Assembly (NCBI GenBank): GCA_029881255.1
Contig: JAOUMY010000002.1
Location: 62,001-126,000, forward strand
DNA length: 64,000 nt
DNA from: Gammaproteobacteria bacterium
GTDB taxonomy: Bacteria; Pseudomonadota; Gammaproteobacteria; S012-40
Direction: 5' to 3'
Below the pieces are notes generated by a model. The model was not told the DNA's origin, ran no database searches, and worked only from the letters and a program-made list of their open reading frames with translations. Below, one piece after another: positions 1 through 64,000 of this stretch. The number at the start of each line of letters is the position of its first letter. The stretch's first letter is position 1. The position numbers and the translations under genes are program-made.

Positions 1-24
1 CTGAACTATCTGCTGTGATTCCAA

Positions 25-48
25 ATAGAAAAACCGTCTGAAAGACGG
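25..48 (-). terminator. Rho-independent terminator (minus strand)
   Basis: Positions 34-39 (CCGTCT) pair with 43-48 (AGACGG) around a 3-nt loop. Read on the minus strand the hairpin is followed by TTTTTC at 33-28. A six-pair stem plus a U-run is a plausible intrinsic terminator for something transcribed leftwards from about position 180; the only candidate seen is the short ORF at 73-177. Confidence 0.45.
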
Positions 49-72
49 GCGGCTTCCTGAACCGAACAAAGA

Positions 73-177
73 TTACTGCACCCGGTAAAGCTCTCCAACA
101 CGCTCATTGCTGCACCGGCCAGGGGTAGCGACGCATTTTTCGATCAGGCAGGCTTGTCTGCGTTCGGTTTGCATCAT
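73..177 (-). CDS. possible 34-residue small ORF
   Basis: An ATG-ATG start at 177/174 opens a 34-codon frame ending at TAA 73-75, with a terminator-like hairpin 25 bp beyond the stop. The peptide is polar, with three cysteines (residues 10, 15 and 22) and no signal peptide. A stop codon lies directly upstream in frame, so it is not the tail of a longer gene. No good ribosome-binding site is visible. It is listed because the terminator implies leftward transcription here; it may equally be non-coding RNA or nothing. Confidence 0.15.
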   Translation of the reverse strand: MMQTERRQACLIEKCVATPGRCSNERVGELYRVQ

Positions 178-281
178 CTATTCCGAGCCGAGTTCTACCA
201 CCATATTCAAAACTGTGAGGTACTTCACTTCCCTAACAAAGCCAAAAACAATATGGTTGGATCTCAACGGAGGGGGTAGAA

Positions 282-827
282 ATGAAAAAACGTATCACTT
301 TTCTTGATGTTCACGAGGCAATACAGCATCTTTTCCAGAAACAAATTCAGTTTAGTCAGGATTTCATTTATGTCCGCGGCGCCAATAAGCACACTGCCGT
401 GGAAGAAAAAGTCAACGCGTTTCTATCCTATTTACCAGTGGCACACATTCAGGATCCTTCTGACGACGTACCAAGACGTGTACCGGTACATGCGCTAAAC
501 AATGGTTACAAGGTCATACAGGAAGGGCATCACGCCGCTGTCGCATTTGCGCTTATGGACAAAAAAGGAATTTATCCCCACGGCATTCCCGTAGATTACA
601 ACAATTTCGGTCAAAACAAAGTAAGACACATTTTTATCGAAGAGGATGGCCGCTGGCATATCACCGCACTAGATGGCAAGCAATGGAAACTCTTCGACAA
701 GGAAATTGATAAGCCGCTGCGCTTTGGACGAACAGGTTTACCTTTTGAGGAGTATCGCAAAAGCGTTTCTGCCAATACCGACCTGGGACGGTTTCTTGCC
801 TCATGCCAGGTGAAGGAGACTCACTGA
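282..827 (+). CDS. hypothetical protein, 181 aa
   Basis: I do not recognise the family. The start ATG at 282 sits behind a strong ribosome-binding site (GGAGGGGG, ending about 8 nt upstream), and the frame is open for 181 codons. The product looks cytoplasmic and soluble: no signal peptide, no membrane helix, mixed charge, with a central HHAAVAF segment and an aromatic, glycine-containing C-terminal half (around DGRWHITALDGKQW). The stop overlaps a second ATG (ATGA at 827) behind GAAGGAGA, suggesting translational coupling to a second gene that now reads only 28 codons. The next genes point the other way, so the transcript probably ends here. Confidence 0.75.
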   Translation: MKKRITFLDVHEAIQHLFQKQIQFSQDFIYVRGANKHTAVEEKVNAFLSYLPVAHIQDPSDDVPRRVPVHALNNGYKVIQEGHHAAVAFALMDKKGIYPHGIPVDYNNFGQNKVRHIFIEEDGRWHITALDGKQWKLFDKEIDKPLRFGRTGLPFEEYRKSVSANTDLGRFLASCQVKETH

Positions 828-913
828 TGTCCCAGGTTTTGCTACAAGACCAAACTCAACCATGGCGCGGGAGAATACTGCTTTGTCACATCTGGAATTA
901 TTGGGATATGTGA
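827..913 (+). CDS. possible 28-residue ORF coupled to the gene upstream
   Basis: ATG at 827-829 overlaps the stop of the 181-aa gene (ATGA) and is preceded by GAAGGAGA at good spacing. It reads 28 codons, MSQVLLQDQT at the start and ending CHIWNYWDM, then TGA at 911-913. The strong initiation signal with so short a frame suggests a truncated second operon gene. The end overlaps the convergent gene whose stop lies at 898. It could also be a real short peptide. No homology is claimed. Confidence 0.25.
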   Translation: MSQVLLQDQTQPWRGRILLCHIWNYWDM

Positions 914-1536
914 ATCCGATATTCCCCTATTGCTTTTGAACGGACTTTATCTCCGTCCTTGTAGGTAGAAAGAAATTTAACGGCTAGCGCTCCTCTAGTT
1001 GTATTCAGTATGTCGCAAAAGAAGGGATAGGTATTGATGATATGAACGCCAGGCAACACATCTTTATCGATAGTACTAATGGTTAAACTTTCCATCGCTG
1101 TTGAACGACCATCCGTATTCAGCCCTTCAATCAGAATTCTATTGGCACCGAGTTGATTTCGACGAGAGAGATAGCGCTCATCGCTATCGCTCAGTTGCGG
1201 CTGAAAGAAAAACAATTGTGAAACTTGTTCGCCCAGAAAATTGGAAAAGCCTTCGCCAGGCGGAAAATCAAAAGCGACGCCCTGGCCAAGATAAATCCCC
1301 AAACTACACTCGGCTGGGTTTGATGAATTTTCTGAACGTATCAAAATGCCTATCTCACCTTGCCATTTTCCTACGGCATTAGCGCCACTCAAATTGAATC
1401 GCTGGGCAAAGTCCCTGGAATAATAGAACTGGTGCGCGGCCCCCATCGAAGCTGGCGAGACGCCTGCGAGCACCAGATTGACATTCGCCAGCAACAGCAA
1501 TACAGGCATCAATAGATTTACAAAATACTTTCTCAT
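898..1536 (-). CDS. secreted protein of unknown function
   Basis: The first about 24 residues form a clear Sec signal peptide (MRKYF, a hydrophobic stretch, then VLAGVS), so the mature protein of about 188 residues is periplasmic or secreted. It contains a few cysteines (for example ECSLGIYLG and FFCDIL) that could form a disulfide. No known domain was recognised. It lies 15 bp after the class 3 lipase on the same strand and is almost certainly co-transcribed with it. A small exported partner directly behind a lipase gene could be a chaperone, foldase or inhibitor of that enzyme; that role is inference from position only. The ribosome-binding site is weak, consistent with coupling. Confidence 0.7.
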   Translation of the reverse strand: MRKYFVNLLMPVLLLLANVNLVLAGVSPASMGAAHQFYYSRDFAQRFNLSGANAVGKWQGEIGILIRSENSSNPAECSLGIYLGQGVAFDFPPGEGFSNFLGEQVSQLFFFQPQLSDSDERYLSRRNQLGANRILIEGLNTDGRSTAMESLTISTIDKDVLPGVHIINTYPFFCDILNTTRGALAVKFLSTYKDGDKVRSKAIGEYRIHISQ

Positions 1537-1551
1537 CAGAGCAACCGCTTT

Positions 1552-2301
1552 TTATTGAAAATTGGCAAAATTCAGTTCCTGAGCATAGCGCGGGTTTCCT
1601 CTCAGTGCGCCAACGACATTATCCATGGAATGTTGACATAGCACAAAGTCGCCAGCTCTTACCAGATTGCGGACGGTGGCATAACCTGGCACCACGGCGC
1701 CGACCAGGGCCTCTGTTGTACTCCTGGTGGGAGCGCTGCAACTGAGCGAGATATTGTGAACGATCCCCAAGCGTGGACCGGTTCCCACGCTGACTAAATC
1801 ATATGAAGCCCTGATATGAAGAATATGATTTTGTGGCGATAAGACCGCTTTACCAACGGCGAGCACCGAAGCGATATTCCCTGGCACCCACGCCGGGAAC
1901 GTCGTTCGCGCCATGCCGGGCGCGTTGAATGTCACGCACGGAAGTTCGTGACTATAGGCCATAAGCGATGCGAGGCCACCACCCAGGGAATGTCCCGTAA
2001 GATAGACTCGGCGACGACGACCATACCGGCTTTTCCAGCTCTTCAAAATATCATTCGCCTGTACCGCCTGGCCAGGATATTGACCAAGAAAAATACCAAA
2101 ATCCTCTACGCCATCTGCAATATCATCAGTACCTCTAAAGGCAACAACCATATCTCTTCCATTTTGGTGACTGAATACACCGGCGTAAAAGCCCGAACTA
2201 TCATTGCCGCTATACGCGATACGCGTCCACGGACCTACTGAGATCACGTCGTGTTCATAAATTGCGCTGGACGCAACCGCCAAATCCATAATACTGGGCA
2301 T
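1552..2301 (-). CDS. class 3 lipase (alpha/beta hydrolase)
   Basis: A lipase_3-type alpha/beta hydrolase predicted to cleave acyl ester bonds. Visible motifs are VVAFRGTDD, typical of the class 3 N-terminal region, the nucleophile elbow GHSLGG (Ser105), an aspartate in ASYDLVS (Asp168) and a histidine in GIVHNIS (His182): a complete triad in canonical order, numbered from the chosen start. An upstream in-frame ATG at 2316 is rejected because its following bases, GGAGGAG, are themselves the ribosome-binding site of the ATG at 2301. No signal peptide is seen, so the enzyme is cytoplasmic or uses a non-Sec exporter. Length (249 aa) is normal for a stand-alone enzyme. The secreted protein at 898-1536 follows 15 bp later and is probably its operon partner. 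Confidence 0.88.
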   Translation of the reverse strand: MPSIMDLAVASSAIYEHDVISVGPWTRIAYSGNDSSGFYAGVFSHQNGRDMVVAFRGTDDIADGVEDFGIFLGQYPGQAVQANDILKSWKSRYGRRRRVYLTGHSLGGGLASLMAYSHELPCVTFNAPGMARTTFPAWVPGNIASVLAVGKAVLSPQNHILHIRASYDLVSVGTGPRLGIVHNISLSCSAPTRSTTEALVGAVVPGYATVRNLVRAGDFVLCQHSMDNVVGALRGNPRYAQELNFANFQ

Positions 2302-3073
2302 AATAGTCTCCTCCATTCTTTTCTACTAAGGCTAATCGCATCATAGCAGTCAAATTTTTGAGCTAAGTGTGAAGTAAATCATAGTAACAGAGCATCAACT
2401 ATCCGAATGCGATCATCCCAAGAGGAGTTCGTCGCTACGTCGCACCGCAATACAGACACTCTCGATCCGAATACCCGAAAACTCATGCACTCGGAATCGT
2501 CGTTCATCCTCCCTAGACACCAAAATGCTCTTTATATCAATAAATCACTTTCAGTCAAATTACCGCGTTGCTATGTGGCTCTGCTATGGTTTGGCTGTTG
2601 CATGTGTTTACGCACCGACGCAAATGTATGCGCCTTGGCCTTGTGACAAGCTGAGCATTTGGTATCGGCAGTACACCAATCACACCTAACCAAAGCTGAA
2701 GATATAAATCAGGATGAACAAACCGCTTAACATCGACAACCCCCCTCATTGTGAATTATCCTTCAGTTCCTGGGCTCCTTCTTGCTTTATCCGAATGGTT
2801 TACGCGGCATTGTTACCTCCTTGTGGTATCCATCCGCGATGGCAACCTTTTTCAATTGAGACTGAGACGCCGATAAATTCACGTCTTTTTCTGATTGATG
2901 GTCGTGACAGGATCAGCTGAGTCATGTGTACAGGAAAGATAAATTGATGATCTATTTTGTCGTTTTCATTTAGATGACATGCTCGTAGGACAACGTTATT
3001 TGAAGACGCTATACCAGGAATTCTTTTCCATAGTTGTACAAACGCAAATGCTGACAGGGTGGTATTCCAGTTT
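2302..3073. other. intergenic region, no supported gene
   Basis: About 770 bp between the divergent lipase and FkbM genes. Short open frames on both strands lack ribosome-binding sites and recognisable composition. It presumably holds the two divergent promoters, but no convincing -35/-10 pair or dyad was identified. Confidence 0.5.
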
Positions 3074-3958
3074 ATGAAATCATTTTTCAAAAAAGCATAT
3101 TTCCTAACACCGTTTAAAAAGCAGCTCTTTTCGCTACTGAAAATCTTCTGGGTTCCTCCGGCCAACATCCACCAGCACCTGCACTTTCACGGAGATATCA
3201 AGGTTACAACGGCCAATGCCAGTTCATTCAAGATTCGCAGTTATGGTTACCAGGTTGAAAACAGAATATTCTGGAACGGTTTATACGGTGACTTCGAGCG
3301 ACATTCACTTCGTTTATGGACTGAATTGTGCCAGATGTCGGACGTCATATTTGATATTGGCGCCAATACAGGGATTTATGCCCTGCTGGCAAAAGCCGTC
3401 AATCCCAGTGCAAAAGTATACGCCTTCGAACCCGTTGAGCGAGTATATGAAAAGCTGATCAAAAATGTAGAACTCAATCGATTCGATATTGCATGCAGCC
3501 CAAAAGCTATCTCCAATTACAACGGCGAAGCGGTTATATATGACACCGCGACGGAGCACACTTACTCGGTAACGGTAAATCGAGATACGAATTTGAATCC
3601 TGATGACTCTATCGAGGTTAAAATCCAAACAATAACCTTGGATACTTTCATAGAACAAGAAAAGCTGGATAAGATAGATCTACTCAAGATAGACGTCGAG
3701 ATGCACGAGGTGGAAGCACTACAAGGATTCAGTAAATATCTTCAACGCTTTCAACCGAGTTTTCTTATCGAAATTCTAAACGATGACGTCGCCAATGGCG
3801 TTTATGAAATGATTAAAGATTTTGGCTACGAGTTTTATAACATAGATGAAGAAAAAGGCCCTCATCGCGTCGAAAGGCTTTCTAAAAGTGATGTATTCAA
3901 CTTTTTGATATGCAAACCGGAAATTGCCAATCGCTTGTCTAAACTGTTACATCGTTAG
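3074..3958 (+). CDS. FkbM family methyltransferase
   Basis: A SAM-dependent methyltransferase of the FkbM family, which O-methylates sugars, polyketides or surface glycans. Around residue 90 lies the SAM-binding motif I (VIFDIGANTGIYALLA), followed by the acidic-loop region (VYAFEPVERVYEKL). About 80 residues further on is the family signature IDLLKIDVEMHEVEALQGF. The usual glycine of DVEG is Met here, a minor deviation. The frame also opens at a GTG at 3059, but ATG 3074 gives a natural N-terminus; the ribosome-binding site is weak for either. No glycosyltransferases flank it, so the substrate cannot be guessed. Confidence 0.88.
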   Translation: MKSFFKKAYFLTPFKKQLFSLLKIFWVPPANIHQHLHFHGDIKVTTANASSFKIRSYGYQVENRIFWNGLYGDFERHSLRLWTELCQMSDVIFDIGANTGIYALLAKAVNPSAKVYAFEPVERVYEKLIKNVELNRFDIACSPKAISNYNGEAVIYDTATEHTYSVTVNRDTNLNPDDSIEVKIQTITLDTFIEQEKLDKIDLLKIDVEMHEVEALQGFSKYLQRFQPSFLIEILNDDVANGVYEMIKDFGYEFYNIDEEKGPHRVERLSKSDVFNFLICKPEIANRLSKLLHR

Positions 3959-4215
3959 ATTGCGGCATGCTGTACAGGATGCCGCTGGTAACAAATCAAA
4001 CGTAAATCCATTTAGCCGACGCAGAAACTGCCACTTCGCGGTTTGTAGACGTCCTGTTGGAATTGACCTTGCCCAAAACCAATCCGTCCCGTAGCACGAA
4101 ATTTACTGTCGACTAAAACTTTCTATCTAGACTAGCCACTGTCTTTGCCGCATAGACAGGGACAGGTTTGCAGAGCACCATGCGAATTCTCCCCTCTTGC
4201 GCCAGGAAAAAGTCT

Positions 4216-4656
4216 TCAATGCGTAAGGTATTCCGGTAAATGTTCTCGAATTTCCTCGGGCGTAGAATGCGTCAGCGTTTTATTAAGTTCGAAGACAATT
4301 TTTCCACTGGTTTCTTTCGACAATTGCGGGCGCAACTCACCCAGCAATGCCGGCGCTGCAACGATTAGCAGATGCTCCAACTTATTCGCCTTCGTGAGAC
4401 TGTTCAGATAGCCAGCGACACGACGTGCAAATTCAGACAATTCATGTTTCTTAGGATCGGTTTCCGCCTGAAAAGCATGACCGCCTGACCCGTCCGAACC
4501 TTTTACCTTGCCCGGCAAATCACTGGTGATATCGCGGTCGTGCAAGCGACCTTCCGGATGCGCCAAGGTTTCAATTTCTTTCAAAGGAGAACTGGCGGAT
4601 TCGCTTGAAAATATTCTGGCCCGAGTACTATCAGCAACAACAATCAATGATGTCAT
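4216..4656 (-). CDS. host attachment protein (baeRF/Host_attach family)
   Basis: A 146-residue protein matching the host-attachment family, named from a plant-pathogen attachment gene and related to the bacterial/archaeal eRF1-like fold. The N-terminus (TSLIVVADSTRARIFSSE) is the characteristic first strand and helix. Other signatures are the HPEGRLHDRDI segment, a glycine-rich GSDGSGGHAF loop, FARRVAGYLNS and LLIVAAPALLGELRPQLS. Start ATG 4656 follows an AGGAG ribosome-binding site. The protein appears cytoplasmic, and the biochemical role of the family is not established. It is a single gene, followed at some distance on the same side by nothing related. Confidence 0.85.
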   Translation of the reverse strand: MTSLIVVADSTRARIFSSESASSPLKEIETLAHPEGRLHDRDITSDLPGKVKGSDGSGGHAFQAETDPKKHELSEFARRVAGYLNSLTKANKLEHLLIVAAPALLGELRPQLSKETSGKIVFELNKTLTHSTPEEIREHLPEYLTH

Positions 4657-4846
4657 ACCCTACTCCTTTTACAGCTCAGATATCCTACTAAAATACTTCG
4701 AGACTCTGCAGTTTGTTTCTTCTACTGAGCCTCCCATCTACCCACCGGATGAATTTATAACACCCTCAATGTCATTCTATATCACTTCCATATTGCTGGA
4801 TATAGACATTCAGAATTTCCAACGACCTGTACACCACGCAACCAAG

Positions 4847-6523
4847 CTAGCTGACGACCGAGTGCACAGTAAGCTGATTGAACGGAATGACCCAGCCATA
4901 GTGATTGCAGGCTTCTACTGACAATTTTTGTATGAGTCGCCGGTTCACGAGATAATCTGAAGCGGCTTTACCAGAAAATCTCGCGACAATAATCATATCC
5001 AATGACGACGCGCCAGCCTGATCAAAAGTAACATGTAGATCTTGCAGAAACTTCCCCGCGTCTTCAGCTTCCAATCCCCTTTTTAATGATGCACCCAATA
5101 AATCCACTATTTTCCCCGTGATTTCCGATTGATGTCGATAATCCAGCCCAAAGGGAATCATGTAGGTAAAGCCGTTCTTACTGAGATTCCGCGGCTGTTT
5201 ATCAATATAGGCGCTTGTGGAAAACGTCTGGATCGAATCGTACACTTTTACCTGCACCATTTCCGGCGTCTGCGTTATGACTTCGCCAAACACCTCGTCG
5301 TCAAACAAAATATAGTCACCTACCTGCGATGGAAACCACGGCTCACCTGCTTCAAATTTCCGTGACTGATAACTCACCAGTTCGCGTACCGGAACTTGCA
5401 AACTCCCGCCCTGTAACGCGGGGTTTACCAATGTCGCATAAAACGTCAACGCGTTTACCTGCCACGGAAGCCCGTTATAGTTGATGCGTTCGCCTTCACG
5501 CACGGGACCGAAGTTGAGCATGATTTTCATTTCGGTGAGCACTTTGGGCAAATATTTCTGCAGTGCCCACGCAGCACCGGCCACAACAATGAGCAAAATA
5601 GTCAGCAGAATCCAGTCGCCGCGAACATAAAAGACTGCCATGCCTGATAACAACACCACCAACCCGGTTAAAGAATAAAACAGGAGATTCACAAAGCGCG
5701 CAGCAAATACCTTGCGTGTATGGGCACGTCGCATTACGGCCTGGTGATACAAATTGGCGAGATATTTCAACACTCCGTAAACCACGGCCATTACGACAAG
5801 CGCTAAAAATAGGTTCAACACACGTGTGCCAAGTAACTCCTTAAGCGCTGTAGCCGGGTCGCGCTGCGTAGCACCTGCAGGTTTTTGCAATTGTTTAAGT
5901 TCAAACTGTGCGACAGACATTCGGTTTTTTAAATCATTGCGCCGATGTACCCATCGTTCCTCTATCCCTTTAAACGCCGTCTTAAGTTGTGGCGTAGGCG
6001 CATTCTCTCGATGTACCGAGACGCTTAACACTGCCGCCTCCGCAACATCCAACCGTTCCTGATAGATTTCCAATTCCCGTTTAAGCCGCTCAATCTTGCG
6101 CGGCCGTTCTGTAAGCTTGCGCATTTCCACAACGATAGGCTCAAATACCGATTCCAGTTGTTCGCGCCAATCAAACTTCTTTTCCTCTTCCTGTACGCCG
6201 AACAGACTCATATCGGCTCCACCAGTCAACAACATTTCGAGTGCAATCTGTAGCGACTGCACATCCTGGGAAATCTGTTCAACTTCCTGAGTGAGTCTTT
6301 CCTTCTCGCGCTCAGTCACCGCCTTTCTTAAGGCCGATCGCTTGTTCGCAAGTTGTTTACGGGTATATTTAATCGTGTCGATGAGATTTTCAAAGTGGGA
6401 CCAACTTTCCTCATTCGCGAGATCTGCCTTTTCCGTAGACTCAGCCGCGAATACAGGATTCGTCAACGTCGAGACACACGCCAACAAAATGACCCAAATA
6501 AGGTGTTTTTTCATAAATGACAT
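4847..6523 (-). CDS. MscS-family mechanosensitive channel-like protein
   Basis: A 558-residue inner-membrane protein. It starts with a signal peptide (about residues 1-27, cleavage after VFAAES), then a long charged periplasmic coiled coil (about 30-210, rich in Lys/Glu/Arg heptads). Three or more membrane helices follow between about 230 and 330. The C-terminal part, about 340-558, matches the MscS beta domain and alpha/beta cytoplasmic region: VGDYILFDDEVFGEVITQTPEMVQV resembles the MscS 'G-D-x-V' segment, and IPFGLDYRHQ resembles the 'ipNs' region. The classic Gly/Ala pore helix is less obvious than in MscS itself, so it belongs to the larger MscK/YbdG-type branch. The likely role is turgor release or solute leak on hypo-osmotic shock. 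Confidence 0.75.
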   Translation of the reverse strand: MSFMKKHLIWVILLACVSTLTNPVFAAESTEKADLANEESWSHFENLIDTIKYTRKQLANKRSALRKAVTEREKERLTQEVEQISQDVQSLQIALEMLLTGGADMSLFGVQEEEKKFDWREQLESVFEPIVVEMRKLTERPRKIERLKRELEIYQERLDVAEAAVLSVSVHRENAPTPQLKTAFKGIEERWVHRRNDLKNRMSVAQFELKQLQKPAGATQRDPATALKELLGTRVLNLFLALVVMAVVYGVLKYLANLYHQAVMRRAHTRKVFAARFVNLLFYSLTGLVVLLSGMAVFYVRGDWILLTILLIVVAGAAWALQKYLPKVLTEMKIMLNFGPVREGERINYNGLPWQVNALTFYATLVNPALQGGSLQVPVRELVSYQSRKFEAGEPWFPSQVGDYILFDDEVFGEVITQTPEMVQVKVYDSIQTFSTSAYIDKQPRNLSKNGFTYMIPFGLDYRHQSEITGKIVDLLGASLKRGLEAEDAGKFLQDLHVTFDQAGASSLDMIIVARFSGKAASDYLVNRRLIQKLSVEACNHYGWVIPFNQLTVHSVVS

Positions 6524-6926
6524 TGGCTACCGCTAAAATTAATACCGTTTTGAACCTTGGGATATACACGCATATCCCGCTCTACCACAGATATCGCGCT
6601 TGTAGAAATGGGCAAAGTAAAATATGCCCGGCGAAGTCCTGCAAATGCAAATAACATACACGAAAGAAACCGGAGACAGACCCCTGTCTCAGAAACCTTT
6701 CTACCAGGAAAACGCCACTTCACAGCCATATTCGATACACATACTCCGATTCCTGAAAGCACATGCCCCCTGTAGTTACTCACTATTTCTCACACTGCGG
6801 AGTGGCTATACATGCATAGACGCACTTTTCTGACGCCAGGCGATATAGAACTTACTCACAGACGAGTGGGCCACATCGCCCTCTTTGATTGACTTAGCCA
6901 CTATATCCTGTCGTGCCGAGCGTACC

Positions 6927-6944
6927 TACTATTGAGAAATAGTA
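6927..6944. promoter_or_regulatory. short dyad upstream of ORF 6997 and the hybrid kinase
   Basis: TACTATT (6927-6933) and AATAGTA (6938-6944) form a 7-bp inverted repeat around GAGA. It lies about 53 bp before the short ORF with a strong ribosome-binding site. It could be an operator; no known consensus was matched. Confidence 0.25.
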
Positions 6945-6996
6945 TCCCTTTCAAAACTCAGATTCAGACAATTCACACAAACTATGGAGGTAAATC

Positions 6997-7095
6997 ATGG
7001 CCAAAATTTTGAATTGTTGTCACCGTAGAATGTCAGCGACGTATGAACAAATAGGCCTAATACATCTTTTAAATTGCGCCTTTTTGCTCAACTAA
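6997..7095 (+). CDS. possible 32-residue ORF, perhaps a response-regulator remnant
   Basis: ATG 6997 is preceded by TGGAGGTAAATC, one of the best ribosome-binding sites in the window, yet the frame stops after 32 codons. The first residues, MAKILN, resemble the opening of CheY-like receivers (MAKILxVED), and the next gene is a hybrid histidine kinase. This could be a truncated receiver gene whose initiation region survives, or a genuine small protein with CC and other cysteines. The rest of the 6524-7177 gap shows no other supported gene. Confidence 0.3.
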   Translation: MAKILNCCHRRMSATYEQIGLIHLLNCAFLLN

Positions 7096-7177
7096 ATAAA
7101 TACTTTTAATTTTCACAGCGATAGATTAAATTCCTGACGTTCCAATGATGAAAATAACACGTATAGGAAAATAAGCC

Positions 7178-9469
7178 ATGCCCGTTACTAACTTACGGCA
7201 TATTTTGGATGCTGCGCCGCTTGCGATGTGTATTCTCGATGTCGATAGCAAACTGATTTATTGTAATTCAAGCTTTAGCCGCCTTCTAGGCTACTCTCAG
7301 GCCGAACTACTCGAATCGCCCATACAACAACTGCTTGATACCGACGACCAACAAGCCCACCAAGACAGACTGATTTCAATAACACAACAACATGCGGCTA
7401 CGAATGATGCAGTGGATTTTCGCTTTATTCAAAAAAGCCGTCACACTATCTGGCTTTCTGAAAGCTGCTCAAGCATACAGGAAGACGAAAAAACTCTCAT
7501 CATTTGCCAATTTCTCGATATTGATCAACGCAAAAAAAATGAGCAGCGCCTAAGCCTGATCGAACAACGCTTCAATTTGAGTCAACGTCACGCGAAATAT
7601 GGCGTATGGGATTGGAATATTCGAACGAATGATCTCTACTGGTCTAATCAGATAGGCCCACTGCTTGGCATAGGCGATGGCGAAATCGACGCCAATTACG
7701 CTGACTTCGTAAACGCGACCCACCCGGATGACCGTGAATATGTAGCCGAAGTAATCCGCGCCGCCATCGAAAATGGCGCGGAGTACAATATCGAGCATCG
7801 AGTCGTCTGGGCAGACGGCACCATACGCTGGATATTGGAAACCGGCGACGTGATATTCGACGAAAACGGTGTTCCACTGAATATGATCGGCGTGGCCCGC
7901 GACGTCACCGAGCATCATCATGCCAATGTAGCGTTGAAAGAAAGTGCCAAACTTTTGAATAGCGCCCAGGCTATTGCGCATGTAGGTCACTGGAGCTGGG
8001 ATGTCATAAGCGGAAAATTATTCTGGTCAGATGAAATCTATCGTATTTTCGGATATTCCCCGGGAGAGTTTGAACCGACGTACAAAAAATTTATAGAGAC
8101 CTTACACCCGGATGACATTGAACGCATCAAAATATCAGAAGAACAAGCTTTTTCCCAAGGTAAACCGCACAGCATAGACCATCGTATTATCCGCAAGGAT
8201 GGCAGTATAGCCTGGGTGCATGAAGAGGCCATCGCGATAACCGATGAGCGTAACCAACCGATCCGCTTGACCGGAACAGTCCAAGACATTACAGAACGCA
8301 AAAAACTCGAACAACAATTGGCGGACAAGATCACTCAGGCAGAAGCTGCCAACTACGCCAAAACGACATTTCTTTCACATATGAGTCATGAGTTGCGCAC
8401 CCCATTAAATGGCATACTGGGGTTTGCTCAGATTATGGAAACAGAAAAACTGTCAGCCGGATTGGCCGGTTATGTAAAAGAAATTATGAATTCGGGTTGG
8501 CATCTATTGGATCTGGTAGACGACCTGCTAGATCTATCGCGTGTTGAAACCGGTGCAATCGATTTGAAGCCGGAACCTGTCAATCTCAAAGATCTCATCA
8601 GAGAATGCCAGTCCATGATCTCCCCTATGCTCAAAGAGCGCCAACTGATGTTTAGCGCAAACTTTGAAGACAGCGCGGCTGTCATACTGGCAGATCGTCG
8701 ACGTTTAAAACAAATTCTCATCAACCTGCTTTCCAATGCCATTAAATATAATCGCCCTAATGGAGAAGTTCAGGTCTTTTGCCAACTGTCTGGTGAACAT
8801 CTTCGTATCAACATTAGAGATACTGGCCAAGGAATACCAGAACACTTAATGCCACGACTGTTTACACCTTTTGATCGACTCGGTAAAGAAGGCATCGAAG
8901 AGTCAGGAACCGGTATCGGCCTGGCGCTGGTCAAGCGTCTTGCTGACGCAATGGGTTGTGAATTAGGTGTTGAAAGTATCGAAGGCGTAGGCAGCACCTT
9001 CTGGTTGGAGTTTAACCTCGCCAACGAACTTCCCAACGCGTTATTAGATCAGGATAGCGATGTTCACAAAGCCGATAACAAGCAATTGAACAACACGATC
9101 CGTGTACTCTATGTGGAAGACAATCCTGCCAATCTTAGGCTAATCCAGGGCTTTTTATCGAATAGACCAAATTTTGAACTAATGGCTGCCACCACTGCGG
9201 TGGCAGGGCTAGATCTTGCCCGCACACAAATACCAGATGTGATTTTGATGGATATCAAACTACCTGATATGAGTGGTTTCGAAGCGCTGGCTCGACTGCG
9301 AACCGTACGAGAAACTGCCCATATCCCGGTTATTGCCGTCAGCGCGGTTGCTCATGAACAGGATGTCGCCGCAGGTCTCAGAGCAGGATTTTTTCGCTAT
9401 ATAACCAAGCCGGTCAACCTTGGGCTTTTGGAAAAAACCATTTATTACGCTGTTCGTGGCGAGGGATGA
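7178..9469 (+). CDS. hybrid histidine kinase, PAS-PAS-PAS-HisKA-HATPase-REC
   Basis: A 763-residue soluble sensor kinase. Three PAS domains run at about residues 5-118, 125-250 and 258-380; the second and third are PAS_3-like, each with a WDW/WSW strand and ending in a PAC motif (VARDVTE, VQDITER). The HisKA box [13 protein letters not shown] carries the phospho-acceptor His404. The ATPase core has the N box (LINLLSNAIKYN), G1 (DTGQGIP) and G2 (GTGIGLALVKRL). A C-terminal receiver (about 640-763) starts VLYVEDNPAN and carries Asp692 in LMDIKLPD and the conserved Lys in ITKPVN. No membrane helix is seen, so it senses a cytoplasmic cue such as redox state, light or a ligand. No output regulator is adjacent; the downstream gene is convergent. 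Confidence 0.95.
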   Translation: MPVTNLRHILDAAPLAMCILDVDSKLIYCNSSFSRLLGYSQAELLESPIQQLLDTDDQQAHQDRLISITQQHAATNDAVDFRFIQKSRHTIWLSESCSSIQEDEKTLIICQFLDIDQRKKNEQRLSLIEQRFNLSQRHAKYGVWDWNIRTNDLYWSNQIGPLLGIGDGEIDANYADFVNATHPDDREYVAEVIRAAIENGAEYNIEHRVVWADGTIRWILETGDVIFDENGVPLNMIGVARDVTEHHHANVALKESAKLLNSAQAIAHVGHWSWDVISGKLFWSDEIYRIFGYSPGEFEPTYKKFIETLHPDDIERIKISEEQAFSQGKPHSIDHRIIRKDGSIAWVHEEAIAITDERNQPIRLTGTVQDITERKKLEQQLADKITQAEAANYAKTTFLSHMSHELRTPLNGILGFAQIMETEKLSAGLAGYVKEIMNSGWHLLDLVDDLLDLSRVETGAIDLKPEPVNLKDLIRECQSMISPMLKERQLMFSANFEDSAAVILADRRRLKQILINLLSNAIKYNRPNGEVQVFCQLSGEHLRINIRDTGQGIPEHLMPRLFTPFDRLGKEGIEESGTGIGLALVKRLADAMGCELGVESIEGVGSTFWLEFNLANELPNALLDQDSDVHKADNKQLNNTIRVLYVEDNPANLRLIQGFLSNRPNFELMAATTAVAGLDLARTQIPDVILMDIKLPDMSGFEALARLRTVRETAHIPVIAVSAVAHEQDVAAGLRAGFFRYITKPVNLGLLEKTIYYAVRGEG

Positions 9470-9517
9470 TGTCAGTTGTCGATACGTAAATACGCACACA
9501 TCTATGTTCGAATACTG

Positions 9518-11044
9518 TTAACGTGTTCCGTCTACGGCGGATTGTGCTACCTCAGAGGCATTAGACAAAGGCAGCCAGATGTGAAAATGAGAACCTTCAC
9601 CGGGAACACTTTCCACCCATAGGCTCCCTTCAAGTAACTGCACGAAATGACGACTAATCGTTAAACCAAGACCTGTGCCTTCATATTTTCTCGTATAAGA
9701 GGTATCTGCCTGGGCAAATTGTTCAAATAAAACTTCTTGCTGTTCTTTTGGTATCCCAATACCGGTGTCGGATATCGTAAAATGTATGCCGCCTTTCCCC
9801 TCTCGCATCTCATTTTGCACAGCCAACCGTATCTTTCCGTTCTCAGTAAACTTTGCCGCATTGCCAAGTAAATTAATCAATGTTTGTTTCAACATTGCCT
9901 CATCTGTTCGAATTTTTTTCTCTACAATTTCATTAACAATTTCCAACGTATTGGAATGCTTTTCTATCATCGGACGCGTATTGTTGAGTACATCTTCGAT
10001 CAATACATCGATTTTTAGCAAGCCGAAGTGAACTTTCATTTTTCCCGCTTCAATCTTGGAAAGATCAAGAACGTTATTGACCAAACCCAGCAGGTGCTTA
10101 CCCGATGAGCGAATCTTATTCAGGTCTGCAACATATTCCGGATTTTTATTAAACGACATTTCATCGAGTAATAGCTCGCTATACCCGATGATGGCGTTTA
10201 AGGGGGTGCGCAGTTCATGACTCATATTGGCCATGAACTCACTTTTGGTTTTGCTTGCACGTATGGCCTGATCTCGCGCCTCTGCCAATTCCTCCGTGCG
10301 TTCTCTAACACGCTCTTCCAGCAGACTGTGCGCCTTTTTAATATCCGCCTCCCTGGATTGTAGAGCGGCGACAGTGCGTTTGATGCTAAGAATCATCTGA
10401 TCAAAGGTTTGCCCTAAATGCGCTATTTCGTCATTGCCTTTCAGTTCTGTCTGTACGTCCAAATTGCCTTGTGATACCTCTCGCGCAACATTGCTCAACA
10501 CCACTAGCTTCCGTGTCATTAGGTAACCCGCCAATATACCTACGATAGCTATCGTCACCATTCCGAAAATAGCAACAAAAAAACCCAATTCGAAGGCTTT
10601 CTGTTTACTCTCGTCCAACAGTCTGCTGTTATAGAGGATTGCGATATATCCCAAAGTTCCAGCTACATTTTCCAGCTTTTTTTGTCGCCAATGCTGTTGG
10701 GATAGTGACAGGATTTGGGCAGCATCCTCGCCAACATCGGCTACTTCACTACCGACTGTGATAATCCCACGGGTATCATAAATAATCAGCTTATTGATTC
10801 GATCATTTGTCGCGGCGCGTTCTGCGTGGGCCTGGAGATCACCATATTCTCCCGTCAATAGCGCTACCCTGGCAATATCCCCTAACAAGTCAATTACCAC
10901 GGTCTCAGTTTGGGAAATTTGTTTCTCCATTGTACGGCTGGACTGTTCCAGTGTGACGCCCAATACAATCAGGATTAACACTGCTTCAAGGAGAAAAATA
11001 ACCGCAGCGATTCGGAAATGTAGTGTAAAACGCTCAGGCATCAT
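9518..11044 (-). CDS. membrane sensor histidine kinase (HAMP-HisKA-HATPase)
   Basis: A 508-residue inner-membrane kinase. A first helix (about 11-31), an extracytoplasmic loop of about 120 residues and a second helix (about 152-175) frame a small sensory domain. A HAMP domain and coiled coil follow (to about 265), then the HisKA box [13 protein letters not shown] with His276. The ATPase has the N box ([11 protein letters not shown]), G1 (DTGIGIP), F box (FEQFAQAD) and G2 ([12 protein letters not shown]). Its start ATG overlaps the stop of the PhnD-like binding protein (ATGA), so the two are translationally coupled. The binding protein probably presents a ligand to the kinase's periplasmic domain. 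No cognate response regulator lies nearby. Confidence 0.93.
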
Positions 11045-11871
11045 AGCTTACGCTTAATTGCCCTCACGACATCATACGCTGAGTCATCTATCTTTTTGAA
11101 CAAAGCCAACCTGAAGCCTTCCATGAATTGCTTTCCTTCCTCAGTTCTTCCCCACTCTAGAATTCGCTTCTGTATCAATTCACGTTTGTCGATTGGAACC
11201 GAGGGATTGGCAACAAAAAGGGAATGCGGAACGGCTTTTGTCTTGCCGATTTCGCGTAGCTTAATTTTCATTTTGTCTTGAAAGAAATTAACCGCTGGCA
11301 TCGCGGTGCTACAGGCGTCTGCCTTTCTAATTTTTAGTTGCTGCAAGCACGAAACGTGAGAAAGAAAATGTTTCACTTGAATATCTTTACCAACTTTCAG
11401 TCCCTGGCGTTCTAGTTCATCGAACACAAGATAGCTTACCGCTGCCGACTTGGGTGTCATTGCCAAGACCTTTCCGCGTAGGTCTTTCATACTTTTCATC
11501 GGGCTATCATCTGCTACCACGACAACGCCTCGAAGTTGCTTTTCTCTCGCGGCAAGAGGACGATAGCCATGCTTATCGGCCAGATCCACGTAGTCAAACG
11601 GCTGTACAAACGCAAACTCAAATTGCTCACTCACCATCGCATCCATAAAACTTTCGTATGACGAACTGGTTTTAAAAATTACCGGATGATTGAGAATTCG
11701 TGAGAAATCTTTAGCGACTTGTGAATAAATTTTTTCGATTTCGCGCGGTGGAAGATAGGGAAAAACCGCGAACCGATAGGCCTCTTTTGCTTCCTCGGCC
11801 GCCAATGTGACTGTCGATCCAGCAAAAAGTTGGCCTATCAACAGACAGGCAAGAAAGAGATTTTTAGACAT
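11041..11871 (-). CDS. PhnD-like periplasmic substrate-binding protein, probable kinase co-sensor
   Basis: A 276-residue periplasmic binding protein of the phosphate/phosphite/phosphonate (PhnD/PtxB) type. Signal peptide residues 1-25 end near TLAAEEA. Family features are an opening strand [66 protein letters not shown] and the hinge region [20 protein letters not shown] 11871 is chosen over the in-frame ATG at 11898: it has GGAAG at good spacing and gives a clean signal peptide. There are no ABC permease or ATPase genes here. Instead the gene overlaps a histidine kinase by four bases, so it most likely acts as a ligand-loaded sensor subunit and not as part of an importer. Confidence 0.85.
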
Positions 11872-12457
11872 GGACCACTTCCGAATTTTCTGACACATTG
11901 ATCGTCCACACTGTATCGACTGAAAACACGGATATATTTATGGGTAAGCCGCTATTGTTAGCTCAAATAGTTGAGCCTGCTAAGGCACACGATAGGTAGC
12001 GACTATAGCACGCTGATGATCTGCTTGTTCCCAGGTTTTGACGCCCGCGCCCACCCAAAAAACGCTTAGACTTCCTTTAACCTTACACGATGTGTGATGA
12101 GCAAACAGCGCTTCAGGAACTGCTATGAGTTGCCCCGGATTCTTTCCATTCAAAGTCTAGCGCTAAAAATACGGTTAATATTTAACAACCCCAACCCTTA
12201 AAAGTCTCGTGGGTATAAAACCAAATTCAGTCTGGAAAAACCAAAGGATTTGTACAGTTTTATCGCGACCGGTAGTAACCTGTTCAAGGGCCGGAAGGCT
12301 TAAACAATTCGTCAACATCCCGGCACACGGTACCGTTTATCTTCGTTGTAAAACACCATTAGCCAAGTGAAAAAAGCCATCAAATTACCGTTTTTGTCGT
12401 CTGCTGCTGACAGTTATTTGTGACAATCTGGTTTATAATTCTGTTCCTTGTGGCGGT
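11872..12457. other. intergenic region, no supported gene
   Basis: Roughly 590 bp upstream of both divergent units. No frame with a ribosome-binding site, no RNA fold and no repeat was recognised. A TATAAT hexamer at 12434-12439 lies 19 bp before a weak 55-codon frame but has no good -35 partner. Confidence 0.45.
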
Positions 12458-12625
12458 ATGAACACGGCTTTATTGTCGTTGATCATGGCGATAAAAAAGA
12501 ATATTGTTTCAACATCTGAATTTTGGTATTTGATACTGGCGCTCATCGGGGTGAACAGGTTTATAATCCCTGGTCGTCAAAGATTAACAGCATATAAAAT
12601 GTTGCTTATCCGTAATTGCTTGTGA
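12458..12625 (+). CDS. possible 55-residue ORF
   Basis: ATG 12458 opens 55 codons ending TGA 12623-12625, about 20 bp after a TATAAT hexamer. The predicted peptide has one moderately hydrophobic segment (FWYLILALIGV). The ribosome-binding site is poor, and the stop overlaps the CRP-type site described next. Weak candidate only. Confidence 0.15.
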   Translation: MNTALLSLIMAIKKNIVSTSEFWYLILALIGVNRFIIPGRQRLTAYKMLLIRNCL

Positions 12626-12664
12626 ATCACTTCACACCTGGTAAGCAAACAGACACTCTAAAAT
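12621..12664 (+). promoter_or_regulatory. CRP/Vfr-type operator and class II promoter for the caspase operon
   Basis: TGTGA-ATCACT-TCACA at 12621-12636 matches the CRP consensus TGTGA-N6-TCACA at all ten half-site bases. A -10-like TAAAAT at 12659-12664 predicts a transcription start near 12671, which puts the operator centre at about -42, the classic class II position. The first gene downstream is the exported caspase at 12739, so the four-gene operon is predicted to be activated by cAMP and a CRP-family protein. Confidence 0.6.
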
Positions 12665-12683
12665 CAAAACAATATTGTAGTAG

Positions 12684-12703
12684 CCCAAGGTGTTCTACTT
12701 GGG
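12684..12703 (+). promoter_or_regulatory. leader hairpin of the caspase operon
   Basis: CCCAAG (12684-12689) pairs with CTTGGG (12698-12703) across an 8-nt loop, inside the predicted untranslated leader, 35 bp before the start codon. The conserved parts of a GEMM c-di-GMP riboswitch were looked for and not found. It may affect mRNA stability or translation. Confidence 0.3.
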
Positions 12704-12738
12704 GACGCTAGATAGGTAGAGATGAAGGGATTCTTGCA

Positions 12739-13704
12739 ATGAAAAAGATACTTATACTTCTTATTTCTTCATTTGTTTTTAGCGAGTTTACTCTGGCCGA
12801 CACTCGCGGCCTGACGAGAACCCATGTCACCCCGTTTAACTCTGGAACGTATCGCGCTCTTGTCATCGGCAACAATGAGTACATGGACAAGCAAGGTTTA
12901 TGGCAAAGCCTTAAGACTGCGAAGCAAGATGCTGTTACTGTTGCAAATATTCTAGAAAAGAATTACGGGTTTTCTGACGTAACACTATTACATGACGCCT
13001 CGCGCCGTGACATTATCTTAGAACTCAATAATCTTGCGCGGCGCACCAATCCGGAAGATAGCGTGCTGGTCTACTACGCTGGCCACGGTTACCTGGATGA
13101 GGAAACGAATCGTGGTTATTGGATTCCTTCTGACGCTACGGGCGATGACATCACAACTTACATTCGCAACTCGGCCATACGTGACGAGATTCTGCTAATT
13201 TCGGAAAAGGCGCAACACACACTGCTGGTTTCAGACTCCTGTTTCAGTGGCGCACTACTCCGTGGTGGTAACCGTGGGGGCGCTAAACACGGCGTCTCCA
13301 GCGCAAGTTACTACGAAAAATCGGCGAACAAGAAAAGCGTACAGATTTTCGCCGCCGGAGGCATGGAGTTTGTCGACGACAATTATCGTAGTTCCGGTCA
13401 TTCCCCATTTACCTATTTTCTCCTGAGCGAACTGGAAAACAATAAGTCGGCTCTGATAACTCTCACCGAACTTTCCACGAATGTGGCTAAGGCTGTTGCA
13501 AACAATGTACAGCAGTCACCCGAAATTGGCGTGCTTTACGGTGCCGGTGACGAATTAGGCGAATTTATCTTTGCCAAAGTAACAGTAGAGACCGAAGAAG
13601 GCATCGCAGAATATGCGGTTCAGGCCCAGAAACTCTCTGACGAGCGATTCAATAAAAAGGCAAAACGAGCCAGAGAACTCGTTTTACCCAGTTTGAGGTT
13701 GTAA
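12739..13704 (+). CDS. exported caspase-family peptidase (C14, orthocaspase-like)
   Basis: A 321-residue protease with a caspase p20-type fold. The signal peptide occupies about residues 1-20 (MKKIL to TLADT). The domain begins at YRALVIGNNEY and contains the catalytic histidine in VYYAGHG (His116) and the catalytic cysteine in LLVSDSCFSG (Cys168); both are intact. The p10-like part includes FAAGGMEF and HSPFTYFLLSEL. The family usually cleaves after Arg or Lys and often needs calcium; specificity here is untested. Being exported it acts in the periplasm or at the surface. It is first of four tightly spaced genes (4 bp to the next) with a barrel protein, a giant lipoprotein and a DUF1566 protein. 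A role in processing these surface partners is inference. Confidence 0.9.
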   Translation: MKKILILLISSFVFSEFTLADTRGLTRTHVTPFNSGTYRALVIGNNEYMDKQGLWQSLKTAKQDAVTVANILEKNYGFSDVTLLHDASRRDIILELNNLARRTNPEDSVLVYYAGHGYLDEETNRGYWIPSDATGDDITTYIRNSAIRDEILLISEKAQHTLLVSDSCFSGALLRGGNRGGAKHGVSSASYYEKSANKKSVQIFAAGGMEFVDDNYRSSGHSPFTYFLLSELENNKSALITLTELSTNVAKAVANNVQQSPEIGVLYGAGDELGEFIFAKVTVETEEGIAEYAVQAQKLSDERFNKKAKRARELVLPSLRL

Positions 13705-13708
13705 ATTA

Positions 13709-14386
13709 ATGAAAGAGCGCATTCGTCAACTTACTCTACTGCCGCTTTTGTTGTGGTTGTTTTCAACACAGCAGGCCGCAGCACTGACGTTCGATATCAG
13801 AGGCGAATATGAGAACTGGCATTCAGGTTTAGGTGGAACCTCGACAGCCTTTCTAGGCGGCATTAGCGCCAGTCACGGTTTCACGCCTGAGTTTTCGCTT
13901 GCCGGCAGCGTAGTGGCAGGAAACTATGAAACGAATTCCACCGCGTCAAGCGATGTAAGTCGTTTTGATGTCGACATCACCACCAGCTACCGCATATATC
14001 CGCTTACTTCAGTATTCATCGGCTATCAGCTGATTCAGCTAGACGTTAATATCAAAGACAACATTAGCCGATCGTTTGACGACACAATGCATGCGCTCGG
14101 TGCTGGTATTACCAATTACATCATCATGAATAGAGACTGGGTACTCTACGGGGGATTTAGCCTAAGCGGCGTGTTTGCTACCTCCACTTTGGGTAATGGT
14201 ACAAAAGATAATGGACTCGGGTTTAGCACGGGTGTCAATGGCGGTGTTTTGTATCTCGTTTCTAAAGAGCTCACCTTAGCCGGTGGAATCAAAACGAGAC
14301 TTAATTCGGTCGACTATCGCGGCGACTCAGGTACATGGTCACACAATATGCAAAGGCTAACCCTGAGTCTCAGTCGCGCGTGGTAG
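13709..14386 (+). CDS. outer-membrane beta-barrel protein
   Basis: A 225-residue protein with a signal peptide (about 1-26, ending QQAAALT) followed by alternating hydrophobic/polar strands and a terminal aromatic residue (LSLSRAW), the BAM-recognised signature of outer-membrane barrels. Strand-like segments include FLGGISASHGF, SVFIGYQLIQL, WVLYGGFSLSG and ELTLAGGIKTRL, suggesting about eight to ten strands. It starts 4 bp after the caspase stop and is followed 61 bp later by the giant lipoprotein. It could be an anchor or porin-like partner for the operon. No specific family was recognised. Confidence 0.75.
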   Translation: MKERIRQLTLLPLLLWLFSTQQAAALTFDIRGEYENWHSGLGGTSTAFLGGISASHGFTPEFSLAGSVVAGNYETNSTASSDVSRFDVDITTSYRIYPLTSVFIGYQLIQLDVNIKDNISRSFDDTMHALGAGITNYIIMNRDWVLYGGFSLSGVFATSTLGNGTKDNGLGFSTGVNGGVLYLVSKELTLAGGIKTRLNSVDYRGDSGTWSHNMQRLTLSLSRAW

Positions 14387-14447
14387 CGTCAAGCGGTTTT
14401 GTTACTGACGGATTTCGATAACCTAAACAAGCACAGAAACGTGAAAA

Positions 14448-17400
14448 ATGGCGAAATATAAATATTCAAGGGATGCTTCCCTTTCAGGAAAATCAATCTT
14501 GGCAGGAAAGGCATTTAGTTTAAAAAACCTTCTCTTGTTATTTTTCATTTTGTACCTCACCGGCTGTGGCGTTGCCGTTCAAGACCACTTTAGCCAAGCC
14601 GCTCCCGACACGCCATACATCGAATTCACGGTTAATGCGAGAAATCAATTCCAAATCAAGTTGCCGAAAGACAGTGGCGCGCAGGAATACTATTTTTATT
14701 GGGCTGACAATGAATCCATGGACAATCCAACCAAAATAGTTCTCAGTGGCAATACTGCCGATGTTGACATAAGAGGATTGTTAGGTGATGCCGTAACACC
14801 AGGACAAACCGTCTTTTTAGCCATCATAGCGACCTGGGAAGGCAAGGAAAGCGGCCGCTCAAACGTCATTGCATACCAGTTTCAACCTGACAGCCCTAAC
14901 AATGTGAAAGCCCAGACACTCACAGGCAGAGGCGAAATCCGTTGGGAAAACGCTTCGGGTGAACACGCAAAATACAATGTTTACTGGTCGACTACGCCTG
15001 ATGTTTCCGTCACAAAGCACGAAGGGGCAGCCAAGAATCTCGAGGGTGATTCGTTCACCCACGATCAGACGCAATATGACGAACAACAAAAAGTGTATTA
15101 CATCGTCGCCAAAATTGAGGAAGGCGTAGAAAGCCCAACATCCGAGATTGTTGAAATCACAGTGAGCAAAACTGCGAAAGTACCCACACCTCAAAATCTA
15201 CAGGCCAATGTAAACGGTCAAATTATTGATATCTCCTGGAAGGCCGTAGAAAGCGCAACCGCTTACCGGATTTATCGTGATACCAGCAACGAACTGGACT
15301 TCACCAGCGCCCAGGTGTTTGAAGTTAGTAACGCCAACTATGATGACAGCTCAATACTCGCAGGAACCAATTACTATTATTGGGTTGTAGCGCTGAATGA
15401 ATCGGGCAGCAGTGAGATCTCTGCGCCTGCAGGACCAGCAAGAATAGCCGGCGCAAACACCGGTGGAACAAGTAATCTGCCACCGGAATTTACCATTGAC
15501 GATGTCTACTTTATCGAGGAAGGCAAAAAAGTCGTCACCAACCTCACCGCCATCGATATAGACTCAAATAATCTGAGTTATGGTGTAAGCGCGGGTTTTG
15601 AGGTGTTTGAGGTTAAGGGCGCTCAACTCAGTTTTATCGCTGCCCCCGATTTTGAAAGCAATGTCACTTCCTATCAGGTGACGGTCACTGTTAGGGACCT
15701 GGATCATGTAGTTGAAAAAGCCATTACGGTAAATGTGACCAATGTAAATGAGCCGCCCGAATTTACACTCGCCACTTTTTCCTATTCGATTCCGGAAAAT
15801 ACCAAAGCCGTAACCAGCCTGAGTGCGAGTGATGTTGACAGCTCAAGTGTGTTGACGTTTTCCGTGGCAAATGCGGACACAGGTACATTCGAAATAGTCA
15901 ATGGAAACCAGCTAAGTTTTGTCTCTCCCCCTGACTTTGATGCCGTCGGTGTAACAAATCCATATAAAGTTACGGTTGTTGTTAAAGACAACGGCATGCC
16001 GCCGCTTGAAGATCGTCGTGAACTGACAATTACGATCGAAGGCGTCAATGAACCCCCATTTGTCAATAACGAAGATCTTCTCCTGCCGATGTCAGAAGGT
16101 AATGTCTACGCCGGTAAAGTCAAAGCTTCCGATCCGGAAGGAAACACGCTGAGATTTGAAAAGATTGGCGGTGCAGATACGACAGCTTTAACGGTTGATC
16201 CCGATGATGGCGAAATACGTTTTGTCACGGCGCCGGATTACGATGTCCCGGGGTCTAGTGATGGCGACAACGACTATCATATTGATGTCCGCATCTACGA
16301 GGAAGGCAACCCTGGTAACCAGATAACCAAAGCTTTCACGATACGTGTTGGCGCAGTGAATGAAGCACCAGTGTGGAATACCGGTAACACACTTAGCGTA
16401 AACGAAAACCGGAATCCACCGCTAGTCGAGATGCTTAGCGCATCAGATGCTGAAGATTCGGTTACCTATACGTTCGCAGGCAGTGGTGGTGATTACAGTT
16501 ATTTCAATATCAATGGCGCCCAGCTCAGCTTCAATTCTATGCAAGATTATGAAAACCTGATCAGCGTGCGCGGTTCCAGCGTGTTTAACATTACGCTAAA
16601 TGCCAACGATGGAAACAATCCCGCGGTGTCGTTAGGCGTTACCATTACCGTTAAAGATGTCGATGAAGATCCGATCGTCACGCCGCCGTCAAACACCAGC
16701 GTACAAGAACCCAATTTAGGTGTATTCCAAATAGGAGCGACAGACCCTGAGGGGCTTTCCCTCCACTATTCCATCACCCCTAACGGACAAGGTGGAACCG
16801 CCAATGCGGATAGCGCATTTTTCAAAATAAACGATTCTGGTGTTTTGTCCTTTATTGGAATTAGCGGCAAAACTGATTATGAAACCATGAGCAGCGCATC
16901 GGGATCGAAAGTATTTAGCGTCGAAGTTCAAGTCGCCGACACCGCTTCTGGTGCTGGCGGCTCGGTCAACATAGTAAAACTGCCCTTGCAAATAACCCTC
17001 GTCAATCTCCCTGAGATGCCCTACTTTGTTACCGAATCCAACCTGCCAAATCAAAACGAAAACGTATTTCCACGACCTAGTTTTGAGATTGTCGCCTTCG
17101 ATGGGGACGGTGACGATGTATTTTTAAATTTAAAGTCAACGGGCGATTTTCTTGACTTCACACTCAATGCCGCACCAGGAAAGAACACCTATACATTGGC
17201 ATACAAAAACACACTCGAACTTGACTATGAATCACCAAACGATGAAGGTGGGGATAACACCTATGAAATTACTATCATCTTAAACGGTGGAGGCGTAACG
17301 GGTTTAGAAAAGACCTTTACCTTTAGTGTAAACAACCTTAACGATAACAACCCGGTTTTCGTGACTGGCGCAAATGCTCTGTCGACTCCGGAAAATCAAT

Positions 17401-18632
17401 TACTCAATGCGCCAATCGCTATTCATGACCCAGACGGTAGCCTGACGCCGCTTTCAACCTCCATCATCGGTGGCGCAGATCAAGCAAAATTCAGTCTTGC
17501 CGGAAACATTTTGTCTTTTCAAACCGCACCTGACTACGAGTCACCAACTGACTCAGGGCAAAACAATGTTTATGAGGTCACTTTACGCGTACATGATACA
17601 CAGAGGTCTAGTGATAGAACTTTCAATGTTTCCGTAACCAACCAAGTAAACAGCCTGGGTCAGCCACAAATAAACGTGGTGCCAACTACATTCATTAACA
17701 ACCAGCAACCAGCCAATCCATTTGAACGCCGATTCTGGATAAAGTGGCCTAACGTTACTAACGCGACTAATTATTTTCTTTACTACGCTGAACAGCCGGG
17801 GATAACGCCGGGCAATTATCGGACCCTGACCAATGGCACCAAGCTCGCCTTAGGTAGCGCGACCTTGTTACCTAATGGAGTACGCTCCTTCAAGTCAATT
17901 TCCATAGCCGATGGACGCACGTATTATTTTATACTTACTGCGGGTGATGGAAATGAGGAAAGTGCCGCTAGTAGTGAACAGAGCGCAACAACCTATACTC
18001 CCTCCCTGGTCTTGAATGATACTGGTATCGAAACATGCGCAACTAGTGATACAGGAGGCCTGGCCTGTAACAATGCAACTGACGGTACCGATTTATTTTC
18101 GCCCCAAGATGCGGAAAATGGCCGCGATAAAGCACGGCTAAGCACCCAACTAATTAAAATCGGCACCGGCCAGGCTGCTTTTGATTTTACAAAGATTAGC
18201 TCGACTGGAAATACCCTGGGTAATACCGCGAGTTCCTGGTCATGTGTAAAAGATAATGTGACAGGACTTATCTGGGAGGTTAAAACAACATCGGGATTAC
18301 ACAACACTGCTAATACATATACCTGGGACTCCGCTCAAAGTTTTGCCGCTAACGTCAACACGGAAAATTTTTGCGGTGCGTCAAATTGGCGTGTACCTAA
18401 CCCTGAGGAATTGGCGAGTATAATTAATTACAGTATTGCGCCGCCGGGTCCCAGCATCGATTCTAGCTTTTTTACTAACACACAGAAGCTAGCATATTGG
18501 ACTTCGGCTCCTGTAGCAGCTACGGTATCGGCGGGTGCAACTACCAGCGCCTGGTCGATTAAATTTAATCTGGGGACTATTGATAAAAGTCCAAAAAATA
18601 CTCCAATCTATATAAGATTGGTACACGATTAA
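14448..18632 (+). CDS. giant surface lipoprotein: FN3, cadherin-like repeats, C-terminal DUF1566
   Basis: A 1394-residue lipoprotein. A hydrophobic stretch ends in the lipobox LTGC (Cys40, followed by Gly), consistent with outer-membrane lipidation. Two or three fibronectin-III-like domains follow (about 50-340). Next is a long array of cadherin/Ig-like repeats (about 345-1060) recognisable by recurrent NEPPEF/NEAPVW linkers, 'PDF/PDYESP' turns and SxSDxD acidic motifs that probably bind calcium. Another FN3-like domain (about 1065-1160) leads to a C-terminal DUF1566 (Lcl_C-type) module with NVTGLIWE, NWRVPNPEELASII and YWTSAP. The DUF1566 module recurs as the next gene. The likely role is adhesion or cell-cell contact. 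Third gene of the caspase operon, so possibly a substrate of that protease. Confidence 0.88.
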   Translation: MAKYKYSRDASLSGKSILAGKAFSLKNLLLLFFILYLTGCGVAVQDHFSQAAPDTPYIEFTVNARNQFQIKLPKDSGAQEYYFYWADNESMDNPTKIVLSGNTADVDIRGLLGDAVTPGQTVFLAIIATWEGKESGRSNVIAYQFQPDSPNNVKAQTLTGRGEIRWENASGEHAKYNVYWSTTPDVSVTKHEGAAKNLEGDSFTHDQTQYDEQQKVYYIVAKIEEGVESPTSEIVEITVSKTAKVPTPQNLQANVNGQIIDISWKAVESATAYRIYRDTSNELDFTSAQVFEVSNANYDDSSILAGTNYYYWVVALNESGSSEISAPAGPARIAGANTGGTSNLPPEFTIDDVYFIEEGKKVVTNLTAIDIDSNNLSYGVSAGFEVFEVKGAQLSFIAAPDFESNVTSYQVTVTVRDLDHVVEKAITVNVTNVNEPPEFTLATFSYSIPENTKAVTSLSASDVDSSSVLTFSVANADTGTFEIVNGNQLSFVSPPDFDAVGVTNPYKVTVVVKDNGMPPLEDRRELTITIEGVNEPPFVNNEDLLLPMSEGNVYAGKVKASDPEGNTLRFEKIGGADTTALTVDPDDGEIRFVTAPDYDVPGSSDGDNDYHIDVRIYEEGNPGNQITKAFTIRVGAVNEAPVWNTGNTLSVNENRNPPLVEMLSASDAEDSVTYTFAGSGGDYSYFNINGAQLSFNSMQDYENLISVRGSSVFNITLNANDGNNPAVSLGVTITVKDVDEDPIVTPPSNTSVQEPNLGVFQIGATDPEGLSLHYSITPNGQGGTANADSAFFKINDSGVLSFIGISGKTDYETMSSASGSKVFSVEVQVADTASGAGGSVNIVKLPLQITLVNLPEMPYFVTESNLPNQNENVFPRPSFEIVAFDGDGDDVFLNLKSTGDFLDFTLNAAPGKNTYTLAYKNTLELDYESPNDEGGDNTYEITIILNGGGVTGLEKTFTFSVNNLNDNNPVFVTGANALSTPENQLLNAPIAIHDPDGSLTPLSTSIIGGADQAKFSLAGNILSFQTAPDYESPTDSGQNNVYEVTLRVHDTQRSSDRTFNVSVTNQVNSLGQPQINVVPTTFINNQQPANPFERRFWIKWPNVTNATNYFLYYAEQPGITPGNYRTLTNGTKLALGSATLLPNGVRSFKSISIADGRTYYFILTAGDGNEESAASSEQSATTYTPSLVLNDTGIETCATSDTGGLACNNATDGTDLFSPQDAENGRDKARLSTQLIKIGTGQAAFDFTKISSTGNTLGNTASSWSCVKDNVTGLIWEVKTTSGLHNTANTYTWDSAQSFAANVNTENFCGASNWRVPNPEELASIINYSIAPPGPSIDSSFFTNTQKLAYWTSAPVAATVSAGATTSAWSIKFNLGTIDKSPKNTPIYIRLVHD

Positions 18633-18658
18633 TACAATGACTTCGATGAGATACTGTT

Positions 18659-19237
18659 ATGTTTACTAAAAGAAATTTGATTAACCTAAAACTACACAAA
18701 AGCATAAGCACGATTTTCGTGCTGACGGTTTTTGCTTCTAGCACTCAAGCTGAATGTTTTTATGACAACATTCAAGCCACCACGCCGAGTAGTCGCTTCA
18801 ACATCAACAGTGATGGAACAGTAACCGACAAGAAATCTGGCCTGGTATGGAAACGCTGTAGTGAAGGTCAAACCGTTTCAGCAAATTCATGCAATGGGAA
18901 TTTAACTAAAATGTCCTGGCAGCAGGCGCTTAATTCAGCCAAATCCAATAATGACAACTCTTTTGCAAATGCAAATAACTGGAGACTACCAAACATCAAG
19001 GAACTGCAGTCTATCGTCGAATATGCCTGCCAAAAACCGGCCATTAATTCTGAGATATTCCCGAACGTACCAAATATTACCGATTTCAAGTATTGGTCTT
19101 CATCAACTAAAGCAGGAGAATTTACCAACCCAATTTATGCTTGGGCAATGAGAATGGACGATGGATCCGCCTATTTTCAAGATAAGACCCTGGACACCAT
19201 TTTTCTAGTTAGGCTAGTTCGCGACACAATTCAATGA
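18659..19237 (+). CDS. secreted DUF1566 (Lcl_C-like) protein
   Basis: A 192-residue protein with a signal peptide (about 1-31, ending STQAEC) and one DUF1566 domain: KSGLVWKRCSEGQ, a Trp-containing segment NWRLPNIKELQSIVEYAC, a YWSSSTK turn and the terminal IFLVRLVRD. The same layout forms the C-terminus of the giant lipoprotein immediately upstream (26 bp away). The two proteins therefore share a domain and probably a binding partner. Extra cysteines (CFYD, KRCS, NSCNG, YACQ) suggest disulfides. Last gene of the caspase operon. The molecular role of DUF1566 is not settled; it is often found in surface and fimbrial-type proteins. Confidence 0.8.
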   Translation: MFTKRNLINLKLHKSISTIFVLTVFASSTQAECFYDNIQATTPSSRFNINSDGTVTDKKSGLVWKRCSEGQTVSANSCNGNLTKMSWQQALNSAKSNNDNSFANANNWRLPNIKELQSIVEYACQKPAINSEIFPNVPNITDFKYWSSSTKAGEFTNPIYAWAMRMDDGSAYFQDKTLDTIFLVRLVRDTIQ

Positions 19238-19466
19238 CAGAATTTCTGGGGCGGGGTAACCATATTTAGTAGGACGACTAGCAAGCTAAGCCACTTCAAA
19301 CGACCACTATTCAGTTTCACGGGATGGATTAAAAAACATTCACTTCACAAAACCAATACGACTTTAGAAAAATCAAATTCATATCAAACGCGGGAAACCA
19401 TTATGTAAGAAGCGGCTCACTAGAGAGAGTACATAGAGGCACTCCCCCTAGTGCGCTGTCCAACAT

Positions 19467-20567
19467 TTACATAGACATTTTTTTCTTTCTGCTTGTTCCA
19501 AGCATATACAACAGACCAGCAGATATTAACGCTAGTGGCGCAGGCGCTGGAACAGTAACAACACTTCCATCGGGGTAGTATACGGAGGTCGTGCCAGTAG
19601 TTGTTGTAATTGAGGTGATTGCAAATTGCGATGCATTCAGAAAACCAAATCCATGTAGTGATCCCTTGGTCGCCCACAAAATTGAGCTTCCAGCCGAACC
19701 TTCACTAACCCAAAACGAAGAGGCTACCACTTCATCTAGAGGGTTGGTATCGGCTATCACAGTAGGATCACCGGTACCAGTATCTGGATCACCAGTCACG
19801 ATACGACTATTTGGATCAGCCCCAAAAACAGCTTTTAAACCATCGTAGTCACATGGAATGCCTGCGACAATTTCATCAGCCGATGTACAAACATTTGGTG
19901 TGTTCTGGAATTGTATATTGGTAATAAGTTCGTTCGAAACCAAGTCCGCATCAACTAAATCAAATGAAACATCGAACTCCGATACTTCATTGCCAACTGT
20001 TACACCATTTGTGAATACCAACCTTGCAATCGGAATGAAACTTCCAGTATCAAACGTAGTACCGTTGAAGCTGGCCATTTGGTAAAGAGCCATACTCTCG
20101 CCAGTAAGCGCATTAGTGAACGATGTGACATTCGCCCACTCTTCAGCCGTTAAATAGCCACCGTAGGGATTAATTGTTTGGTCATTACTAGCAAAAGAGT
20201 TATTGAAAGCTGTCCAGTCACCGTCTGCAGGGTCTGTGAAGTCAAACTGATGAGTGATGACGCTTAAAGAACTTTGTGTACTACCGATACTTGCCGTACC
20301 CCAGGCCATATTAAATACACTATTGATTTCTGAAGCGTCTAGCGGTGAACTTCCTAATACGCTCTGAATTTCATTTATTGCTACAGTTTTATCAACATTG
20401 AGATCGTAAGGCGCGATCGGAACACCTCTGTCCGGCACACCCAAAACAGTGCCGTCGAAGTTCAAATTGACGTTAATAATCGATGCATTCGCTTGTGAAG
20501 CGGATAGAAAACATACAACAGGCAAGGCCATTAACGCAGCGCGATGTGACGCAATTTTTATATTCAT
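19467..20567 (-). CDS. secreted protein with PEP-CTERM-like sorting tail
   Basis: A 366-residue exported protein. The N-terminal signal peptide ends near SQANASI. The C-terminus VPAPAPLALISAGLL followed by RKKK matches the three-part PEP-CTERM design (short VPxP motif, membrane helix, basic end), with PAP replacing PEP; such tails are recognised by exosortases and tie the protein to exopolysaccharide export. No exosortase or polysaccharide genes lie in this window. The body is unremarkable (Ser/Thr/Asp-rich, acidic). ATG 20567 is preferred over the in-frame TTG at 20579 because GAGGGG sits at ideal spacing before it. The gene stands alone, facing the caspase operon. Confidence 0.75.
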   Translation of the reverse strand: MNIKIASHRAALMALPVVCFLSASQANASIINVNLNFDGTVLGVPDRGVPIAPYDLNVDKTVAINEIQSVLGSSPLDASEINSVFNMAWGTASIGSTQSSLSVITHQFDFTDPADGDWTAFNNSFASNDQTINPYGGYLTAEEWANVTSFTNALTGESMALYQMASFNGTTFDTGSFIPIARLVFTNGVTVGNEVSEFDVSFDLVDADLVSNELITNIQFQNTPNVCTSADEIVAGIPCDYDGLKAVFGADPNSRIVTGDPDTGTGDPTVIADTNPLDEVVASSFWVSEGSAGSSILWATKGSLHGFGFLNASQFAITSITTTTGTTSVYYPDGSVVTVPAPAPLALISAGLLYMLGTSRKKKMSM

Positions 20568-21510
20568 ATTACCCCTCAAATACTTATTAAGTTGTTTTAA
20601 CCTAGCCGATTAAGCAATCCTTAAGCCAATATATTTTCTTTTATAATCATGAAGTTGAAACACTATTCGTTAGTAATGTAAATTACTTCGACAAGTGCAT
20701 GAAAAACGACTTTTTGTGTGACAAAAAATGATTTTTTGTGTCGCCTTAACACGACGTTATTTTCAGTTGTATTCGAAAAACTTTACACTTAAAAGTTTTC
20801 AGTTAAGCCTTGTCTTTCAAGTGACTTATGTTCTTAGAGAAATCGCGATGCAAAGTTGATTAATTATTCACCAGTTAAACTAGTCACTCATGTTGAGCAA
20901 GAAAGTCTCTTTTCCACTTGCAAGTACAAATATTGCAGCGGCGTTGTACATCCTAGAAATTGCAGCTACTGCCGTGAATCTTGCTGCTGATAATGACTTC
21001 TCAATCTCCACCTTTTAGTGCGTATCTACACCACAACTAGAAAGCAGAATATTTTGCCGTTTAAACGCAAGAATGCTTGAGGTCCACTTCTCTTTTTGTA
21101 AGATTGGGGCATTTTCCCGAGGAATTTCGCCTAACCTGTTGCTATCTGAAAACAGAGAAATAGGACAGCCATCTCCATTTTGTTTTTCGCTCAGAAGCTG
21201 CGCAAATATCTACGATCCAGTTCATACCAGTGCAGCCCTAGTTTTTACGTTTGACTTTAGGCCGCTACCCTTTTACCCGTAGCCGACAATACTGTTCGGT
21301 ATTTGCGACATATTTTTTAGTTGTAAACTATTCCGACGTCTACACAATAGGCTTTTCTTTACCCTGTATCAGGTTTCTAACTATAATTGGGCTCCGCGAA
21401 CGTATACTGCCGGAAGAATTTAAGTACCGATAACCAATGGTTAAATGGTAGAACCGACACGCCATGGCGGCATTGCTAGAAAAATAAGAATTTCTAACAC
21501 GGATGTTCTA
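20568..21510. other. long AT-rich intergenic region with a dyad
   Basis: About 940 bp between divergent genes without a supportable ORF. At 20721-20739 ACAAAAAA-TGA-TTTTTTGT forms a perfect 8-bp dyad, flanked by two copies of TTTTTGTGT (around 20711 and 20733). It is placed about 155 bp upstream of the PEP-CTERM-like gene and could be an operator or a curved-DNA element for it. Nothing else was recognised. Confidence 0.4.
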
Positions 21511-24500
21511 ATGAGATTTGTTTTAAACCATTTTTTGCTTCTCACATGCTGTGGAATTGGCACCCTGCTTTTTGCAGATGTTTATGCCCAAGACGAAGCC
21601 GAAAAACATCACCCGCAACGATTTCTCATCAAATACAAAAATTCGGTCGATCAACAGCCACACCGTGTCCGGTCACGACATAGGCACATTAAGGACATCA
21701 AACCGCTATTCGATCATTCAGATAGACCCGTCCGTAGTCGTTTGTCAAAGTCACCCAAGCATCGCGAACTAGATCGCTGGCACGAACTCAGCATTGCGGA
21801 CAACGCCAATTGGAACAGAACTTTTGAACAACTTAGTAAAGATCCGGACATAGAATTTGTTGAGCCAGACTTTGTCGTAAATACCGATGCTGTTCCGACA
21901 GATCCTTCTTTTGGACAACTGTGGGGCCTGGTGAATACGGGACAAGCAGGTGGCAGTATCGGCAATGATATTGGCGTTGAAAATGCCTGGACTAGTGCAA
22001 GCCCGGGTGATGGAGTTGTCGTAGCCGTAGTTGATACGGGTGTGGACTATACTCATAAAGACCTGGCCGACAACATTTGGAAGAATACAAACGAAATTCC
22101 CGACAATGGCATTGACGACGATGGCAATGGATATATTGATGATGTACGCGGTTATGACTTTGTAAACAATGACCCCGACCCATTCGATGATAATCAACAT
22201 GGCACACACGTGGCGGGCACAATTGCAGCCGTCGCTAACAACGATGAGGGTATCGTGGGAGTTGCCTGGTCATCAAAGATTATGGTCGTCAAATCTCTAT
22301 CTTCCAGTGGCGGAGGACTCACGAGCAACAACATTCGAGCGATTCAATATGCAATCGATAATGGTGCAAACATAATCAACACCAGTTGGGGAAGTAGTGG
22401 GTACTCTCAACTACTTTATGATGTCATTTCAGCGGCCAACGACGCCGGGATATCCGTTGTCGCTGCTTCAGGCAATTCTGCGGTAGATACCGAAATCATT
22501 CCGCACTATCCTGCATCCTTCAATCTTCCAAACATTATCGGCGTTTCTTCATTCGACCGCTATGGTCGACTTTCCAGTGTTTCCAATTGGGGAAAAAACT
22601 CCGTCCATGTCTCGGCGCCAGGGAGTTCTATTTACTCCACTATTCCCGGTAATTTCTACCGCAACCTAAGTGGAACATCGATGGCGACACCTCATGTCGC
22701 TGGTGCCGCCGCGTTGATTCTTGCGGACGACTTTACTCGCACCCCTGAACAGATCAAACAATTGCTCATTTCTACTTCTACCTTTACGGAACCGTTAAAT
22801 GGAAAAACCATAAGTAACGGCAGGATAAATGTTACCAATGCACTAAATTGCCAGGCAGGCGCTCTGCAAATTATTCCAACTAGCCACGCGAATAATTTCA
22901 AAATTCCTTCGGACCAACCTCAAATTTTTAAGGCTAAAATATATAGCTGCGACAAGCAGATCAATAACGTGCAGCTAGTGATGCGCGTTAACAATGAGAT
23001 AGATGTTGGCTTGAACGACGCGGGAATACAGGGTGATGAGTTGGCCGGTGACGGAATCTACTCGGCGACCTGGAATCCACACCTTAATGGTGATGTTACG
23101 TTGGTGTTTTCGGCGTCTCATCCTTATTATGCCTCAGCGACAAAGTCATTAAACGGTTCTATTTATGTAAAAACCGAATATCAGATAGACGACACAATCA
23201 GCTACAATTGGCAAGATGCTTCCTCAGGGACACCACTGAACCTAAGCAACGATTCCAACACGCTATTTGTATTTGGATTTCCATTCGAATTTTACAACAC
23301 GATATATGATAGGGTTTATGTAAGCTCAAACGGAATCATGTCCTTCGCTAAATCGACAAGCAGTTATAGCAATACAGCGATTCCTAACAATAACGCCCCC
23401 AACAATTTTATCGCGCCATTTTGGACCGACTTGAACCCTGACTTCGGCGGCAACATCTATGTGATGACCTCTGGTGTACAGCCCAATCGAAAGTTCATCG
23501 TTAGCTGGGACGACGTTCATGTAAATAATGACCAGATCCCCAATGGGGGAAGTTTTCAAGTCATTCTTGCAGAAGGTAGCAGCCAGATACTGTTCCAGTA
23601 CAAAGACGTAATATTCAACAGTACTGACGACAATGGCAATAACGCAACGGTTGGGATTGAGAATATTGAAGGCACAAAAGGCGTACAGTATTCCCACAAT
23701 ACGCCATCGATAAACAATAATATGGCGATACAGTTCAAGCCCATCAGACGCCCTACTGCCACTGCTGGAGGACCGTATCAGAGTGAAGTAGATCAAGCCG
23801 TCAACTTTACCAGTACGGTGAGTTCGCCTTTGGCCGGCGCGATTTTCACCTATAGTTGGGATTTTGGTGATGGCTCGTCGAGCACGGAACCACATCCGAC
23901 CCATACCTATAGTCAACGTGGAATTTTCGAAGTCACGCTAGTTGTAAACGATGGCAACGAAGATTCTTTACCCGCGTTAACTTCTGTTGTAGTTGGGTCT
24001 AACCTGTCTCCTATCGCGCATGCTGGTGGGCCCTATACCGGATTTGCTCAACAGAATATTGCCTTCGACGGAAGTCAGTCCAGCGATCAAGACGGCGATG
24101 CCTTGAGCTACCTCTGGGATTTTGGGGATGGCAGCAACGGATTCGGTATTTTTCCGTCGCACACATATGCTGCCCCTGGAAATTACATTGTTACACTTGT
24201 CGTGCATGATGGATTTGATACCTCGGCCCCCGCGACTGCTAGTGTTTCCGTAGAGAATCAAGCACCGGTTGCGGTAATTGACGCGCCCTCGCGCGGTGCA
24301 GCCAATATTCCCATTCATTTTAGCGCGAGTTCATCGCACGATCCTGATCTGCAGACGCTAACCTATTCTTGGGATTTCGGCGATGGACAAAGCTTATCAC
24401 TGGAAAACCCCAGCCATGAATTCAGTAGCACAGGATTATTTACCGTCACACTTACCGTAAGCGACGGCGCATTAACAGACAGCGTACAACACCAAATTGA

Positions 24501-27500
24501 AATCGTCACAAACACTCAGCCGGTCGCAGATCCAGGTGGCCCTTATCAAGAATATGTCGGCAACTCGATTACCTTTGATGGCTCAGGCTCTTTTGATGCA
24601 GACGGAGACGCACTAACTTACGTATGGGGCTTTGGTGATGGCAATAGCGCAAACGGAATCGCGCCTACACATACGTACGCCAACAAAGGCAGTTATAACC
24701 TATCACTACTTGTGAATGACGGCCTCAGTGACTCGCAAATAGCGAACACGACAGTAACCGTCCCAAATCGTGCGCCGACAGCTAAAATTACGTCACAGGT
24801 TGGTGACAAAATAGATCTTGGCTTGTTCGCTATATTTTCCGGCACTAGCTCTTTCGATCCGGATGGCGACTCGCTAAGTTATTCGTGGAAAGTAAATGGC
24901 ACTCACGTTTCAACCGCTGCTAATTATTCTCGCGCATTTAGTCAGTACGGCAATTTTTCCATCACATTAACCGTAAGTGACGGAGATGAAGATTCGTTAC
25001 CCGCAGAAAGAGTTCTTCGCGTTATTACTCCGCCAATTTCCAACGCAGGTGAGTTGCAGGTTTATTCACCAGACGAAACGGCTGAATTAAACGGGGACAA
25101 TAGTAGCGATATTGATGGCAGAATAAATACCTATGCTTGGCAGCAAACATTTGGGCCAACAGTTGAGGTCATCAACTCAGACGCGAGCCGTGCAAGTTTC
25201 GTGGTACCAAGCTCTTCGGTTTTCTGGAAGACGGTTTCCGCTGGAACGAATCATACCTGCGCAATTGACTCGGAACAGGCAATGTGGTGTTGGGGAAGCA
25301 ATGCTTTCCGGCAGATCAAGCAAAACTCTTCTACTACCGCTACTGCGATTTACCCAAGCCCAGAATCAATTTCAATTGATGGGAACTCGCATTGGAGAGA
25401 AGTGTCATCTGGCGGCAGACACACCTGTGCGATTTCAGTCGATGATCGTCTTTTCTGTTGGGGTGATAACTCATTCGGGCAACTTGGCATAGGAAATAAC
25501 GGCGCCTATCAGGAGGTTGTCACACAAGATAACGTGAAATGGAGAACTGTTAGTGCCGGCGAGTACCACACTTGTGCAATCGATGTGGGAGAGAAACTGT
25601 ACTGCTGGGGAGATAATTCCGTAGGCAAACTAGGGCTTGGTGATACGCTTCGTAGAGAAACGCCGGAACACGTTGATTCTCCAACAGGTACCGGTTGGAA
25701 AAGTGTGGACGCCGCTACATCACATACTTGTGCCCAAGACACACTAAATACTTTGTGGTGCTGGGGAAGCAACAGCTCAGGCCAAATAGGAATCGACGCA
25801 ACAACAACCGAGCAAACGCAACCTGCGAAAGTTCCAACGCCAAGCCAATCTACATACTGGAAAACGTTCAGTGTGGGAGAATCCCATAGCTGTGCAAAAA
25901 GTAGTATTGATGGCAACTTGTACTGCTGGGGAGAAATCTACATAGGGGGTATCGCAACTCCTAATTCCACTTCCAACATATTTACGCCAGCTCAAGTTAT
26001 CACCGAACACGATTATGTTCAGATATCGAGCGGGAACGGTTTTAACTGCGCACTGGCTACAAGTAAGCAGGTATATTGCTGGGGACGAAATCCCAATGGG
26101 GAAAACGGAACGGGTAATTTGCCTTCTACAAGCGCGCCAACAAACCCCATTTTGTTTAATTCGCATATTGCGCTAGTCAGCTCTGGTAAGCATCATTCCT
26201 GTGTATTGACCGACCTGGGCTCTATCGCCTGTTGGGGTGAGAATGCCTATAACAAGGTTGCCCCTGACTCTCTTAGCTCGCACAAATCGCCTGTTTTTGC
26301 AGCAAGAAATGACAACCTGTTGGGCTTTCAGCTAACGGTTACAGACGACGATGGGCTAACGTCCACAGACAATACCAATATTGTCATTAACCAGCGTCCG
26401 ATTGCGGTTACGCCTGGCTATGTTTCGTCTAATCAGAATCTCAACATCGTGATCAATGGTTCAGCTTCTTATGACGCTGAACTTTCAGATATCAGCTACG
26501 CATGGAGACTGGGTGGAGAGCTTATATCTACTGACCCGGTGCTGACGCACACGTTCGCAGAAGCGGGAGAGTATAGCGTACAGCTCACAGTTAATGACGG
26601 ATATACAGACTCTTTGGCTTCAAGCACCACGGTGTTCATCAATACCATGCCAACGGCTCAAGATGACAACGTCACTGTACTCGAAGATAAGACACTAGTT
26701 ATTGATGTGTTGGCAAACGACTCTGATGAATCGTTAGACAGCATAATCATTGGCTTTAGCCAGCCGTCGCATGGCTACCTGACTCTTGAAAGCAATCGGT
26801 TCTCGTACACACCTATTGCAAATTACTCAGGGCCAGATAGCTTTGAATATACGGTTACTGACGCAATGGGTCTACAAAGCACCGCAAACGTGCTCATCGA
26901 TGTAATAGCAGTAAACGATGTTCCAGAAATAAATAATCTGGCTTTACAAACGCAAGAAGACGCACCTGTATCCGGTATTCTAGTCGCCCACGATGTCGAT
27001 AGTAACGATATAAGCTTTACAATACATTCCCCTCCCCAGAATGGAAAAATAGAGGGTCTAAATACGAATACTGGCGAATTTACTTTTGTTCCTGCAGCAA
27101 ATTTTTCGGGAACTATAGAGTTCGAAGCACTCGCAAGCGACGGCATAGACAATTCACTACCAGCAAAAGTCAAAATAGATGTGCTCGCAATAAACGATAG
27201 CCCTGTTGCCGCGGATGATTATTATGTAACGCTTGAAGGGCAAAATCTGAAAACTGGAAATGTTCTTGGGAACGATACTGATGTTGACGGCGACGTTTTG
27301 ATGGTGCTGCAGTTAGAACAGCCCCAAAACGGGACGGCGTACTCGAATAACGATGGCACTTTTACCTATACGCCAAATGAAGGATATACAGGAGAAGATA
27401 GTTTTAGCTACACGATTTCAGACGGACATCAAGGTCGCGACGATGCTATCGTCCACATTACTGTCAATCCCTACACAGACGAAACACCGATATCACCAGT

Positions 27501-27984
27501 TGTCTTTAACATCGAAGACTTGCTACTAGATATCGATAAGGAAAAACACGTCTTCCGCATAAAACCGGAAGCCCCTCCAATCAACGACATCACCTTACGC
27601 TATTACACTACGGACGGTAGCGCCGAGTTAGATAGCGAATTTGGCGCAATCGAAGGAAGTCTTCATTGGGCTAGCGGAGACGCAACAGAAAGAGAAATAC
27701 CTATACCACTTCTAAAAAACAAATTTGAACACGACCTGCACTTCAACCTGGTATTTGTCGTTGAATCAGGGTATGCCATTTTCGAGAACGGAAGTCTGGC
27801 AGTGATTACGATTCCTAAAAACAATCCCGGCCCAAAACCTAAGAAAAGCGCCATATCGTTTTCACTTCTAATTTTCATACTCTTAATTGGTATTCTTAGA
27901 GGAAACCATCAACTACGACATTTCAGAAAAAGCTCTCAAGCCCGCCCTTATAATCCAACCCTCTTGTCACCCGAAAGTGTGTAG
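21511..27984 (+). CDS. giant S8 subtilisin-like protease with PKD, RCC1 and cadherin-like domains
   Basis: A 2157-residue exported serine protease (start ATG 21511 gives a clean signal peptide ending DVYAQ; an upstream ATG at 21445 adds 22 polar residues). After an I9-like propeptide comes the S8 domain with a complete triad: Asp175 (VAVVDTGVDYTH), His230 (HGTHVAGT) and Ser390 (GTSMATPHVAG). Then a linker domain, about five PKD-type repeats (about 743-1170; YSWDFGDG, SYLWDFGDG), and an Ig/REJ-like domain interrupted by about seven RCC1-like repeats (about 1236-1600), each with paired cysteines (HTCAI and WCWG). Three or four cadherin/VCBS-like repeats and a Calx-beta-like domain follow. A C-terminal membrane helix (ISFSLLIFILLIGIL) and basic tail anchor it. 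A surface protease-adhesin; single gene. Confidence 0.92.
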   Translation: MRFVLNHFLLLTCCGIGTLLFADVYAQDEAEKHHPQRFLIKYKNSVDQQPHRVRSRHRHIKDIKPLFDHSDRPVRSRLSKSPKHRELDRWHELSIADNANWNRTFEQLSKDPDIEFVEPDFVVNTDAVPTDPSFGQLWGLVNTGQAGGSIGNDIGVENAWTSASPGDGVVVAVVDTGVDYTHKDLADNIWKNTNEIPDNGIDDDGNGYIDDVRGYDFVNNDPDPFDDNQHGTHVAGTIAAVANNDEGIVGVAWSSKIMVVKSLSSSGGGLTSNNIRAIQYAIDNGANIINTSWGSSGYSQLLYDVISAANDAGISVVAASGNSAVDTEIIPHYPASFNLPNIIGVSSFDRYGRLSSVSNWGKNSVHVSAPGSSIYSTIPGNFYRNLSGTSMATPHVAGAAALILADDFTRTPEQIKQLLISTSTFTEPLNGKTISNGRINVTNALNCQAGALQIIPTSHANNFKIPSDQPQIFKAKIYSCDKQINNVQLVMRVNNEIDVGLNDAGIQGDELAGDGIYSATWNPHLNGDVTLVFSASHPYYASATKSLNGSIYVKTEYQIDDTISYNWQDASSGTPLNLSNDSNTLFVFGFPFEFYNTIYDRVYVSSNGIMSFAKSTSSYSNTAIPNNNAPNNFIAPFWTDLNPDFGGNIYVMTSGVQPNRKFIVSWDDVHVNNDQIPNGGSFQVILAEGSSQILFQYKDVIFNSTDDNGNNATVGIENIEGTKGVQYSHNTPSINNNMAIQFKPIRRPTATAGGPYQSEVDQAVNFTSTVSSPLAGAIFTYSWDFGDGSSSTEPHPTHTYSQRGIFEVTLVVNDGNEDSLPALTSVVVGSNLSPIAHAGGPYTGFAQQNIAFDGSQSSDQDGDALSYLWDFGDGSNGFGIFPSHTYAAPGNYIVTLVVHDGFDTSAPATASVSVENQAPVAVIDAPSRGAANIPIHFSASSSHDPDLQTLTYSWDFGDGQSLSLENPSHEFSSTGLFTVTLTVSDGALTDSVQHQIEIVTNTQPVADPGGPYQEYVGNSITFDGSGSFDADGDALTYVWGFGDGNSANGIAPTHTYANKGSYNLSLLVNDGLSDSQIANTTVTVPNRAPTAKITSQVGDKIDLGLFAIFSGTSSFDPDGDSLSYSWKVNGTHVSTAANYSRAFSQYGNFSITLTVSDGDEDSLPAERVLRVITPPISNAGELQVYSPDETAELNGDNSSDIDGRINTYAWQQTFGPTVEVINSDASRASFVVPSSSVFWKTVSAGTNHTCAIDSEQAMWCWGSNAFRQIKQNSSTTATAIYPSPESISIDGNSHWREVSSGGRHTCAISVDDRLFCWGDNSFGQLGIGNNGAYQEVVTQDNVKWRTVSAGEYHTCAIDVGEKLYCWGDNSVGKLGLGDTLRRETPEHVDSPTGTGWKSVDAATSHTCAQDTLNTLWCWGSNSSGQIGIDATTTEQTQPAKVPTPSQSTYWKTFSVGESHSCAKSSIDGNLYCWGEIYIGGIATPNSTSNIFTPAQVITEHDYVQISSGNGFNCALATSKQVYCWGRNPNGENGTGNLPSTSAPTNPILFNSHIALVSSGKHHSCVLTDLGSIACWGENAYNKVAPDSLSSHKSPVFAARNDNLLGFQLTVTDDDGLTSTDNTNIVINQRPIAVTPGYVSSNQNLNIVINGSASYDAELSDISYAWRLGGELISTDPVLTHTFAEAGEYSVQLTVNDGYTDSLASSTTVFINTMPTAQDDNVTVLEDKTLVIDVLANDSDESLDSIIIGFSQPSHGYLTLESNRFSYTPIANYSGPDSFEYTVTDAMGLQSTANVLIDVIAVNDVPEINNLALQTQEDAPVSGILVAHDVDSNDISFTIHSPPQNGKIEGLNTNTGEFTFVPAANFSGTIEFEALASDGIDNSLPAKVKIDVLAINDSPVAADDYYVTLEGQNLKTGNVLGNDTDVDGDVLMVLQLEQPQNGTAYSNNDGTFTYTPNEGYTGEDSFSYTISDGHQGRDDAIVHITVNPYTDETPISPVVFNIEDLLLDIDKEKHVFRIKPEAPPINDITLRYYTTDGSAELDSEFGAIEGSLHWASGDATEREIPIPLLKNKFEHDLHFNLVFVVESGYAIFENGSLAVITIPKNNPGPKPKKSAISFSLLIFILLIGILRGNHQLRHFRKSSQARPYNPTLLSPESV

Positions 27985-28063
27985 ATTTGCAAATTTTACT
28001 AAAAACCTAACACCAAGGTATTAATCCAAAAGAAGAAAATTCATCTATTTTTCACCGTCTTGC

Positions 28064-28091
28064 TCAAGATTCGCCAAATTAATGCCGTTAC
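28064..28091 (+). promoter_or_regulatory. sigma-28 (FliA)-like promoter for the flagellinolysin
   Basis: TCAAGATT (28064-28071), 12-nt spacer, GCCGTTAC (28084-28091). Against the consensus TAAAGTTT-N11-GCCGATAA this has six of eight matches in each box and a spacer one base long. The position, about 37 bp before the start codon, is normal for flagellin genes. Confidence 0.45.
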
Positions 28092-28127
28092 AGTGTGTGA
28101 TTAAATGGGAAATCGCTGGTTTTTATT

Positions 28128-29828
28128 ATGCCAATGATCATAAACACTAACACGATGGCGCTGAACGCCAATAAGGCGTACAACCGCAACTCTGAGACGC
28201 TAAGCACCTCCATGCGTAGGCTTTCGTCTGGCTTGCGTATCAATAGCGCTAAAGACGATGCGGCAGGCCTCGCGATTTCCGAACGATTTACTACGCAGGT
28301 GCGCGGACTGACGGTAGCGACACGAAACGTGAATGATGGCATTTCCATGTTGCAAACTGCCGAAGGTGCAATGCAAGAAATCTCCAACATGTTGCAGCGT
28401 ATGCGTGAACTATCAGTTCAGGCTGCTAACGCAACTAACTCCGTCGGTGATCGCCGCGCTCTACAGCTAGAAGTCTCGCAACTCGTTACTGAAGTTACAC
28501 GCATTGCCGAAACGACGAATTTCAACGGGGTTAAAATCCTGAATGACTACGCTAAGGTTGGCCCGCAAGGGAAAGAATCCGAAGTCATTGATGCCTTGAA
28601 ACGTGGCTGGCTTGAAGCCAGCGAAACAGCCTTGAACCGGTATTTCGGTCTAAGCCTCAAGAACGCCACCATGACGGTATCTCTATACAATGACCCTACG
28701 GATGCTGCATGGGGACGAGCAGGCGGCGCTCCAGGAAATCTGAGCTATATGCTCAATATGGCCTACCTAAACAATGTAGAAATCGATCTAAAAAATGGTG
28801 GTAATGGCCCGTTCTATATGGATCGACTTGCTGCACATGAGTTGGTGCATGCGGCAATGGCGAATGAAGGGATGATCATCGCGGGAGAAAACTGGTTTAC
28901 CGAGGGAACTGCGGAATTGCTCCCTGGCGGTGATGAACGCGTTGAAAGCGAAGGTGGCATTAGCGCAGTAATGGCGGCCAATGATCTAACCGCCTGGCCC
29001 GCTGCCCCAGCAATCGGATCTAGCGGCCAATACGCCAAGGCCTACCTGGCCGTACGCTATATCCATTCCAAGGCGGGAGGATATGACCAGGACAATGTGA
29101 ACATTTCCGGAATCGGTCGCGTATTCGACCTGATGCGACAGGGAAACACTCTGCTCGACTCCATAAATACGGCAACCGGTGAAAACTACGCCGCCATGGC
29201 CGACTTTCATGCCGACTTTAATGCAAACGGCGAAGCCTACCTGTTAGCCAATGGTTACGAGGAAGGCGACGGCGATACGGGAGCTGTCGGTGGTAGAAAC
29301 GCAGAGAACGGTGATTACTACCGGGATACAAGCGCGGAACACGTGATCTACGACATGAATCACTATCAACAAAATCCCACCGAAGCAGACATCAAATGGG
29401 CGGTAGAAGAATCATCAAATTCGAGCGGCTATGCCCAGTACCTGCAATTCCAGGCCGGAGCGAATCCGTATCAGGTCATACAGGCAGGTTTCGTATCTGC
29501 AAGTGCAAAGTCTTTGGGTATTGACGATCTCGATCTTGTCGAATATTCAGGCGTCGCAATTGGCGACGTTGATACCGCTCTCGATTTTATCAACGCACAA
29601 CGGGCGCGCCTGGGTGCACAGATGAGTCGACTCGAAAGTACAATACGTAATAACGAAAACAATATAGAAAACCTTTCCGCATCACGCTCTCGCATACGCG
29701 ATGCGGACTACGCGGTTGAAATGGCCGATTTCACTCGCAGCCAGATTCTAAGCAATGCCTCAACCGCGATGACGGCACAGGCACAGCAAGTACCTTCTCT
29801 AGCCCTGAGTCTACTACAAGGCTTGTAA
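28128..29828 (+). CDS. flagellinolysin: flagellin with an embedded metallopeptidase domain
   Basis: A 566-residue flagellin. Residues 1 to about 145 are standard D0/D1 ([37 protein letters not shown], ending [11 protein letters not shown]). About 470-566 form the C-terminal D1/D0 ([20 protein letters not shown], ending LSLLQGL). The hypervariable middle (about 146-445) is replaced by a zinc metallopeptidase: HELVH (His237, Glu238, His241) and, 18 residues on, NWFTEGTAE with Glu259 as likely third ligand, as in M9-like gluzincins. All key residues are intact. This is the architecture described as flagellinolysin, in which the filament itself is proteolytic. No other flagellar gene is in the window. 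The ribosome-binding site is poor. Confidence 0.93.
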
Positions 29829-29918
29829 TCGGTTCTTTTAGTCTCCAGTCAACTCTGAAATTCTACCCATATTCTTTCCGCAAATAGTCAATCAAAAAAC
29901 ACAAGCTATTTAGATCAA

Positions 29919-31310
29919 CTACTTTATTACATAATTCAGGAACAAGGTGAATTGCCTTTCTGTCTTTTCTTCCTCTACGTAAAAATAAATGTCGTCATAG
30001 CTATCGATATAGCCGTAACGTTTAATAATAGTATTCTTCAGTCCTATGCCCAATCGTGAAAATTGATATTGCAATTTAAACTCGTGACGAGAAATGTCGT
30101 CATTGTAGTTATAATATCGCAGTTGAATTTCCTCGAATCGATTGTATTTGTCGATGGAGTCATAGCGATGAAGACTTCCGCGGTATGATAGGCTCCAATC
30201 ACCTACTTCCAGAATCAGATCTGCGCGAGCTGTCCAGCCAAAAGCGTAATAGTAGCCGAGCGTCGAAGTGACAACGCGTATATCAAAGAGATCGATATAG
30301 TTGTCGAGTTGCTCCAATGCCAGGGCATCAATCATGGCGAAGTCGTAGTACGCCCCCAATTGGATTCGATAGTCGAATATGCCAAAACGATTTCGAACGA
30401 GACTAGATACGCCGAGCAGATTTACCGCGCCAAACCAATCCTGATTTGCATTGTAGAGCCTGGTTTCGAACTCGATACCGCTAGCCAATCCAACTAAGAG
30501 CTGATGACGCCGAGTACGGGTTGATCGTTCTACAACTCCTTTAAATGCAATGTCAGCAACCGTTGCGAAGTCGATACTTCCCGATGTGTTATCGATTCGT
30601 GCATTAAGACTCGCGTATGCTACATAATTGCTCGTTTCCCGTTGAGCAATTCGATCCCGCACACTCTCGAATCCAAGAGAAAGCGTTTGAAATATTTCAT
30701 TGCCGTAGGCTCTCTGTGAATACCCCACTTGAATATCAAAGTTTCCATAAACCGGTGTTTGGTATCGTATATCCCTCGCACTTCCAATCGCAGCGAAAGG
30801 GTCGAATAAATAGGACGCCCAAGCCCAATCTTTTTGCCTACGTAAAAGCGGCGCAATCTGGAACATCGCCTCCCCCAAAGAGCTGCCGCCAAACCCGGTC
30901 AATATTTGGTCGCCTATGCTGAAAACTTCTCGATATTCGATACCATATTCCCAGACGATGGAACCCAGGTGGCTAAATATCAGGCCATGAAAAAAGTCGA
31001 GCTTATTGATTCTTGCCATCTGATGGTAGGACGCACCTGTATACGTGTGCCCCCAATTGAAGTAGCGGTAGTTGGTGTCGTAGGAAAAATCCGTCCAATC
31101 CGAGTACTCACCTTGTCCAGACTGATTGAGCTCATGATCCGGTTCGCTGAGATCCAGTCGAATATAGTACAGCCCCGTATACGCCCCAAGTAATCCACCC
31201 AAATGCAGACTTGCCTTACCGAGCCTGTCCTGGTACGTATCGGCCACACAAATACTGCCGCTCAATAAGGCGCAGACAAAGGCGATTTGACGTAATGCTT
31301 TCGTTTTCAA
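29919..31310 (-). CDS. DUF3943 family outer-membrane protein
   Basis: A 463-residue exported protein with a signal peptide (about 1-23, ending SICVADT). Residues about 85-160 match DUF3943: GHTYTGASYHQMARINKLD, then HLGSIVWEYGIEYRE and ILTGFGGSSLGEAMF. The rest consists of alternating amphipathic strands with many Tyr residues, and suggests an outer-membrane barrel of 14 or more strands. The chosen start is a TTG at 31310 because no ATG or GTG gives a complete signal peptide; no Shine-Dalgarno is visible, so the start is uncertain. Function unknown. The stop lies 90 bp from the convergent flagellinolysin stop. Confidence 0.78.
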   Translation of the reverse strand: MKTKALRQIAFVCALLSGSICVADTYQDRLGKASLHLGGLLGAYTGLYYIRLDLSEPDHELNQSGQGEYSDWTDFSYDTNYRYFNWGHTYTGASYHQMARINKLDFFHGLIFSHLGSIVWEYGIEYREVFSIGDQILTGFGGSSLGEAMFQIAPLLRRQKDWAWASYLFDPFAAIGSARDIRYQTPVYGNFDIQVGYSQRAYGNEIFQTLSLGFESVRDRIAQRETSNYVAYASLNARIDNTSGSIDFATVADIAFKGVVERSTRTRRHQLLVGLASGIEFETRLYNANQDWFGAVNLLGVSSLVRNRFGIFDYRIQLGAYYDFAMIDALALEQLDNYIDLFDIRVVTSTLGYYYAFGWTARADLILEVGDWSLSYRGSLHRYDSIDKYNRFEEIQLRYYNYNDDISRHEFKLQYQFSRLGIGLKNTIIKRYGYIDSYDDIYFYVEEEKTERQFTLFLNYVIK

Positions 31311-31599
31311 GAAATTTTGTAAATATATTTGAATTATTTGTTGCTACGGTCTCGTCGAGATCTTCTTATAGCATTTTGATTCTACGATGAACGCATCATA
31401 AACATTTCATATGACTAAAGAAAGCATCCCGAGAGAAACCCCAGCCAACCGGATATAAGCCAATGATAGCGTTTCTCCTGCTCGCTATTGTCGGCCAATA
31501 ACGCACGAAACAATCGATAGTACTAGCGTTTTTCCTATGTAAATCATGGCCTTTTCTTCATTGCATACTTGGACTTAAACTAGAAGCGAAATTCATATC

Positions 31600-31626
31600 T
31601 AACACTATACCGCCTGCGGCCGATGT
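31600..31626 (+). promoter_or_regulatory. sigma-28-like promoter for the EF-hand gene
   Basis: TAACACTA (31600-31607), 11-nt spacer, GCCGATGT (31619-31626); the -10 box matches GCCGATAA at six of eight positions and the spacer is exact, while the -35 matches only partly. It ends 34 bp before the start codon at 31661. The remainder of the gap 31311-31599 shows nothing recognisable. Confidence 0.35.
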
Positions 31627-31660
31627 AGCTTTTATGAGATGTTGATATCAGGGGATCACC

Positions 31661-32767
31661 ATGAAAATCGACGCCAGCAAAGTGATGACGACCTCATCAC
31701 ATCAGTCAGTTCGACGCCATGAATTTACCGAGATAGGCGAAAGAACAAAAACGCTCACTGTGCCAGTTACCAACGTGCGTACGGCACCGAAAAATCAACT
31801 GAATCTACTACCAATAAATCCAAGACCAGCAGGCAAAACCTTACCACCGAATCTGCGTTCTCGTCATACCAGAATTGTAGACACTCCAAACGTTCAAACA
31901 GATGAGAAACCAGAGCAAATTCGCTCCGCTTCTTTACATAGCCTAAAAACACTGGTCGAGGCCTTTTTCGGTAAACCAATCAAACTCATCAATATCGACG
32001 ACTTTCAAGGTAGTACGACCGAAGCCATGAACGATGTCATTGAAAGCCAGCGAGGCCTGCCTGGCACTGGCGATCAGATCTCAGGAACGGCGCAACTAAA
32101 TTCCCGTCGTATACGACAGGAGTCTTTGTTCGAAGAAGAATGCAGTCGCTACAATGTAGCAAGCAGCATTCAAACCTTAGATGGTCGTAAAATTGAAATC
32201 GATTTGAGCCTCACCATGAGTCGCGAATTCAAAATGATGCGGCTAACCGAAATCAGCGAAGAGGAAATACGCAAGATTGTTGACCCGTTGGTCATAAATC
32301 TGGACGTAAATAGTGTTTCATTGAGTCAGTCGACATTTAATTTTGATTTGGATGCCAACGGTAGCACGGAAAAGCTATCTAGCTTAAAGAAAGGCAGCGG
32401 TTTCCTTGTGCTCGATAGAAACGGCGACCGCGTAATCAATGACGGAAGCGAAATGTTTGGCGCGATTAGCGGTGACGGTTTTGCCGAGCTTCGTAAATTC
32501 GATGAAGATAGCAATGGCTTTATCGACGAGGGAGATTCCATATTCTCGGAGCTTGAAATCTGGCTAAAAGACGACAGTGGTAACGACACGCTCATTGGAC
32601 TCGCACAGGCGAATATTGGCGCGATTTCCTTGCATGCATCGGAAACACCGTTTAGCCTCAACGATCAACAAGACAACGCCCAGCTGGGACAAATTCGCAA
32701 TACCGCTTTCTATCTTACGGAAGACGGTGAGGCCGGTTTTATTCAGCAGGTAGACTTTCTGGTTTAG
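31661..32767 (+). CDS. EF-hand/calcium-binding-type protein, 368 aa
   Basis: A protein with no signal peptide, a Thr/Ser/Arg-rich variable first half and a conserved C-terminal module. From about residue 225, FNFDLDANGS, FLVLDRNGDRVINDGSEMFG, GFAELRKFDEDSNGFIDEG and IFSELEIW form repeated DxDxNGxID calcium-binding loops of the dockerin/EF-hand kind found in many RTX-like and Vibrio/Pseudomonas proteins. Start ATG 31661 follows GGGGATC. The role is unknown. The sigma-28-like promoter and the nearby flagellin raise the possibility of a flagellum-linked protein, which is inference. The following M48 gene is convergent. Confidence 0.75.
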   Translation: MKIDASKVMTTSSHQSVRRHEFTEIGERTKTLTVPVTNVRTAPKNQLNLLPINPRPAGKTLPPNLRSRHTRIVDTPNVQTDEKPEQIRSASLHSLKTLVEAFFGKPIKLINIDDFQGSTTEAMNDVIESQRGLPGTGDQISGTAQLNSRRIRQESLFEEECSRYNVASSIQTLDGRKIEIDLSLTMSREFKMMRLTEISEEEIRKIVDPLVINLDVNSVSLSQSTFNFDLDANGSTEKLSSLKKGSGFLVLDRNGDRVINDGSEMFGAISGDGFAELRKFDEDSNGFIDEGDSIFSELEIWLKDDSGNDTLIGLAQANIGAISLHASETPFSLNDQQDNAQLGQIRNTAFYLTEDGEAGFIQQVDFLV

Positions 32768-32863
32768 CTCTCCTGGTCGCAAAATTATTGCACAGGATGA
32801 CAACCTTACCCGTTTGATGGCTGGCAAATTCACACCGACAGAAATCCTATGGCCTTTTGATGA

Positions 32864-34783
32864 CTATAGCCGACTCGGTAGCGGCGGCAGTGGACAATCA
32901 AGACTACTTGCCACGACATGTAACACATCGTTACCCACGGCAGTCACTATATTATCGGCGGCGAGACAGGCGACTGCCGCCCTGAGGATCTTACGCTTGA
33001 TCAGTGGTTTGGCATCGGCCAGTTGGTTAAGCGCCTTGTCCAGTTCTGCAATCAGCACTTTCTCGCGTGGAAGCATCGTAAGCGCACCTGCGCCTATTTC
33101 TGCTTTCGCAGCGTCGAAGGCTGCATGCGCCGCGGCCTGGTCACTGTGTTCCAGATATGACAGCGCCGACAGAAGAAACTCCAGTTCCTTCTTTACTGCG
33201 CCTAGATGATTATGCCTATGACTTCTTTTCTTCAAACCAAAGGCATCATCAACCTTTTCTTTCAAAAGACGAAAGGCTATCCATTCATCTATACTGAGTT
33301 TGTTATCCGACACGATGATTCGTTTGATATTTTCCTGAAAAACCAGGTATTGCTCCTTGGAGAGCGCACGTATTGCCGGAAAACACAACTCAAAAAGTGG
33401 CAGGCGCAGGTCTTTTGGCAGAATGTTAATCTCATCAAAAAGCACTTGAGTCTTCTCAAACACCTGAGTGTCAGCGTATCGTTTTAGTATCACCCACTGA
33501 TCTTCTCTGGCATTAGGGTCCGCATGCAATAGTAAGGCATAAACTACTGCGCGTGCGCCATACGGATCATATGCCTCACGCTTCAGGCCATCGGGTAGCT
33601 TGGCAATAATATCTTGCGCAATGGCCAAATCAGCTTGCGTAGGGTGGCCGATGCGATCTATGGCCTGATACACTTCAGCCAGCGTCACCACCATCGCCAG
33701 TTTCTTTTGTTTATTCGCTTCGTTTCGACTACTTTGGAATTCCGGTGCTGAAATTTCGTTTTTCGGCTTTACAAACCGTCCATTCCAATTGGGTTGTATG
33801 CGTCGAATCCGATCTTTTAACGGTGGATGAGTAGAAAACAGGAAACCAGAAACACCTTTGGAAAAATAGGCATGGCTGTATTGACTCGCCGCCGGAGACA
33901 TTAGTAGCGATCCCACGCTACCACCACCAATCTTTTTGAGCGCACCCGCAATACTCGACGGATTGCGCGTATATTGTACAGCAGCCGCATCAGCGAGATA
34001 TTCCCGTTGTCTACTGATGACGGCTTTTATCCACTTACCAAAAAATACGCCGATATAACCTGCGACAAATAACAACAGGCCGAAGGCAAAAAATATCAAC
34101 GCCGCATTTCTGCTGTCCTTGCTGCTGCGGAAGCCGCTCACATGACGACTCGCTCGCAACACGTAGTAGCCTATTTCACCCAGCAATACGATTCCGCCTA
34201 TGATGCCCATCAGACGTATATTCATACGCATGTCGCCATTGAAGATATGACTGAATTCATGCGCGACGACGCCTTGCAACTCATCGCGGGTCAACATAGT
34301 GACTGCGCCACGAGTGACCCCTATCACGGCATCATTTGGAGACCAACCGGCGGCAAAGGCGTTTATACTGCTTTCCTCCAGCAGATAGACGCTAGGCACC
34401 GGTGTGCCAGAAGCGATCGCCATCTCAGCCACGACATTCAGTATGCGTTTGTGTACAACAGCATTGCTGTTTTGCGGTATTAGTCGGCCACCCAAAGCCT
34501 CTGCTATAGATCGACCTCCTCCGCGAAGTTCCATCGTTTTCACTAAACTACCAAGGGCGATAACACCGAGTGTAAAAAGTGATACGACGACTACAAACTG
34601 CAAATTGAAAGCAGCCTCAAGCTCAGCAAGCGTGGAAGGAAAAACGTCGGTATTGCTATAGGACAGCAATCCCAACGCAACGATATCAATGATAGCAACA
34701 AGCGAAATCACCGAAAGCAGGAAAAGAAAAATCAATACGCCGGTATTGCGTTTCGCGACAGCCTGGGCTTCAAAATAATTCAT
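32864..34783 (-). CDS. M48 family metalloprotease (HtpX-like) with C-terminal extension
   Basis: A 639-residue inner-membrane protease. Two N-terminal helices (about 15-42 and 62-85) precede the catalytic domain with VVAHEFSHIFNGD (His175, Glu176, His179) and the downstream glutamate ligand in RQREYLADAAAV; two more helices lie between them. THPPLKDRIRRI closes the M48 core. The extra C-terminal 280 residues, helical and charged, are longer than in HtpX (about 290 aa in total) and probably form a regulatory or TerB-like domain. It lies 18 bp after lemA, the common LemA-M48 pairing. Predicted role: membrane-protein quality control. A duplicated or alternative role in envelope stress cannot be excluded. 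Confidence 0.88.
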   Translation of the reverse strand: MNYFEAQAVAKRNTGVLIFLFLLSVISLVAIIDIVALGLLSYSNTDVFPSTLAELEAAFNLQFVVVVSLFTLGVIALGSLVKTMELRGGGRSIAEALGGRLIPQNSNAVVHKRILNVVAEMAIASGTPVPSVYLLEESSINAFAAGWSPNDAVIGVTRGAVTMLTRDELQGVVAHEFSHIFNGDMRMNIRLMGIIGGIVLLGEIGYYVLRASRHVSGFRSSKDSRNAALIFFAFGLLLFVAGYIGVFFGKWIKAVISRQREYLADAAAVQYTRNPSSIAGALKKIGGGSVGSLLMSPAASQYSHAYFSKGVSGFLFSTHPPLKDRIRRIQPNWNGRFVKPKNEISAPEFQSSRNEANKQKKLAMVVTLAEVYQAIDRIGHPTQADLAIAQDIIAKLPDGLKREAYDPYGARAVVYALLLHADPNAREDQWVILKRYADTQVFEKTQVLFDEINILPKDLRLPLFELCFPAIRALSKEQYLVFQENIKRIIVSDNKLSIDEWIAFRLLKEKVDDAFGLKKRSHRHNHLGAVKKELEFLLSALSYLEHSDQAAAHAAFDAAKAEIGAGALTMLPREKVLIAELDKALNQLADAKPLIKRKILRAAVACLAADNIVTAVGNDVLHVVASSLDCPLPPLPSRL

Positions 34784-34801
34784 CGCTTATTACGCCATTG
34801 G

Positions 34802-35398
34802 CTAAAAAGATACCTTAGGCGCTTTTTGAAAGGCGGCGCTATCTTCAAATTGTAGCTGTTGTGCGTCTCGTGAGTGACCAAATGCACCGGCTAGCACGAC
34901 TTGCGGGAAGGATTGCTTGTAGGTATTGTACTCCATGACTGAATCATTGAATGCCTGTCTTGCAAATGCCACGCGATTCTCCGTGCTGGTCAATTCCTCG
35001 GACAGCTGCATCATATTCTGATTGGCTTTCAGGTCGGGATAGGCCTCCATAACTACATTGAGTTTGCCCATTGCCCCAGCAAGGCCGGATTCCGCGGAGG
35101 AGAGCTTGCGTATGGCGTCAGGATTTGCAGGATCCTCATGAGCAGCCGTAAGTCCTTCACTCGCGGCATTACGTGCCGCAATAACCGCTTCCAGGGTTTC
35201 ACGTTCATGTGACATATATCCCTTGGCAGTTTCAATCAGGTTCGGTATCAAATCATAGCGACGTTTTAGTTGTACTTCGATTTGCGCAAACGCATTGGTA
35301 ATGCGATTTTTTAGTGCCACCAATTGATTGAATATAGCAATCACATAAAGTACCACTGCCCCAATGACAGCCAAGGTGATGATGGTCGACGTTTCCAT
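34802..35398 (-). CDS. lemA: LemA family protein
   Basis: A 198-residue protein with one N-terminal membrane helix (about 5-25, [19 protein letters not shown]) and a long alpha-helical domain. Family hallmarks are [24 protein letters not shown], the central [37 protein letters not shown] and YNTYKQSFP near the end. ATG 35398 is chosen for its GAGGGA ribosome-binding site; an upstream in-frame start would add 19 unlikely residues. It is co-transcribed with the M48 protease. In other bacteria such pairs act on envelope stress and protein export, but a defined biochemical role is lacking. Confidence 0.92.
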
Positions 35399-35421
35399 TA
35401 TTTTCCCTCTTTTATATTTAC

Positions 35422-35697
35422 TTAATTCAACGATGGCCATAGCGGCGCTGAACATTCCTCAGGATGAGTCTCACACCAATGAGAATCATCTTCTTCCGGC
35501 ATTTTCTTTTCGCGACTGTCTTCATAGATATAGACAAAAATGGCGAAGAGAATAAGCGACACGATAAGACTTTTTTGCATCGCCTGCATCACATCCTGTT
35601 TTTCTCTTTGAGCCTTCCGATAAAAATAGATGCCCGGGATAAGAAGACACGCGGCTATCCCAATCACAGAGACTAATAACATATTGAATTCGTGCAC
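35422..35697 (-). CDS. small two-helix membrane protein
   Basis: A 91-residue protein with helices at about 7-26 ([20 protein letters not shown]) and 43-60 ([16 protein letters not shown]), then an acidic tail with two cysteines (WCETHPEEC). The frame opens with GTG 35697, five bases after AGGAG; the internal ATG 35682 is less favourable. It ends 23 bp before lemA on the same strand, so it is probably the first gene of a three-gene operon with lemA and the M48 protease. Family not recognised. Confidence 0.6.
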
Positions 35698-36190
35698 AGA
35701 TACTCCTCAGACAAACTTTCGCTTGCGCAAATAGCCTAATCAGCCCAGCCTATGATAACAAAAGACGTGTGACAGGGTTGATACTATGACAAGTCTTTCC
35801 TGGCAATAACCACCATATAATACGACGTCCATCCGTATGGCCCCCTCCTTGAGTTATGGCCGGACGATACGCCTCTCGTCTATGTGTTTTACAGGATACT
35901 TTACCAACATTGAAAAAATTGTAGTAGACACCGCTGAGCGTCTGGCGGTTCATTTTCCGTTCGCGTGAATCAGGTGTTTGGGTATCCCCTGTTGAATGCC
36001 CGACCACCATAGCTACGTCAAGCTGCGTGCAATTACAAGCAGCCGCCCCATTGTTTCAATATTGGTTCGAACAGGCTATCCTCGGTAGAACTTGCTAAAA
36101 CCGGTGATTTCAGAGAGAATCCGGCCAGGATTTACCCTTTTTGCGTTACTATTGGCGACTCTTTGGAGTTGGCCCTCGCAGGACAGAAGC
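35698..36190. other. intergenic region, no supported gene
   Basis: About 490 bp between divergent transcription units. Short frames on both strands lack initiation signals or plausible composition. No clear promoter or repeat was seen. Confidence 0.4.
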
Positions 36191-36418
36191 ATGAAAGCCG
36201 CCTATATCATCTCCACATTGTTGTTTCGTTTCAGTGCCATCGCCACAATTTTGGCGATCGTTTTGGGAATCGTATTTATTCCTATGGCAGTTGATCCTAT
36301 GCCTGTATTGAAAGTGATTGGACCGGCGGCAATACTCGGCGGGGCATTGACGGTTACTTTTAAACTTGTTGCAAACAAAGCCAAACTGTCAATTCTCGAA
36401 AGTATGAAAAACACCTAG
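36191..36418 (+). CDS. small inner-membrane protein, 75 aa
   Basis: ATG 36191 follows AGGACAG at suitable spacing. The 75-residue product has two hydrophobic helices (about 14-33, AIATILAIVLGIVFIPM, and 41-61, VIGPAAILGGALTVTFKLV) joined by a short proline-containing turn and ends in a charged tail. No family is recognised. The frame extends upstream without a good start, so the shorter form is preferred. Confidence 0.5.
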   Translation: MKAAYIISTLLFRFSAIATILAIVLGIVFIPMAVDPMPVLKVIGPAAILGGALTVTFKLVANKAKLSILESMKNT

Positions 36419-36499
36419 CAATTGCCTTTATCGTTTCGTTCTGTATGGGAATTACCCCCAATTCACTCGCCGTATGTGAACTGGTGCAATGAACTTCTT

Positions 36500-36515
36500 A
36501 TCGCTATATAGCGAT
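36500..36515. promoter_or_regulatory. 16-bp perfect palindrome ATCGCTATATAGCGAT
   Basis: A fully symmetrical 16-mer, 82 bp after the small membrane gene and 137 bp before the repeat-protein start at 36652. The length and symmetry suit a dimeric repressor operator; no known regulator consensus was matched. Confidence 0.35.
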
Positions 36516-36651
36516 TTCCCCTCCTCCGGGTTTCTTCGAACCCAGCCGAAAAGTTTATGAGATGATTTTTTTCGGTATACCCCTGTTTCTTTATTTCTGT
36601 GGTCTATACTTTAAATCGCCTTTTCCAAACATTACCCAAAGGGGGTATCCT

Positions 36652-37038
36652 ATGTTTTGTAAGTCAGCTCTACTCACACTTTGCCTTACCATAGCATTTA
36701 TCTCTCCTACCTTCGCCGGAGAAACGGAATCAATCAAAACGATGGCCAACATCATGTTGCATCTCAATCACTATCCAAGTGACGCCGAAAAGCAACAGTT
36801 ATCCAGTATCGCCAATTCCTCAACTGACGAGGGAGTGAAAACTGTCGCCGCGGCGATACTCAACCTGGAACACGCTGCATCGGCTGCCGACAAGCAGCGC
36901 CTGCAAATTGTAATCGATGACGACAAGACAAATCAGAACATTCGCACCTTGGCAAGTATTGTGCGGAATCTGAATCACAAACCAAGCAGTGAGGACAAAC
37001 AACAGCTATCGAGTATGATGAGCTTTGCGGGAAACTAA
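36652..37038 (+). CDS. secreted protein with three tandem ~34-residue repeats
   Basis: A 128-residue exported protein. The upstream frame reaches 36562 but ATG 36652 has the ribosome-binding site AAGGGGGT and yields a signal peptide ending TFAGET. The mature part is three copies of a helical repeat starting SIKTMANIMLHLNH, GVKTVAAAILNLEH and NIRTLASIVRNLNH, each ending in a DKQ(Q/R)L motif. The pattern is [IV][KR]T-x-A-x-I-x-x-L-x-H followed by a short turn. The design suggests a small helical-repeat (adhesive or binding) periplasmic protein. A strong hairpin follows the stop at 37065-37088. Family not identified. Confidence 0.7.
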   Translation: MFCKSALLTLCLTIAFISPTFAGETESIKTMANIMLHLNHYPSDAEKQQLSSIANSSTDEGVKTVAAAILNLEHAASAADKQRLQIVIDDDKTNQNIRTLASIVRNLNHKPSSEDKQQLSSMMSFAGN

Positions 37039-37064
37039 CCAACGATACATTAGTACTTGCGAAT

Positions 37065-37088
37065 GGCCCCGACAGTCCAGTCGGGGCC
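37065..37088 (+). terminator. strong hairpin terminator after the repeat protein
   Basis: GGCCCCGAC (37065-37073) pairs perfectly with GTCGGGGCC (37080-37088) around the loop AGTCCA. The stem is 9 bp and GC-rich but lacks a U-run, so it may stop transcription inefficiently or protect the mRNA end. Confidence 0.55.
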
Positions 37089-37617
37089 TAATCAATAGTG
37101 ATTATGCGTCCTGCTAAACCCTAGAACAATTGCTTTACTATTTTTTTACAAAGTCCTAAGTACAAACAATTTAAACTTACGTCCCTACTTTTAACGCCTC
37201 AACATTTGAATTCTCCGTCTCACCTTCATTAGCATCGTAATCCAGCTGAAAGAAATGTATCGATTTTCATGACGAATAAATTCATATTTCAGTAGTTACT
37301 CATCGGAGTGTTCTTATTCTGCGGTAAAGTGACGAATAGATACCATGCTTGACAATATGAATTTGCCGTTGATACCGCCTAATGTTGGCTTCCCTCTACT
37401 CACAAAGCGGGATATGGCAGTACTTCCCACCGGGCTTTTGCCGAGATCTACTGCTTCGATCGATTATAGTTGCGAGCGACTTTTCCCATGTGGGCACAAT
37501 TCTGTTTATAATGCCCATTTTTCTACACTTTTTTAAACGCGGTCAAACACGTCAATTAGTATTTGAATATATCATGTTAGTAAACATTGATATCCGATCG
37601 CTAATACAAGGACTATT
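37089..37617. other. intergenic region upstream of the BTAD regulator
   Basis: About 530 bp. A TATAAT hexamer at 37507-37512 is the best -10 candidate for the downstream regulator, without a convincing -35. Two overlapping frames of 60-80 codons (from 37345 and 37382) have no ribosome-binding site and are not called. Confidence 0.35.
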
Positions 37618-37641
37618 ATGAAGCTGACGGGGAAACGGTGA
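37618..37641 (+). CDS. 7-codon leader ORF overlapping the regulator's GTG start
   Basis: ATG 37618 is preceded by AAGGAC and reads MKLTGKR then TGA at 37639-37641, overlapping the regulator's GTG start (GTGA). The regulator's own ribosome-binding site (ACGGGGAA) is inside this mini-ORF. This looks like translational coupling or a regulatory upstream ORF. Confidence 0.35.
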   Translation: MKLTGKR

Positions 37642-40600
37642 CCAAGAAAACAACAGCTCGCCTAGGCAAGTTCATCACTCCGGTAATAAATAGTGAGTAC
37701 GAACGTATTTCTTTATACGAAAAGCTTGACGACAAACAGTCAAGTAAAGCGATCTGGCTAAGTGGCGCTGCCGGGACAGGCAAAACCTCTGTCGTCAGCA
37801 GTTATATACGAAAGCGGAAAAAACCATATCTCTGGTTTCAGATGGACAAATCCGACCAAAGCCTCGCCTCCTTTGTTCGCAGTCTTTCAGCGTGTATCGA
37901 AAACAGCTTTTTTTCCAATGGGAAAACACTTCCGAAATTTACTGCCGAATATCATCGCGGCGTAGAAGCTTTTGGGCGCCAGTACGCTAGAGAATTATGC
38001 AAGGGACTTTCAAAGCCTGTGCACATCATCTTTGATGACTTCCACATTGTAGGTGAATCGTTTCCGCTAATTGAATTCATAAACGCCTTACTGGAAGAAA
38101 TCTCTTCTTCAGTCAGACTCATCATAGTGAGCCGACAACCACCGCCGCAAAAAATTGCAGCCAAATCCGTTTATAGCGACCTGGCGCATATTTCAGGTCA
38201 GGAGCTGTATTTGAGCCAAGCTGAAGTCAGCGATTTTATTTGCAAGGCGATACCAAACCAGGACATCAGTGAAGAAGTGCTCGACACGATGATGAGTCTG
38301 AGCAAAGGCTGGATCGCAGCACTTGTACTCCTGGTGCGGCAACTGCACAGCGGCCATAGCCTTTGCGCCATAGAAAGCCTTCTCGACCAGGAGTTGCTTG
38401 CTTTTTTTTCACAACAGGTAATTACAGATCTCACTGAGACTGAGAAATCAACCTTGATGAAACTCTCGTTTCTACCGGGATTCACCCTGGGGAATGCAAC
38501 TCAGATTTGTGGTGACTCAACGCCAGCAGCGATTATAAATCGACTTATCGGCAATAATTACTTTATTCAAATTAAAGAAGGGAAAATTCGACACCATGTT
38601 TTTCATCCGCTCTTTAAAAACTATCTGCGTGACGAGGCGGAAGTATATTTCAACGTTGAAGAAAAGAACGAAATCCGGCGACGAGCCGCCAATATACTGG
38701 TAAACGCAGGACAACTAGACGAAGCCATAGGCTACTTTTGCGAACTCAATGCGTGGAACGAGATCGCTAAAATCATCCAGCGCGTTGGCGAGCAATTCAT
38801 TGCTAATGGACAACACCAACAGCTCGTCGATTGGTGCGACAAAATACCCGCGGACATTTTGTCTGAACTTGCCTGGCCCATGTACTGGTATGGTATTGCC
38901 TTGCAGACAAGCAAGCCTCTCCTAGGAAAATCTTATCTAACGAAGGCCTATAGCGTTTTTAAAGAAAAAGGCGATACGGACGGTATGTATCATACCTGGC
39001 CGGCCATAATCGAAAACATCACCAGCGTCTGGGATGATTTTCACCCATTAAACTATTGGCTAGACGAATTGGCGGAACTTGAACAAAAAAAGAAGAAGAT
39101 ACCTGGTTTGGAATTAAAGGCAAAAATATTTGGATTCAAAGTTATGGCCCTGGGCTATGCAAGACCTCATGATGAGATACTTCATCAGGCGATCAAAAAG
39201 CTTGAACTGCTCTTTCGGCTTATCCCTATCCCCAAATTTCGCGCCTTGCTTGGAGCTCAGCTAATGTGGATCTACTCCTGGCAAGGTGAGAACAATAAAA
39301 TGGCTGCAATGTCGCATACCTTGCAAGCATGTTTGAACATGGATAGCGTCCCCACTCTTCATAAAATTGTACTAAGTGCATTGATGGCGCAGGTGGATTG
39401 GGCGCAAATGAGCCTCGAAACAAAACATATCGATAGATGTAAAACCTTGTCCGATGAGCATGGCGTGCATGTGCTCGACTTTCTTGTCAATTGCCAGGAA
39501 GTCTACACCTTTGCAGCCTATAACGAAATCGTGAAAGCCAGGGATGCCTTACGCTCCCTGGAACAGAAAATAAACTATGAACACAAGGGAGAGCTTGGAC
39601 ACTTTCAATATCTGTCTGCATGGTTAAGTTTTCTGGAAGGTGACAATGCGCTGGCTAGCGAGCTTCTGGCTTCGGCAGATGAACTAAACGGGCATTTAGG
39701 CTCTCCCTTTGGAAGCGCGCTGGTAAAAACAATAAGAGCACAGATTTACGCCGAACAAGGCCAACATGCGTTGGCAGTTTCTACTATTAACGCCACAGAA
39801 TCATTGGCTCAGGCTATGCGTAGTCGTGGTTTGCTTTACATGTGTTACCTCACTCGCGCCTGGATTGCTAAAAACGAAGGTGATATGGGGCAATGTCTAC
39901 TCTATATCGAGAAAAGCTTTTCTCTCGGCAGCGCTATCAATGCCTTTTGTTTCCCACTGTTCAGACGTGATGTCGTGTACGACTTGGTAACCATTGCAAT
40001 TCAAAACAATATACAAGCCACCTACACCCGGGTACTGATAAAAAGACATCGATTCACGCCATCGGTGGAGACGTCGCATCTATCAGGCTGGCCCTGGCGA
40101 ATCAAAATACACACCTTGGGCAGGTTTGAGCTCATCGTCAATGACGAGCCCTATTCACCGGGAAGAAAGTCTCAAAAGAGAGTCATGGACTTGTTAAAGA
40201 GTTTACTCATTGCCGATGGAAGGCCTCGAACAATAGAGAGTATTTCTCAGTTTCTATGGCCGGACCTGGATGGCGATGCTGCACGTAAGGCTTGCCTAAC
40301 AGCGCTGTATCGCTTGCGGCAAATTATGGGGGTCGATTCCATTATACAGACCGAAGGGCTAATACACATCAATCGAGATATTGTGTGGGTAGATACCCGT
40401 ACACTGGAAAAACAGTGTAACAACATTGTACGCACTCAAGAAATATCTCTTCTGCAACTGGATGAAGACACAAAACAACTATTTGAGATATATCAGGGAG
40501 ACTTTCTCAACGGCGACGAAACTGACGCCAAAATCATTAGTCGACGAGAACATTTGAAAGACACCTATATACGCGCTCTGTTGACCCTGGCGGAAAGATT

Positions 40601-40850
40601 TTATCAGATTGGACAGTTCGAAAAGGCCTTGTCTATTTATCAACATGGTAGTCGGTCAGGCATTTTTGACGAGCGATTTTACACTGGAAAAATGCGCTGT
40701 CTGTACAAACTCGGAAGACCGTCAGAGGCAATTTATACCTACCGCAAATGTAGGGAGATATTTTCACAAACGCTGGGCGTCTCCCCTTCAGACGACATGG
40801 AAGCCTTACGACAACGCATACAAAATTCGTCCCGAATTAAAGAAGGTTAA
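37638..40850 (+). CDS. large ATPase/BTAD (SARP-like) transcriptional regulator
   Basis: A 1070-residue regulator of the MalT/AfsR type. Near the N-terminus is an AAA/STAND NTPase with Walker A GAAGTGKTS (residues 43-51) and Walker B VHIIFDDFH (about 130). A TPR-like helical region spans about 350-790. The C-terminal part has an OmpR-like winged helix (about 815-905, IHTLGRFELIVNDEP, LLKSLLIADGRPRTIESISQFLWPD) and a bacterial transcriptional-activation domain (about 905-1065, FEIYQGDFL, ALLTLAERFYQIGQFEKALSIY). Such proteins bind NTP and an unknown inducer and then activate transcription as oligomers. The start is a GTG, with the 7-codon ORF overlapping it. Monocistronic; target genes are not evident. 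Confidence 0.88.
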   Translation: MTKKTTARLGKFITPVINSEYERISLYEKLDDKQSSKAIWLSGAAGTGKTSVVSSYIRKRKKPYLWFQMDKSDQSLASFVRSLSACIENSFFSNGKTLPKFTAEYHRGVEAFGRQYARELCKGLSKPVHIIFDDFHIVGESFPLIEFINALLEEISSSVRLIIVSRQPPPQKIAAKSVYSDLAHISGQELYLSQAEVSDFICKAIPNQDISEEVLDTMMSLSKGWIAALVLLVRQLHSGHSLCAIESLLDQELLAFFSQQVITDLTETEKSTLMKLSFLPGFTLGNATQICGDSTPAAIINRLIGNNYFIQIKEGKIRHHVFHPLFKNYLRDEAEVYFNVEEKNEIRRRAANILVNAGQLDEAIGYFCELNAWNEIAKIIQRVGEQFIANGQHQQLVDWCDKIPADILSELAWPMYWYGIALQTSKPLLGKSYLTKAYSVFKEKGDTDGMYHTWPAIIENITSVWDDFHPLNYWLDELAELEQKKKKIPGLELKAKIFGFKVMALGYARPHDEILHQAIKKLELLFRLIPIPKFRALLGAQLMWIYSWQGENNKMAAMSHTLQACLNMDSVPTLHKIVLSALMAQVDWAQMSLETKHIDRCKTLSDEHGVHVLDFLVNCQEVYTFAAYNEIVKARDALRSLEQKINYEHKGELGHFQYLSAWLSFLEGDNALASELLASADELNGHLGSPFGSALVKTIRAQIYAEQGQHALAVSTINATESLAQAMRSRGLLYMCYLTRAWIAKNEGDMGQCLLYIEKSFSLGSAINAFCFPLFRRDVVYDLVTIAIQNNIQATYTRVLIKRHRFTPSVETSHLSGWPWRIKIHTLGRFELIVNDEPYSPGRKSQKRVMDLLKSLLIADGRPRTIESISQFLWPDLDGDAARKACLTALYRLRQIMGVDSIIQTEGLIHINRDIVWVDTRTLEKQCNNIVRTQEISLLQLDEDTKQLFEIYQGDFLNGDETDAKIISRREHLKDTYIRALLTLAERFYQIGQFEKALSIYQHGSRSGIFDERFYTGKMRCLYKLGRPSEAIYTYRKCREIFSQTLGVSPSDDMEALRQRIQNSSRIKEG

Positions 40851-40887
40851 CGAATATCCTGGTCTGCCAGGCTTTGGCTTCCCAACT

Positions 40888-41562
40888 TCACTTGGACACT
40901 ATCATCGTCAACAGCTGTTTACCATTGTCCTCCGAGAGCTCTACGCTACCAGTGTGTGGCCAAGCCACAACCTGATCCATTTTGGATATTAAACTATCCA
41001 TTTCACTTTCAGATGTTGCCTGAACTTGAATCTTGCATAAATTCTGTCGACATTCCACGCCTAATAGATCTGCCCCCTGCGCCTGCAATTCGACAAAGCC
41101 GCTTACGATTACACTCTCCGCATTATTCCCCCAGTCAGAGCGTCCTGCCTCACCCTCGAAGTCTTTTATGTGGGTTGATACGAAAGTGTCTCTCTCGTAC
41201 TCTTGAGCATCTTCCGACATATCTGCGCGCTTATCCTGGGCATTGCGCTCTGTTCGTGCTGATTTTTTTCCACTACCTTCGCCGCTGAGTGACACACTCA
41301 TCAACGCTTTGAATAACTCCGCATTCTCCTGCTCCAGAGACTTCTGAGAGGCAGATATATCATGGAATTCTTTTTCCAATTGACTGAGTCTTTCGGAAAT
41401 CTCGTGACGCTGTGTCATCTGATGCTGTTGTTCACTCCTAACCAATATCGACTCATTGGTGCCGTTTTTTACAGAAGGCGTACTATTAGAAAAAATCGTC
41501 AGGTTTGCTCCCAGGCTCAAGGCAACAGCGCTAGCGATAACCAAAATTGGTCTCTCTATCAT
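40888..41562 (-). CDS. periplasmic coiled-coil protein, unknown family
   Basis: A 224-residue protein with an N-terminal hydrophobic segment (about 5-22, PILVIASAVALSLGANL) that is either an uncleaved signal anchor or a signal peptide. A coiled coil follows (about 45-95, Glu/Gln/Leu-rich), then a charged linker and a C-terminal domain with a conserved-looking pair of cysteines (LLGVECRQNLCKIQV) that probably form a disulfide. The start has AAGGAAAAC upstream. The tail overlaps nothing; it is convergent to the BTAD regulator with 37 bp between stops. No function can be assigned. Confidence 0.6.
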   Translation of the reverse strand: MIERPILVIASAVALSLGANLTIFSNSTPSVKNGTNESILVRSEQQHQMTQRHEISERLSQLEKEFHDISASQKSLEQENAELFKALMSVSLSGEGSGKKSARTERNAQDKRADMSEDAQEYERDTFVSTHIKDFEGEAGRSDWGNNAESVIVSGFVELQAQGADLLGVECRQNLCKIQVQATSESEMDSLISKMDQVVAWPHTGSVELSEDNGKQLLTMIVSK

Positions 41563-41589
41563 TGTAAGTTTTCCTTTGCATATTGGCTG

Positions 41590-41622
41590 ATCTGGATAGA
41601 CGTCTGTGACGTCTATCCAGAT
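41590..41622. terminator. perfect 15-bp hairpin between two minus-strand genes
   Basis: ATCTGGATAGACGTC (41590-41604) pairs with GACGTCTATCCAGAT (41608-41622) around TGT. It follows the stop of the gene at 41635-42120 by 12 bp. Such a long perfect stem could end that transcript although no U-run follows. Confidence 0.5.
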
Positions 41623-41634
41623 ATCCGTGAACCG

Positions 41635-42120
41635 TTAGTATTCTTCCAAAACGTAATAGTTTCTAATCAAAGAACTGGAGTTGTTATATCGACCTGGTAT
41701 GTTACATCTAAAAAAATAGTCACCCGTCAATTCTCCATTAATGTAGCCCAAGGTCAGTGTCGTGTTACCTGTTCCTGCGGTAGTCGCATAGGCCTGGCTT
41801 ACATACGCACCATCCTGGTTACGAGACCAAAGCCAGCAGGCAATATTTCCTGTTGCGTGCATATTTCTCACATTGACAACCGCTTTAACGCGATTTCCTG
41901 TTGCGTGGACATCACGAACAATAGGGCAGATAACAGTGACCGAGCTTGTCTGCCGATTTTCAATATTTCCGTTCGTCGCTTTTAGCACTTCGCTAAAATT
42001 GCTTGTTGCATCACAAGCTATGCCAGCGTAAGACTTTCTTTCAACGGTGGCGAAGGTATTCACCGAAGCAGCCGATGTCAGAATAAGCAATAAGCTTGTA
42101 AAGATTTTTTTTCGATTCAT
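41635..42120 (-). CDS. secreted protein of unknown function, 161 aa
   Basis: ATG 42120 is chosen because GGAGAAAATT lies directly upstream; an upstream in-frame start would add 31 residues without a ribosome-binding site. The signal peptide (about 1-25, MNRKKIF to VNTFATV) leaves a mature part of about 136 residues with several cysteines (AGIACDATS, VICPIV, IACWLWSR, FFRCNIPG), probably disulfide-bonded. The sequence is Asn/Thr/Gly-rich beta-type, compatible with a small beta-sandwich or lectin-like surface protein. A matching hairpin follows. Family not identified. Confidence 0.62.
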   Translation of the reverse strand: MNRKKIFTSLLLILTSAASVNTFATVERKSYAGIACDATSNFSEVLKATNGNIENRQTSSVTVICPIVRDVHATGNRVKAVVNVRNMHATGNIACWLWSRNQDGAYVSQAYATTAGTGNTTLTLGYINGELTGDYFFRCNIPGRYNNSSSLIRNYYVLEEY

Positions 42121-42382
42121 AATTTTCTCCATAGTCGGGGTTTTGCGGTATGTTTGACGATACTTTTTAGGCGACAACGCATTGAAAGCAACCACTTTCA
42201 ACAACTTAGCCACACGTCCCGATAATGGCAGTTCCGGTATACGGATTGATCACCGATTCGCATATTTCACGGCGATTCCGCTTTGATGACTTATGACTAC
42301 TTGCCGTAGTAGTCTGATAAAGACTTTGAGTGCGTCATTTTGGAGGAGAACTTCCAGGGGACTCTTTCTTCACTGACACCAA

Positions 42383-42411
42383 ATAAAAAGGGCCGCCCAC
42401 TTGGGCGGCCC
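42383..42411 (-). terminator. Rho-independent terminator of the giant propeller protein
   Basis: GGGCCGCCC (42390-42398) and GGGCGGCCC (42403-42411) form a 9-bp GC stem with a 4-nt loop. On the minus strand the hairpin is followed by TTTTTATTT (42389-42381). It lies 22 bp beyond the stop of the 42433-46692 gene. The remainder of 42121-42389 shows no gene. Confidence 0.85.
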
Positions 42412-42432
42412 AATCTAGCAATTCCCTCAGAA

Positions 42433-45400
42433 TCACATTTCTTGAGAATATTGTTCTTTTCTTCTGAAAAGTACCGGAGCAAACAGAAGCAATGCCAGCC
42501 AGTTAAACGCACCGAAGAAGGAGGACTTTTCCTTCGTAGCAGTAGTTGTTTCTGTTCCGCTGTCTGTGGTGGTATCTCCACTGCCAGTATCATCCGTGGT
42601 CGCAGGGTCTTCACTCGCGACAGGAAGATCATCGTCAGTCATTTCCACATTTACCGCGCGCAACATAAATCCCGCATACGCGCTGTCCGTGGATGAAACC
42701 GAATGACCGATGGTGCCAGTCAACACGGTATCGACGACTGTATTGTCTGTCACGGTAATGGTGACAGTCTGCGCGGTGTTCCAGTTTGCCGGTGTAAATG
42801 TCACTGTTGACGACGAGACATTCAATCTTGAAGACGGCGTCAGTGTGACAGTGACGTCTGCCAGAGGCTCACTCATCAACACCAGTGTATAGGTATCACC
42901 CACGCCACCTTCATCGACGAAGGTCGCGTCGTCAGACTCTGTCAAACCTATGCCCAGAATATCGTTGTCAACCAGGCCTACACTGACCGCGTCCACTGCG
43001 ATCGCATTGTAGTCGCCATCCGTAGAGCTCACTGTATGGCCAATAGTTGCATTATTGGTCACGTCCACGACGCTGTTTTCAAGAGGTGTTACAACCACGC
43101 TTTGCGGCGTACTCCAGTTTGCCGTCGTAAAGGTCAATGTGCTTGTAGCTACTGACACACGGGAAGATGGAGACAAGGTCACAATAACATCGGCCGTCGG
43201 CTGGGTTGCGAGCTCAATCGTATAACTCAACGATGCACCACCCTCATCGGTAGCAAAACCCGCCGGAATGTTCAGCAGCACTGCCGGTGTATCGTTGTCG
43301 TTTACGATTACCGCAACACTGGCGGCAGAGGCAGCGGCATAGGCCGTGTCAGCACTGCTGATCGCATGACTAATGGTGTCGCTGTGAACCATTTCAATCG
43401 CGCTGTCATCTACCGCATCTACCGTTACCGTTTGCGCAGTGTTCCAGTTCGTTGAGGTAAACGTCAGACTTGCTGGCGACACAGTGACCTGACCTGTGCT
43501 CGTGATGTTGATGACGACATCTGCCGATGGCTGACTGGTCAGCACTACCGTATAGTTATCACCAGAAGCGCCTTCCGTAGCAACCGTATTACTGCCGGAG
43601 ACCACTACACTCACACCAACCGTATCGTTGTCGCCAATGTTTGCGGTAACGCTGGCAACACCCAGGCCGGAATAGTTTGTGTCGGTACTGGAAGCCACAT
43701 GTGTGATGGTGTCGGTGTGCGCACCTTCTGCCACGCCATCATCGACAGCAGTAACTGTCAACCCCTGGGCTACGTTCCAGTTGGCCGCAGTAAAAGTCAG
43801 ACTCGTTGGACTAAGTGTCACTTCACCACCGCTTGAAGGTGTGACGACGACGTTAGCCGATGGCTCTGAAGTCAGCACGACAGAGTAGCTGTCCGTGGCG
43901 CCACCCTCTGCCACCGAGGTGCTGGCAGCTGTTTCGGTCACAGTAATACCAGCGCTGTCGTTGTCATTCACCGTCGCTGACACATCGGCAAGCGCGAATC
44001 CGTTGTAGAAACTGTCGGTACTCACTACTGTGTGTGTAATTGTGGCCACCGCAGTCGCCTCAACACGCGCATCGTCGTTGGCAGAAACTGTGATGGTCTG
44101 TGGCGTACTCCAGTTTGCAGAGGTAAAGGTCACGCTTGCCGGACTGACTCCCAGTTCAGTGCCCCCCGCCAGCGTGATGCTAACGTCCGCCGTCGGCTCA
44201 GTCGCCAGTACCAGCGTATAGGTATCAGTAGCACCGCCTTCGCTAACAGTCGTACTGCCACCGCTCTGGCTGACGGTGATGGAAGCCGTATCATTATCGG
44301 TAACATTGACGGCTGTTGCACCCAACACATAGCCATTGTAACTACTATCGATACTGCTGATAGCATAGGTCACGGTGTCCATATTAGGCGCTTCATCGAT
44401 ATTGTCATCAACCGCTGACACGGTAACAGTTTGCGCTGTTGACCAGTTAGCGGATGTAAACGTCAATGTTGATGGCGACAAACTGATCTGGCTGCCAACA
44501 CTCATGCTTACGGAGACATTCGCCGTGGGTTGTGAGCCAAGGACAATACTCAGCGTATCTGTTGCACCACCTTCCACGACCAGCGTCGAGCCGCCGGACT
44601 CTGTCCTGCTTACTGAAGCAACATCATTGTCAGTGACGTTTACATCGAGTGATCCAACAGCAGCGGTATTGTAGGCCGCGTCAGTAGAAGCTGCACTGTG
44701 GCTGATCGTGCTCACATAAACAGACTCTGCAATGCTGTCATCAACAGCCGTGACCGTAATCGTCTGTGGTGTGTACCAGTTTGCGGCGGTAAATGTCAGC
44801 GATGCAGGCGCTACCGACACTTCCGAATCGAATGAAGGCGTAATCGTCACATCGGCGGCGGGCGGTGCTTTCAGCACAAGGGTATAGGTGTCTGTCGCGC
44901 CGCCTTCCGTAACATCGGTTGTACCCGTCTGGGCCAACTCAAAACCGGTTAATGCGTAAAGAGTGCCGTTGTTGGAGAATGCGGTAGACGCCATTGGACC
45001 GGCAACAATTGACCAGATCTGATCTGCCGTCAGGCTACCATCGGAAATAGAAACATTCACACCGCCATCGGTACTGGTATAGATATCATCACCCTGGGTG
45101 AAAAACGCCGTGCCATTATATGAATGTACATCGTATACGTCCCCCGTATAGGTGTTGCTCGAAACCGCTGTCCAGGTGACACCATCACTACTGGTACGCC
45201 AGTCATCGCGGGTAACAATATTGAAATTTGTTCCATCCCAGCGCAAGGCATAAAGATTACGCGAGCTATAGGCGGTCTGCGTCGTCCATGTCACACCCGA
45301 ATCGCTACTGGTAATTATCGTGCCAGTATTTCCGGAAGCTACGATGTCGGTTCCGTTCGAGGCGATAGCGTGAAGCGTTTGGGTTGTGCCCGATGTCTGC

Positions 45401-46692
45401 GATGCCCATGTCACAGCGTCACTACTGGTGATGACCACACCGAGATCGCCAACGGCGATATACTTTGTACCGTCGTGCGTTACGCCTCGCAAGGCCTGTG
45501 CAACACCACTGCTCTGACTGGTCCAGGTGACACCGTCACTACTGGTAGTGATAACGCCGGAGGATCCAACTGCGATCCACAATCCGTTGAGGAATTCGAC
45601 GCGCTTAAGATCACTGCTAACACCGCTGGTTCGATTGGTCCATGTCGTCAGGTCAGGACTGGTGGCGATACGCCCGGCCTTGCCAACGGCGACGTAGAGT
45701 CCAGCGTTGTATTCATGATCGTATAGCGGACTGTTTGAGTTAGCGCGCACCGTCCACGTCACGCCGTCGGTCGAACTTTCCATCACGCCCATATCGCTGC
45801 CCACTACGATGGTAGTCCCACTACTCGCAACATAACCTCGGTTGTTTAGAATGGAGCTCGACGATGTCTGGGAAGTCCATGTTGTGGCATCGGTGCTGGT
45901 GAGAATCAACGGCCCAGTAGTCCCGTCACCGGTGACGACTAGTCTGCTACCGTCTTCCACGACATCGACAAGATTTGCTGTCACGCCTGAGGTCTTTGTT
46001 GCCCACAGTGCCAACTGCGTGGGGGCTGCGGTGAGAATCTTTCCACCATTGCCGACAATGACAAACAAGCTATTTGTCGCATCGTATATAACTTTGTTCA
46101 GACTGGTCGTGACGCCTGATGTGCGTGAGGTCCATGTTGTCAGATCGGTTGATGTGAGGATTTGCCCGGCCGAACCAACTGCTACGTATGTTGTGCCGTC
46201 GAAGGCGATAGACATCAGCCAGGTCACTCCCGTATTCGAAGCAGTCCAGGTAACGGCGTCCGTCGATAACAGTATGTTGCTGGAATCCTGCAAGGTCGCT
46301 ATGAACTGCGTGCCATCATAATAAAGATCTGTCGGTTTATTCGGCATCAGATATGTACTGCTCCAGCTTGCGCCGTCGGTACTGGTGTACACAGCGCTAT
46401 AACCGGCCATGACAAACTTCGAGCCATCTGACGCGAACTGAGGCAAGGTGAGGGGACTGATATTTCTCAGCGAGGCGTCGTTCCATGTCGAGCCGTCACT
46501 GCTATACACGATGTGTCCGGCGGCACCGCCGGCGACAAACACCCCGAGTGTGGCGTCGTAGGCGACGCTAGTGATAGCCTCTCTGGGTAACTCCACAGGT
46601 CTGCGTTCCCAGTTTGCGGCGCTTACAAACTCACTACTGAGCAGCGCACCGCAAAGCACAGCAAGCGCTGTAAATCTTTTCCTTGTGTTCAT
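42433..46692 (-). CDS. giant surface protein: BNR-like propeller, seven Calx-beta-like repeats, GlyGly-CTERM-like tail
   Basis: A 1419-residue exported protein (start ATG 46692 has AGGTGG six bases upstream; an in-frame GTG at 46707 is rejected). After the signal peptide (ending FVSAANW), residues about 30-580 form WD/BNR/PSII-stability-like propeller repeats of about 43 residues (TSSDGVTWTS, VAVGSSGVI). Then come seven tandem domains of about 105 residues, each starting with an EGGATDTYTLVL-like strand, containing the SLTFTAANW-TPQTITVTAVDD core, and ending V-x-DND. A Thr/Ser/Asp-rich linker precedes a C-terminal tail: GAFNWLALLLFAPVLF and RRK, resembling GlyGly-CTERM (rhombosortase) signals. 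Predicted extracellular binding or adhesion protein. A CCCC-N6-GGGG box pair lies upstream. Confidence 0.88.
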   Translation of the reverse strand: MNTRKRFTALAVLCGALLSSEFVSAANWERRPVELPREAITSVAYDATLGVFVAGGAAGHIVYSSDGSTWNDASLRNISPLTLPQFASDGSKFVMAGYSAVYTSTDGASWSSTYLMPNKPTDLYYDGTQFIATLQDSSNILLSTDAVTWTASNTGVTWLMSIAFDGTTYVAVGSAGQILTSTDLTTWTSRTSGVTTSLNKVIYDATNSLFVIVGNGGKILTAAPTQLALWATKTSGVTANLVDVVEDGSRLVVTGDGTTGPLILTSTDATTWTSQTSSSSILNNRGYVASSGTTIVVGSDMGVMESSTDGVTWTVRANSNSPLYDHEYNAGLYVAVGKAGRIATSPDLTTWTNRTSGVSSDLKRVEFLNGLWIAVGSSGVITTSSDGVTWTSQSSGVAQALRGVTHDGTKYIAVGDLGVVITSSDAVTWASQTSGTTQTLHAIASNGTDIVASGNTGTIITSSDSGVTWTTQTAYSSRNLYALRWDGTNFNIVTRDDWRTSSDGVTWTAVSSNTYTGDVYDVHSYNGTAFFTQGDDIYTSTDGGVNVSISDGSLTADQIWSIVAGPMASTAFSNNGTLYALTGFELAQTGTTDVTEGGATDTYTLVLKAPPAADVTITPSFDSEVSVAPASLTFTAANWYTPQTITVTAVDDSIAESVYVSTISHSAASTDAAYNTAAVGSLDVNVTDNDVASVSRTESGGSTLVVEGGATDTLSIVLGSQPTANVSVSMSVGSQISLSPSTLTFTSANWSTAQTVTVSAVDDNIDEAPNMDTVTYAISSIDSSYNGYVLGATAVNVTDNDTASITVSQSGGSTTVSEGGATDTYTLVLATEPTADVSITLAGGTELGVSPASVTFTSANWSTPQTITVSANDDARVEATAVATITHTVVSTDSFYNGFALADVSATVNDNDSAGITVTETAASTSVAEGGATDSYSVVLTSEPSANVVVTPSSGGEVTLSPTSLTFTAANWNVAQGLTVTAVDDGVAEGAHTDTITHVASSTDTNYSGLGVASVTANIGDNDTVGVSVVVSGSNTVATEGASGDNYTVVLTSQPSADVVINITSTGQVTVSPASLTFTSTNWNTAQTVTVDAVDDSAIEMVHSDTISHAISSADTAYAAASAASVAVIVNDNDTPAVLLNIPAGFATDEGGASLSYTIELATQPTADVIVTLSPSSRVSVATSTLTFTTANWSTPQSVVVTPLENSVVDVTNNATIGHTVSSTDGDYNAIAVDAVSVGLVDNDILGIGLTESDDATFVDEGGVGDTYTLVLMSEPLADVTVTLTPSSRLNVSSSTVTFTPANWNTAQTVTITVTDNTVVDTVLTGTIGHSVSSTDSAYAGFMLRAVNVEMTDDDLPVASEDPATTDDTGSGDTTTDSGTETTTATKEKSSFFGAFNWLALLLFAPVLFRRKEQYSQEM
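42640..44935 (-). repeat. seven tandem ~315-bp coding repeats
   Basis: Within the giant surface protein, a unit of about 105 codons is repeated seven times; first and last residues of each unit are similar (EGGATDTYTLVL-like opening, V-x-DND end). The copies differ by many substitutions, so they are old duplications, but they remain a site where recombination could change copy number. Confidence 0.8.
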
Positions 46693-46743
46693 TGAATTCC
46701 ACCTCACATCGATAATTAATGGCTGAATTTGCCTTCCTCAGCA

Positions 46744-46808
46744 TTAATGTCGCTGCACAGGTATTATCCCGTAGCCCCATACGGGGGGTTACCCCCCCGT
46801 ATGTGGGG
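46744..46808 (-). promoter_or_regulatory. two CCCC-N6-GGGG boxes and -10 element of the giant surface protein
   Basis: CCCC-ATACGG-GGGG (46775-46788) and CCCC-GTATGT-GGGG (46795-46808) are adjacent; together they also form a near-perfect 11-bp hairpin (46778-46803). On the minus strand a -10-like CATTAA (46749-46744) follows the first box by 25 nt, and the start codon is about 90 bp from the box centre. The same arrangement is found at three other loci. Confidence 0.5.
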
Positions 46809-46873
46809 TATTAGAGGCGTATTTCAAAAGGAAAGTCTGTACAGGTAAAACTTGCAATTGTGAACTAACGGAA

Positions 46874-47287
46874 TTAATCGAGCGATTTGTGGAAACAGGT
46901 ATTATTCCAACCGGATTCAAGTCGTGTGTAGGTGATACTGGAAACGAGACGTCGTATCAGGGTCAGCCCCAGCCCGCCTTCAGCGGAACCGGAGACCGAC
47001 ATTTCTTTTTCTGCAGTCGTGGTCGAACTGATGTCAAATGCTACTCCACTGTCTTGAATACAGATATGTACATCTCGTGGATCAAATGAAATCGAGATTT
47101 TAACCTCCCCGAATTCACCCGTATAACCATGCGTAATGATATTGGTCAACCACTCATCAACGACGAGTACCAGACTGGCAGTCAGTTCCTCATCGAGACC
47201 ATGCGCCAGCAGCGTATCATTGACGTACTGGCGCATATCATGAAGATCGTCCAGACCTATCTGTCTTTCCAGGCTGGTAGATAACAT
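46874..47287 (-). CDS. RsbW/SpoIIAB-like anti-sigma factor ATPase
   Basis: A 137-residue GHKL-fold serine kinase/anti-sigma factor. It shows the N box VVDEWLTNIITHGY, G1 DSGVAFD and the G2 GGLGLTLIRRLVS. It would phosphorylate the STAS protein encoded 14 bp upstream and bind its sigma factor or other partner when the STAS protein is phosphorylated. It is the last of three genes (phosphatase, STAS, kinase), a complete partner-switching set. No sigma factor gene is nearby, so the target is unknown. Confidence 0.88.
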   Translation of the reverse strand: MLSTSLERQIGLDDLHDMRQYVNDTLLAHGLDEELTASLVLVVDEWLTNIITHGYTGEFGEVKISISFDPRDVHICIQDSGVAFDISSTTTAEKEMSVSGSAEGGLGLTLIRRLVSSITYTRLESGWNNTCFHKSLD

Positions 47288-47301
47288 TTTCTGTCTTATG
47301 C

Positions 47302-47655
47302 CTAGAATGAATCCAGTGCTTCATCCAGATTTGTGTATACCTGAAAGAACTGATCAAAGCCCAAGGTCTTTAAAATTCGCGCCACGGCGTCCGAAGGATT
47401 GAGTAACTTAACTGCGCCACCCTCGCCTTTGACGGCATTTGAAATGCTGTGAAATGCGCGTAGACCGGCACTTCCCATATAGCTCACACCTGACAGGTCT
47501 ACCAGGAAATTACTGGCGCCATCTGCAACCAGTTCATTTGCCCGGCTCTCAAGCTCTTTATAGTTGCTGCCATCGAGCTCGCCCTTTAGATGTAAAACAG
47601 TAACGTGTTCGCTGCCCTTTTGCTCAAGAACCGTAATATGTAAAGCAGAACTCAT
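47302..47655 (-). CDS. anti-anti-sigma factor (STAS domain)
   Basis: A 117-residue single STAS domain. Key segment: LVDLSGVSYMGSAGLRAFHSI, where the serine in MGSAG occupies the phosphorylation position of SpoIIAA/RsbV. ATG 47655 is preferred over an upstream TTG because GGGAG lies at good spacing. When dephosphorylated by the PP2C protein (47686-48933, 30 bp upstream) it would release the target of the RsbW-like kinase. Confidence 0.9.
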   Translation of the reverse strand: MSSALHITVLEQKGSEHVTVLHLKGELDGSNYKELESRANELVADGASNFLVDLSGVSYMGSAGLRAFHSISNAVKGEGGAVKLLNPSDAVARILKTLGFDQFFQVYTNLDEALDSF

Positions 47656-47685
47656 AATCACTCCCAAACGTATATGTGAATTGTC

Positions 47686-48933
47686 TTATCCATTTTGCCG
47701 ACGACCGACCGCAAGTATGGTGATGTCGTCATATTGATTCGAACTGCCGACAAATCCATTGAGAGCAGAGATAAGCTCAGACACCATGACTTTCGAGTCT
47801 GTGCCTGATTGGTGGACTATATCAAAAACCCTGTCCTCCCCAAATAGTTCGCTCTGGTTATTGCGAGCCTCGGTCAGGCCGTCACTAAAGCCTATCAACA
47901 TGTCCCCCTTGGCAAGCGTCCCTTTTGCCGTAGCATATTTGGCTTGTTCAAAAAGGCCTACCACCGGACCGGTTGTTTCCAGACGCTCGCAAGCACCATT
48001 TGTTCTACGAACAATTGGCGCCTCATGTCCTGCATTGATATACGTAAACTCACCCTTTTGGGGATCAATCAAAGCGAAGAACATCGACGCGAACATGCTA
48101 TCCCGCCCATGCGTCGTTGCCACATAATGATTCACCAGCTGAACGCTGTACACCAGAATCTCTTCATCACTGGGTTTATTGCTTGCATCGGGGCCGACGA
48201 CGTCGAATGAAAGAGCACTGGATCGCAACAGACTTCTAAAAAGTGTCATGAAAAGCGCTGCACCCACTCCCTTGTCACAAACATCGCCAACGACAACGCC
48301 AAACTTGTCGACGGATGTGATCTTGAAATAGTCATAGAAATCACCAGCAACTTCTCGTGCCGCCTGGAAATGGGCTTCAATCTCCCAGCCATCGACGTTC
48401 AGCTTTTCCGCAGGTAAAAATCCCCGCTGTATGCGTCGACCGATATCCAGCTCATGCTGGAGGAGCTTCACCTTGACCGCCCGACTGACCGCTTCGCTGA
48501 CAAACTGTGCTTCGTGATTACACAGCCCCTGTATGATTGAGCGCGCGGCATCAGGCTGATCCTTGATGGCGGCATACAGGGAGTCCTGATGAACGCTGTA
48601 GAGTACGCTATCCTTATTGGCCGTAATAGACGCCGTCCGCTGTTGTGGAGAAAGCGCCGCAATCTCACCGAACATTGCCCCTTTATCCAGGCGCGCGATA
48701 TCGACGTTGCCGTCATGGACTCTGACCTCACCTTCGACCAGGAAAAACATGGTGTCTCCCTGTTCACCTTTCTCCACGATTCGGCTACCGGCAGGGACGT
48801 TTCTGGTCTCAACCGCCTCGGCCAGACGCGTGAGCAGCGTGTCTGAGGCATATTGCAGGAAGTGTGTGCGTCGAAGATTGGCGATTTTGTCGTCTATTCT
48901 GCTGAGCTGCGGTTCTTCTATTATCTGGTCCAT
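47686..48933 (-). CDS. SpoIIE-type PP2C phosphatase with N-terminal cyclic-nucleotide-binding domain
   Basis: A 415-residue phosphatase. Residues about 20-135 form a cNMP-binding (CAP_ED) domain with the phosphate-binding cassette-like FGEIAALSPQQRTASI, including the Arg that contacts the cyclic phosphate. A linker helix leads to the SpoIIE domain (about 190-412) with metal-binding aspartates in VAGDFYDYF, VVVGDVCDKGVGAALFM, GFSDGLTEARN and the terminal QYDDITILAVGRR. ATG 48933 has GGAG upstream and is chosen over the ATG at 48960. It would dephosphorylate the STAS protein in response to cAMP, cGMP or a related ligand; this ties the module to the CRP-type system seen at 12.6 kb, which is inference. 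Confidence 0.9.
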   Translation of the reverse strand: MDQIIEEPQLSRIDDKIANLRRTHFLQYASDTLLTRLAEAVETRNVPAGSRIVEKGEQGDTMFFLVEGEVRVHDGNVDIARLDKGAMFGEIAALSPQQRTASITANKDSVLYSVHQDSLYAAIKDQPDAARSIIQGLCNHEAQFVSEAVSRAVKVKLLQHELDIGRRIQRGFLPAEKLNVDGWEIEAHFQAAREVAGDFYDYFKITSVDKFGVVVGDVCDKGVGAALFMTLFRSLLRSSALSFDVVGPDASNKPSDEEILVYSVQLVNHYVATTHGRDSMFASMFFALIDPQKGEFTYINAGHEAPIVRRTNGACERLETTGPVVGLFEQAKYATAKGTLAKGDMLIGFSDGLTEARNNQSELFGEDRVFDIVHQSGTDSKVMVSELISALNGFVGSSNQYDDITILAVGRRQNG

Positions 48934-49187
48934 CTTGACTCCATCGTTCCGGGATGACATTTGGGACCATACTCTAGAGCAGTGTCTTTATCGCAGGCTT
49001 ATGTCGAGCGAGCTATCTTATCATAAGGAATACCGGCCATCCCCCGACAAAAACTGTCCATAAACAGACTGTATGGTCTGTTGAGCTAGTCGAGGGTGAC
49101 AAACCGAATTTCGCCTCCACACTAAAGCTCAGTTTTAACGATTGCTTGAGTGCAAAAATTTCAATTAAGAAAATCTAATTGCCCTCC

Positions 49188-49231
49188 CCCCCACTCAGGG
49201 GTGCGCTCAGAAATCTGTTTGCCGACATGTA
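49188..49231 (+). promoter_or_regulatory. CCCC-N6-GGGG box and -10 element of the 49284 operon
   Basis: CCCC-CACTCA-GGGG at 49188-49201, then a -10-like CATGTA at 49226-49231 (24 nt after the box). The start codon at 49284 lies about 90 bp from the box centre. The element sits in the 350-bp divergent spacer shared with the phosphatase gene, so it could also affect that gene. Confidence 0.5.
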
Positions 49232-49283
49232 GTCATTGAGAAGTCAGCAACTATTTTATCCGAACATATAGGGAACCTTTCCA

Positions 49284-50582
49284 ATGATTAGATCTTTGAG
49301 TTTCGTAGCGATGCTATTGTCCGCGGCCACAGTGAGTGCCGCACCTCCACTTCCTGACGTCAAGGAAGCGCTGAAAATTATCAAATCCAAAAACTACCAC
49401 ATCTTTTCCGCCAAGCAGTTCAAGGTAAAGCCCGAACAATTAAAGGTGGAACTGGTGAAGCCACAGGGTGCCCAAAATGGCGTTCAGCTGGAACATTCCA
49501 AAGTTGGCAAATTGTTGACCGGCTGGCCCAAAGACCAGGCCATTATCACCTACAAATTCATCAGCCCGAAAGACAAAACAGGTCAATGGTTTGAGCAACC
49601 AATTGGCGTGCGATATATGCGCACATCCTGCCCGACAGTTGTCGAGTGCCAGTTGCTGGACGAGTGGTATGTCGCCGAGGTTTTCCAGTACTCGGTCAAT
49701 ATCCGTGGCGCAACGAGCATGGGCAACGACAGCCAGGCTGCGTATATGAGGGAGGCGCTGGAGGCCTATCGCAACGCAAAAAGCCAACCCTGGGCGGATT
49801 TAAAAAATGTGATTCGCTTCTATCCAGAGACGCTGGAATATGACGCCAAGTCGCTTAACATGAGCATGAAAGAACGTCGCTTTACGGTGGCTATGGAAGC
49901 GGATCTTGCTCGCTTCGAATCCGATGATTTTGTGTTCAAGACGATTGAAAAAACCACTATCGAAATGACTATCAATGTAGAGAAAGACAACAGTGGAAGC
50001 GAAAAGGCCACATTCAATATGGTCAAGTTCTATCCCAAGGAAAAAGGGCGTCCTGCTGGCGATGAAATGTATGAAACTTTTGAAACTGCGGGATATGAAA
50101 AACTGGCCAACGGGACTGTCAAGCGCGACTTTCCAGTCGCATCCTCCAAGGCTTTCGGTCAATTCGCAAACAACGTATTTTCCGACCTAAAGTCATTCTA
50201 TGAGGGTGGCGATGGCGCGCATGACAAACTATCTGCCTACTTTGATCCAGCCGCGCTTAGTCGACTAAGCGACGCGAAAAACAAGGCTCACGACCTCAAG
50301 GTAGAACTGGAGGTCAACGGTGATATCCAGACCAAATTCAGTAAGTACAGCGCTCTCAAAGGAAATGATAGCGACATATTCTTCGTCTTCGGTCTCCTGC
50401 ACAAAACTCGTGACAAGAAAAAGATGGTGGAACTGGGTTACTGGAAAACATCCGACCCTGTTATACAGATCGGAAAAACGGGAAGCTATCAGGAAAGACT
50501 TGGTCTGCACGCCCTTTTAAAAGACGGCAAGTGGGTAGTGAGCAAAATCAGCACTAGCACTGCACCACCTTACCTGCGCTAG
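49284..50582 (+). CDS. secreted protein of unknown function, 432 aa
   Basis: An exported protein: signal peptide about 1-20 (ending VSAAPP), no other membrane segment. The mature part is mixed alpha/beta, Lys-rich, with two cysteines (TSCPTVVECQ) likely bonded. No family was recognised. GGGAACC gives a modest ribosome-binding site. It is the first gene of a four-gene run (49284, 50599, 50978, 52109) that ends before a terminator at 52712, with a CCCC-N6-GGGG box in its promoter. It likely acts in the periplasm beside the two membrane proteins of the operon. Confidence 0.7.
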   Translation: MIRSLSFVAMLLSAATVSAAPPLPDVKEALKIIKSKNYHIFSAKQFKVKPEQLKVELVKPQGAQNGVQLEHSKVGKLLTGWPKDQAIITYKFISPKDKTGQWFEQPIGVRYMRTSCPTVVECQLLDEWYVAEVFQYSVNIRGATSMGNDSQAAYMREALEAYRNAKSQPWADLKNVIRFYPETLEYDAKSLNMSMKERRFTVAMEADLARFESDDFVFKTIEKTTIEMTINVEKDNSGSEKATFNMVKFYPKEKGRPAGDEMYETFETAGYEKLANGTVKRDFPVASSKAFGQFANNVFSDLKSFYEGGDGAHDKLSAYFDPAALSRLSDAKNKAHDLKVELEVNGDIQTKFSKYSALKGNDSDIFFVFGLLHKTRDKKKMVELGYWKTSDPVIQIGKTGSYQERLGLHALLKDGKWVVSKISTSTAPPYLR

Positions 50583-50598
50583 TTTTCAAGGGGGTATC

Positions 50599-50985
50599 AT
50601 GGAACTGTCAAAAAATGAAACCCTGGTTGGCAAGTGGGGGGTGAATTTTGTCCCCCCGCAGGCCAGCGGTATCTGGATCGTCAAACTGTTCATTACCGAC
50701 AAACGCATTTTAATGAAAGTCGAACATGATCTGTCTATCGGTGCGGCTGTGGGCACCTATGTACTCACTGGCATGGATTCCGGCGAAAACGGTAGCATTT
50801 ATGAATTAGACGTAGCCGATATCCTTTCTGTTGAGCAAACCGAAAACTTTTTCATGAAGGGCTTTAATCTGTTAATGCGCAGCGGTGAAGTATATACATT
50901 CAAGCGTGGCTTGCTCGGCGTAAACAGGATCATTAAGGCAATCGAAAGCGTAAGTCGTCGTGGAGGTCAAATAGACCGTGAATAG
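50599..50985 (+). CDS. GRAM/PH-like domain protein, 128 aa
   Basis: A small cytoplasmic protein starting 16 bp after the previous stop with an excellent ribosome-binding site (AAGGGGGT). The layout (WIVKLFITDKRILMKV, a central loop, then YELDVADILSVEQTENF and YTFKRGLLGVNRIIKAIES) is that of bacterial GRAM/PH-like domains, which bind membranes or partners. Its end overlaps the next gene by 8 bp, so the two are coupled. Role: probably a peripheral partner of the membrane protein encoded next. Confidence 0.6.
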   Translation: MELSKNETLVGKWGVNFVPPQASGIWIVKLFITDKRILMKVEHDLSIGAAVGTYVLTGMDSGENGSIYELDVADILSVEQTENFFMKGFNLLMRSGEVYTFKRGLLGVNRIIKAIESVSRRGGQIDRE

Positions 50986-52084
50986 AGGCGGAATTTATGT
51001 CGTCTTAATGACGGCATTTTTCTTTATTCTTCAAATGAGTTTTGAGATTTACTTCATTGGTAATGAAGAGTTTGAACGTACCAACAACTCCGAGTACAAG
51101 GTGGGAATCCAACAACTATTTGTCGGGCTTCTGATATTCATTTTTTCTTCCAGATGGATGTGGAAAACGTGGGACACCGACGATGGGAGCGGCATATTTG
51201 CATTCATCGTGATCCCGATGTTTCTTTATACTCCACTGGTTTCGATTCCCGGCATTACCCGCATGTGGCGTAGCTACGACGCTGACCCACTCTATTATAA
51301 AGTCTGGATCTCCTGGGGTCTGGTGATATTGCTTCTAGCCATTTTGTTTTCCCTGGAGTGGTTTGCCCTCAGGGTAAAGAATGTATTGAACGGGAACGCA
51401 TTCAGGGATACGCCTCTGCGATCGTCGCATACGAGCCTGCATCAGATATTGGAAAGGAAGAAGAACAAGAACGACCAGGGACAAAAGCAACTTGAAAAGT
51501 TGGGAGAAGAAGTAGACGGAGAGCTCCCAGACGATTTTAATCTCTATGACGGGAAACAAAGCCAACCTTCCGGCCACTTTGATATCGCCCTTTATCATTG
51601 TCAAAAGTGCGGATGCGATCTCATACTTCGCTGTCACTCATGCAATAACAATTTTGGATTTTATACCGACGGTCACGGCCTATTCTACTGTTCCCACTGT
51701 AAAAACGAACTGAAGTATGCCTGTAACAACTTCGACAGGAACCATACTCTGTCTCTGAAAAAACTTCTTGTTATCCCATCATCGTCGTATCTCAAGAGAC
51801 TCCATGACTATCTTGTCGAAGTGCGCGAGGAAATTGAGAGTCATGGCGACCAGGGATACAAATCGGCATTGCTGAATCAGGGTGAGCTCTATAAAAGCCT
51901 GTCATGGATACTGATGGTAATGCATTATCCGTCCGACAATCTCAAATATTTCTACAGCATGGGAAGTTTCTGGCAAGAGTTGCTCAAAGATACAAAGCAG
52001 ACGCTACGAGTAATGTTCTATCTCGGTGCACCAGTTGTACTGTATCTGTACGTACTTTATATGCTCACGTTTCCTGAAATATAG
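50978..52084 (+). CDS. membrane protein with zinc-ribbon motifs
   Basis: A 368-residue protein starting at GTG 50978, which overlaps the GRAM gene. About four N-terminal helices (about 7-30, 44-60, 75-95 and 108-130) are followed by a cytoplasmic region of about 210 residues holding three CxxC pairs (CQKCGC, CHSC, CSHC) spaced like one or two zinc ribbons, and a final hydrophobic pair near the end (VVLYLYVLYMLTF). This suggests a membrane-anchored zinc-ribbon protein. No family was identified. Neighbours: GRAM-like protein upstream, another membrane protein 24 bp downstream. Confidence 0.65.
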   Translation: MNRGGIYVVLMTAFFFILQMSFEIYFIGNEEFERTNNSEYKVGIQQLFVGLLIFIFSSRWMWKTWDTDDGSGIFAFIVIPMFLYTPLVSIPGITRMWRSYDADPLYYKVWISWGLVILLLAILFSLEWFALRVKNVLNGNAFRDTPLRSSHTSLHQILERKKNKNDQGQKQLEKLGEEVDGELPDDFNLYDGKQSQPSGHFDIALYHCQKCGCDLILRCHSCNNNFGFYTDGHGLFYCSHCKNELKYACNNFDRNHTLSLKKLLVIPSSSYLKRLHDYLVEVREEIESHGDQGYKSALLNQGELYKSLSWILMVMHYPSDNLKYFYSMGSFWQELLKDTKQTLRVMFYLGAPVVLYLYVLYMLTFPEI

Positions 52085-52108
52085 AAAATCCTATAGGAGT
52101 CTAACGCT

Positions 52109-52615
52109 ATGAAAAAAATCTCACCCTCCCACGAACAGATTAGAGAAGCCAATATTGAACCTAACCAGCAGGCCATGGGAAAAATGCATCCATGGTTTGT
52201 CTACGGATGTATAGTTGTCGTCGTGTTTTTCGCCGCCTATTCTTTTTACCGATATAACGTACTCGGTGAGGATATCGGGCTGGCCATGACAAGAGGGTTC
52301 AGAGAGGCGTTTTTACTTTTTACCCTGAACGCACTGTTTCTCGCGTCGACGATGGTCTTTGCGCTGATACTATTTGCCTTTTTCATCTACACTTCAATCG
52401 GGTTTTACTCAGAAGTTGAGACCGATATAGTGATGATTCTGACACTGACCGCAGTGCAGTTCGCTGCGGTATTTGGATGGAAGTATCTCATGCTCTGGTA
52501 CTTTGATTTCCAGCAATGGACGATCTTCTTCGTCAAAACCACCATCGCGCTGGCGTTCTTGCTGTTTAGCTATGACATTATTATGAACGAGCTTTCATCG
52601 TCTCCGATGTACTAG
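52109..52615 (+). CDS. inner-membrane protein, 168 aa
   Basis: A hydrophobic protein with four membrane helices (about 31-50, 71-95, 103-125 and 138-157) and a short charged N-terminus. It starts 24 bp after the zinc-ribbon membrane gene with TAGGAGTC upstream, so it belongs to the same operon. Family not recognised. It is the last gene before a bidirectional hairpin at 52712-52735. Confidence 0.6.
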   Translation: MKKISPSHEQIREANIEPNQQAMGKMHPWFVYGCIVVVVFFAAYSFYRYNVLGEDIGLAMTRGFREAFLLFTLNALFLASTMVFALILFAFFIYTSIGFYSEVETDIVMILTLTAVQFAAVFGWKYLMLWYFDFQQWTIFFVKTTIALAFLLFSYDIIMNELSSSPMY

Positions 52616-52711
52616 GGAATTTCTTGTTTTGAATTAGATGTCCAGAAAAACAGTCATATCAGAATCAATATTCGATGACGTAAGCCAAAACAATTTTTCG
52701 CACACTAAAGA

Positions 52712-52735
52712 GGCCGTCCCTTCAAAGGGACGGCC
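52712..52735. terminator. bidirectional hairpin terminator
   Basis: GGCCGTCCC (52712-52720) pairs perfectly with GGGACGGCC (52727-52735) around TTCAAA. It sits between two convergent genes (stops at 52615 and 52746) and can serve both strands; U-runs are short. Confidence 0.6.
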
Positions 52736-52745
52736 GATGTTTAGA

Positions 52746-55700
52746 TCACTGACCATACACGACTTGCTTATCTGCAGGAATGTTCACAAAGCTATTCCTT
52801 GCCAGCAAGTCAACACCATAAGTGTTGGCGCCATTATACACCCAAATCCCCATGTCGCCGCTGTTCACAATATCGTTATCGCTGATATTGGCGCCGGAGT
52901 TTGAGCCATACAAGGTTATCGCCGCAGCCTTCTGACCAACCGTACTGCCGGCAAATTCAATGACGCTATTACTGATTCTGTTATCGATAGAATCTGTAAA
53001 TACGAACTGTATGCCACCCCATGCGCCGGGACTTTGGTTCTTGCTGGTAAACACAATCGGGGTATCGGTTTCGCCCACGGCAGAAAACGTACCGTCGCTG
53101 TCTACATTGATATACACATTGCTATCAGCAACCATAGTGACGCCAGGTGAGACGCTTAGTGCGGCACGGATGTTCAGCGTATTACTGTAGTGATAATCCA
53201 CGCCTATCGCCTGCCAAACACTATCCTGTACAAGCTGGTTGTTCGTTATCTCAACTTTGTCGAAGGTATTTCCGGTAAATGACGAACTGTCATTCAGCAC
53301 ATGCACAGAGGAAATCTCAATGCGACCGCTGGCACCTTCGTTTTCAGTAATGCTATTGTTTTCGAACGTTATGATATTGCCGTCACCATAGAAATCAAAT
53401 CCGTAGGCGCCGCTCTTACGCAGAGTGGAATTTTTTACGCTTAAGCGATTTGTCTGATGATAGGTGTAAAGATTGCCATCGCCATTGGTATCGCCTCTTC
53501 CGCCATATTCAATCGTAACGTACTCAAGTGCATTGTTAACGCTATTGGAATCGTAGAAACCGAGTCCGTTCCAGGTACCCGGGGTTGGGCTGACGGCAGT
53601 CAATAGTATCGGCCTGGATTCCGTCCCAATTGCACGCAGACTGCCTGTCGATTCAACCCGCATACTGCCATTGGTTTCAAATATTAGCTTGGCACCTGCA
53701 GCAAGCACCAGATCTGTCTCTACGATTATCGTGCCGCTACGATACGGAACGCCAATCGCACGCCATGTCTGAGGATCGCTTATCCTTTGGTTGCTGCCAG
53801 TCGCAATATAGTCTTTGGTATTTCCGGCATAGACACTCTCGGTATCGAGCTTGCCAAACAAATTCGCTGGCAACTTTGCGGTGGTGTCGTTGTTGTATAG
53901 CCTGTTGCCGGAAAATGCATCGAGCAAAGTTCCATCGTAAAGCTCAAGTCCATAAGCACTACTGTGACGCAGATGCAAATGCCTCAACTGCAAACGTGTC
54001 GTACCACCAAAACTGACAATATTGGCAGTACCGTTGCGACTGTTTCCTGCGTATTCAATATAGGCATGACTCAACTGATTTCGAGCATTGTTGGAACCAT
54101 AGAAAATAATGCCATTCCAGTATCCCGGTGTATGACTGGCCGCCGTCATGAAAATAGGCTTTTGCGCCTGTCCATTCGCGGTCAGCGAACCATCACTCTG
54201 CACGCGTATTCCGGCATTGCTGTTAAAAATTAGCGTCACGCCAGGCAGTATTGAGAGATTGGCGTTATTCTCGACACTGATATCCCGCGTAACGACATTA
54301 CAAGGCGCTGAAATCGTCGTATTAACCCGTATGTCGCTATCGATCACGCCATCGCAACTTCTATTGGCGAGGCGAACAATAGTAGAACTCACGCCCAATG
54401 ATGCATTTCCTGCCAGGGAGTCCAGCGTAATCATAAAAGTTTCATCCGCCTCATTGAGTTTGTCTCCTCTCACAGGAATGACAATTTCCTTGTTTTGCGC
54501 GTCTCCTGCTGCCCAACTCAGAGTGCCGGAAACACTTTCATAGTCCTCGCCCGCTATCGCCGATACATCAGCTGTCTGAAAATTAACGCTAAGCGCAGAT
54601 GACGCATCACCACTGCGGATAACCTGTACCAGCACACCGCCATCGGCTTCAGTCGCGCTGTATGATGCATTGGCAAAACCCACTTTTGCCGAGCTCGATT
54701 GACTGTCGTTAAAAGTAAAATGTGCGCGATTGGCCGGTGCCTCACGATTTCCAGCTCTGTCCACGCCAAAGAAACGTAACTCTGTATCCTGTTCCAGCCG
54801 GAATGCGCTGGTATACACGGTTGAGTTCAATCCCGGTTCGCTTCCATCGAGAGTGTAATGAATCGCACGACACCCGGAACCGTAACCGTCATCACATCGC
54901 AAACTGACCAGTATCGGCGCAGTGTAACTACCTCCAACGGGTGAAACGCTGCTAACGGGAGGACGCGTATCGGCCGGATCTTCGCTCAGCGTTGTAGCGC
55001 AAACGAAATCACTCATTGCAGATTCATTACCCACCGCGTCGACTGCGCTGACTCCATAGCAATACTGTGTATCAGGACGCAGCTCGTTGTCCTCAAATCC
55101 TGTGGCGAACACACTGGCGATTCGACTCGCGGTTTCATCGGCCAAACGCCGATAGATGGTATAAGCGCGTACATCGTTACTTGGCGATGCCGTCCATTGC
55201 AAAGACAGGCTACTTGAGGTGTGAGATGTCACGCTGAGCTGACTAATCGGCGCAGGCGCTTGCGTATCGTTGTCATTTTGAGCAGTGACACAGGCTTCGG
55301 CGCTTTTTTCACTTCGATTTCCTGCGCCATCGACAGCTTCTACCACATAACAATATTGCACCCCGGAAGTCAGTCCACTATCGACAAATACCGGATAAGG
55401 CGTGGCGCCAAGTAACACGTCGTCTCGATAGACATTGTAGGCTGCAACGCCGATGTTATCCGTTGCCACATTCCACAAAACAAACGTTTTTCCCTGTCCT
55501 GCATTAAGCGCAACCACGTCTTGTACTTGCTGAGGCGCCAGCGCATCTTCGTCAGCAAGACTGTTCCCCAGATCCAGGCGTAGCAACGTACCTTGTATGT
55601 TCAGTTGTGGATTTATGATGTTCACGGTGACGTTGTAGCGGTTATAACTAACGTGAAGCTGATCAAGCACCTGATCAAAGCCGGTACCGTCAGCATCGAA

Positions 55701-56216
55701 TTCCGAGTTTAGAAAATCAAAATCACTTGCTACACCGAGTTCATCGTACAAGCTTGCCAACAATGCTTCTAGCGCTACAACATTCGCATCGATTGCCTCT
55801 CTGGCCGGTGCGTTCACAATCGTTTCGTCTGACTCAAAATCCTGATCAATATCTCTATCCTGCACAGCAAACCAATTGCGTAATACGAGATCCGAGATGG
55901 GGTGAATATTTGTCACGCCACCGGCATAGGCAATACTGTAAAGACTTTTTGTTTCCGTCGTCTTTGCGCGGAGTAAAAATGGCGGTGCCATGTTTTGTAG
56001 CGTTACCGCGTAGTGACCGTCGTTGTCTGTAGTCACTGACTGACGTCTACCGTTGACGTCACGTATGACAACTTCCGTATTGCCGAGCGCGGCGCCAACC
56101 GCAACAGTTCCTCTCAAACCGGTTCCATCGATACCGTCACCTCCTCCACAACCCTGGAACAAGGCGATGATCACCCCTGATAAAAATACTTTCTTACATC
56201 CGTTTAAGAGTCTCAT
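52746..56216 (-). CDS. giant lipoprotein: FN3, chitobiase-like, Calx-beta and beta-helix domains
   Basis: An 1156-residue lipoprotein with lipobox LFQGC (Cys23, next residue Gly, so outer-membrane sorting). After a carboxypeptidase-regulatory-like domain (about 30-110) come two FN3 domains (about 245-410), a chitobiase C-terminal-like domain (about 415-505; IHYTLDGSEPGLNSTVY) and a Calx-beta domain (about 515-625; ADETFMITLDSLAG). A long right-handed beta-helix follows with three related blocks, each with a strand such as GVTLIFNSNAGIRVQSDG, then PIFMTAASHTPGYWNGI, and ending in IEYAG-like turns. The architecture suggests a polysaccharide-binding or -degrading surface protein. It starts 4 bp after the DUF6502 stop and is coupled to it. 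Confidence 0.88.
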   Translation of the reverse strand: MRLLNGCKKVFLSGVIIALFQGCGGGDGIDGTGLRGTVAVGAALGNTEVVIRDVNGRRQSVTTDNDGHYAVTLQNMAPPFLLRAKTTETKSLYSIAYAGGVTNIHPISDLVLRNWFAVQDRDIDQDFESDETIVNAPAREAIDANVVALEALLASLYDELGVASDFDFLNSEFDADGTGFDQVLDQLHVSYNRYNVTVNIINPQLNIQGTLLRLDLGNSLADEDALAPQQVQDVVALNAGQGKTFVLWNVATDNIGVAAYNVYRDDVLLGATPYPVFVDSGLTSGVQYCYVVEAVDGAGNRSEKSAEACVTAQNDNDTQAPAPISQLSVTSHTSSSLSLQWTASPSNDVRAYTIYRRLADETASRIASVFATGFEDNELRPDTQYCYGVSAVDAVGNESAMSDFVCATTLSEDPADTRPPVSSVSPVGGSYTAPILVSLRCDDGYGSGCRAIHYTLDGSEPGLNSTVYTSAFRLEQDTELRFFGVDRAGNREAPANRAHFTFNDSQSSSAKVGFANASYSATEADGGVLVQVIRSGDASSALSVNFQTADVSAIAGEDYESVSGTLSWAAGDAQNKEIVIPVRGDKLNEADETFMITLDSLAGNASLGVSSTIVRLANRSCDGVIDSDIRVNTTISAPCNVVTRDISVENNANLSILPGVTLIFNSNAGIRVQSDGSLTANGQAQKPIFMTAASHTPGYWNGIIFYGSNNARNQLSHAYIEYAGNSRNGTANIVSFGGTTRLQLRHLHLRHSSAYGLELYDGTLLDAFSGNRLYNNDTTAKLPANLFGKLDTESVYAGNTKDYIATGSNQRISDPQTWRAIGVPYRSGTIIVETDLVLAAGAKLIFETNGSMRVESTGSLRAIGTESRPILLTAVSPTPGTWNGLGFYDSNSVNNALEYVTIEYGGRGDTNGDGNLYTYHQTNRLSVKNSTLRKSGAYGFDFYGDGNIITFENNSITENEGASGRIEISSVHVLNDSSSFTGNTFDKVEITNNQLVQDSVWQAIGVDYHYSNTLNIRAALSVSPGVTMVADSNVYINVDSDGTFSAVGETDTPIVFTSKNQSPGAWGGIQFVFTDSIDNRISNSVIEFAGSTVGQKAAAITLYGSNSGANISDNDIVNSGDMGIWVYNGANTYGVDLLARNSFVNIPADKQVVYGQ

Positions 56217-56219
56217 TAC

Positions 56220-57035
56220 CTAATCCTCTTGTTTATCGTTCTGGAAAAAATAAACTCCCACGCCAACTCTCCCCTTTGTCTCATCATTGTCGGCAGAGAT
56301 ATTTTTCTTGCGCTCCGCCAACCATTGATCAAACTCCACCAGCAAATCCATAGATCGCTGATGACTAAATTCTCTGAATTCTTCGATGATGCTGAGCGGC
56401 ATCTCGTGATATGTCACCTGACGCTGAAAACGTGCATCTTTCTCATCCTGTGCAATATTGTGAACCGCTGTATCCAGATGATCGGCGACATGTTTGGATA
56501 GCACCCGTACCAGTTCTGGTTCATCCTTGCGCGGGATATAGCCCTTGTTCAGCAAACGAACATACTGTTTATCAACTCTCTCTACAGCGCCAACGCGAAG
56601 CAACTCATCAAGCACTGCGCGAGAACTGATATCACCGCTATAGCGCGTCACCAGTTCATCAAAACTGCCCGGCTCACCACGCAACGCCAATATTCTGGGT
56701 TGCCCTGTCGAATCGACGAATTCCGCATCCTGCATCCAGCCGCTAATGACGCGTGTTGCGCGATTTAATGGTCCACGCGTCTGTGGCGCCTCATCGGCAG
56801 GAACCTCACTCAGGCGCACCACTTCCTTACGACTCAAGCCCGTGATCACCGCAACATGGGAATGGGTCGGCGCACGACCGGGAATCGCGAAATCTGTTTT
56901 CGCCACATGCACGTAGGAACGGCGGGCGATCTCGGAAAATTCGCTGTGTGACATGTCGAAGCGCAGCAGCAGCCGGACCAGTGGGTTCAGCATATTAAAA
57001 ACCGCCTTGCTTAGGGTTGTTTTGATATCTCTCAT
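56220..57035 (-). CDS. DUF6502 family protein, putative DNA-binding regulator
   Basis: A 271-residue protein with the DUF6502 layout: a helical N-terminus (KAVFNMLNPLVRLLLRFDMSHSEFSEIARRSYV) followed by HVAVITGLSRKEVVRLSEV. The region looks like two helix-turn-helix units, so DNA binding is plausible though not established for the family. The C-terminal half is charged and helical. ATG 57035 is chosen because it is placed exactly for the promoter at 57043-57071 (leaderless mRNA); an upstream TTG at 57071 coincides with that promoter's -35 box. It is followed 4 bp later by the giant beta-helix lipoprotein, suggesting autoregulation of both genes. Confidence 0.78.
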   Translation of the reverse strand: MRDIKTTLSKAVFNMLNPLVRLLLRFDMSHSEFSEIARRSYVHVAKTDFAIPGRAPTHSHVAVITGLSRKEVVRLSEVPADEAPQTRGPLNRATRVISGWMQDAEFVDSTGQPRILALRGEPGSFDELVTRYSGDISSRAVLDELLRVGAVERVDKQYVRLLNKGYIPRKDEPELVRVLSKHVADHLDTAVHNIAQDEKDARFQRQVTYHEMPLSIIEEFREFSHQRSMDLLVEFDQWLAERKKNISADNDETKGRVGVGVYFFQNDKQED

Positions 57036-57099
57036 ATGCGGGAAAATAATCCCACGTGTGAGATTTGTCAATATTTCACGGGATTATTTTCCCGCATAT
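57034..57099 (-). promoter_or_regulatory. promoter inside a 20-bp perfect inverted repeat
   Basis: Arms at 57034-57053 and 57080-57099 are exact reverse complements (20 bp each, 26 bp apart). Each arm holds a local dyad GGGA-N6-TCCC (57040-57053 and 57080-57093), centres 40 bp apart. On the minus strand TTGACA (57071-57066), a 17-nt spacer and TATTTT (57048-57043) form a near-consensus promoter whose predicted start falls on the ATG at 57035. The promoter, operator and start codon overlap, so bound repressor would block transcription of the DUF6502-lipoprotein operon. Confidence 0.7.
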
Positions 57100-57123
57100 C
57101 TTGACCTGTACGATAGACAATAC

Positions 57124-57327
57124 ATGAATTTGCGTTCATATCTTTTTGTATTTTTTATTATTATGAATTTTATCCAAGATAAAATCTACGCTGCAAATTC
57201 AAGCAGGGGAATTCCTCCCCAACGATACGCCGTGAAAACCGCTGAGGCTATGAGTTGGGAACGCGATATACATCCGGAACCGATCTTGCTGCATAGCCTT
57301 TCGAAAATCCGATTTTCTGCCAACTAA
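57124..57327 (+). CDS. possible secreted peptide, 67 aa
   Basis: ATG 57124 opens a frame whose first about 24 residues look like a signal peptide (MNLRSYLFVFFIIMNF to YAANS), ending 8 bp before the next gene's start. The mature part, about 43 residues, is polar. No ribosome-binding site is visible. Its position next to the operator at 57034-57099 and in front of a barrel-like protein suggests a real two-gene unit, but the evidence is limited. Confidence 0.4.
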   Translation: MNLRSYLFVFFIIMNFIQDKIYAANSSRGIPPQRYAVKTAEAMSWERDIHPEPILLHSLSKIRFSAN

Positions 57328-57335
57328 GGAGTGCT

Positions 57336-58472
57336 ATGCGCTTCCTCATTCTCACCGCAATCTCGACATTATTGATGACGCCATATTCTGCATGGTGCGC
57401 GCAGACCATCGATGCGGATGGATTTGATCGTCTCTCTCAATCGGGCGTAAGCATCGACCGTGCGTGGAAGAATCTAGGGCCATCCCTCGCCGGTGGAGAT
57501 TTTAATTTTTTGTTTGATATTGGCGGCTACAGTACAGATTCCGTGTTTGCGATTCCTACCGATACTGGTCAGGAGCAACGAGTAGTTGATCAAGTGCAGG
57601 GGCTTTTTTCTCTTGCCTTGAATATCAAGGATCTGAGTGTCGGAGGCTTTCTTATTGGAGAGCAACTTCAACTCAACACTAATACAGACACCGCAATGCC
57701 CTCTTGCGATAGCCCGGACTTTCAACGACAGTGGCGAAAATCAGATTTCGTGACAGGAATTCGTACAGCTTATCGTGAAAAATTTAGATTCATTTTTGGT
57801 TACCACGTTCTCGAAAACCCGATAGTTAACACCGACGGCTCAGGAAACAGGGTGTTCTCCTCTACCTTAAACCCAGATACTAATTGTCCTGTGACTTATA
57901 CCAGCACACATGAATACTACAGCGAGTTTTCACTCAACGGGTACCAGTTACGAAGCGCAATTAGTAACTGGGTACTGCAACGTCTAGGTCTGTCGCGGAG
58001 ATTTGGCTTACCAGTAGAATTCGGTTCGCTCGAACCCGAAGTGAAATATGTTCGCGCTAGCAAAACCATTCAGATTGGCCTTGTTTATCGTGACGACAAG
58101 TATCTGGTCAATCACGACCTTCAGCTTGAAGCCTATATACATGCTAATTCAGATGAGTTCAGCATTGATGGTCTATTGTTTACCTACCGTTTACCATTGC
58201 TTAGCTGGAAAAAGTATTGGGGCAACACCAACAAGCGAAACATTCTCGTCTGGTCGGGAGACAAAGGAGGAATCAGTTTAGACGTCGAGGCCTCATACTC
58301 GAATGAAGTATTTTCCAACATGCTCGGATACTCCTGGCGCTTTACGGTTAAAGAATTTTTTCTATTTGATGAAGTACGCTTTGGCGGCTCACGTAATCAC
58401 TATCCGATACTACTACGTTTGCCATTACGCAATGAAACCTTGAGCTATATGGAAATGTCAGTTCGCTTCTAA
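57336..58472 (+). CDS. outer-membrane or periplasmic beta-rich protein, 378 aa
   Basis: AAGGAGTGCT precedes ATG 57336. The signal peptide (about 1-21, ending AWCAQT) is followed by a beta-strand-rich protein with repeated aromatic residues and a terminal phenylalanine (MEMSVRF), typical of outer-membrane barrels. Cysteines at PSCDSP and NCPVTY might bond. No family was recognised. It stands in tandem behind the possible 67-aa secreted ORF and is divergent from the DUF6502 operon. Confidence 0.65.
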   Translation: MRFLILTAISTLLMTPYSAWCAQTIDADGFDRLSQSGVSIDRAWKNLGPSLAGGDFNFLFDIGGYSTDSVFAIPTDTGQEQRVVDQVQGLFSLALNIKDLSVGGFLIGEQLQLNTNTDTAMPSCDSPDFQRQWRKSDFVTGIRTAYREKFRFIFGYHVLENPIVNTDGSGNRVFSSTLNPDTNCPVTYTSTHEYYSEFSLNGYQLRSAISNWVLQRLGLSRRFGLPVEFGSLEPEVKYVRASKTIQIGLVYRDDKYLVNHDLQLEAYIHANSDEFSIDGLLFTYRLPLLSWKKYWGNTNKRNILVWSGDKGGISLDVEASYSNEVFSNMLGYSWRFTVKEFFLFDEVRFGGSRNHYPILLRLPLRNETLSYMEMSVRF

Positions 58473-58653
58473 GTCGCCACTCCCAGTCACTTTAGTAAGA
58501 CGTGGTTCGACGGAAAGTTCTCTTTAATGCATTGACCAGGGTTATTCACGACACTCGCTATTCGAGGCAATGTCACAATCATTTGGCACACTCGAGCGGA
58601 ATCTGAAATAATGCCTGGCGGGCAACCAATAGACCGGAACCACGGACGACACT

Positions 58654-59997
58654 ATGGAAAACGACAAACTGGGAAAATCAGTAGCAATAATTGGTGCCAG
58701 CTATTCTGGACTGCTGGCTGCCAATGTTCTTTCCCCCTATTTTGACAAGGTAACCTTGATAGACAGAGACGACATCCCGTTAGGAACAATCAACACCCAT
58801 CGTCGCTATACACCTCAGTCGTATCATACTCACGTCCTGCTCTCGGGCGGCTTGCGGGCGCTGGAAGATATCCTGCCCGGCATACGCGAACGACTACTAA
58901 AGGAAGGCTCAATCGTCTCCGACGCGCTAGCCAATGTGCGTTCTCTCTTTACCAAGGGTTGGCTACCGGTAACGCGAAGCGAGATCGAAATATTTTCTCA
59001 GTCACGCAGCCTGCTGGAGGGAGTCATCAGACAAATGACAGTGGAGCGGGTAAAAAATCTGATACTCAAACCGCGCACGCGTTTAAGTCGTCTGGTGCTC
59101 AGTCCACTCGGGGACCACACCCTTGCCCTTGAAGACGAAAACGGCACGGGTCAATATACGTTCGATTTTGTTGTCGACGCACGTGGGCAGACGAGCGATA
59201 TTTCCGGCCTGCTTGATTCAATTGGAATCAGCACCCGTAGCATTCATATGAAGCCAAACATCACCTATATCACCGCCTGGCTACCAAGTGTCAATACGCC
59301 GGAGAACACCAATGGCCTGATCATTCTTCCCAGAGTAACTGAAGGCCCTACTGGGGGAGGATTATTCAAGATTGAAAATGGACAGACTATGTTTACCCTC
59401 TACGGGTATAACAAAAACATTCCACCGCGTGAATGGATCGATATTCTCTCATGCAGTCATGGACTATTGTCAGACATGCTTTATCAGGCGGTAAAAGACG
59501 CCGCTCCTGATCGAATCGATGTCTTCAAAAAGTCGGAGACTAAGATAAACTACTACGCGAAGACAGGAGACTGGCCTCACAATATTTTAGTTGTAGGAGA
59601 CGCCGTTTCATCTTTTAATCCGGTATATGGACAGGGTATGGCGACCAGCGCAATATCCTTACAGAAACTTAAACAGGGACTGGGAACGGCGAAACCCATA
59701 GCCAGTCTTCAACGGGATATCACACGTATTTATGAACAGGCCTGGTCGATTTCGGGTAACGAAGATTTACGTTGGCCAGACACGCAAACAGATTATCGCC
59801 AATTCGGTATCACGGCCATTCATCGTATTGGCGACATGATAAATCGCGCCGCAACAAAAAACCGAGATGTGGCCATTGCGTACATAAAAGTCTTACACAT
59901 GTTGGAACCTCCCGAAACGATGTTTCGTCCGGATTTACTGCTCAAAATATTCGCTAACCAGAAGACGCCCGCCGAGGCAGAGCCGTGTTTGTTTTAG
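58654..59997 (+). CDS. FAD-dependent monooxygenase-like oxidoreductase
   Basis: A 447-residue flavoprotein of the PHBH/squalene-epoxidase-like superfamily. The N-terminal Rossmann motif is VAIIGASYSGLLAANVL, followed by the acidic end of the second strand (TLIDRDDIP). A mid-protein DFVVDARGQTSDISGLL matches the family's 'DG' region, and the C-terminal FAD motif is NILVVGDAVSSFNPVYGQGMA. It is likely an NAD(P)H-dependent hydroxylase or epoxidase; the substrate is unknown. No signal peptide. A single gene followed by a convergent kinase; no biosynthetic cluster is adjacent. Confidence 0.85.
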   Translation: MENDKLGKSVAIIGASYSGLLAANVLSPYFDKVTLIDRDDIPLGTINTHRRYTPQSYHTHVLLSGGLRALEDILPGIRERLLKEGSIVSDALANVRSLFTKGWLPVTRSEIEIFSQSRSLLEGVIRQMTVERVKNLILKPRTRLSRLVLSPLGDHTLALEDENGTGQYTFDFVVDARGQTSDISGLLDSIGISTRSIHMKPNITYITAWLPSVNTPENTNGLIILPRVTEGPTGGGLFKIENGQTMFTLYGYNKNIPPREWIDILSCSHGLLSDMLYQAVKDAAPDRIDVFKKSETKINYYAKTGDWPHNILVVGDAVSSFNPVYGQGMATSAISLQKLKQGLGTAKPIASLQRDITRIYEQAWSISGNEDLRWPDTQTDYRQFGITAIHRIGDMINRAATKNRDVAIAYIKVLHMLEPPETMFRPDLLLKIFANQKTPAEAEPCLF

Positions 59998-60115
59998 TAT
60001 TCCTAGCTGTGTACAATCAACTTTTAGTGAGTTTCTCATTTGCAATTACTAGAACCAAAGCAGAATTTTTCCCCGATTAAATTTAGACAGACATAAAGTT
60101 TAGGTAGCTAACACA

Positions 60116-62248
60116 CTATTCTTCACATATCTGCATTCGCACACAGGTCTTTTCTGCCACTCTTTCCCACAACACTTCTCCACCCAACTCATCTATACGT
60201 GTGCGTATATTGTTTAAACCCTTCCCTTTGATCCATTGCTGTGGCGAGCCAGACTTCCCATTGTCCGAAAAATTGATCTGAAAACGGTTTTCAGTAGAGA
60301 CCATTTCGATAACGACTTCGTTCGCTTGCGCATGCCTAATAGCGTTGGTAAGTAACTCGCTGAGAATATAGTAAATATTAAACTGCTGACGTGGGGTAAG
60401 TGAAATTGCACTCTCGTCAACAAGCTTCCAGATGACTGACAATCGACCTATTTCTGCTCTTTTTTCAAACTCATCTTGCCACTCAAGCATCCAGACTTTA
60501 ATGCTTTTCTTTCCGTTATCGTCAATCGTATAGATAATAGCTCTCAAGGTCTTTAAACAGTCTCTGACGCGTTCCCCAATATCTGTCCCGTCCGATAACT
60601 GCGCAATCGCCAGCAGCTTTCCGCCTAGTTCATCATGTAAGTCGCGCATAATACGTTTGCGCTCCTCCTCTCTTACACGCTCATGATGCCATTGAAGAGA
60701 AAGTAGCTCTTTTCCGATGTCATATATCTGTTGCAACAAGCCAAGGTCGTCGGCATTGAACAAATTCCGTCCACCATTTTTCAAATTCATGATAAGCCGA
60801 GTATCAATGCCTGGCACCTTGGTAGACAAGGCCAAACCCTCGTCTAATAACAAATGCCCTCCATCACTGTTTGCACGGTCTATCGATACAGGCCTGAACA
60901 AGGCTGACAATAAAGATCGCCAATTGTTCTCAACTTCATCTCGATTTCTATTCATGACGATACTGTTCAGTATCACCGGCACCGCATGCAAGATGCCGAC
61001 ACTATTTCGTGTACGTGAAAGAACAAACTGCCGCAGCGGCAAGTATACCCAGGCAACCAGAATAATACTGGAGAAGAATGCCAGGTTGCGACTGACATCC
61101 AGTACATACAACATAAACAGATCAATTAGCAAAAATAAGAAACCCAAGCCTATCCACGCAATGACGGGTTGCCAATATCGGTCAATTTCCATCAATCGAT
61201 AGCGGGATACGCCAATCGCGACCCCTACATAAAACAAAAACATTAGAGAAAAAACCACTGATGCATCCACCTTCGGTACATTTCCAAGCATGACCGGAAC
61301 AAAATAGATCGAGGTAGCAACACCCGTAGTAAAAAACGCAAAAAGCAGCGTCCAACGTATCGCCGTACGAGAAAGCGGGTTGTTTTTCGCCATCACCCAT
61401 TGAACAATCATGAGGACGGTCATCATTACAAGCATCAACACATTGCTGTGAATATGGTAGGCATGTAGCGGCCATTCATATATCTGCCCAGTCTGATTTA
61501 CCCACAGTCCCATCATAATCAGATACACCGTTATGACGTATCTGCGTCCAAATAGCTTTGTTGGGTAACAAGAAAATATTACCAGCAGCGAATACACAAA
61601 AAGAAGACTACCAAACGTACCAAGTACCGACAGTAGATAAAATAGTGTCGGATCTAGCGTTATCTCACGAGAGATGTAAATCGATGTGCTATAGACAATA
61701 ATGTATGTACCTACACCAAGGAACAAGAAATACCTGGCGAAATATTCTTTTCTTCTAAAACTCCACACCATAACCGAAATTATAAGAGCACATATTGCAA
61801 TAAGCTGCGTCAACCAGAATCGAAATGGGATCTTCATCAGTATGGAACCTGAGTTCCATTTTTTCAGCGAAACGGTATTCCCATCGATCAAAACAAGTTC
61901 TGGACTATTCATAAGTATTCTGTAGAACATCGTATGGTCTACAAAAAACTGGTTATACTGCTGATAGCTAGGCAATTGATCAGGAATCTCCAGCATATTT
62001 TTCACTGTCGTTTCCATACGCAGGTCAGAACCTCGCAAGGCAAGCACTCTCTTTCCGACAAGATCTTCAGAATAGGAGCCTGCCACGTCCACTACTTGAA
62101 CCTGTTTACCTAGATCACTATTGACAACAGACAATCGTACGCCTGTCCATGGAATCCATGTTGCCAATACATAGATGGCTATCAACAACATCAGAACAGA
62201 TACTAGAAAGACAAAATTTACGAGTTGTATAGGTGATTGCGTTTTCAT
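60116..62248 (-). CDS. ComP/NarL-type multi-pass sensor histidine kinase
   Basis: A 710-residue inner-membrane kinase. A first helix (about 8-28), an extracytoplasmic PDZ-like loop of about 110 residues and then eight to ten further helices (to about 415) form the sensor. The kinase core is HisKA_3: EERKRIMRDLHDELGGKL with His538, and an ATPase with N box LSELLTNAIRHA, G1 FSDNGKSG and G2 GKGLNNIRTRI. ATG 62248 is chosen; the upstream frame to 62416 is hydrophilic and overlaps the divergent promoter region. It faces the LuxR-type regulator (start 62522) and is surely its cognate partner. The topology resembles ComP of Bacillus, so a peptide or other extracellular cue is possible. Confidence 0.9.
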   Translation of the reverse strand: MKTQSPIQLVNFVFLVSVLMLLIAIYVLATWIPWTGVRLSVVNSDLGKQVQVVDVAGSYSEDLVGKRVLALRGSDLRMETTVKNMLEIPDQLPSYQQYNQFFVDHTMFYRILMNSPELVLIDGNTVSLKKWNSGSILMKIPFRFWLTQLIAICALIISVMVWSFRRKEYFARYFLFLGVGTYIIVYSTSIYISREITLDPTLFYLLSVLGTFGSLLFVYSLLVIFSCYPTKLFGRRYVITVYLIMMGLWVNQTGQIYEWPLHAYHIHSNVLMLVMMTVLMIVQWVMAKNNPLSRTAIRWTLLFAFFTTGVATSIYFVPVMLGNVPKVDASVVFSLMFLFYVGVAIGVSRYRLMEIDRYWQPVIAWIGLGFLFLLIDLFMLYVLDVSRNLAFFSSIILVAWVYLPLRQFVLSRTRNSVGILHAVPVILNSIVMNRNRDEVENNWRSLLSALFRPVSIDRANSDGGHLLLDEGLALSTKVPGIDTRLIMNLKNGGRNLFNADDLGLLQQIYDIGKELLSLQWHHERVREEERKRIMRDLHDELGGKLLAIAQLSDGTDIGERVRDCLKTLRAIIYTIDDNGKKSIKVWMLEWQDEFEKRAEIGRLSVIWKLVDESAISLTPRQQFNIYYILSELLTNAIRHAQANEVVIEMVSTENRFQINFSDNGKSGSPQQWIKGKGLNNIRTRIDELGGEVLWERVAEKTCVRMQICEE

Positions 62249-62429
62249 GAAAAACTCACTACTCGATTGCTGTTTAACAAGGATAGTAACCGGTTTTTGG
62301 CAGCGAGAGAATAATGCAAAAGATGTCGCTCTTATACCAAGACGTTGACAACTTGTTTTCCGATTCCTGCGTGGTGAAGTATGGTCAGCAGTAGACACCT
62401 CAACGTTGATGAGCACTGGACTTCTCCAC

Positions 62430-62473
62430 CCCCTATACAGGGGGGGAATAACTTGCCTTCTTCTGGCTATTCT
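62430..62473 (+). promoter_or_regulatory. CCCC-N6-GGGG box and -10 element of the LuxR regulator
   Basis: CCCC-TATACA-GGGG at 62430-62443, then TATTCT at 62468-62473, 24 nt on; the ATG at 62522 is about 85 bp from the box centre. It lies in the 273-bp divergent spacer with the kinase. This suggests that the regulator controls its own gene. Confidence 0.55.
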
Positions 62474-62521
62474 TTTATTAATTACATAGTATCGTTATAC
62501 CCAATAGTTTTAAGGTTTGAA

Positions 62522-63154
62522 ATGAAATCAGCCCTGGTACTGGAAGATCACGACACAACCCGTTTGTGGTTGCAGTCGATTATTTCGGAAACACTCTCAA
62601 TTGATGACATCGCGCTGACGACCACGCTTGAGCAGGCGAAACTGACATTGCTTGAGCGCGAATTTGATCTGGCCCTGGTAGATATCAATCTGCCTGACGG
62701 GGATGGGACTGAGCTTGTCCGATTGTTAGCGGAGTCACATAAAAACACCCATACCATCATGGTCACGATGTATGATGACGACCAACACTTGTTCGAGGCA
62801 TTAAAGGCGGGGGCAAAAGGTTACTTGCTGAAGGACCAAAGCAGAAACGAGATCGCGCAGCGCCTAAAGGGAATAATCTCCGGAGAACCAGCACTGACCC
62901 CAAGCATCTCGCGACGCATTATTGCGCATTTCAATAAAGAAGTTCGGCCACAACAACATCACACACTTAGCGAAAGAGAAGTTGAAGTGTTGGTGCTTGT
63001 AGCAAAAGGTTTTCAACGGGCCGAGATTTCCGAACTGCTTTGTATAACAACCAACACCGCCTCCGGCTACATAAAAAATATTTACAAGAAACTTGAGGTG
63101 TCATCTCGCTCCGAAGCAGCGCTGGAGGCCGTGCGGCTTGGATTGATCAACTGA
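62522..63154 (+). CDS. LuxR/NarL-family response regulator
   Basis: A 210-residue regulator. The receiver (about 1-120) starts KSALVLEDHDT and has Asp54 (LALVDINLPDG), the switch Thr in TIMVTMYDDD and Lys in GYLLKDQSRN. A C-terminal GerE/LuxR helix-turn-helix (about 145-208) reads LSEREVEVLVLVAKGFQRAEISELL then TASGYIKNIYKKLEVSSRSEAALEA. ATG 62522 follows AAGG and gives a normal length; an upstream frame from 62381 is not supported. Paired with the divergent kinase at 60116-62248. Candidate binder of the four-locus CCCC-N6-GGGG box. Confidence 0.93.
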   Translation: MKSALVLEDHDTTRLWLQSIISETLSIDDIALTTTLEQAKLTLLEREFDLALVDINLPDGDGTELVRLLAESHKNTHTIMVTMYDDDQHLFEALKAGAKGYLLKDQSRNEIAQRLKGIISGEPALTPSISRRIIAHFNKEVRPQQHHTLSEREVEVLVLVAKGFQRAEISELLCITTNTASGYIKNIYKKLEVSSRSEAALEAVRLGLIN

Positions 63155-63355
63155 AAAACTATACGATTGTCATTAGCCCGATTTTTTCAACGAAGCCAAT
63201 TCGCATGGATATAAGTCGTCAATCTAACTGGCGATCGATAACGCCAAACCATTTCACTCCTGTCCAAGTTTTTCGTCAACGCCCTGACTTTGGGACTTCT
63301 TTCTCCTATCAGCGACTATCCCGAAGCAGGGTATGCTTCCAACAGAATTCCCTAC

Positions 63356-63401
63356 CCCCCAGATAGGGGATGCGAATTCCCCGGGGTCTACCGACTATGT
63401 A
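63356..63401 (+). promoter_or_regulatory. CCCC-N6-GGGG box and -10 element of the 63465 gene
   Basis: CCCC-CAGATA-GGGG at 63356-63369, then TATGTA at 63396-63401, 26 nt on. The start codon at 63465 is about 103 bp from the box centre. The remaining part of the 63155-63464 gap shows a small symmetric CCCCGGGG (63379-63386) but no gene. Confidence 0.5.
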
Positions 63402-63464
63402 TCTGGTGCACTATTTCCCGGCACTGTATAGCCGAACCGACCTTAACGAATTGAGGGGATTTGT

Positions 63465-64000
63465 ATGTCTAGACTGATTACAACAGCAACACTTCTAACG
63501 GGGCTCGGACTCGCTACTGTTTTCATACCCGTTGCTGCTGCCCCGGCACCGACAGGAATTCCCGCTGGATCCGTGTTTGGACCGAGTCCTATCTATAGTC
63601 CGGGAATAAAGCCCAGTATGGTTGTTGACGAATTCGGACCGATAGACAGTGAATTATCAACTTCCAGGCGACAAGAAATCACTCGTGCAATCGCGGCCTG
63701 GAAAGCAGAAGGCATAAGTTACGGTGCCTATTTCGATATGACACGAATTGAGAGCGGCATAAAATATAGCTTATCAAGTGGCGCGCGTATTGATCTCGAC
63801 GGTAGTTCCGCTACTCAAAGCGACGCAGGCGGTACGTATTACGAATTCTCGATTACTCGGAGCAGTTTCAAAAACTATTTGATTGACTCCGGAAAGCTGG
63901 CCATAGACCTTGGCGCTGAGCATATCTTTCTCGATGTCGGTAGCGTCGATTACAGTCAGGCCAGTTTTGATGCGGAAATCATCGCGGCGTTCGCTACTCA
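63465..64000 (+). CDS. secreted protein, 5' part only (runs off the window)
   Basis: ATG 63465 has GAGGGG at suitable spacing. The signal peptide (about 1-26, ending VAAAPA) is followed by at least 150 residues. A stretch ALDLGAEHIFLD-like (read here as AIDLGAEHIFLDVGSVDYS) and AWKAEGISYGAYFDM resemble strand-helix units of a TIM barrel as in some glycoside hydrolases, but no family was identified. The end lies beyond 64000. It follows the LuxR regulator by 310 bp with its own box and promoter. Confidence 0.75.
   Translation, partial: MSRLITTATLLTGLGLATVFIPVAAAPAPTGIPAGSVFGPSPIYSPGIKPSMVVDEFGPIDSELSTSRRQEITRAIAAWKAEGISYGAYFDMTRIESGIKYSLSSGARIDLDGSSATQSDAGGTYYEFSITRSSFKNYLIDSGKLAIDLGAEHIFLDVGSVDYSQASFDAEIIAAFAT

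Follow-up and report, generated by a model that had tools for sequence, protein, structure and literature searches.

Does the motif CCCC-N6-GGGG, which recurs in front of genes for secreted proteins in the 64,000-nucleotide stretch of gammaproteobacterial DNA analyzed here (the window), mark a local regulon, and which regulator recognizes it? A first-pass annotation placed this box at positions 46775, 46795, 49188, 62430 and 63356, all of which were confirmed by exact search. The window contains exactly these five copies, compared with a mean of 0.30 in shuffled sequences, and 0/100 shuffles reach five. Every window box (5/5) is located outside genes, as had been claimed; the 62430 box was flagged as coding because the ORF start at 62381 is over-extended, the start of the regulator gene being 62522.

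The 4.97-Mb host genome contains 22 copies of CCCC-N6-GGGG and 20 copies of the reversed control pattern. Six of the 22 boxes fall within 22 kb (C2:108775-131197; binomial p ~6e-10). The genome-wide count, proposed earlier as a check, bore out the enrichment in the window and the cluster and the intergenic position of the window copies, but elsewhere in the genome the bare motif occurs at the chance level and is partly coding. The 16 copies outside the cluster comprise coding sites, terminator hairpins (L004, L005, L238), a tRNA (L015) and scattered intergenic sites, and none of them (0/16) has a convincing promoter layout. The bare motif was rejected as a genome-wide regulon marker, its counts being equal to those of the reversed control in the host genome and in its relatives, and so was a large regulon, since plausible sites are few per genome. 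Some of the matches to the pattern, such as L243 and L244 inside long ORFs, are probably due to chance.

Three copies elsewhere in the genome are terminators, and the 46775 and 46795 boxes could make a long stem, which would suit boxes that act as terminators or hairpins, or that belong to a dispersed repeat, and that involve no regulator. We find this scarcely credible: the window boxes are followed by no T-run on the transcribed strand, N6 and the flanks vary among copies, there is no Rfam match, and the conserved spacing to the -10 element and the tie to one regulator clade, both described below, argue for a regulator. A terminator, tRNA or RNA element was rejected for the cluster boxes, none of which is among the three terminators and one tRNA found genome-wide.

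The predicted targets in the window mostly encode exported proteins. The gene for a giant secreted protein of 1419 aa (42433-46692, minus strand) is preceded by two exact boxes on the same strand, a promoter-proximal one at 46775-46788 and a distal, upstream one at 46795-46808 that is an inverted repeat with it; together the two form one larger inverted repeat. This protein has a signal peptide, BNR/YCF48-like and Calx-beta/fn3-like repeats, and a C-terminal membrane segment with a basic tail. Its C-terminal anchor is suspected to be of the rhombosortase type, and a rhombosortase is encoded in the host genome. The exact box at 49188-49201 (plus strand) is found ahead of a predicted target operon, which opens with a secreted protein of 432 aa without a family match (49284-50582, plus strand) and continues at 50599-52904 on the same strand with gaps of at most 25 nt, encoding a soluble-looking protein of 128 aa, membrane proteins of 368 aa and 168 aa, and an ORF of 88 aa. 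The exact box at 63356-63369 (plus strand) lies ahead of a predicted target for a secreted protein of 1124 aa with a C-terminal membrane segment and a basic tail; its gene starts in the window (63465-64000, plus strand) and continues to C2:128839. The description of the linked genes as all secreted, surface or membrane proteins holds for most of them but is slightly too strong, since the small protein encoded at 50599-50985 has no obvious signal or membrane segment. The remaining exact box, CCCC-TATACA-GGGG at 62430-62443, lies in the spacer shared by the divergently oriented genes for the kinase and the regulator, 182 bp from the start of the kinase gene.

All four -10-like hexamers that had been noted are present 24-26 nt beyond their boxes: CATTAA (46744-46749, minus strand) 25 nt past the 46775 box, CATGTA (49226-49231, plus strand) 24 nt past the 49188 box, TATTCT (62468-62473, plus strand) exactly 24 nt past the 62430 box, and TATGTA (63396-63401, plus strand) 26 nt past the 63356 box. 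Of these four, TATTCT alone would pass by itself as a sigma-70 -10 element; the hexamers are poor in 3/4 window targets, and the spacing is 25-26 nt in 2/4. A consensus scan found no good -35/-10 promoter at the window boxes. The fixed promoter geometry proposed earlier proved to be conserved across 92 loci, where TAnnnT sharply peaks exactly 24 nt past the box (12 sites versus ~0.9 expected; Poisson p ~3e-10), a peak not found with three control motifs. The center of the box is therefore near -43.5. When 369 genomes of the class were scanned for the box with a -10 element at 23-24 nt, the background swamped the signal; its outliers traced to repeats, of a dispersed kind in G294 and CRISPR-like in G127. 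A stricter box-plus-minus-10 pattern, built on the consensus, was only mildly associated with presence of the regulator in the 369 genomes (3/18 versus 7/351 genomes, p 0.009, weakening to p 0.06 when the window's own genome is left out).

NarL-type regulators are able to activate or repress, and a box centered at -43.5 extends into the -35 region, which a bound regulator could occlude. Repression is nonetheless unlikely here: the promoters have no recognizable -35 element, consistent with dependence on an activator, the fixed spacing between box and -10 would be unneeded for a repressor, and the geometry is that of a NarL-activated promoter.

The proposed binder of the box is a LuxR/NarL-type response regulator of 210 aa (62522-63154, plus strand) with a Response_reg domain (Pfam, 7e-21) followed by GerE, a LuxR-type HTH (5e-15). 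The phosphoacceptor D54 and K104 are intact, and the active-site residues E8, D9, D54 and K104 of the REC domain are invariant in alignment A1. The protein scores below the NCBIfam cut-offs for NarL (99.9 bits, cut-off 250), MadR (107.3 bits, cut-off 300) and ErdR (48 bits, cut-off 390), and is neither an orthologue of NarL proper nor a member of the MadR or CrbR/ErdR families. The divergent gene (60116-62248, minus strand) encodes a histidine kinase of 710 aa with a putatively PDZ-like periplasmic domain, about 10 membrane helices, and HisKA_3 and HATPase_c domains of the DesK/VraS type. HATPase_c is above the cut-off and HisKA_3 just below it (22.2 versus 24 bits); HisKA_3 was found in 16/22 kinase homologues at E 0.01, H538 and D539 are invariant in alignment A2, and the kinase core has the DesK/VraS fold, which places the protein in the HisKA_3 type. 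The periplasmic domain was modeled over 113 residues (pLDDT 88) from an alignment with two plasmid sequences left out. Most of its structural matches are PDZ domains, although the similarity is weak (best Z 5.3, rmsd 3.2, 77 aligned), and Pfam PDZ_2 is detected in just 1/22 kinase homologues; support for a PDZ-like sensor is weak.

The sixth box of the cluster, at C2:131184 (69184 in window numbering, beyond the window), is found between the genes of a second, paralogous kinase/regulator pair. The 62522 regulator, called the obvious binder in the first-pass annotation, does have a box ahead of its own gene, but it is not the sole candidate, because the paralogous regulator 6.8 kb downstream is 59% identical and has the same box ahead of its gene. 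There is a substantial chance, somewhat short of even, that some or all of the window boxes are bound mainly by the paralogue, or by a dimer mixed from the two regulators, with two kinases serving one shared regulon through the same operator. The divergent promoter of either pair contains the box, the box of the paralogous pair, CCCCTATATAGGGG, is a perfect palindrome, and the recognition-helix regions of the two regulators are nearly identical; against this, a single regulator suffices in other genomes.

Conservation, proposed as a further check, was borne out in related systems, with limits. The box, with the consensus CCCCTGWWCAGGGG across related systems, occurs beside related LuxR-type regulators in Alpha-, Beta- and Gammaproteobacteria and in one Myxococcota genome; it adjoins orthologous regulator genes in Massilia, Methylophilaceae, another betaproteobacterium, several Gammaproteobacteria, Bosea and Sorangium. 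In distant proteobacteria it is located either 62-110 bp upstream of the regulator gene or directly 3' of it, ahead of the next gene, and these regulator loci contain no match to the reversed motif and no box within the regulator genes. Related systems also have the box ahead of kinase genes. Among alphaproteobacterial plasmid loci that are independent of the box definition, 8/9 have the box, and in most of these it separates the kinase-regulator operon from a gene of the SLAM/lipoprotein, autotransporter or DUF4214 kind. In the host genome, neither SLAM nor the control of that search gave a match. Outside the host, the genes that follow the box mostly encode exported or surface proteins, including several lipoproteins, some accompanied by a SLAM exporter and some not, two PEP-CTERM proteins, an autotransporter and a secreted protein that resembles a ricin-B lectin.

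The 62522 protein and its out-of-window paralogue are members of the box-linked regulator clade. The box is confined to this one supported clade (16/73 rows inside versus 0/42 outside, Fisher p 0.0005), a count with some bias, as the loci compared were unequal in length. The exact box is absent from the examined DNA of 57/73 clade rows, the nearest same-family relatives included; in genome G007 there is just a weaker repeat of the CCCATATGGG type, and family f207, from another class, has many clade relatives and no exact box nearby. Some genomes with the strict pattern have no clade member at the cut-off used, as would be expected if the box belonged to an unlinked regulator and its proximity to this one were incidental. 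We regard that as very unlikely, since the boxes follow the regulator neighborhood across several proteobacterial classes, one myxobacterial genome and plasmids, and are limited to one regulator clade.

The box is thus very probably, as predicted from sequence, the operator of a clade of NarL/FixJ-type regulators that would activate surface-protein genes and their own gene. The interpretation in the first-pass annotation is largely supported by the conservation, the geometry, the mostly exported targets and the restriction to a single clade, with binding as a prediction. The adjoining membrane kinase would detect something at the cell envelope and phosphorylate the regulator, a dimer of which would bind the 14-bp inverted repeat; the CCC-N6-GGG spacing within CCCCTGWWCAGGGG appears compatible with the NarL 7-2-7 arrangement. 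Centered near -43.5, the regulator could contact RNA polymerase where a -10 element is present and a good -35 element is missing. The outcome would be expression of the secreted and surface-protein genes and of the regulator's own gene, a positive feedback. We infer all four of these: binding, phosphorylation, activation over repression, and feedback. We speculate that the PDZ-like periplasmic domain of the kinase reads the C-termini of exported proteins or the state of the envelope.

The closest solved regulator is VraR and the closest kinase core is that of VraS/DesK. The VraS/VraR, LiaS/LiaR and DesK/DesR systems likewise combine a HisKA_3 kinase with a NarL-type regulator; they belong to Gram-positive hosts and have other membrane sensor modules, operators and regulons. 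NarX/NarL of E. coli (yeaR, ogt) shares the REC and LuxR-type HTH domains and an inverted repeat, the CCC-N6-GGG core being compatible with 7-2-7, whereas the present system has C4/G4 half-sites, a putatively PDZ-like kinase with about 10 membrane helices, and predicted surface-protein targets and autoregulation. In the engineered E. coli promoter ogt1052, a NarL site centered at -44.5, 32 bp upstream of the -10, is sufficient alone for activation (PMC9314961); the corresponding distance here is 31 bp. The CrbS/CrbR (MxtR/ErdR) system of Pseudomonas also has a NarL-type regulator and an inverted repeat, traced by comparative genomics and required for activation (PMC5715377), but differs in its ACTU motif (TACTACCATCGTCGAAT type), acetate genes and SLC5-STAC hybrid kinase. 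PrsK/PrsR is a two-component system proposed to govern genes for PEP-CTERM surface proteins (Haft 2006, PMC1569441; PMC9850573), and a PEP-CTERM gene of this kind is described as RpoN-dependent (PMC9850573). The present system, in contrast, has a NarL-type regulator, a sigma-70-like -10 and targets well beyond PEP-CTERM.

The claim that this two-component surface program is undescribed agrees with the open literature, where we found no earlier account of it and no description of a NarL-type regulator of PEP-CTERM or SLAM genes; text searches with the box strings matched no paper, which, being limited to open literature, is weak evidence of novelty. A regulator clade without a described function thereby gains a predicted operator and promoter layout that can be read from sequence in several proteobacterial classes. 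Sticking, aggregation and host contact in bacteria are governed by surface lipoproteins, PEP-CTERM proteins, autotransporters and giant adhesin-like proteins. The box permits prediction of surface-protein genes from the genomes of uncultured bacteria; Sagittula and Sulfitobacter, which carry SLAM/lipoprotein modules on plasmids, are culturable. More tentatively, and with the odds rather against it, the systems may constitute an undescribed family of two-component systems, widespread in Proteobacteria and present in some Myxococcota, many of whose members would have a multi-helix membrane kinase that bears a PDZ domain. Such a family would monitor how surface proteins are exported or displayed and tune their transcription via one conserved operator at -43.5. 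If so, it would be an outer-surface counterpart of the envelope stress systems, also carried on plasmids together with SLAM/lipoprotein and autotransporter genes.

An exact search for the inverted repeat CCCC-N6-GGGG (the box) confirmed the five intergenic sites reported in the first-pass annotation, at 46775, 46795, 49188, 62430 and 63356. Shuffled windows contain 0.30 boxes on average, and none of 100 shuffles had five. All five boxes (5/5) lie in spacers; box 62430 was labelled as coding because the ORF was listed from 62381, upstream of the true regulator start at 62522, which is preceded by a ribosome-binding-like AAGG. Boxes 46775 and 46795 jointly form a long inverted repeat (CCCCATACGGGGGGTTACCCCCCCGTATGTGGGG, 46775-46808), and boxes elsewhere are single.

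In the complete genome (4,967,022 bases, 44 contigs) the bare motif occurs at chance level, since 22 sites were found versus 20 for the reversed control. Six of the 22 boxes fall inside 22.4 kb (p ~6e-10); the other 16 are located in coding regions, terminators, a tRNA or scattered spacers. By the comparison of spacer and coding counts, set beforehand as the test, spacer enrichment holds for the cluster but not for the motif itself. The sixth box of the cluster (CCCCTATATAGGGG, C2:131184, or 69184 in window numbering) is a perfect palindrome in the spacer of a second divergent kinase/LuxR-type regulator pair just right of the window (C2:128992-131922; L016:3992-6922), paralogous to the window pair. 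It comprises a kinase (L016:3992-6184, minus) and a regulator (L016:6293-6922, plus) sharing 59% identity with the window regulator across the aligned part. A PEP-CTERM-type protein with a VPEINTVALFGLGLLGLAGFIGRRK tail is also encoded shortly past the window (L016:14111-14968).

The 62522 protein contains Response_reg and GerE domains with E8, D9, D54 and K104 intact. It scores under the cut-off of every specific NCBIfam regulator model inspected, including MadR (107 bits, cut-off 300), NarL (100, cut-off 250) and ErdR (48, cut-off 390). The kinase (60116-62248) combines a HisKA_3/HATPase_c core of the DesK/VraS type with about ten membrane helices and a periplasmic domain at the N-terminus. 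Modelled alone (pLDDT 88), this domain is probably PDZ-like: its structural matches are mostly PDZ domains, though weak (best Z 5.3), and Pfam PDZ_2 matches one of 22 kinase homologues. The sensor part is not uniform, since in some box-bearing relatives (for instance L144, which has a 7TMR-DISM match) the similarity to the window kinase is limited to the kinase core.

The box is conserved in related genomes. Among 91 distinct regulator relatives gathered by protein searches (at least 120 bits), exact boxes were found within 250 bp before the regulator gene in eight and within 250 bp after it in eight; the reversed motif was absent from the same flanks on both sides, and no box occurs inside the regulator coding regions. 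The box-bearing relatives include Massilia, three gammaproteobacterial groups and a Sorangium record. One betaproteobacterium has boxes on both sides of the regulator gene, and a Methylophilaceae genome has a box one base off before the regulator and an exact box before another gene. In kinase-first operons the box may precede the whole operon (L106, L096). In a regulator tree of 115 rows, box-bearing rows are confined to one clade (support 100/99; 16/73 inside versus 0/42 outside, p 0.0005, for loci unequal in length). The clade spans Alpha-, Beta- and Gammaproteobacteria and Myxococcota, and boxes are scattered through it; most members, the nearest family members included, have no exact box nearby in the sequence examined, and the strict-pattern association across 369 genomes is mild. 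The scatter fits an old operator that may often have been lost or altered, or may lie elsewhere. A dispersed repeat in G294, another genome from this class, consists of a CCCCCTAAAGGGGGCTAAA-type element with an AT-rich stretch after it and is present in many copies (forward matches: 17).

The -10-like hexamers proposed at 24-26 nt past the window boxes are present, but TATTCT at 62468 alone makes a fair -10, and a consensus -35/-10 promoter scan found none at these sites. Across 92 loci, the distance from box to TAnnnT has a sharp peak at 24 nt (12 sites versus ~0.9 expected, p ~3e-10), with no comparable peak for GGGG-N6-CCCC, CCCC-N6-CCCC or GGGG-N6-GGGG. Taking the hexamer as -12 to -7 would put the centre of the box at -43.5.

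The predicted window targets are a 1419-aa repeat protein with a signal peptide and a C-terminal membrane anchor (42433-46692), a secreted protein whose gene opens an operon that also encodes membrane proteins (from 49284), and a 1124-aa secreted protein with a C-terminal anchor (from 63465). Their anchor-like tails reached none of the sorting-signal models; a rhombosortase above its cut-off, encoded elsewhere in the genome (C4:152865-153320), is in line with such tails. In other genomes the box is followed by genes for lipoproteins (L106, L117, L131, L242, L245, L246), for PEP-CTERM proteins (L105, L090), for a secreted protein resembling ricin-B lectins (L095) and for further secreted proteins (L104, L144), or by the kinase or regulator gene. 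Beside the window targets, a gene divergent from the 49284 operon encodes a protein with cyclic-nucleotide-binding and SpoIIE phosphatase domains (47686-48960, minus). The window also has an apparent pair without a preceding box (52746-57071, minus), in which a DUF6502 gene lies 3 bp ahead of the gene for a 1156-aa Calx-beta/fn3/beta-helix lipoprotein.

Plasmid homologues, found only after the box had been defined, carry exact boxes in eight of nine loci, which are not fully independent because Sagittula and Ponticoccus are closely related; the reversed control gave one site in ~100 kb. In Sagittula, Ponticoccus and Sulfitobacter pontiacus the box separates a divergent lipoprotein-SLAM pair from the kinase-regulator operon, and in S. 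alexandrii and strain THAF37 it precedes a SLAM gene situated before that operon. The kinase-regulator locus shares its box with an autotransporter in Hoeflea and with a DUF4214 protein in Pseudosulfitobacter; the Shinella boxes lie downstream of the kinase-regulator pair, and the Tistrella locus has no box. Five alphaproteobacterial plasmid loci (L256, L258, L259, L260, L265), where kinase-regulator pairs adjoin a SLAM exporter gene, are surface-lipoprotein modules; three of them encode a Gly-rich lipoprotein with a GGSFFG...LGPVVGG-type barrel motif.

The pooled half-site is CCCCTGWWCAGGGG, and the CCC-N6-GGG core is compatible with the 7-2-7 site arrangement of NarL. NarL alone activates the Escherichia coli ogt1052 promoter through a single site whose centre lies at -44.5, which is 32 bp above the -10 (PMC9314961), compared with 31 bp here. 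We suggest that the phosphorylated regulator, or its paralogue, would bind the box. Because the spacing is fixed and no -35 is recognisable, it is most economical to read the box as a class II-like activating position; autoregulation would follow from boxes preceding regulator or kinase genes. No description of the motif was found in the literature searched, which included few subscription journals. The original observation was correct, and its interpretation as a probable regulon is substantially right and holds well beyond the window.
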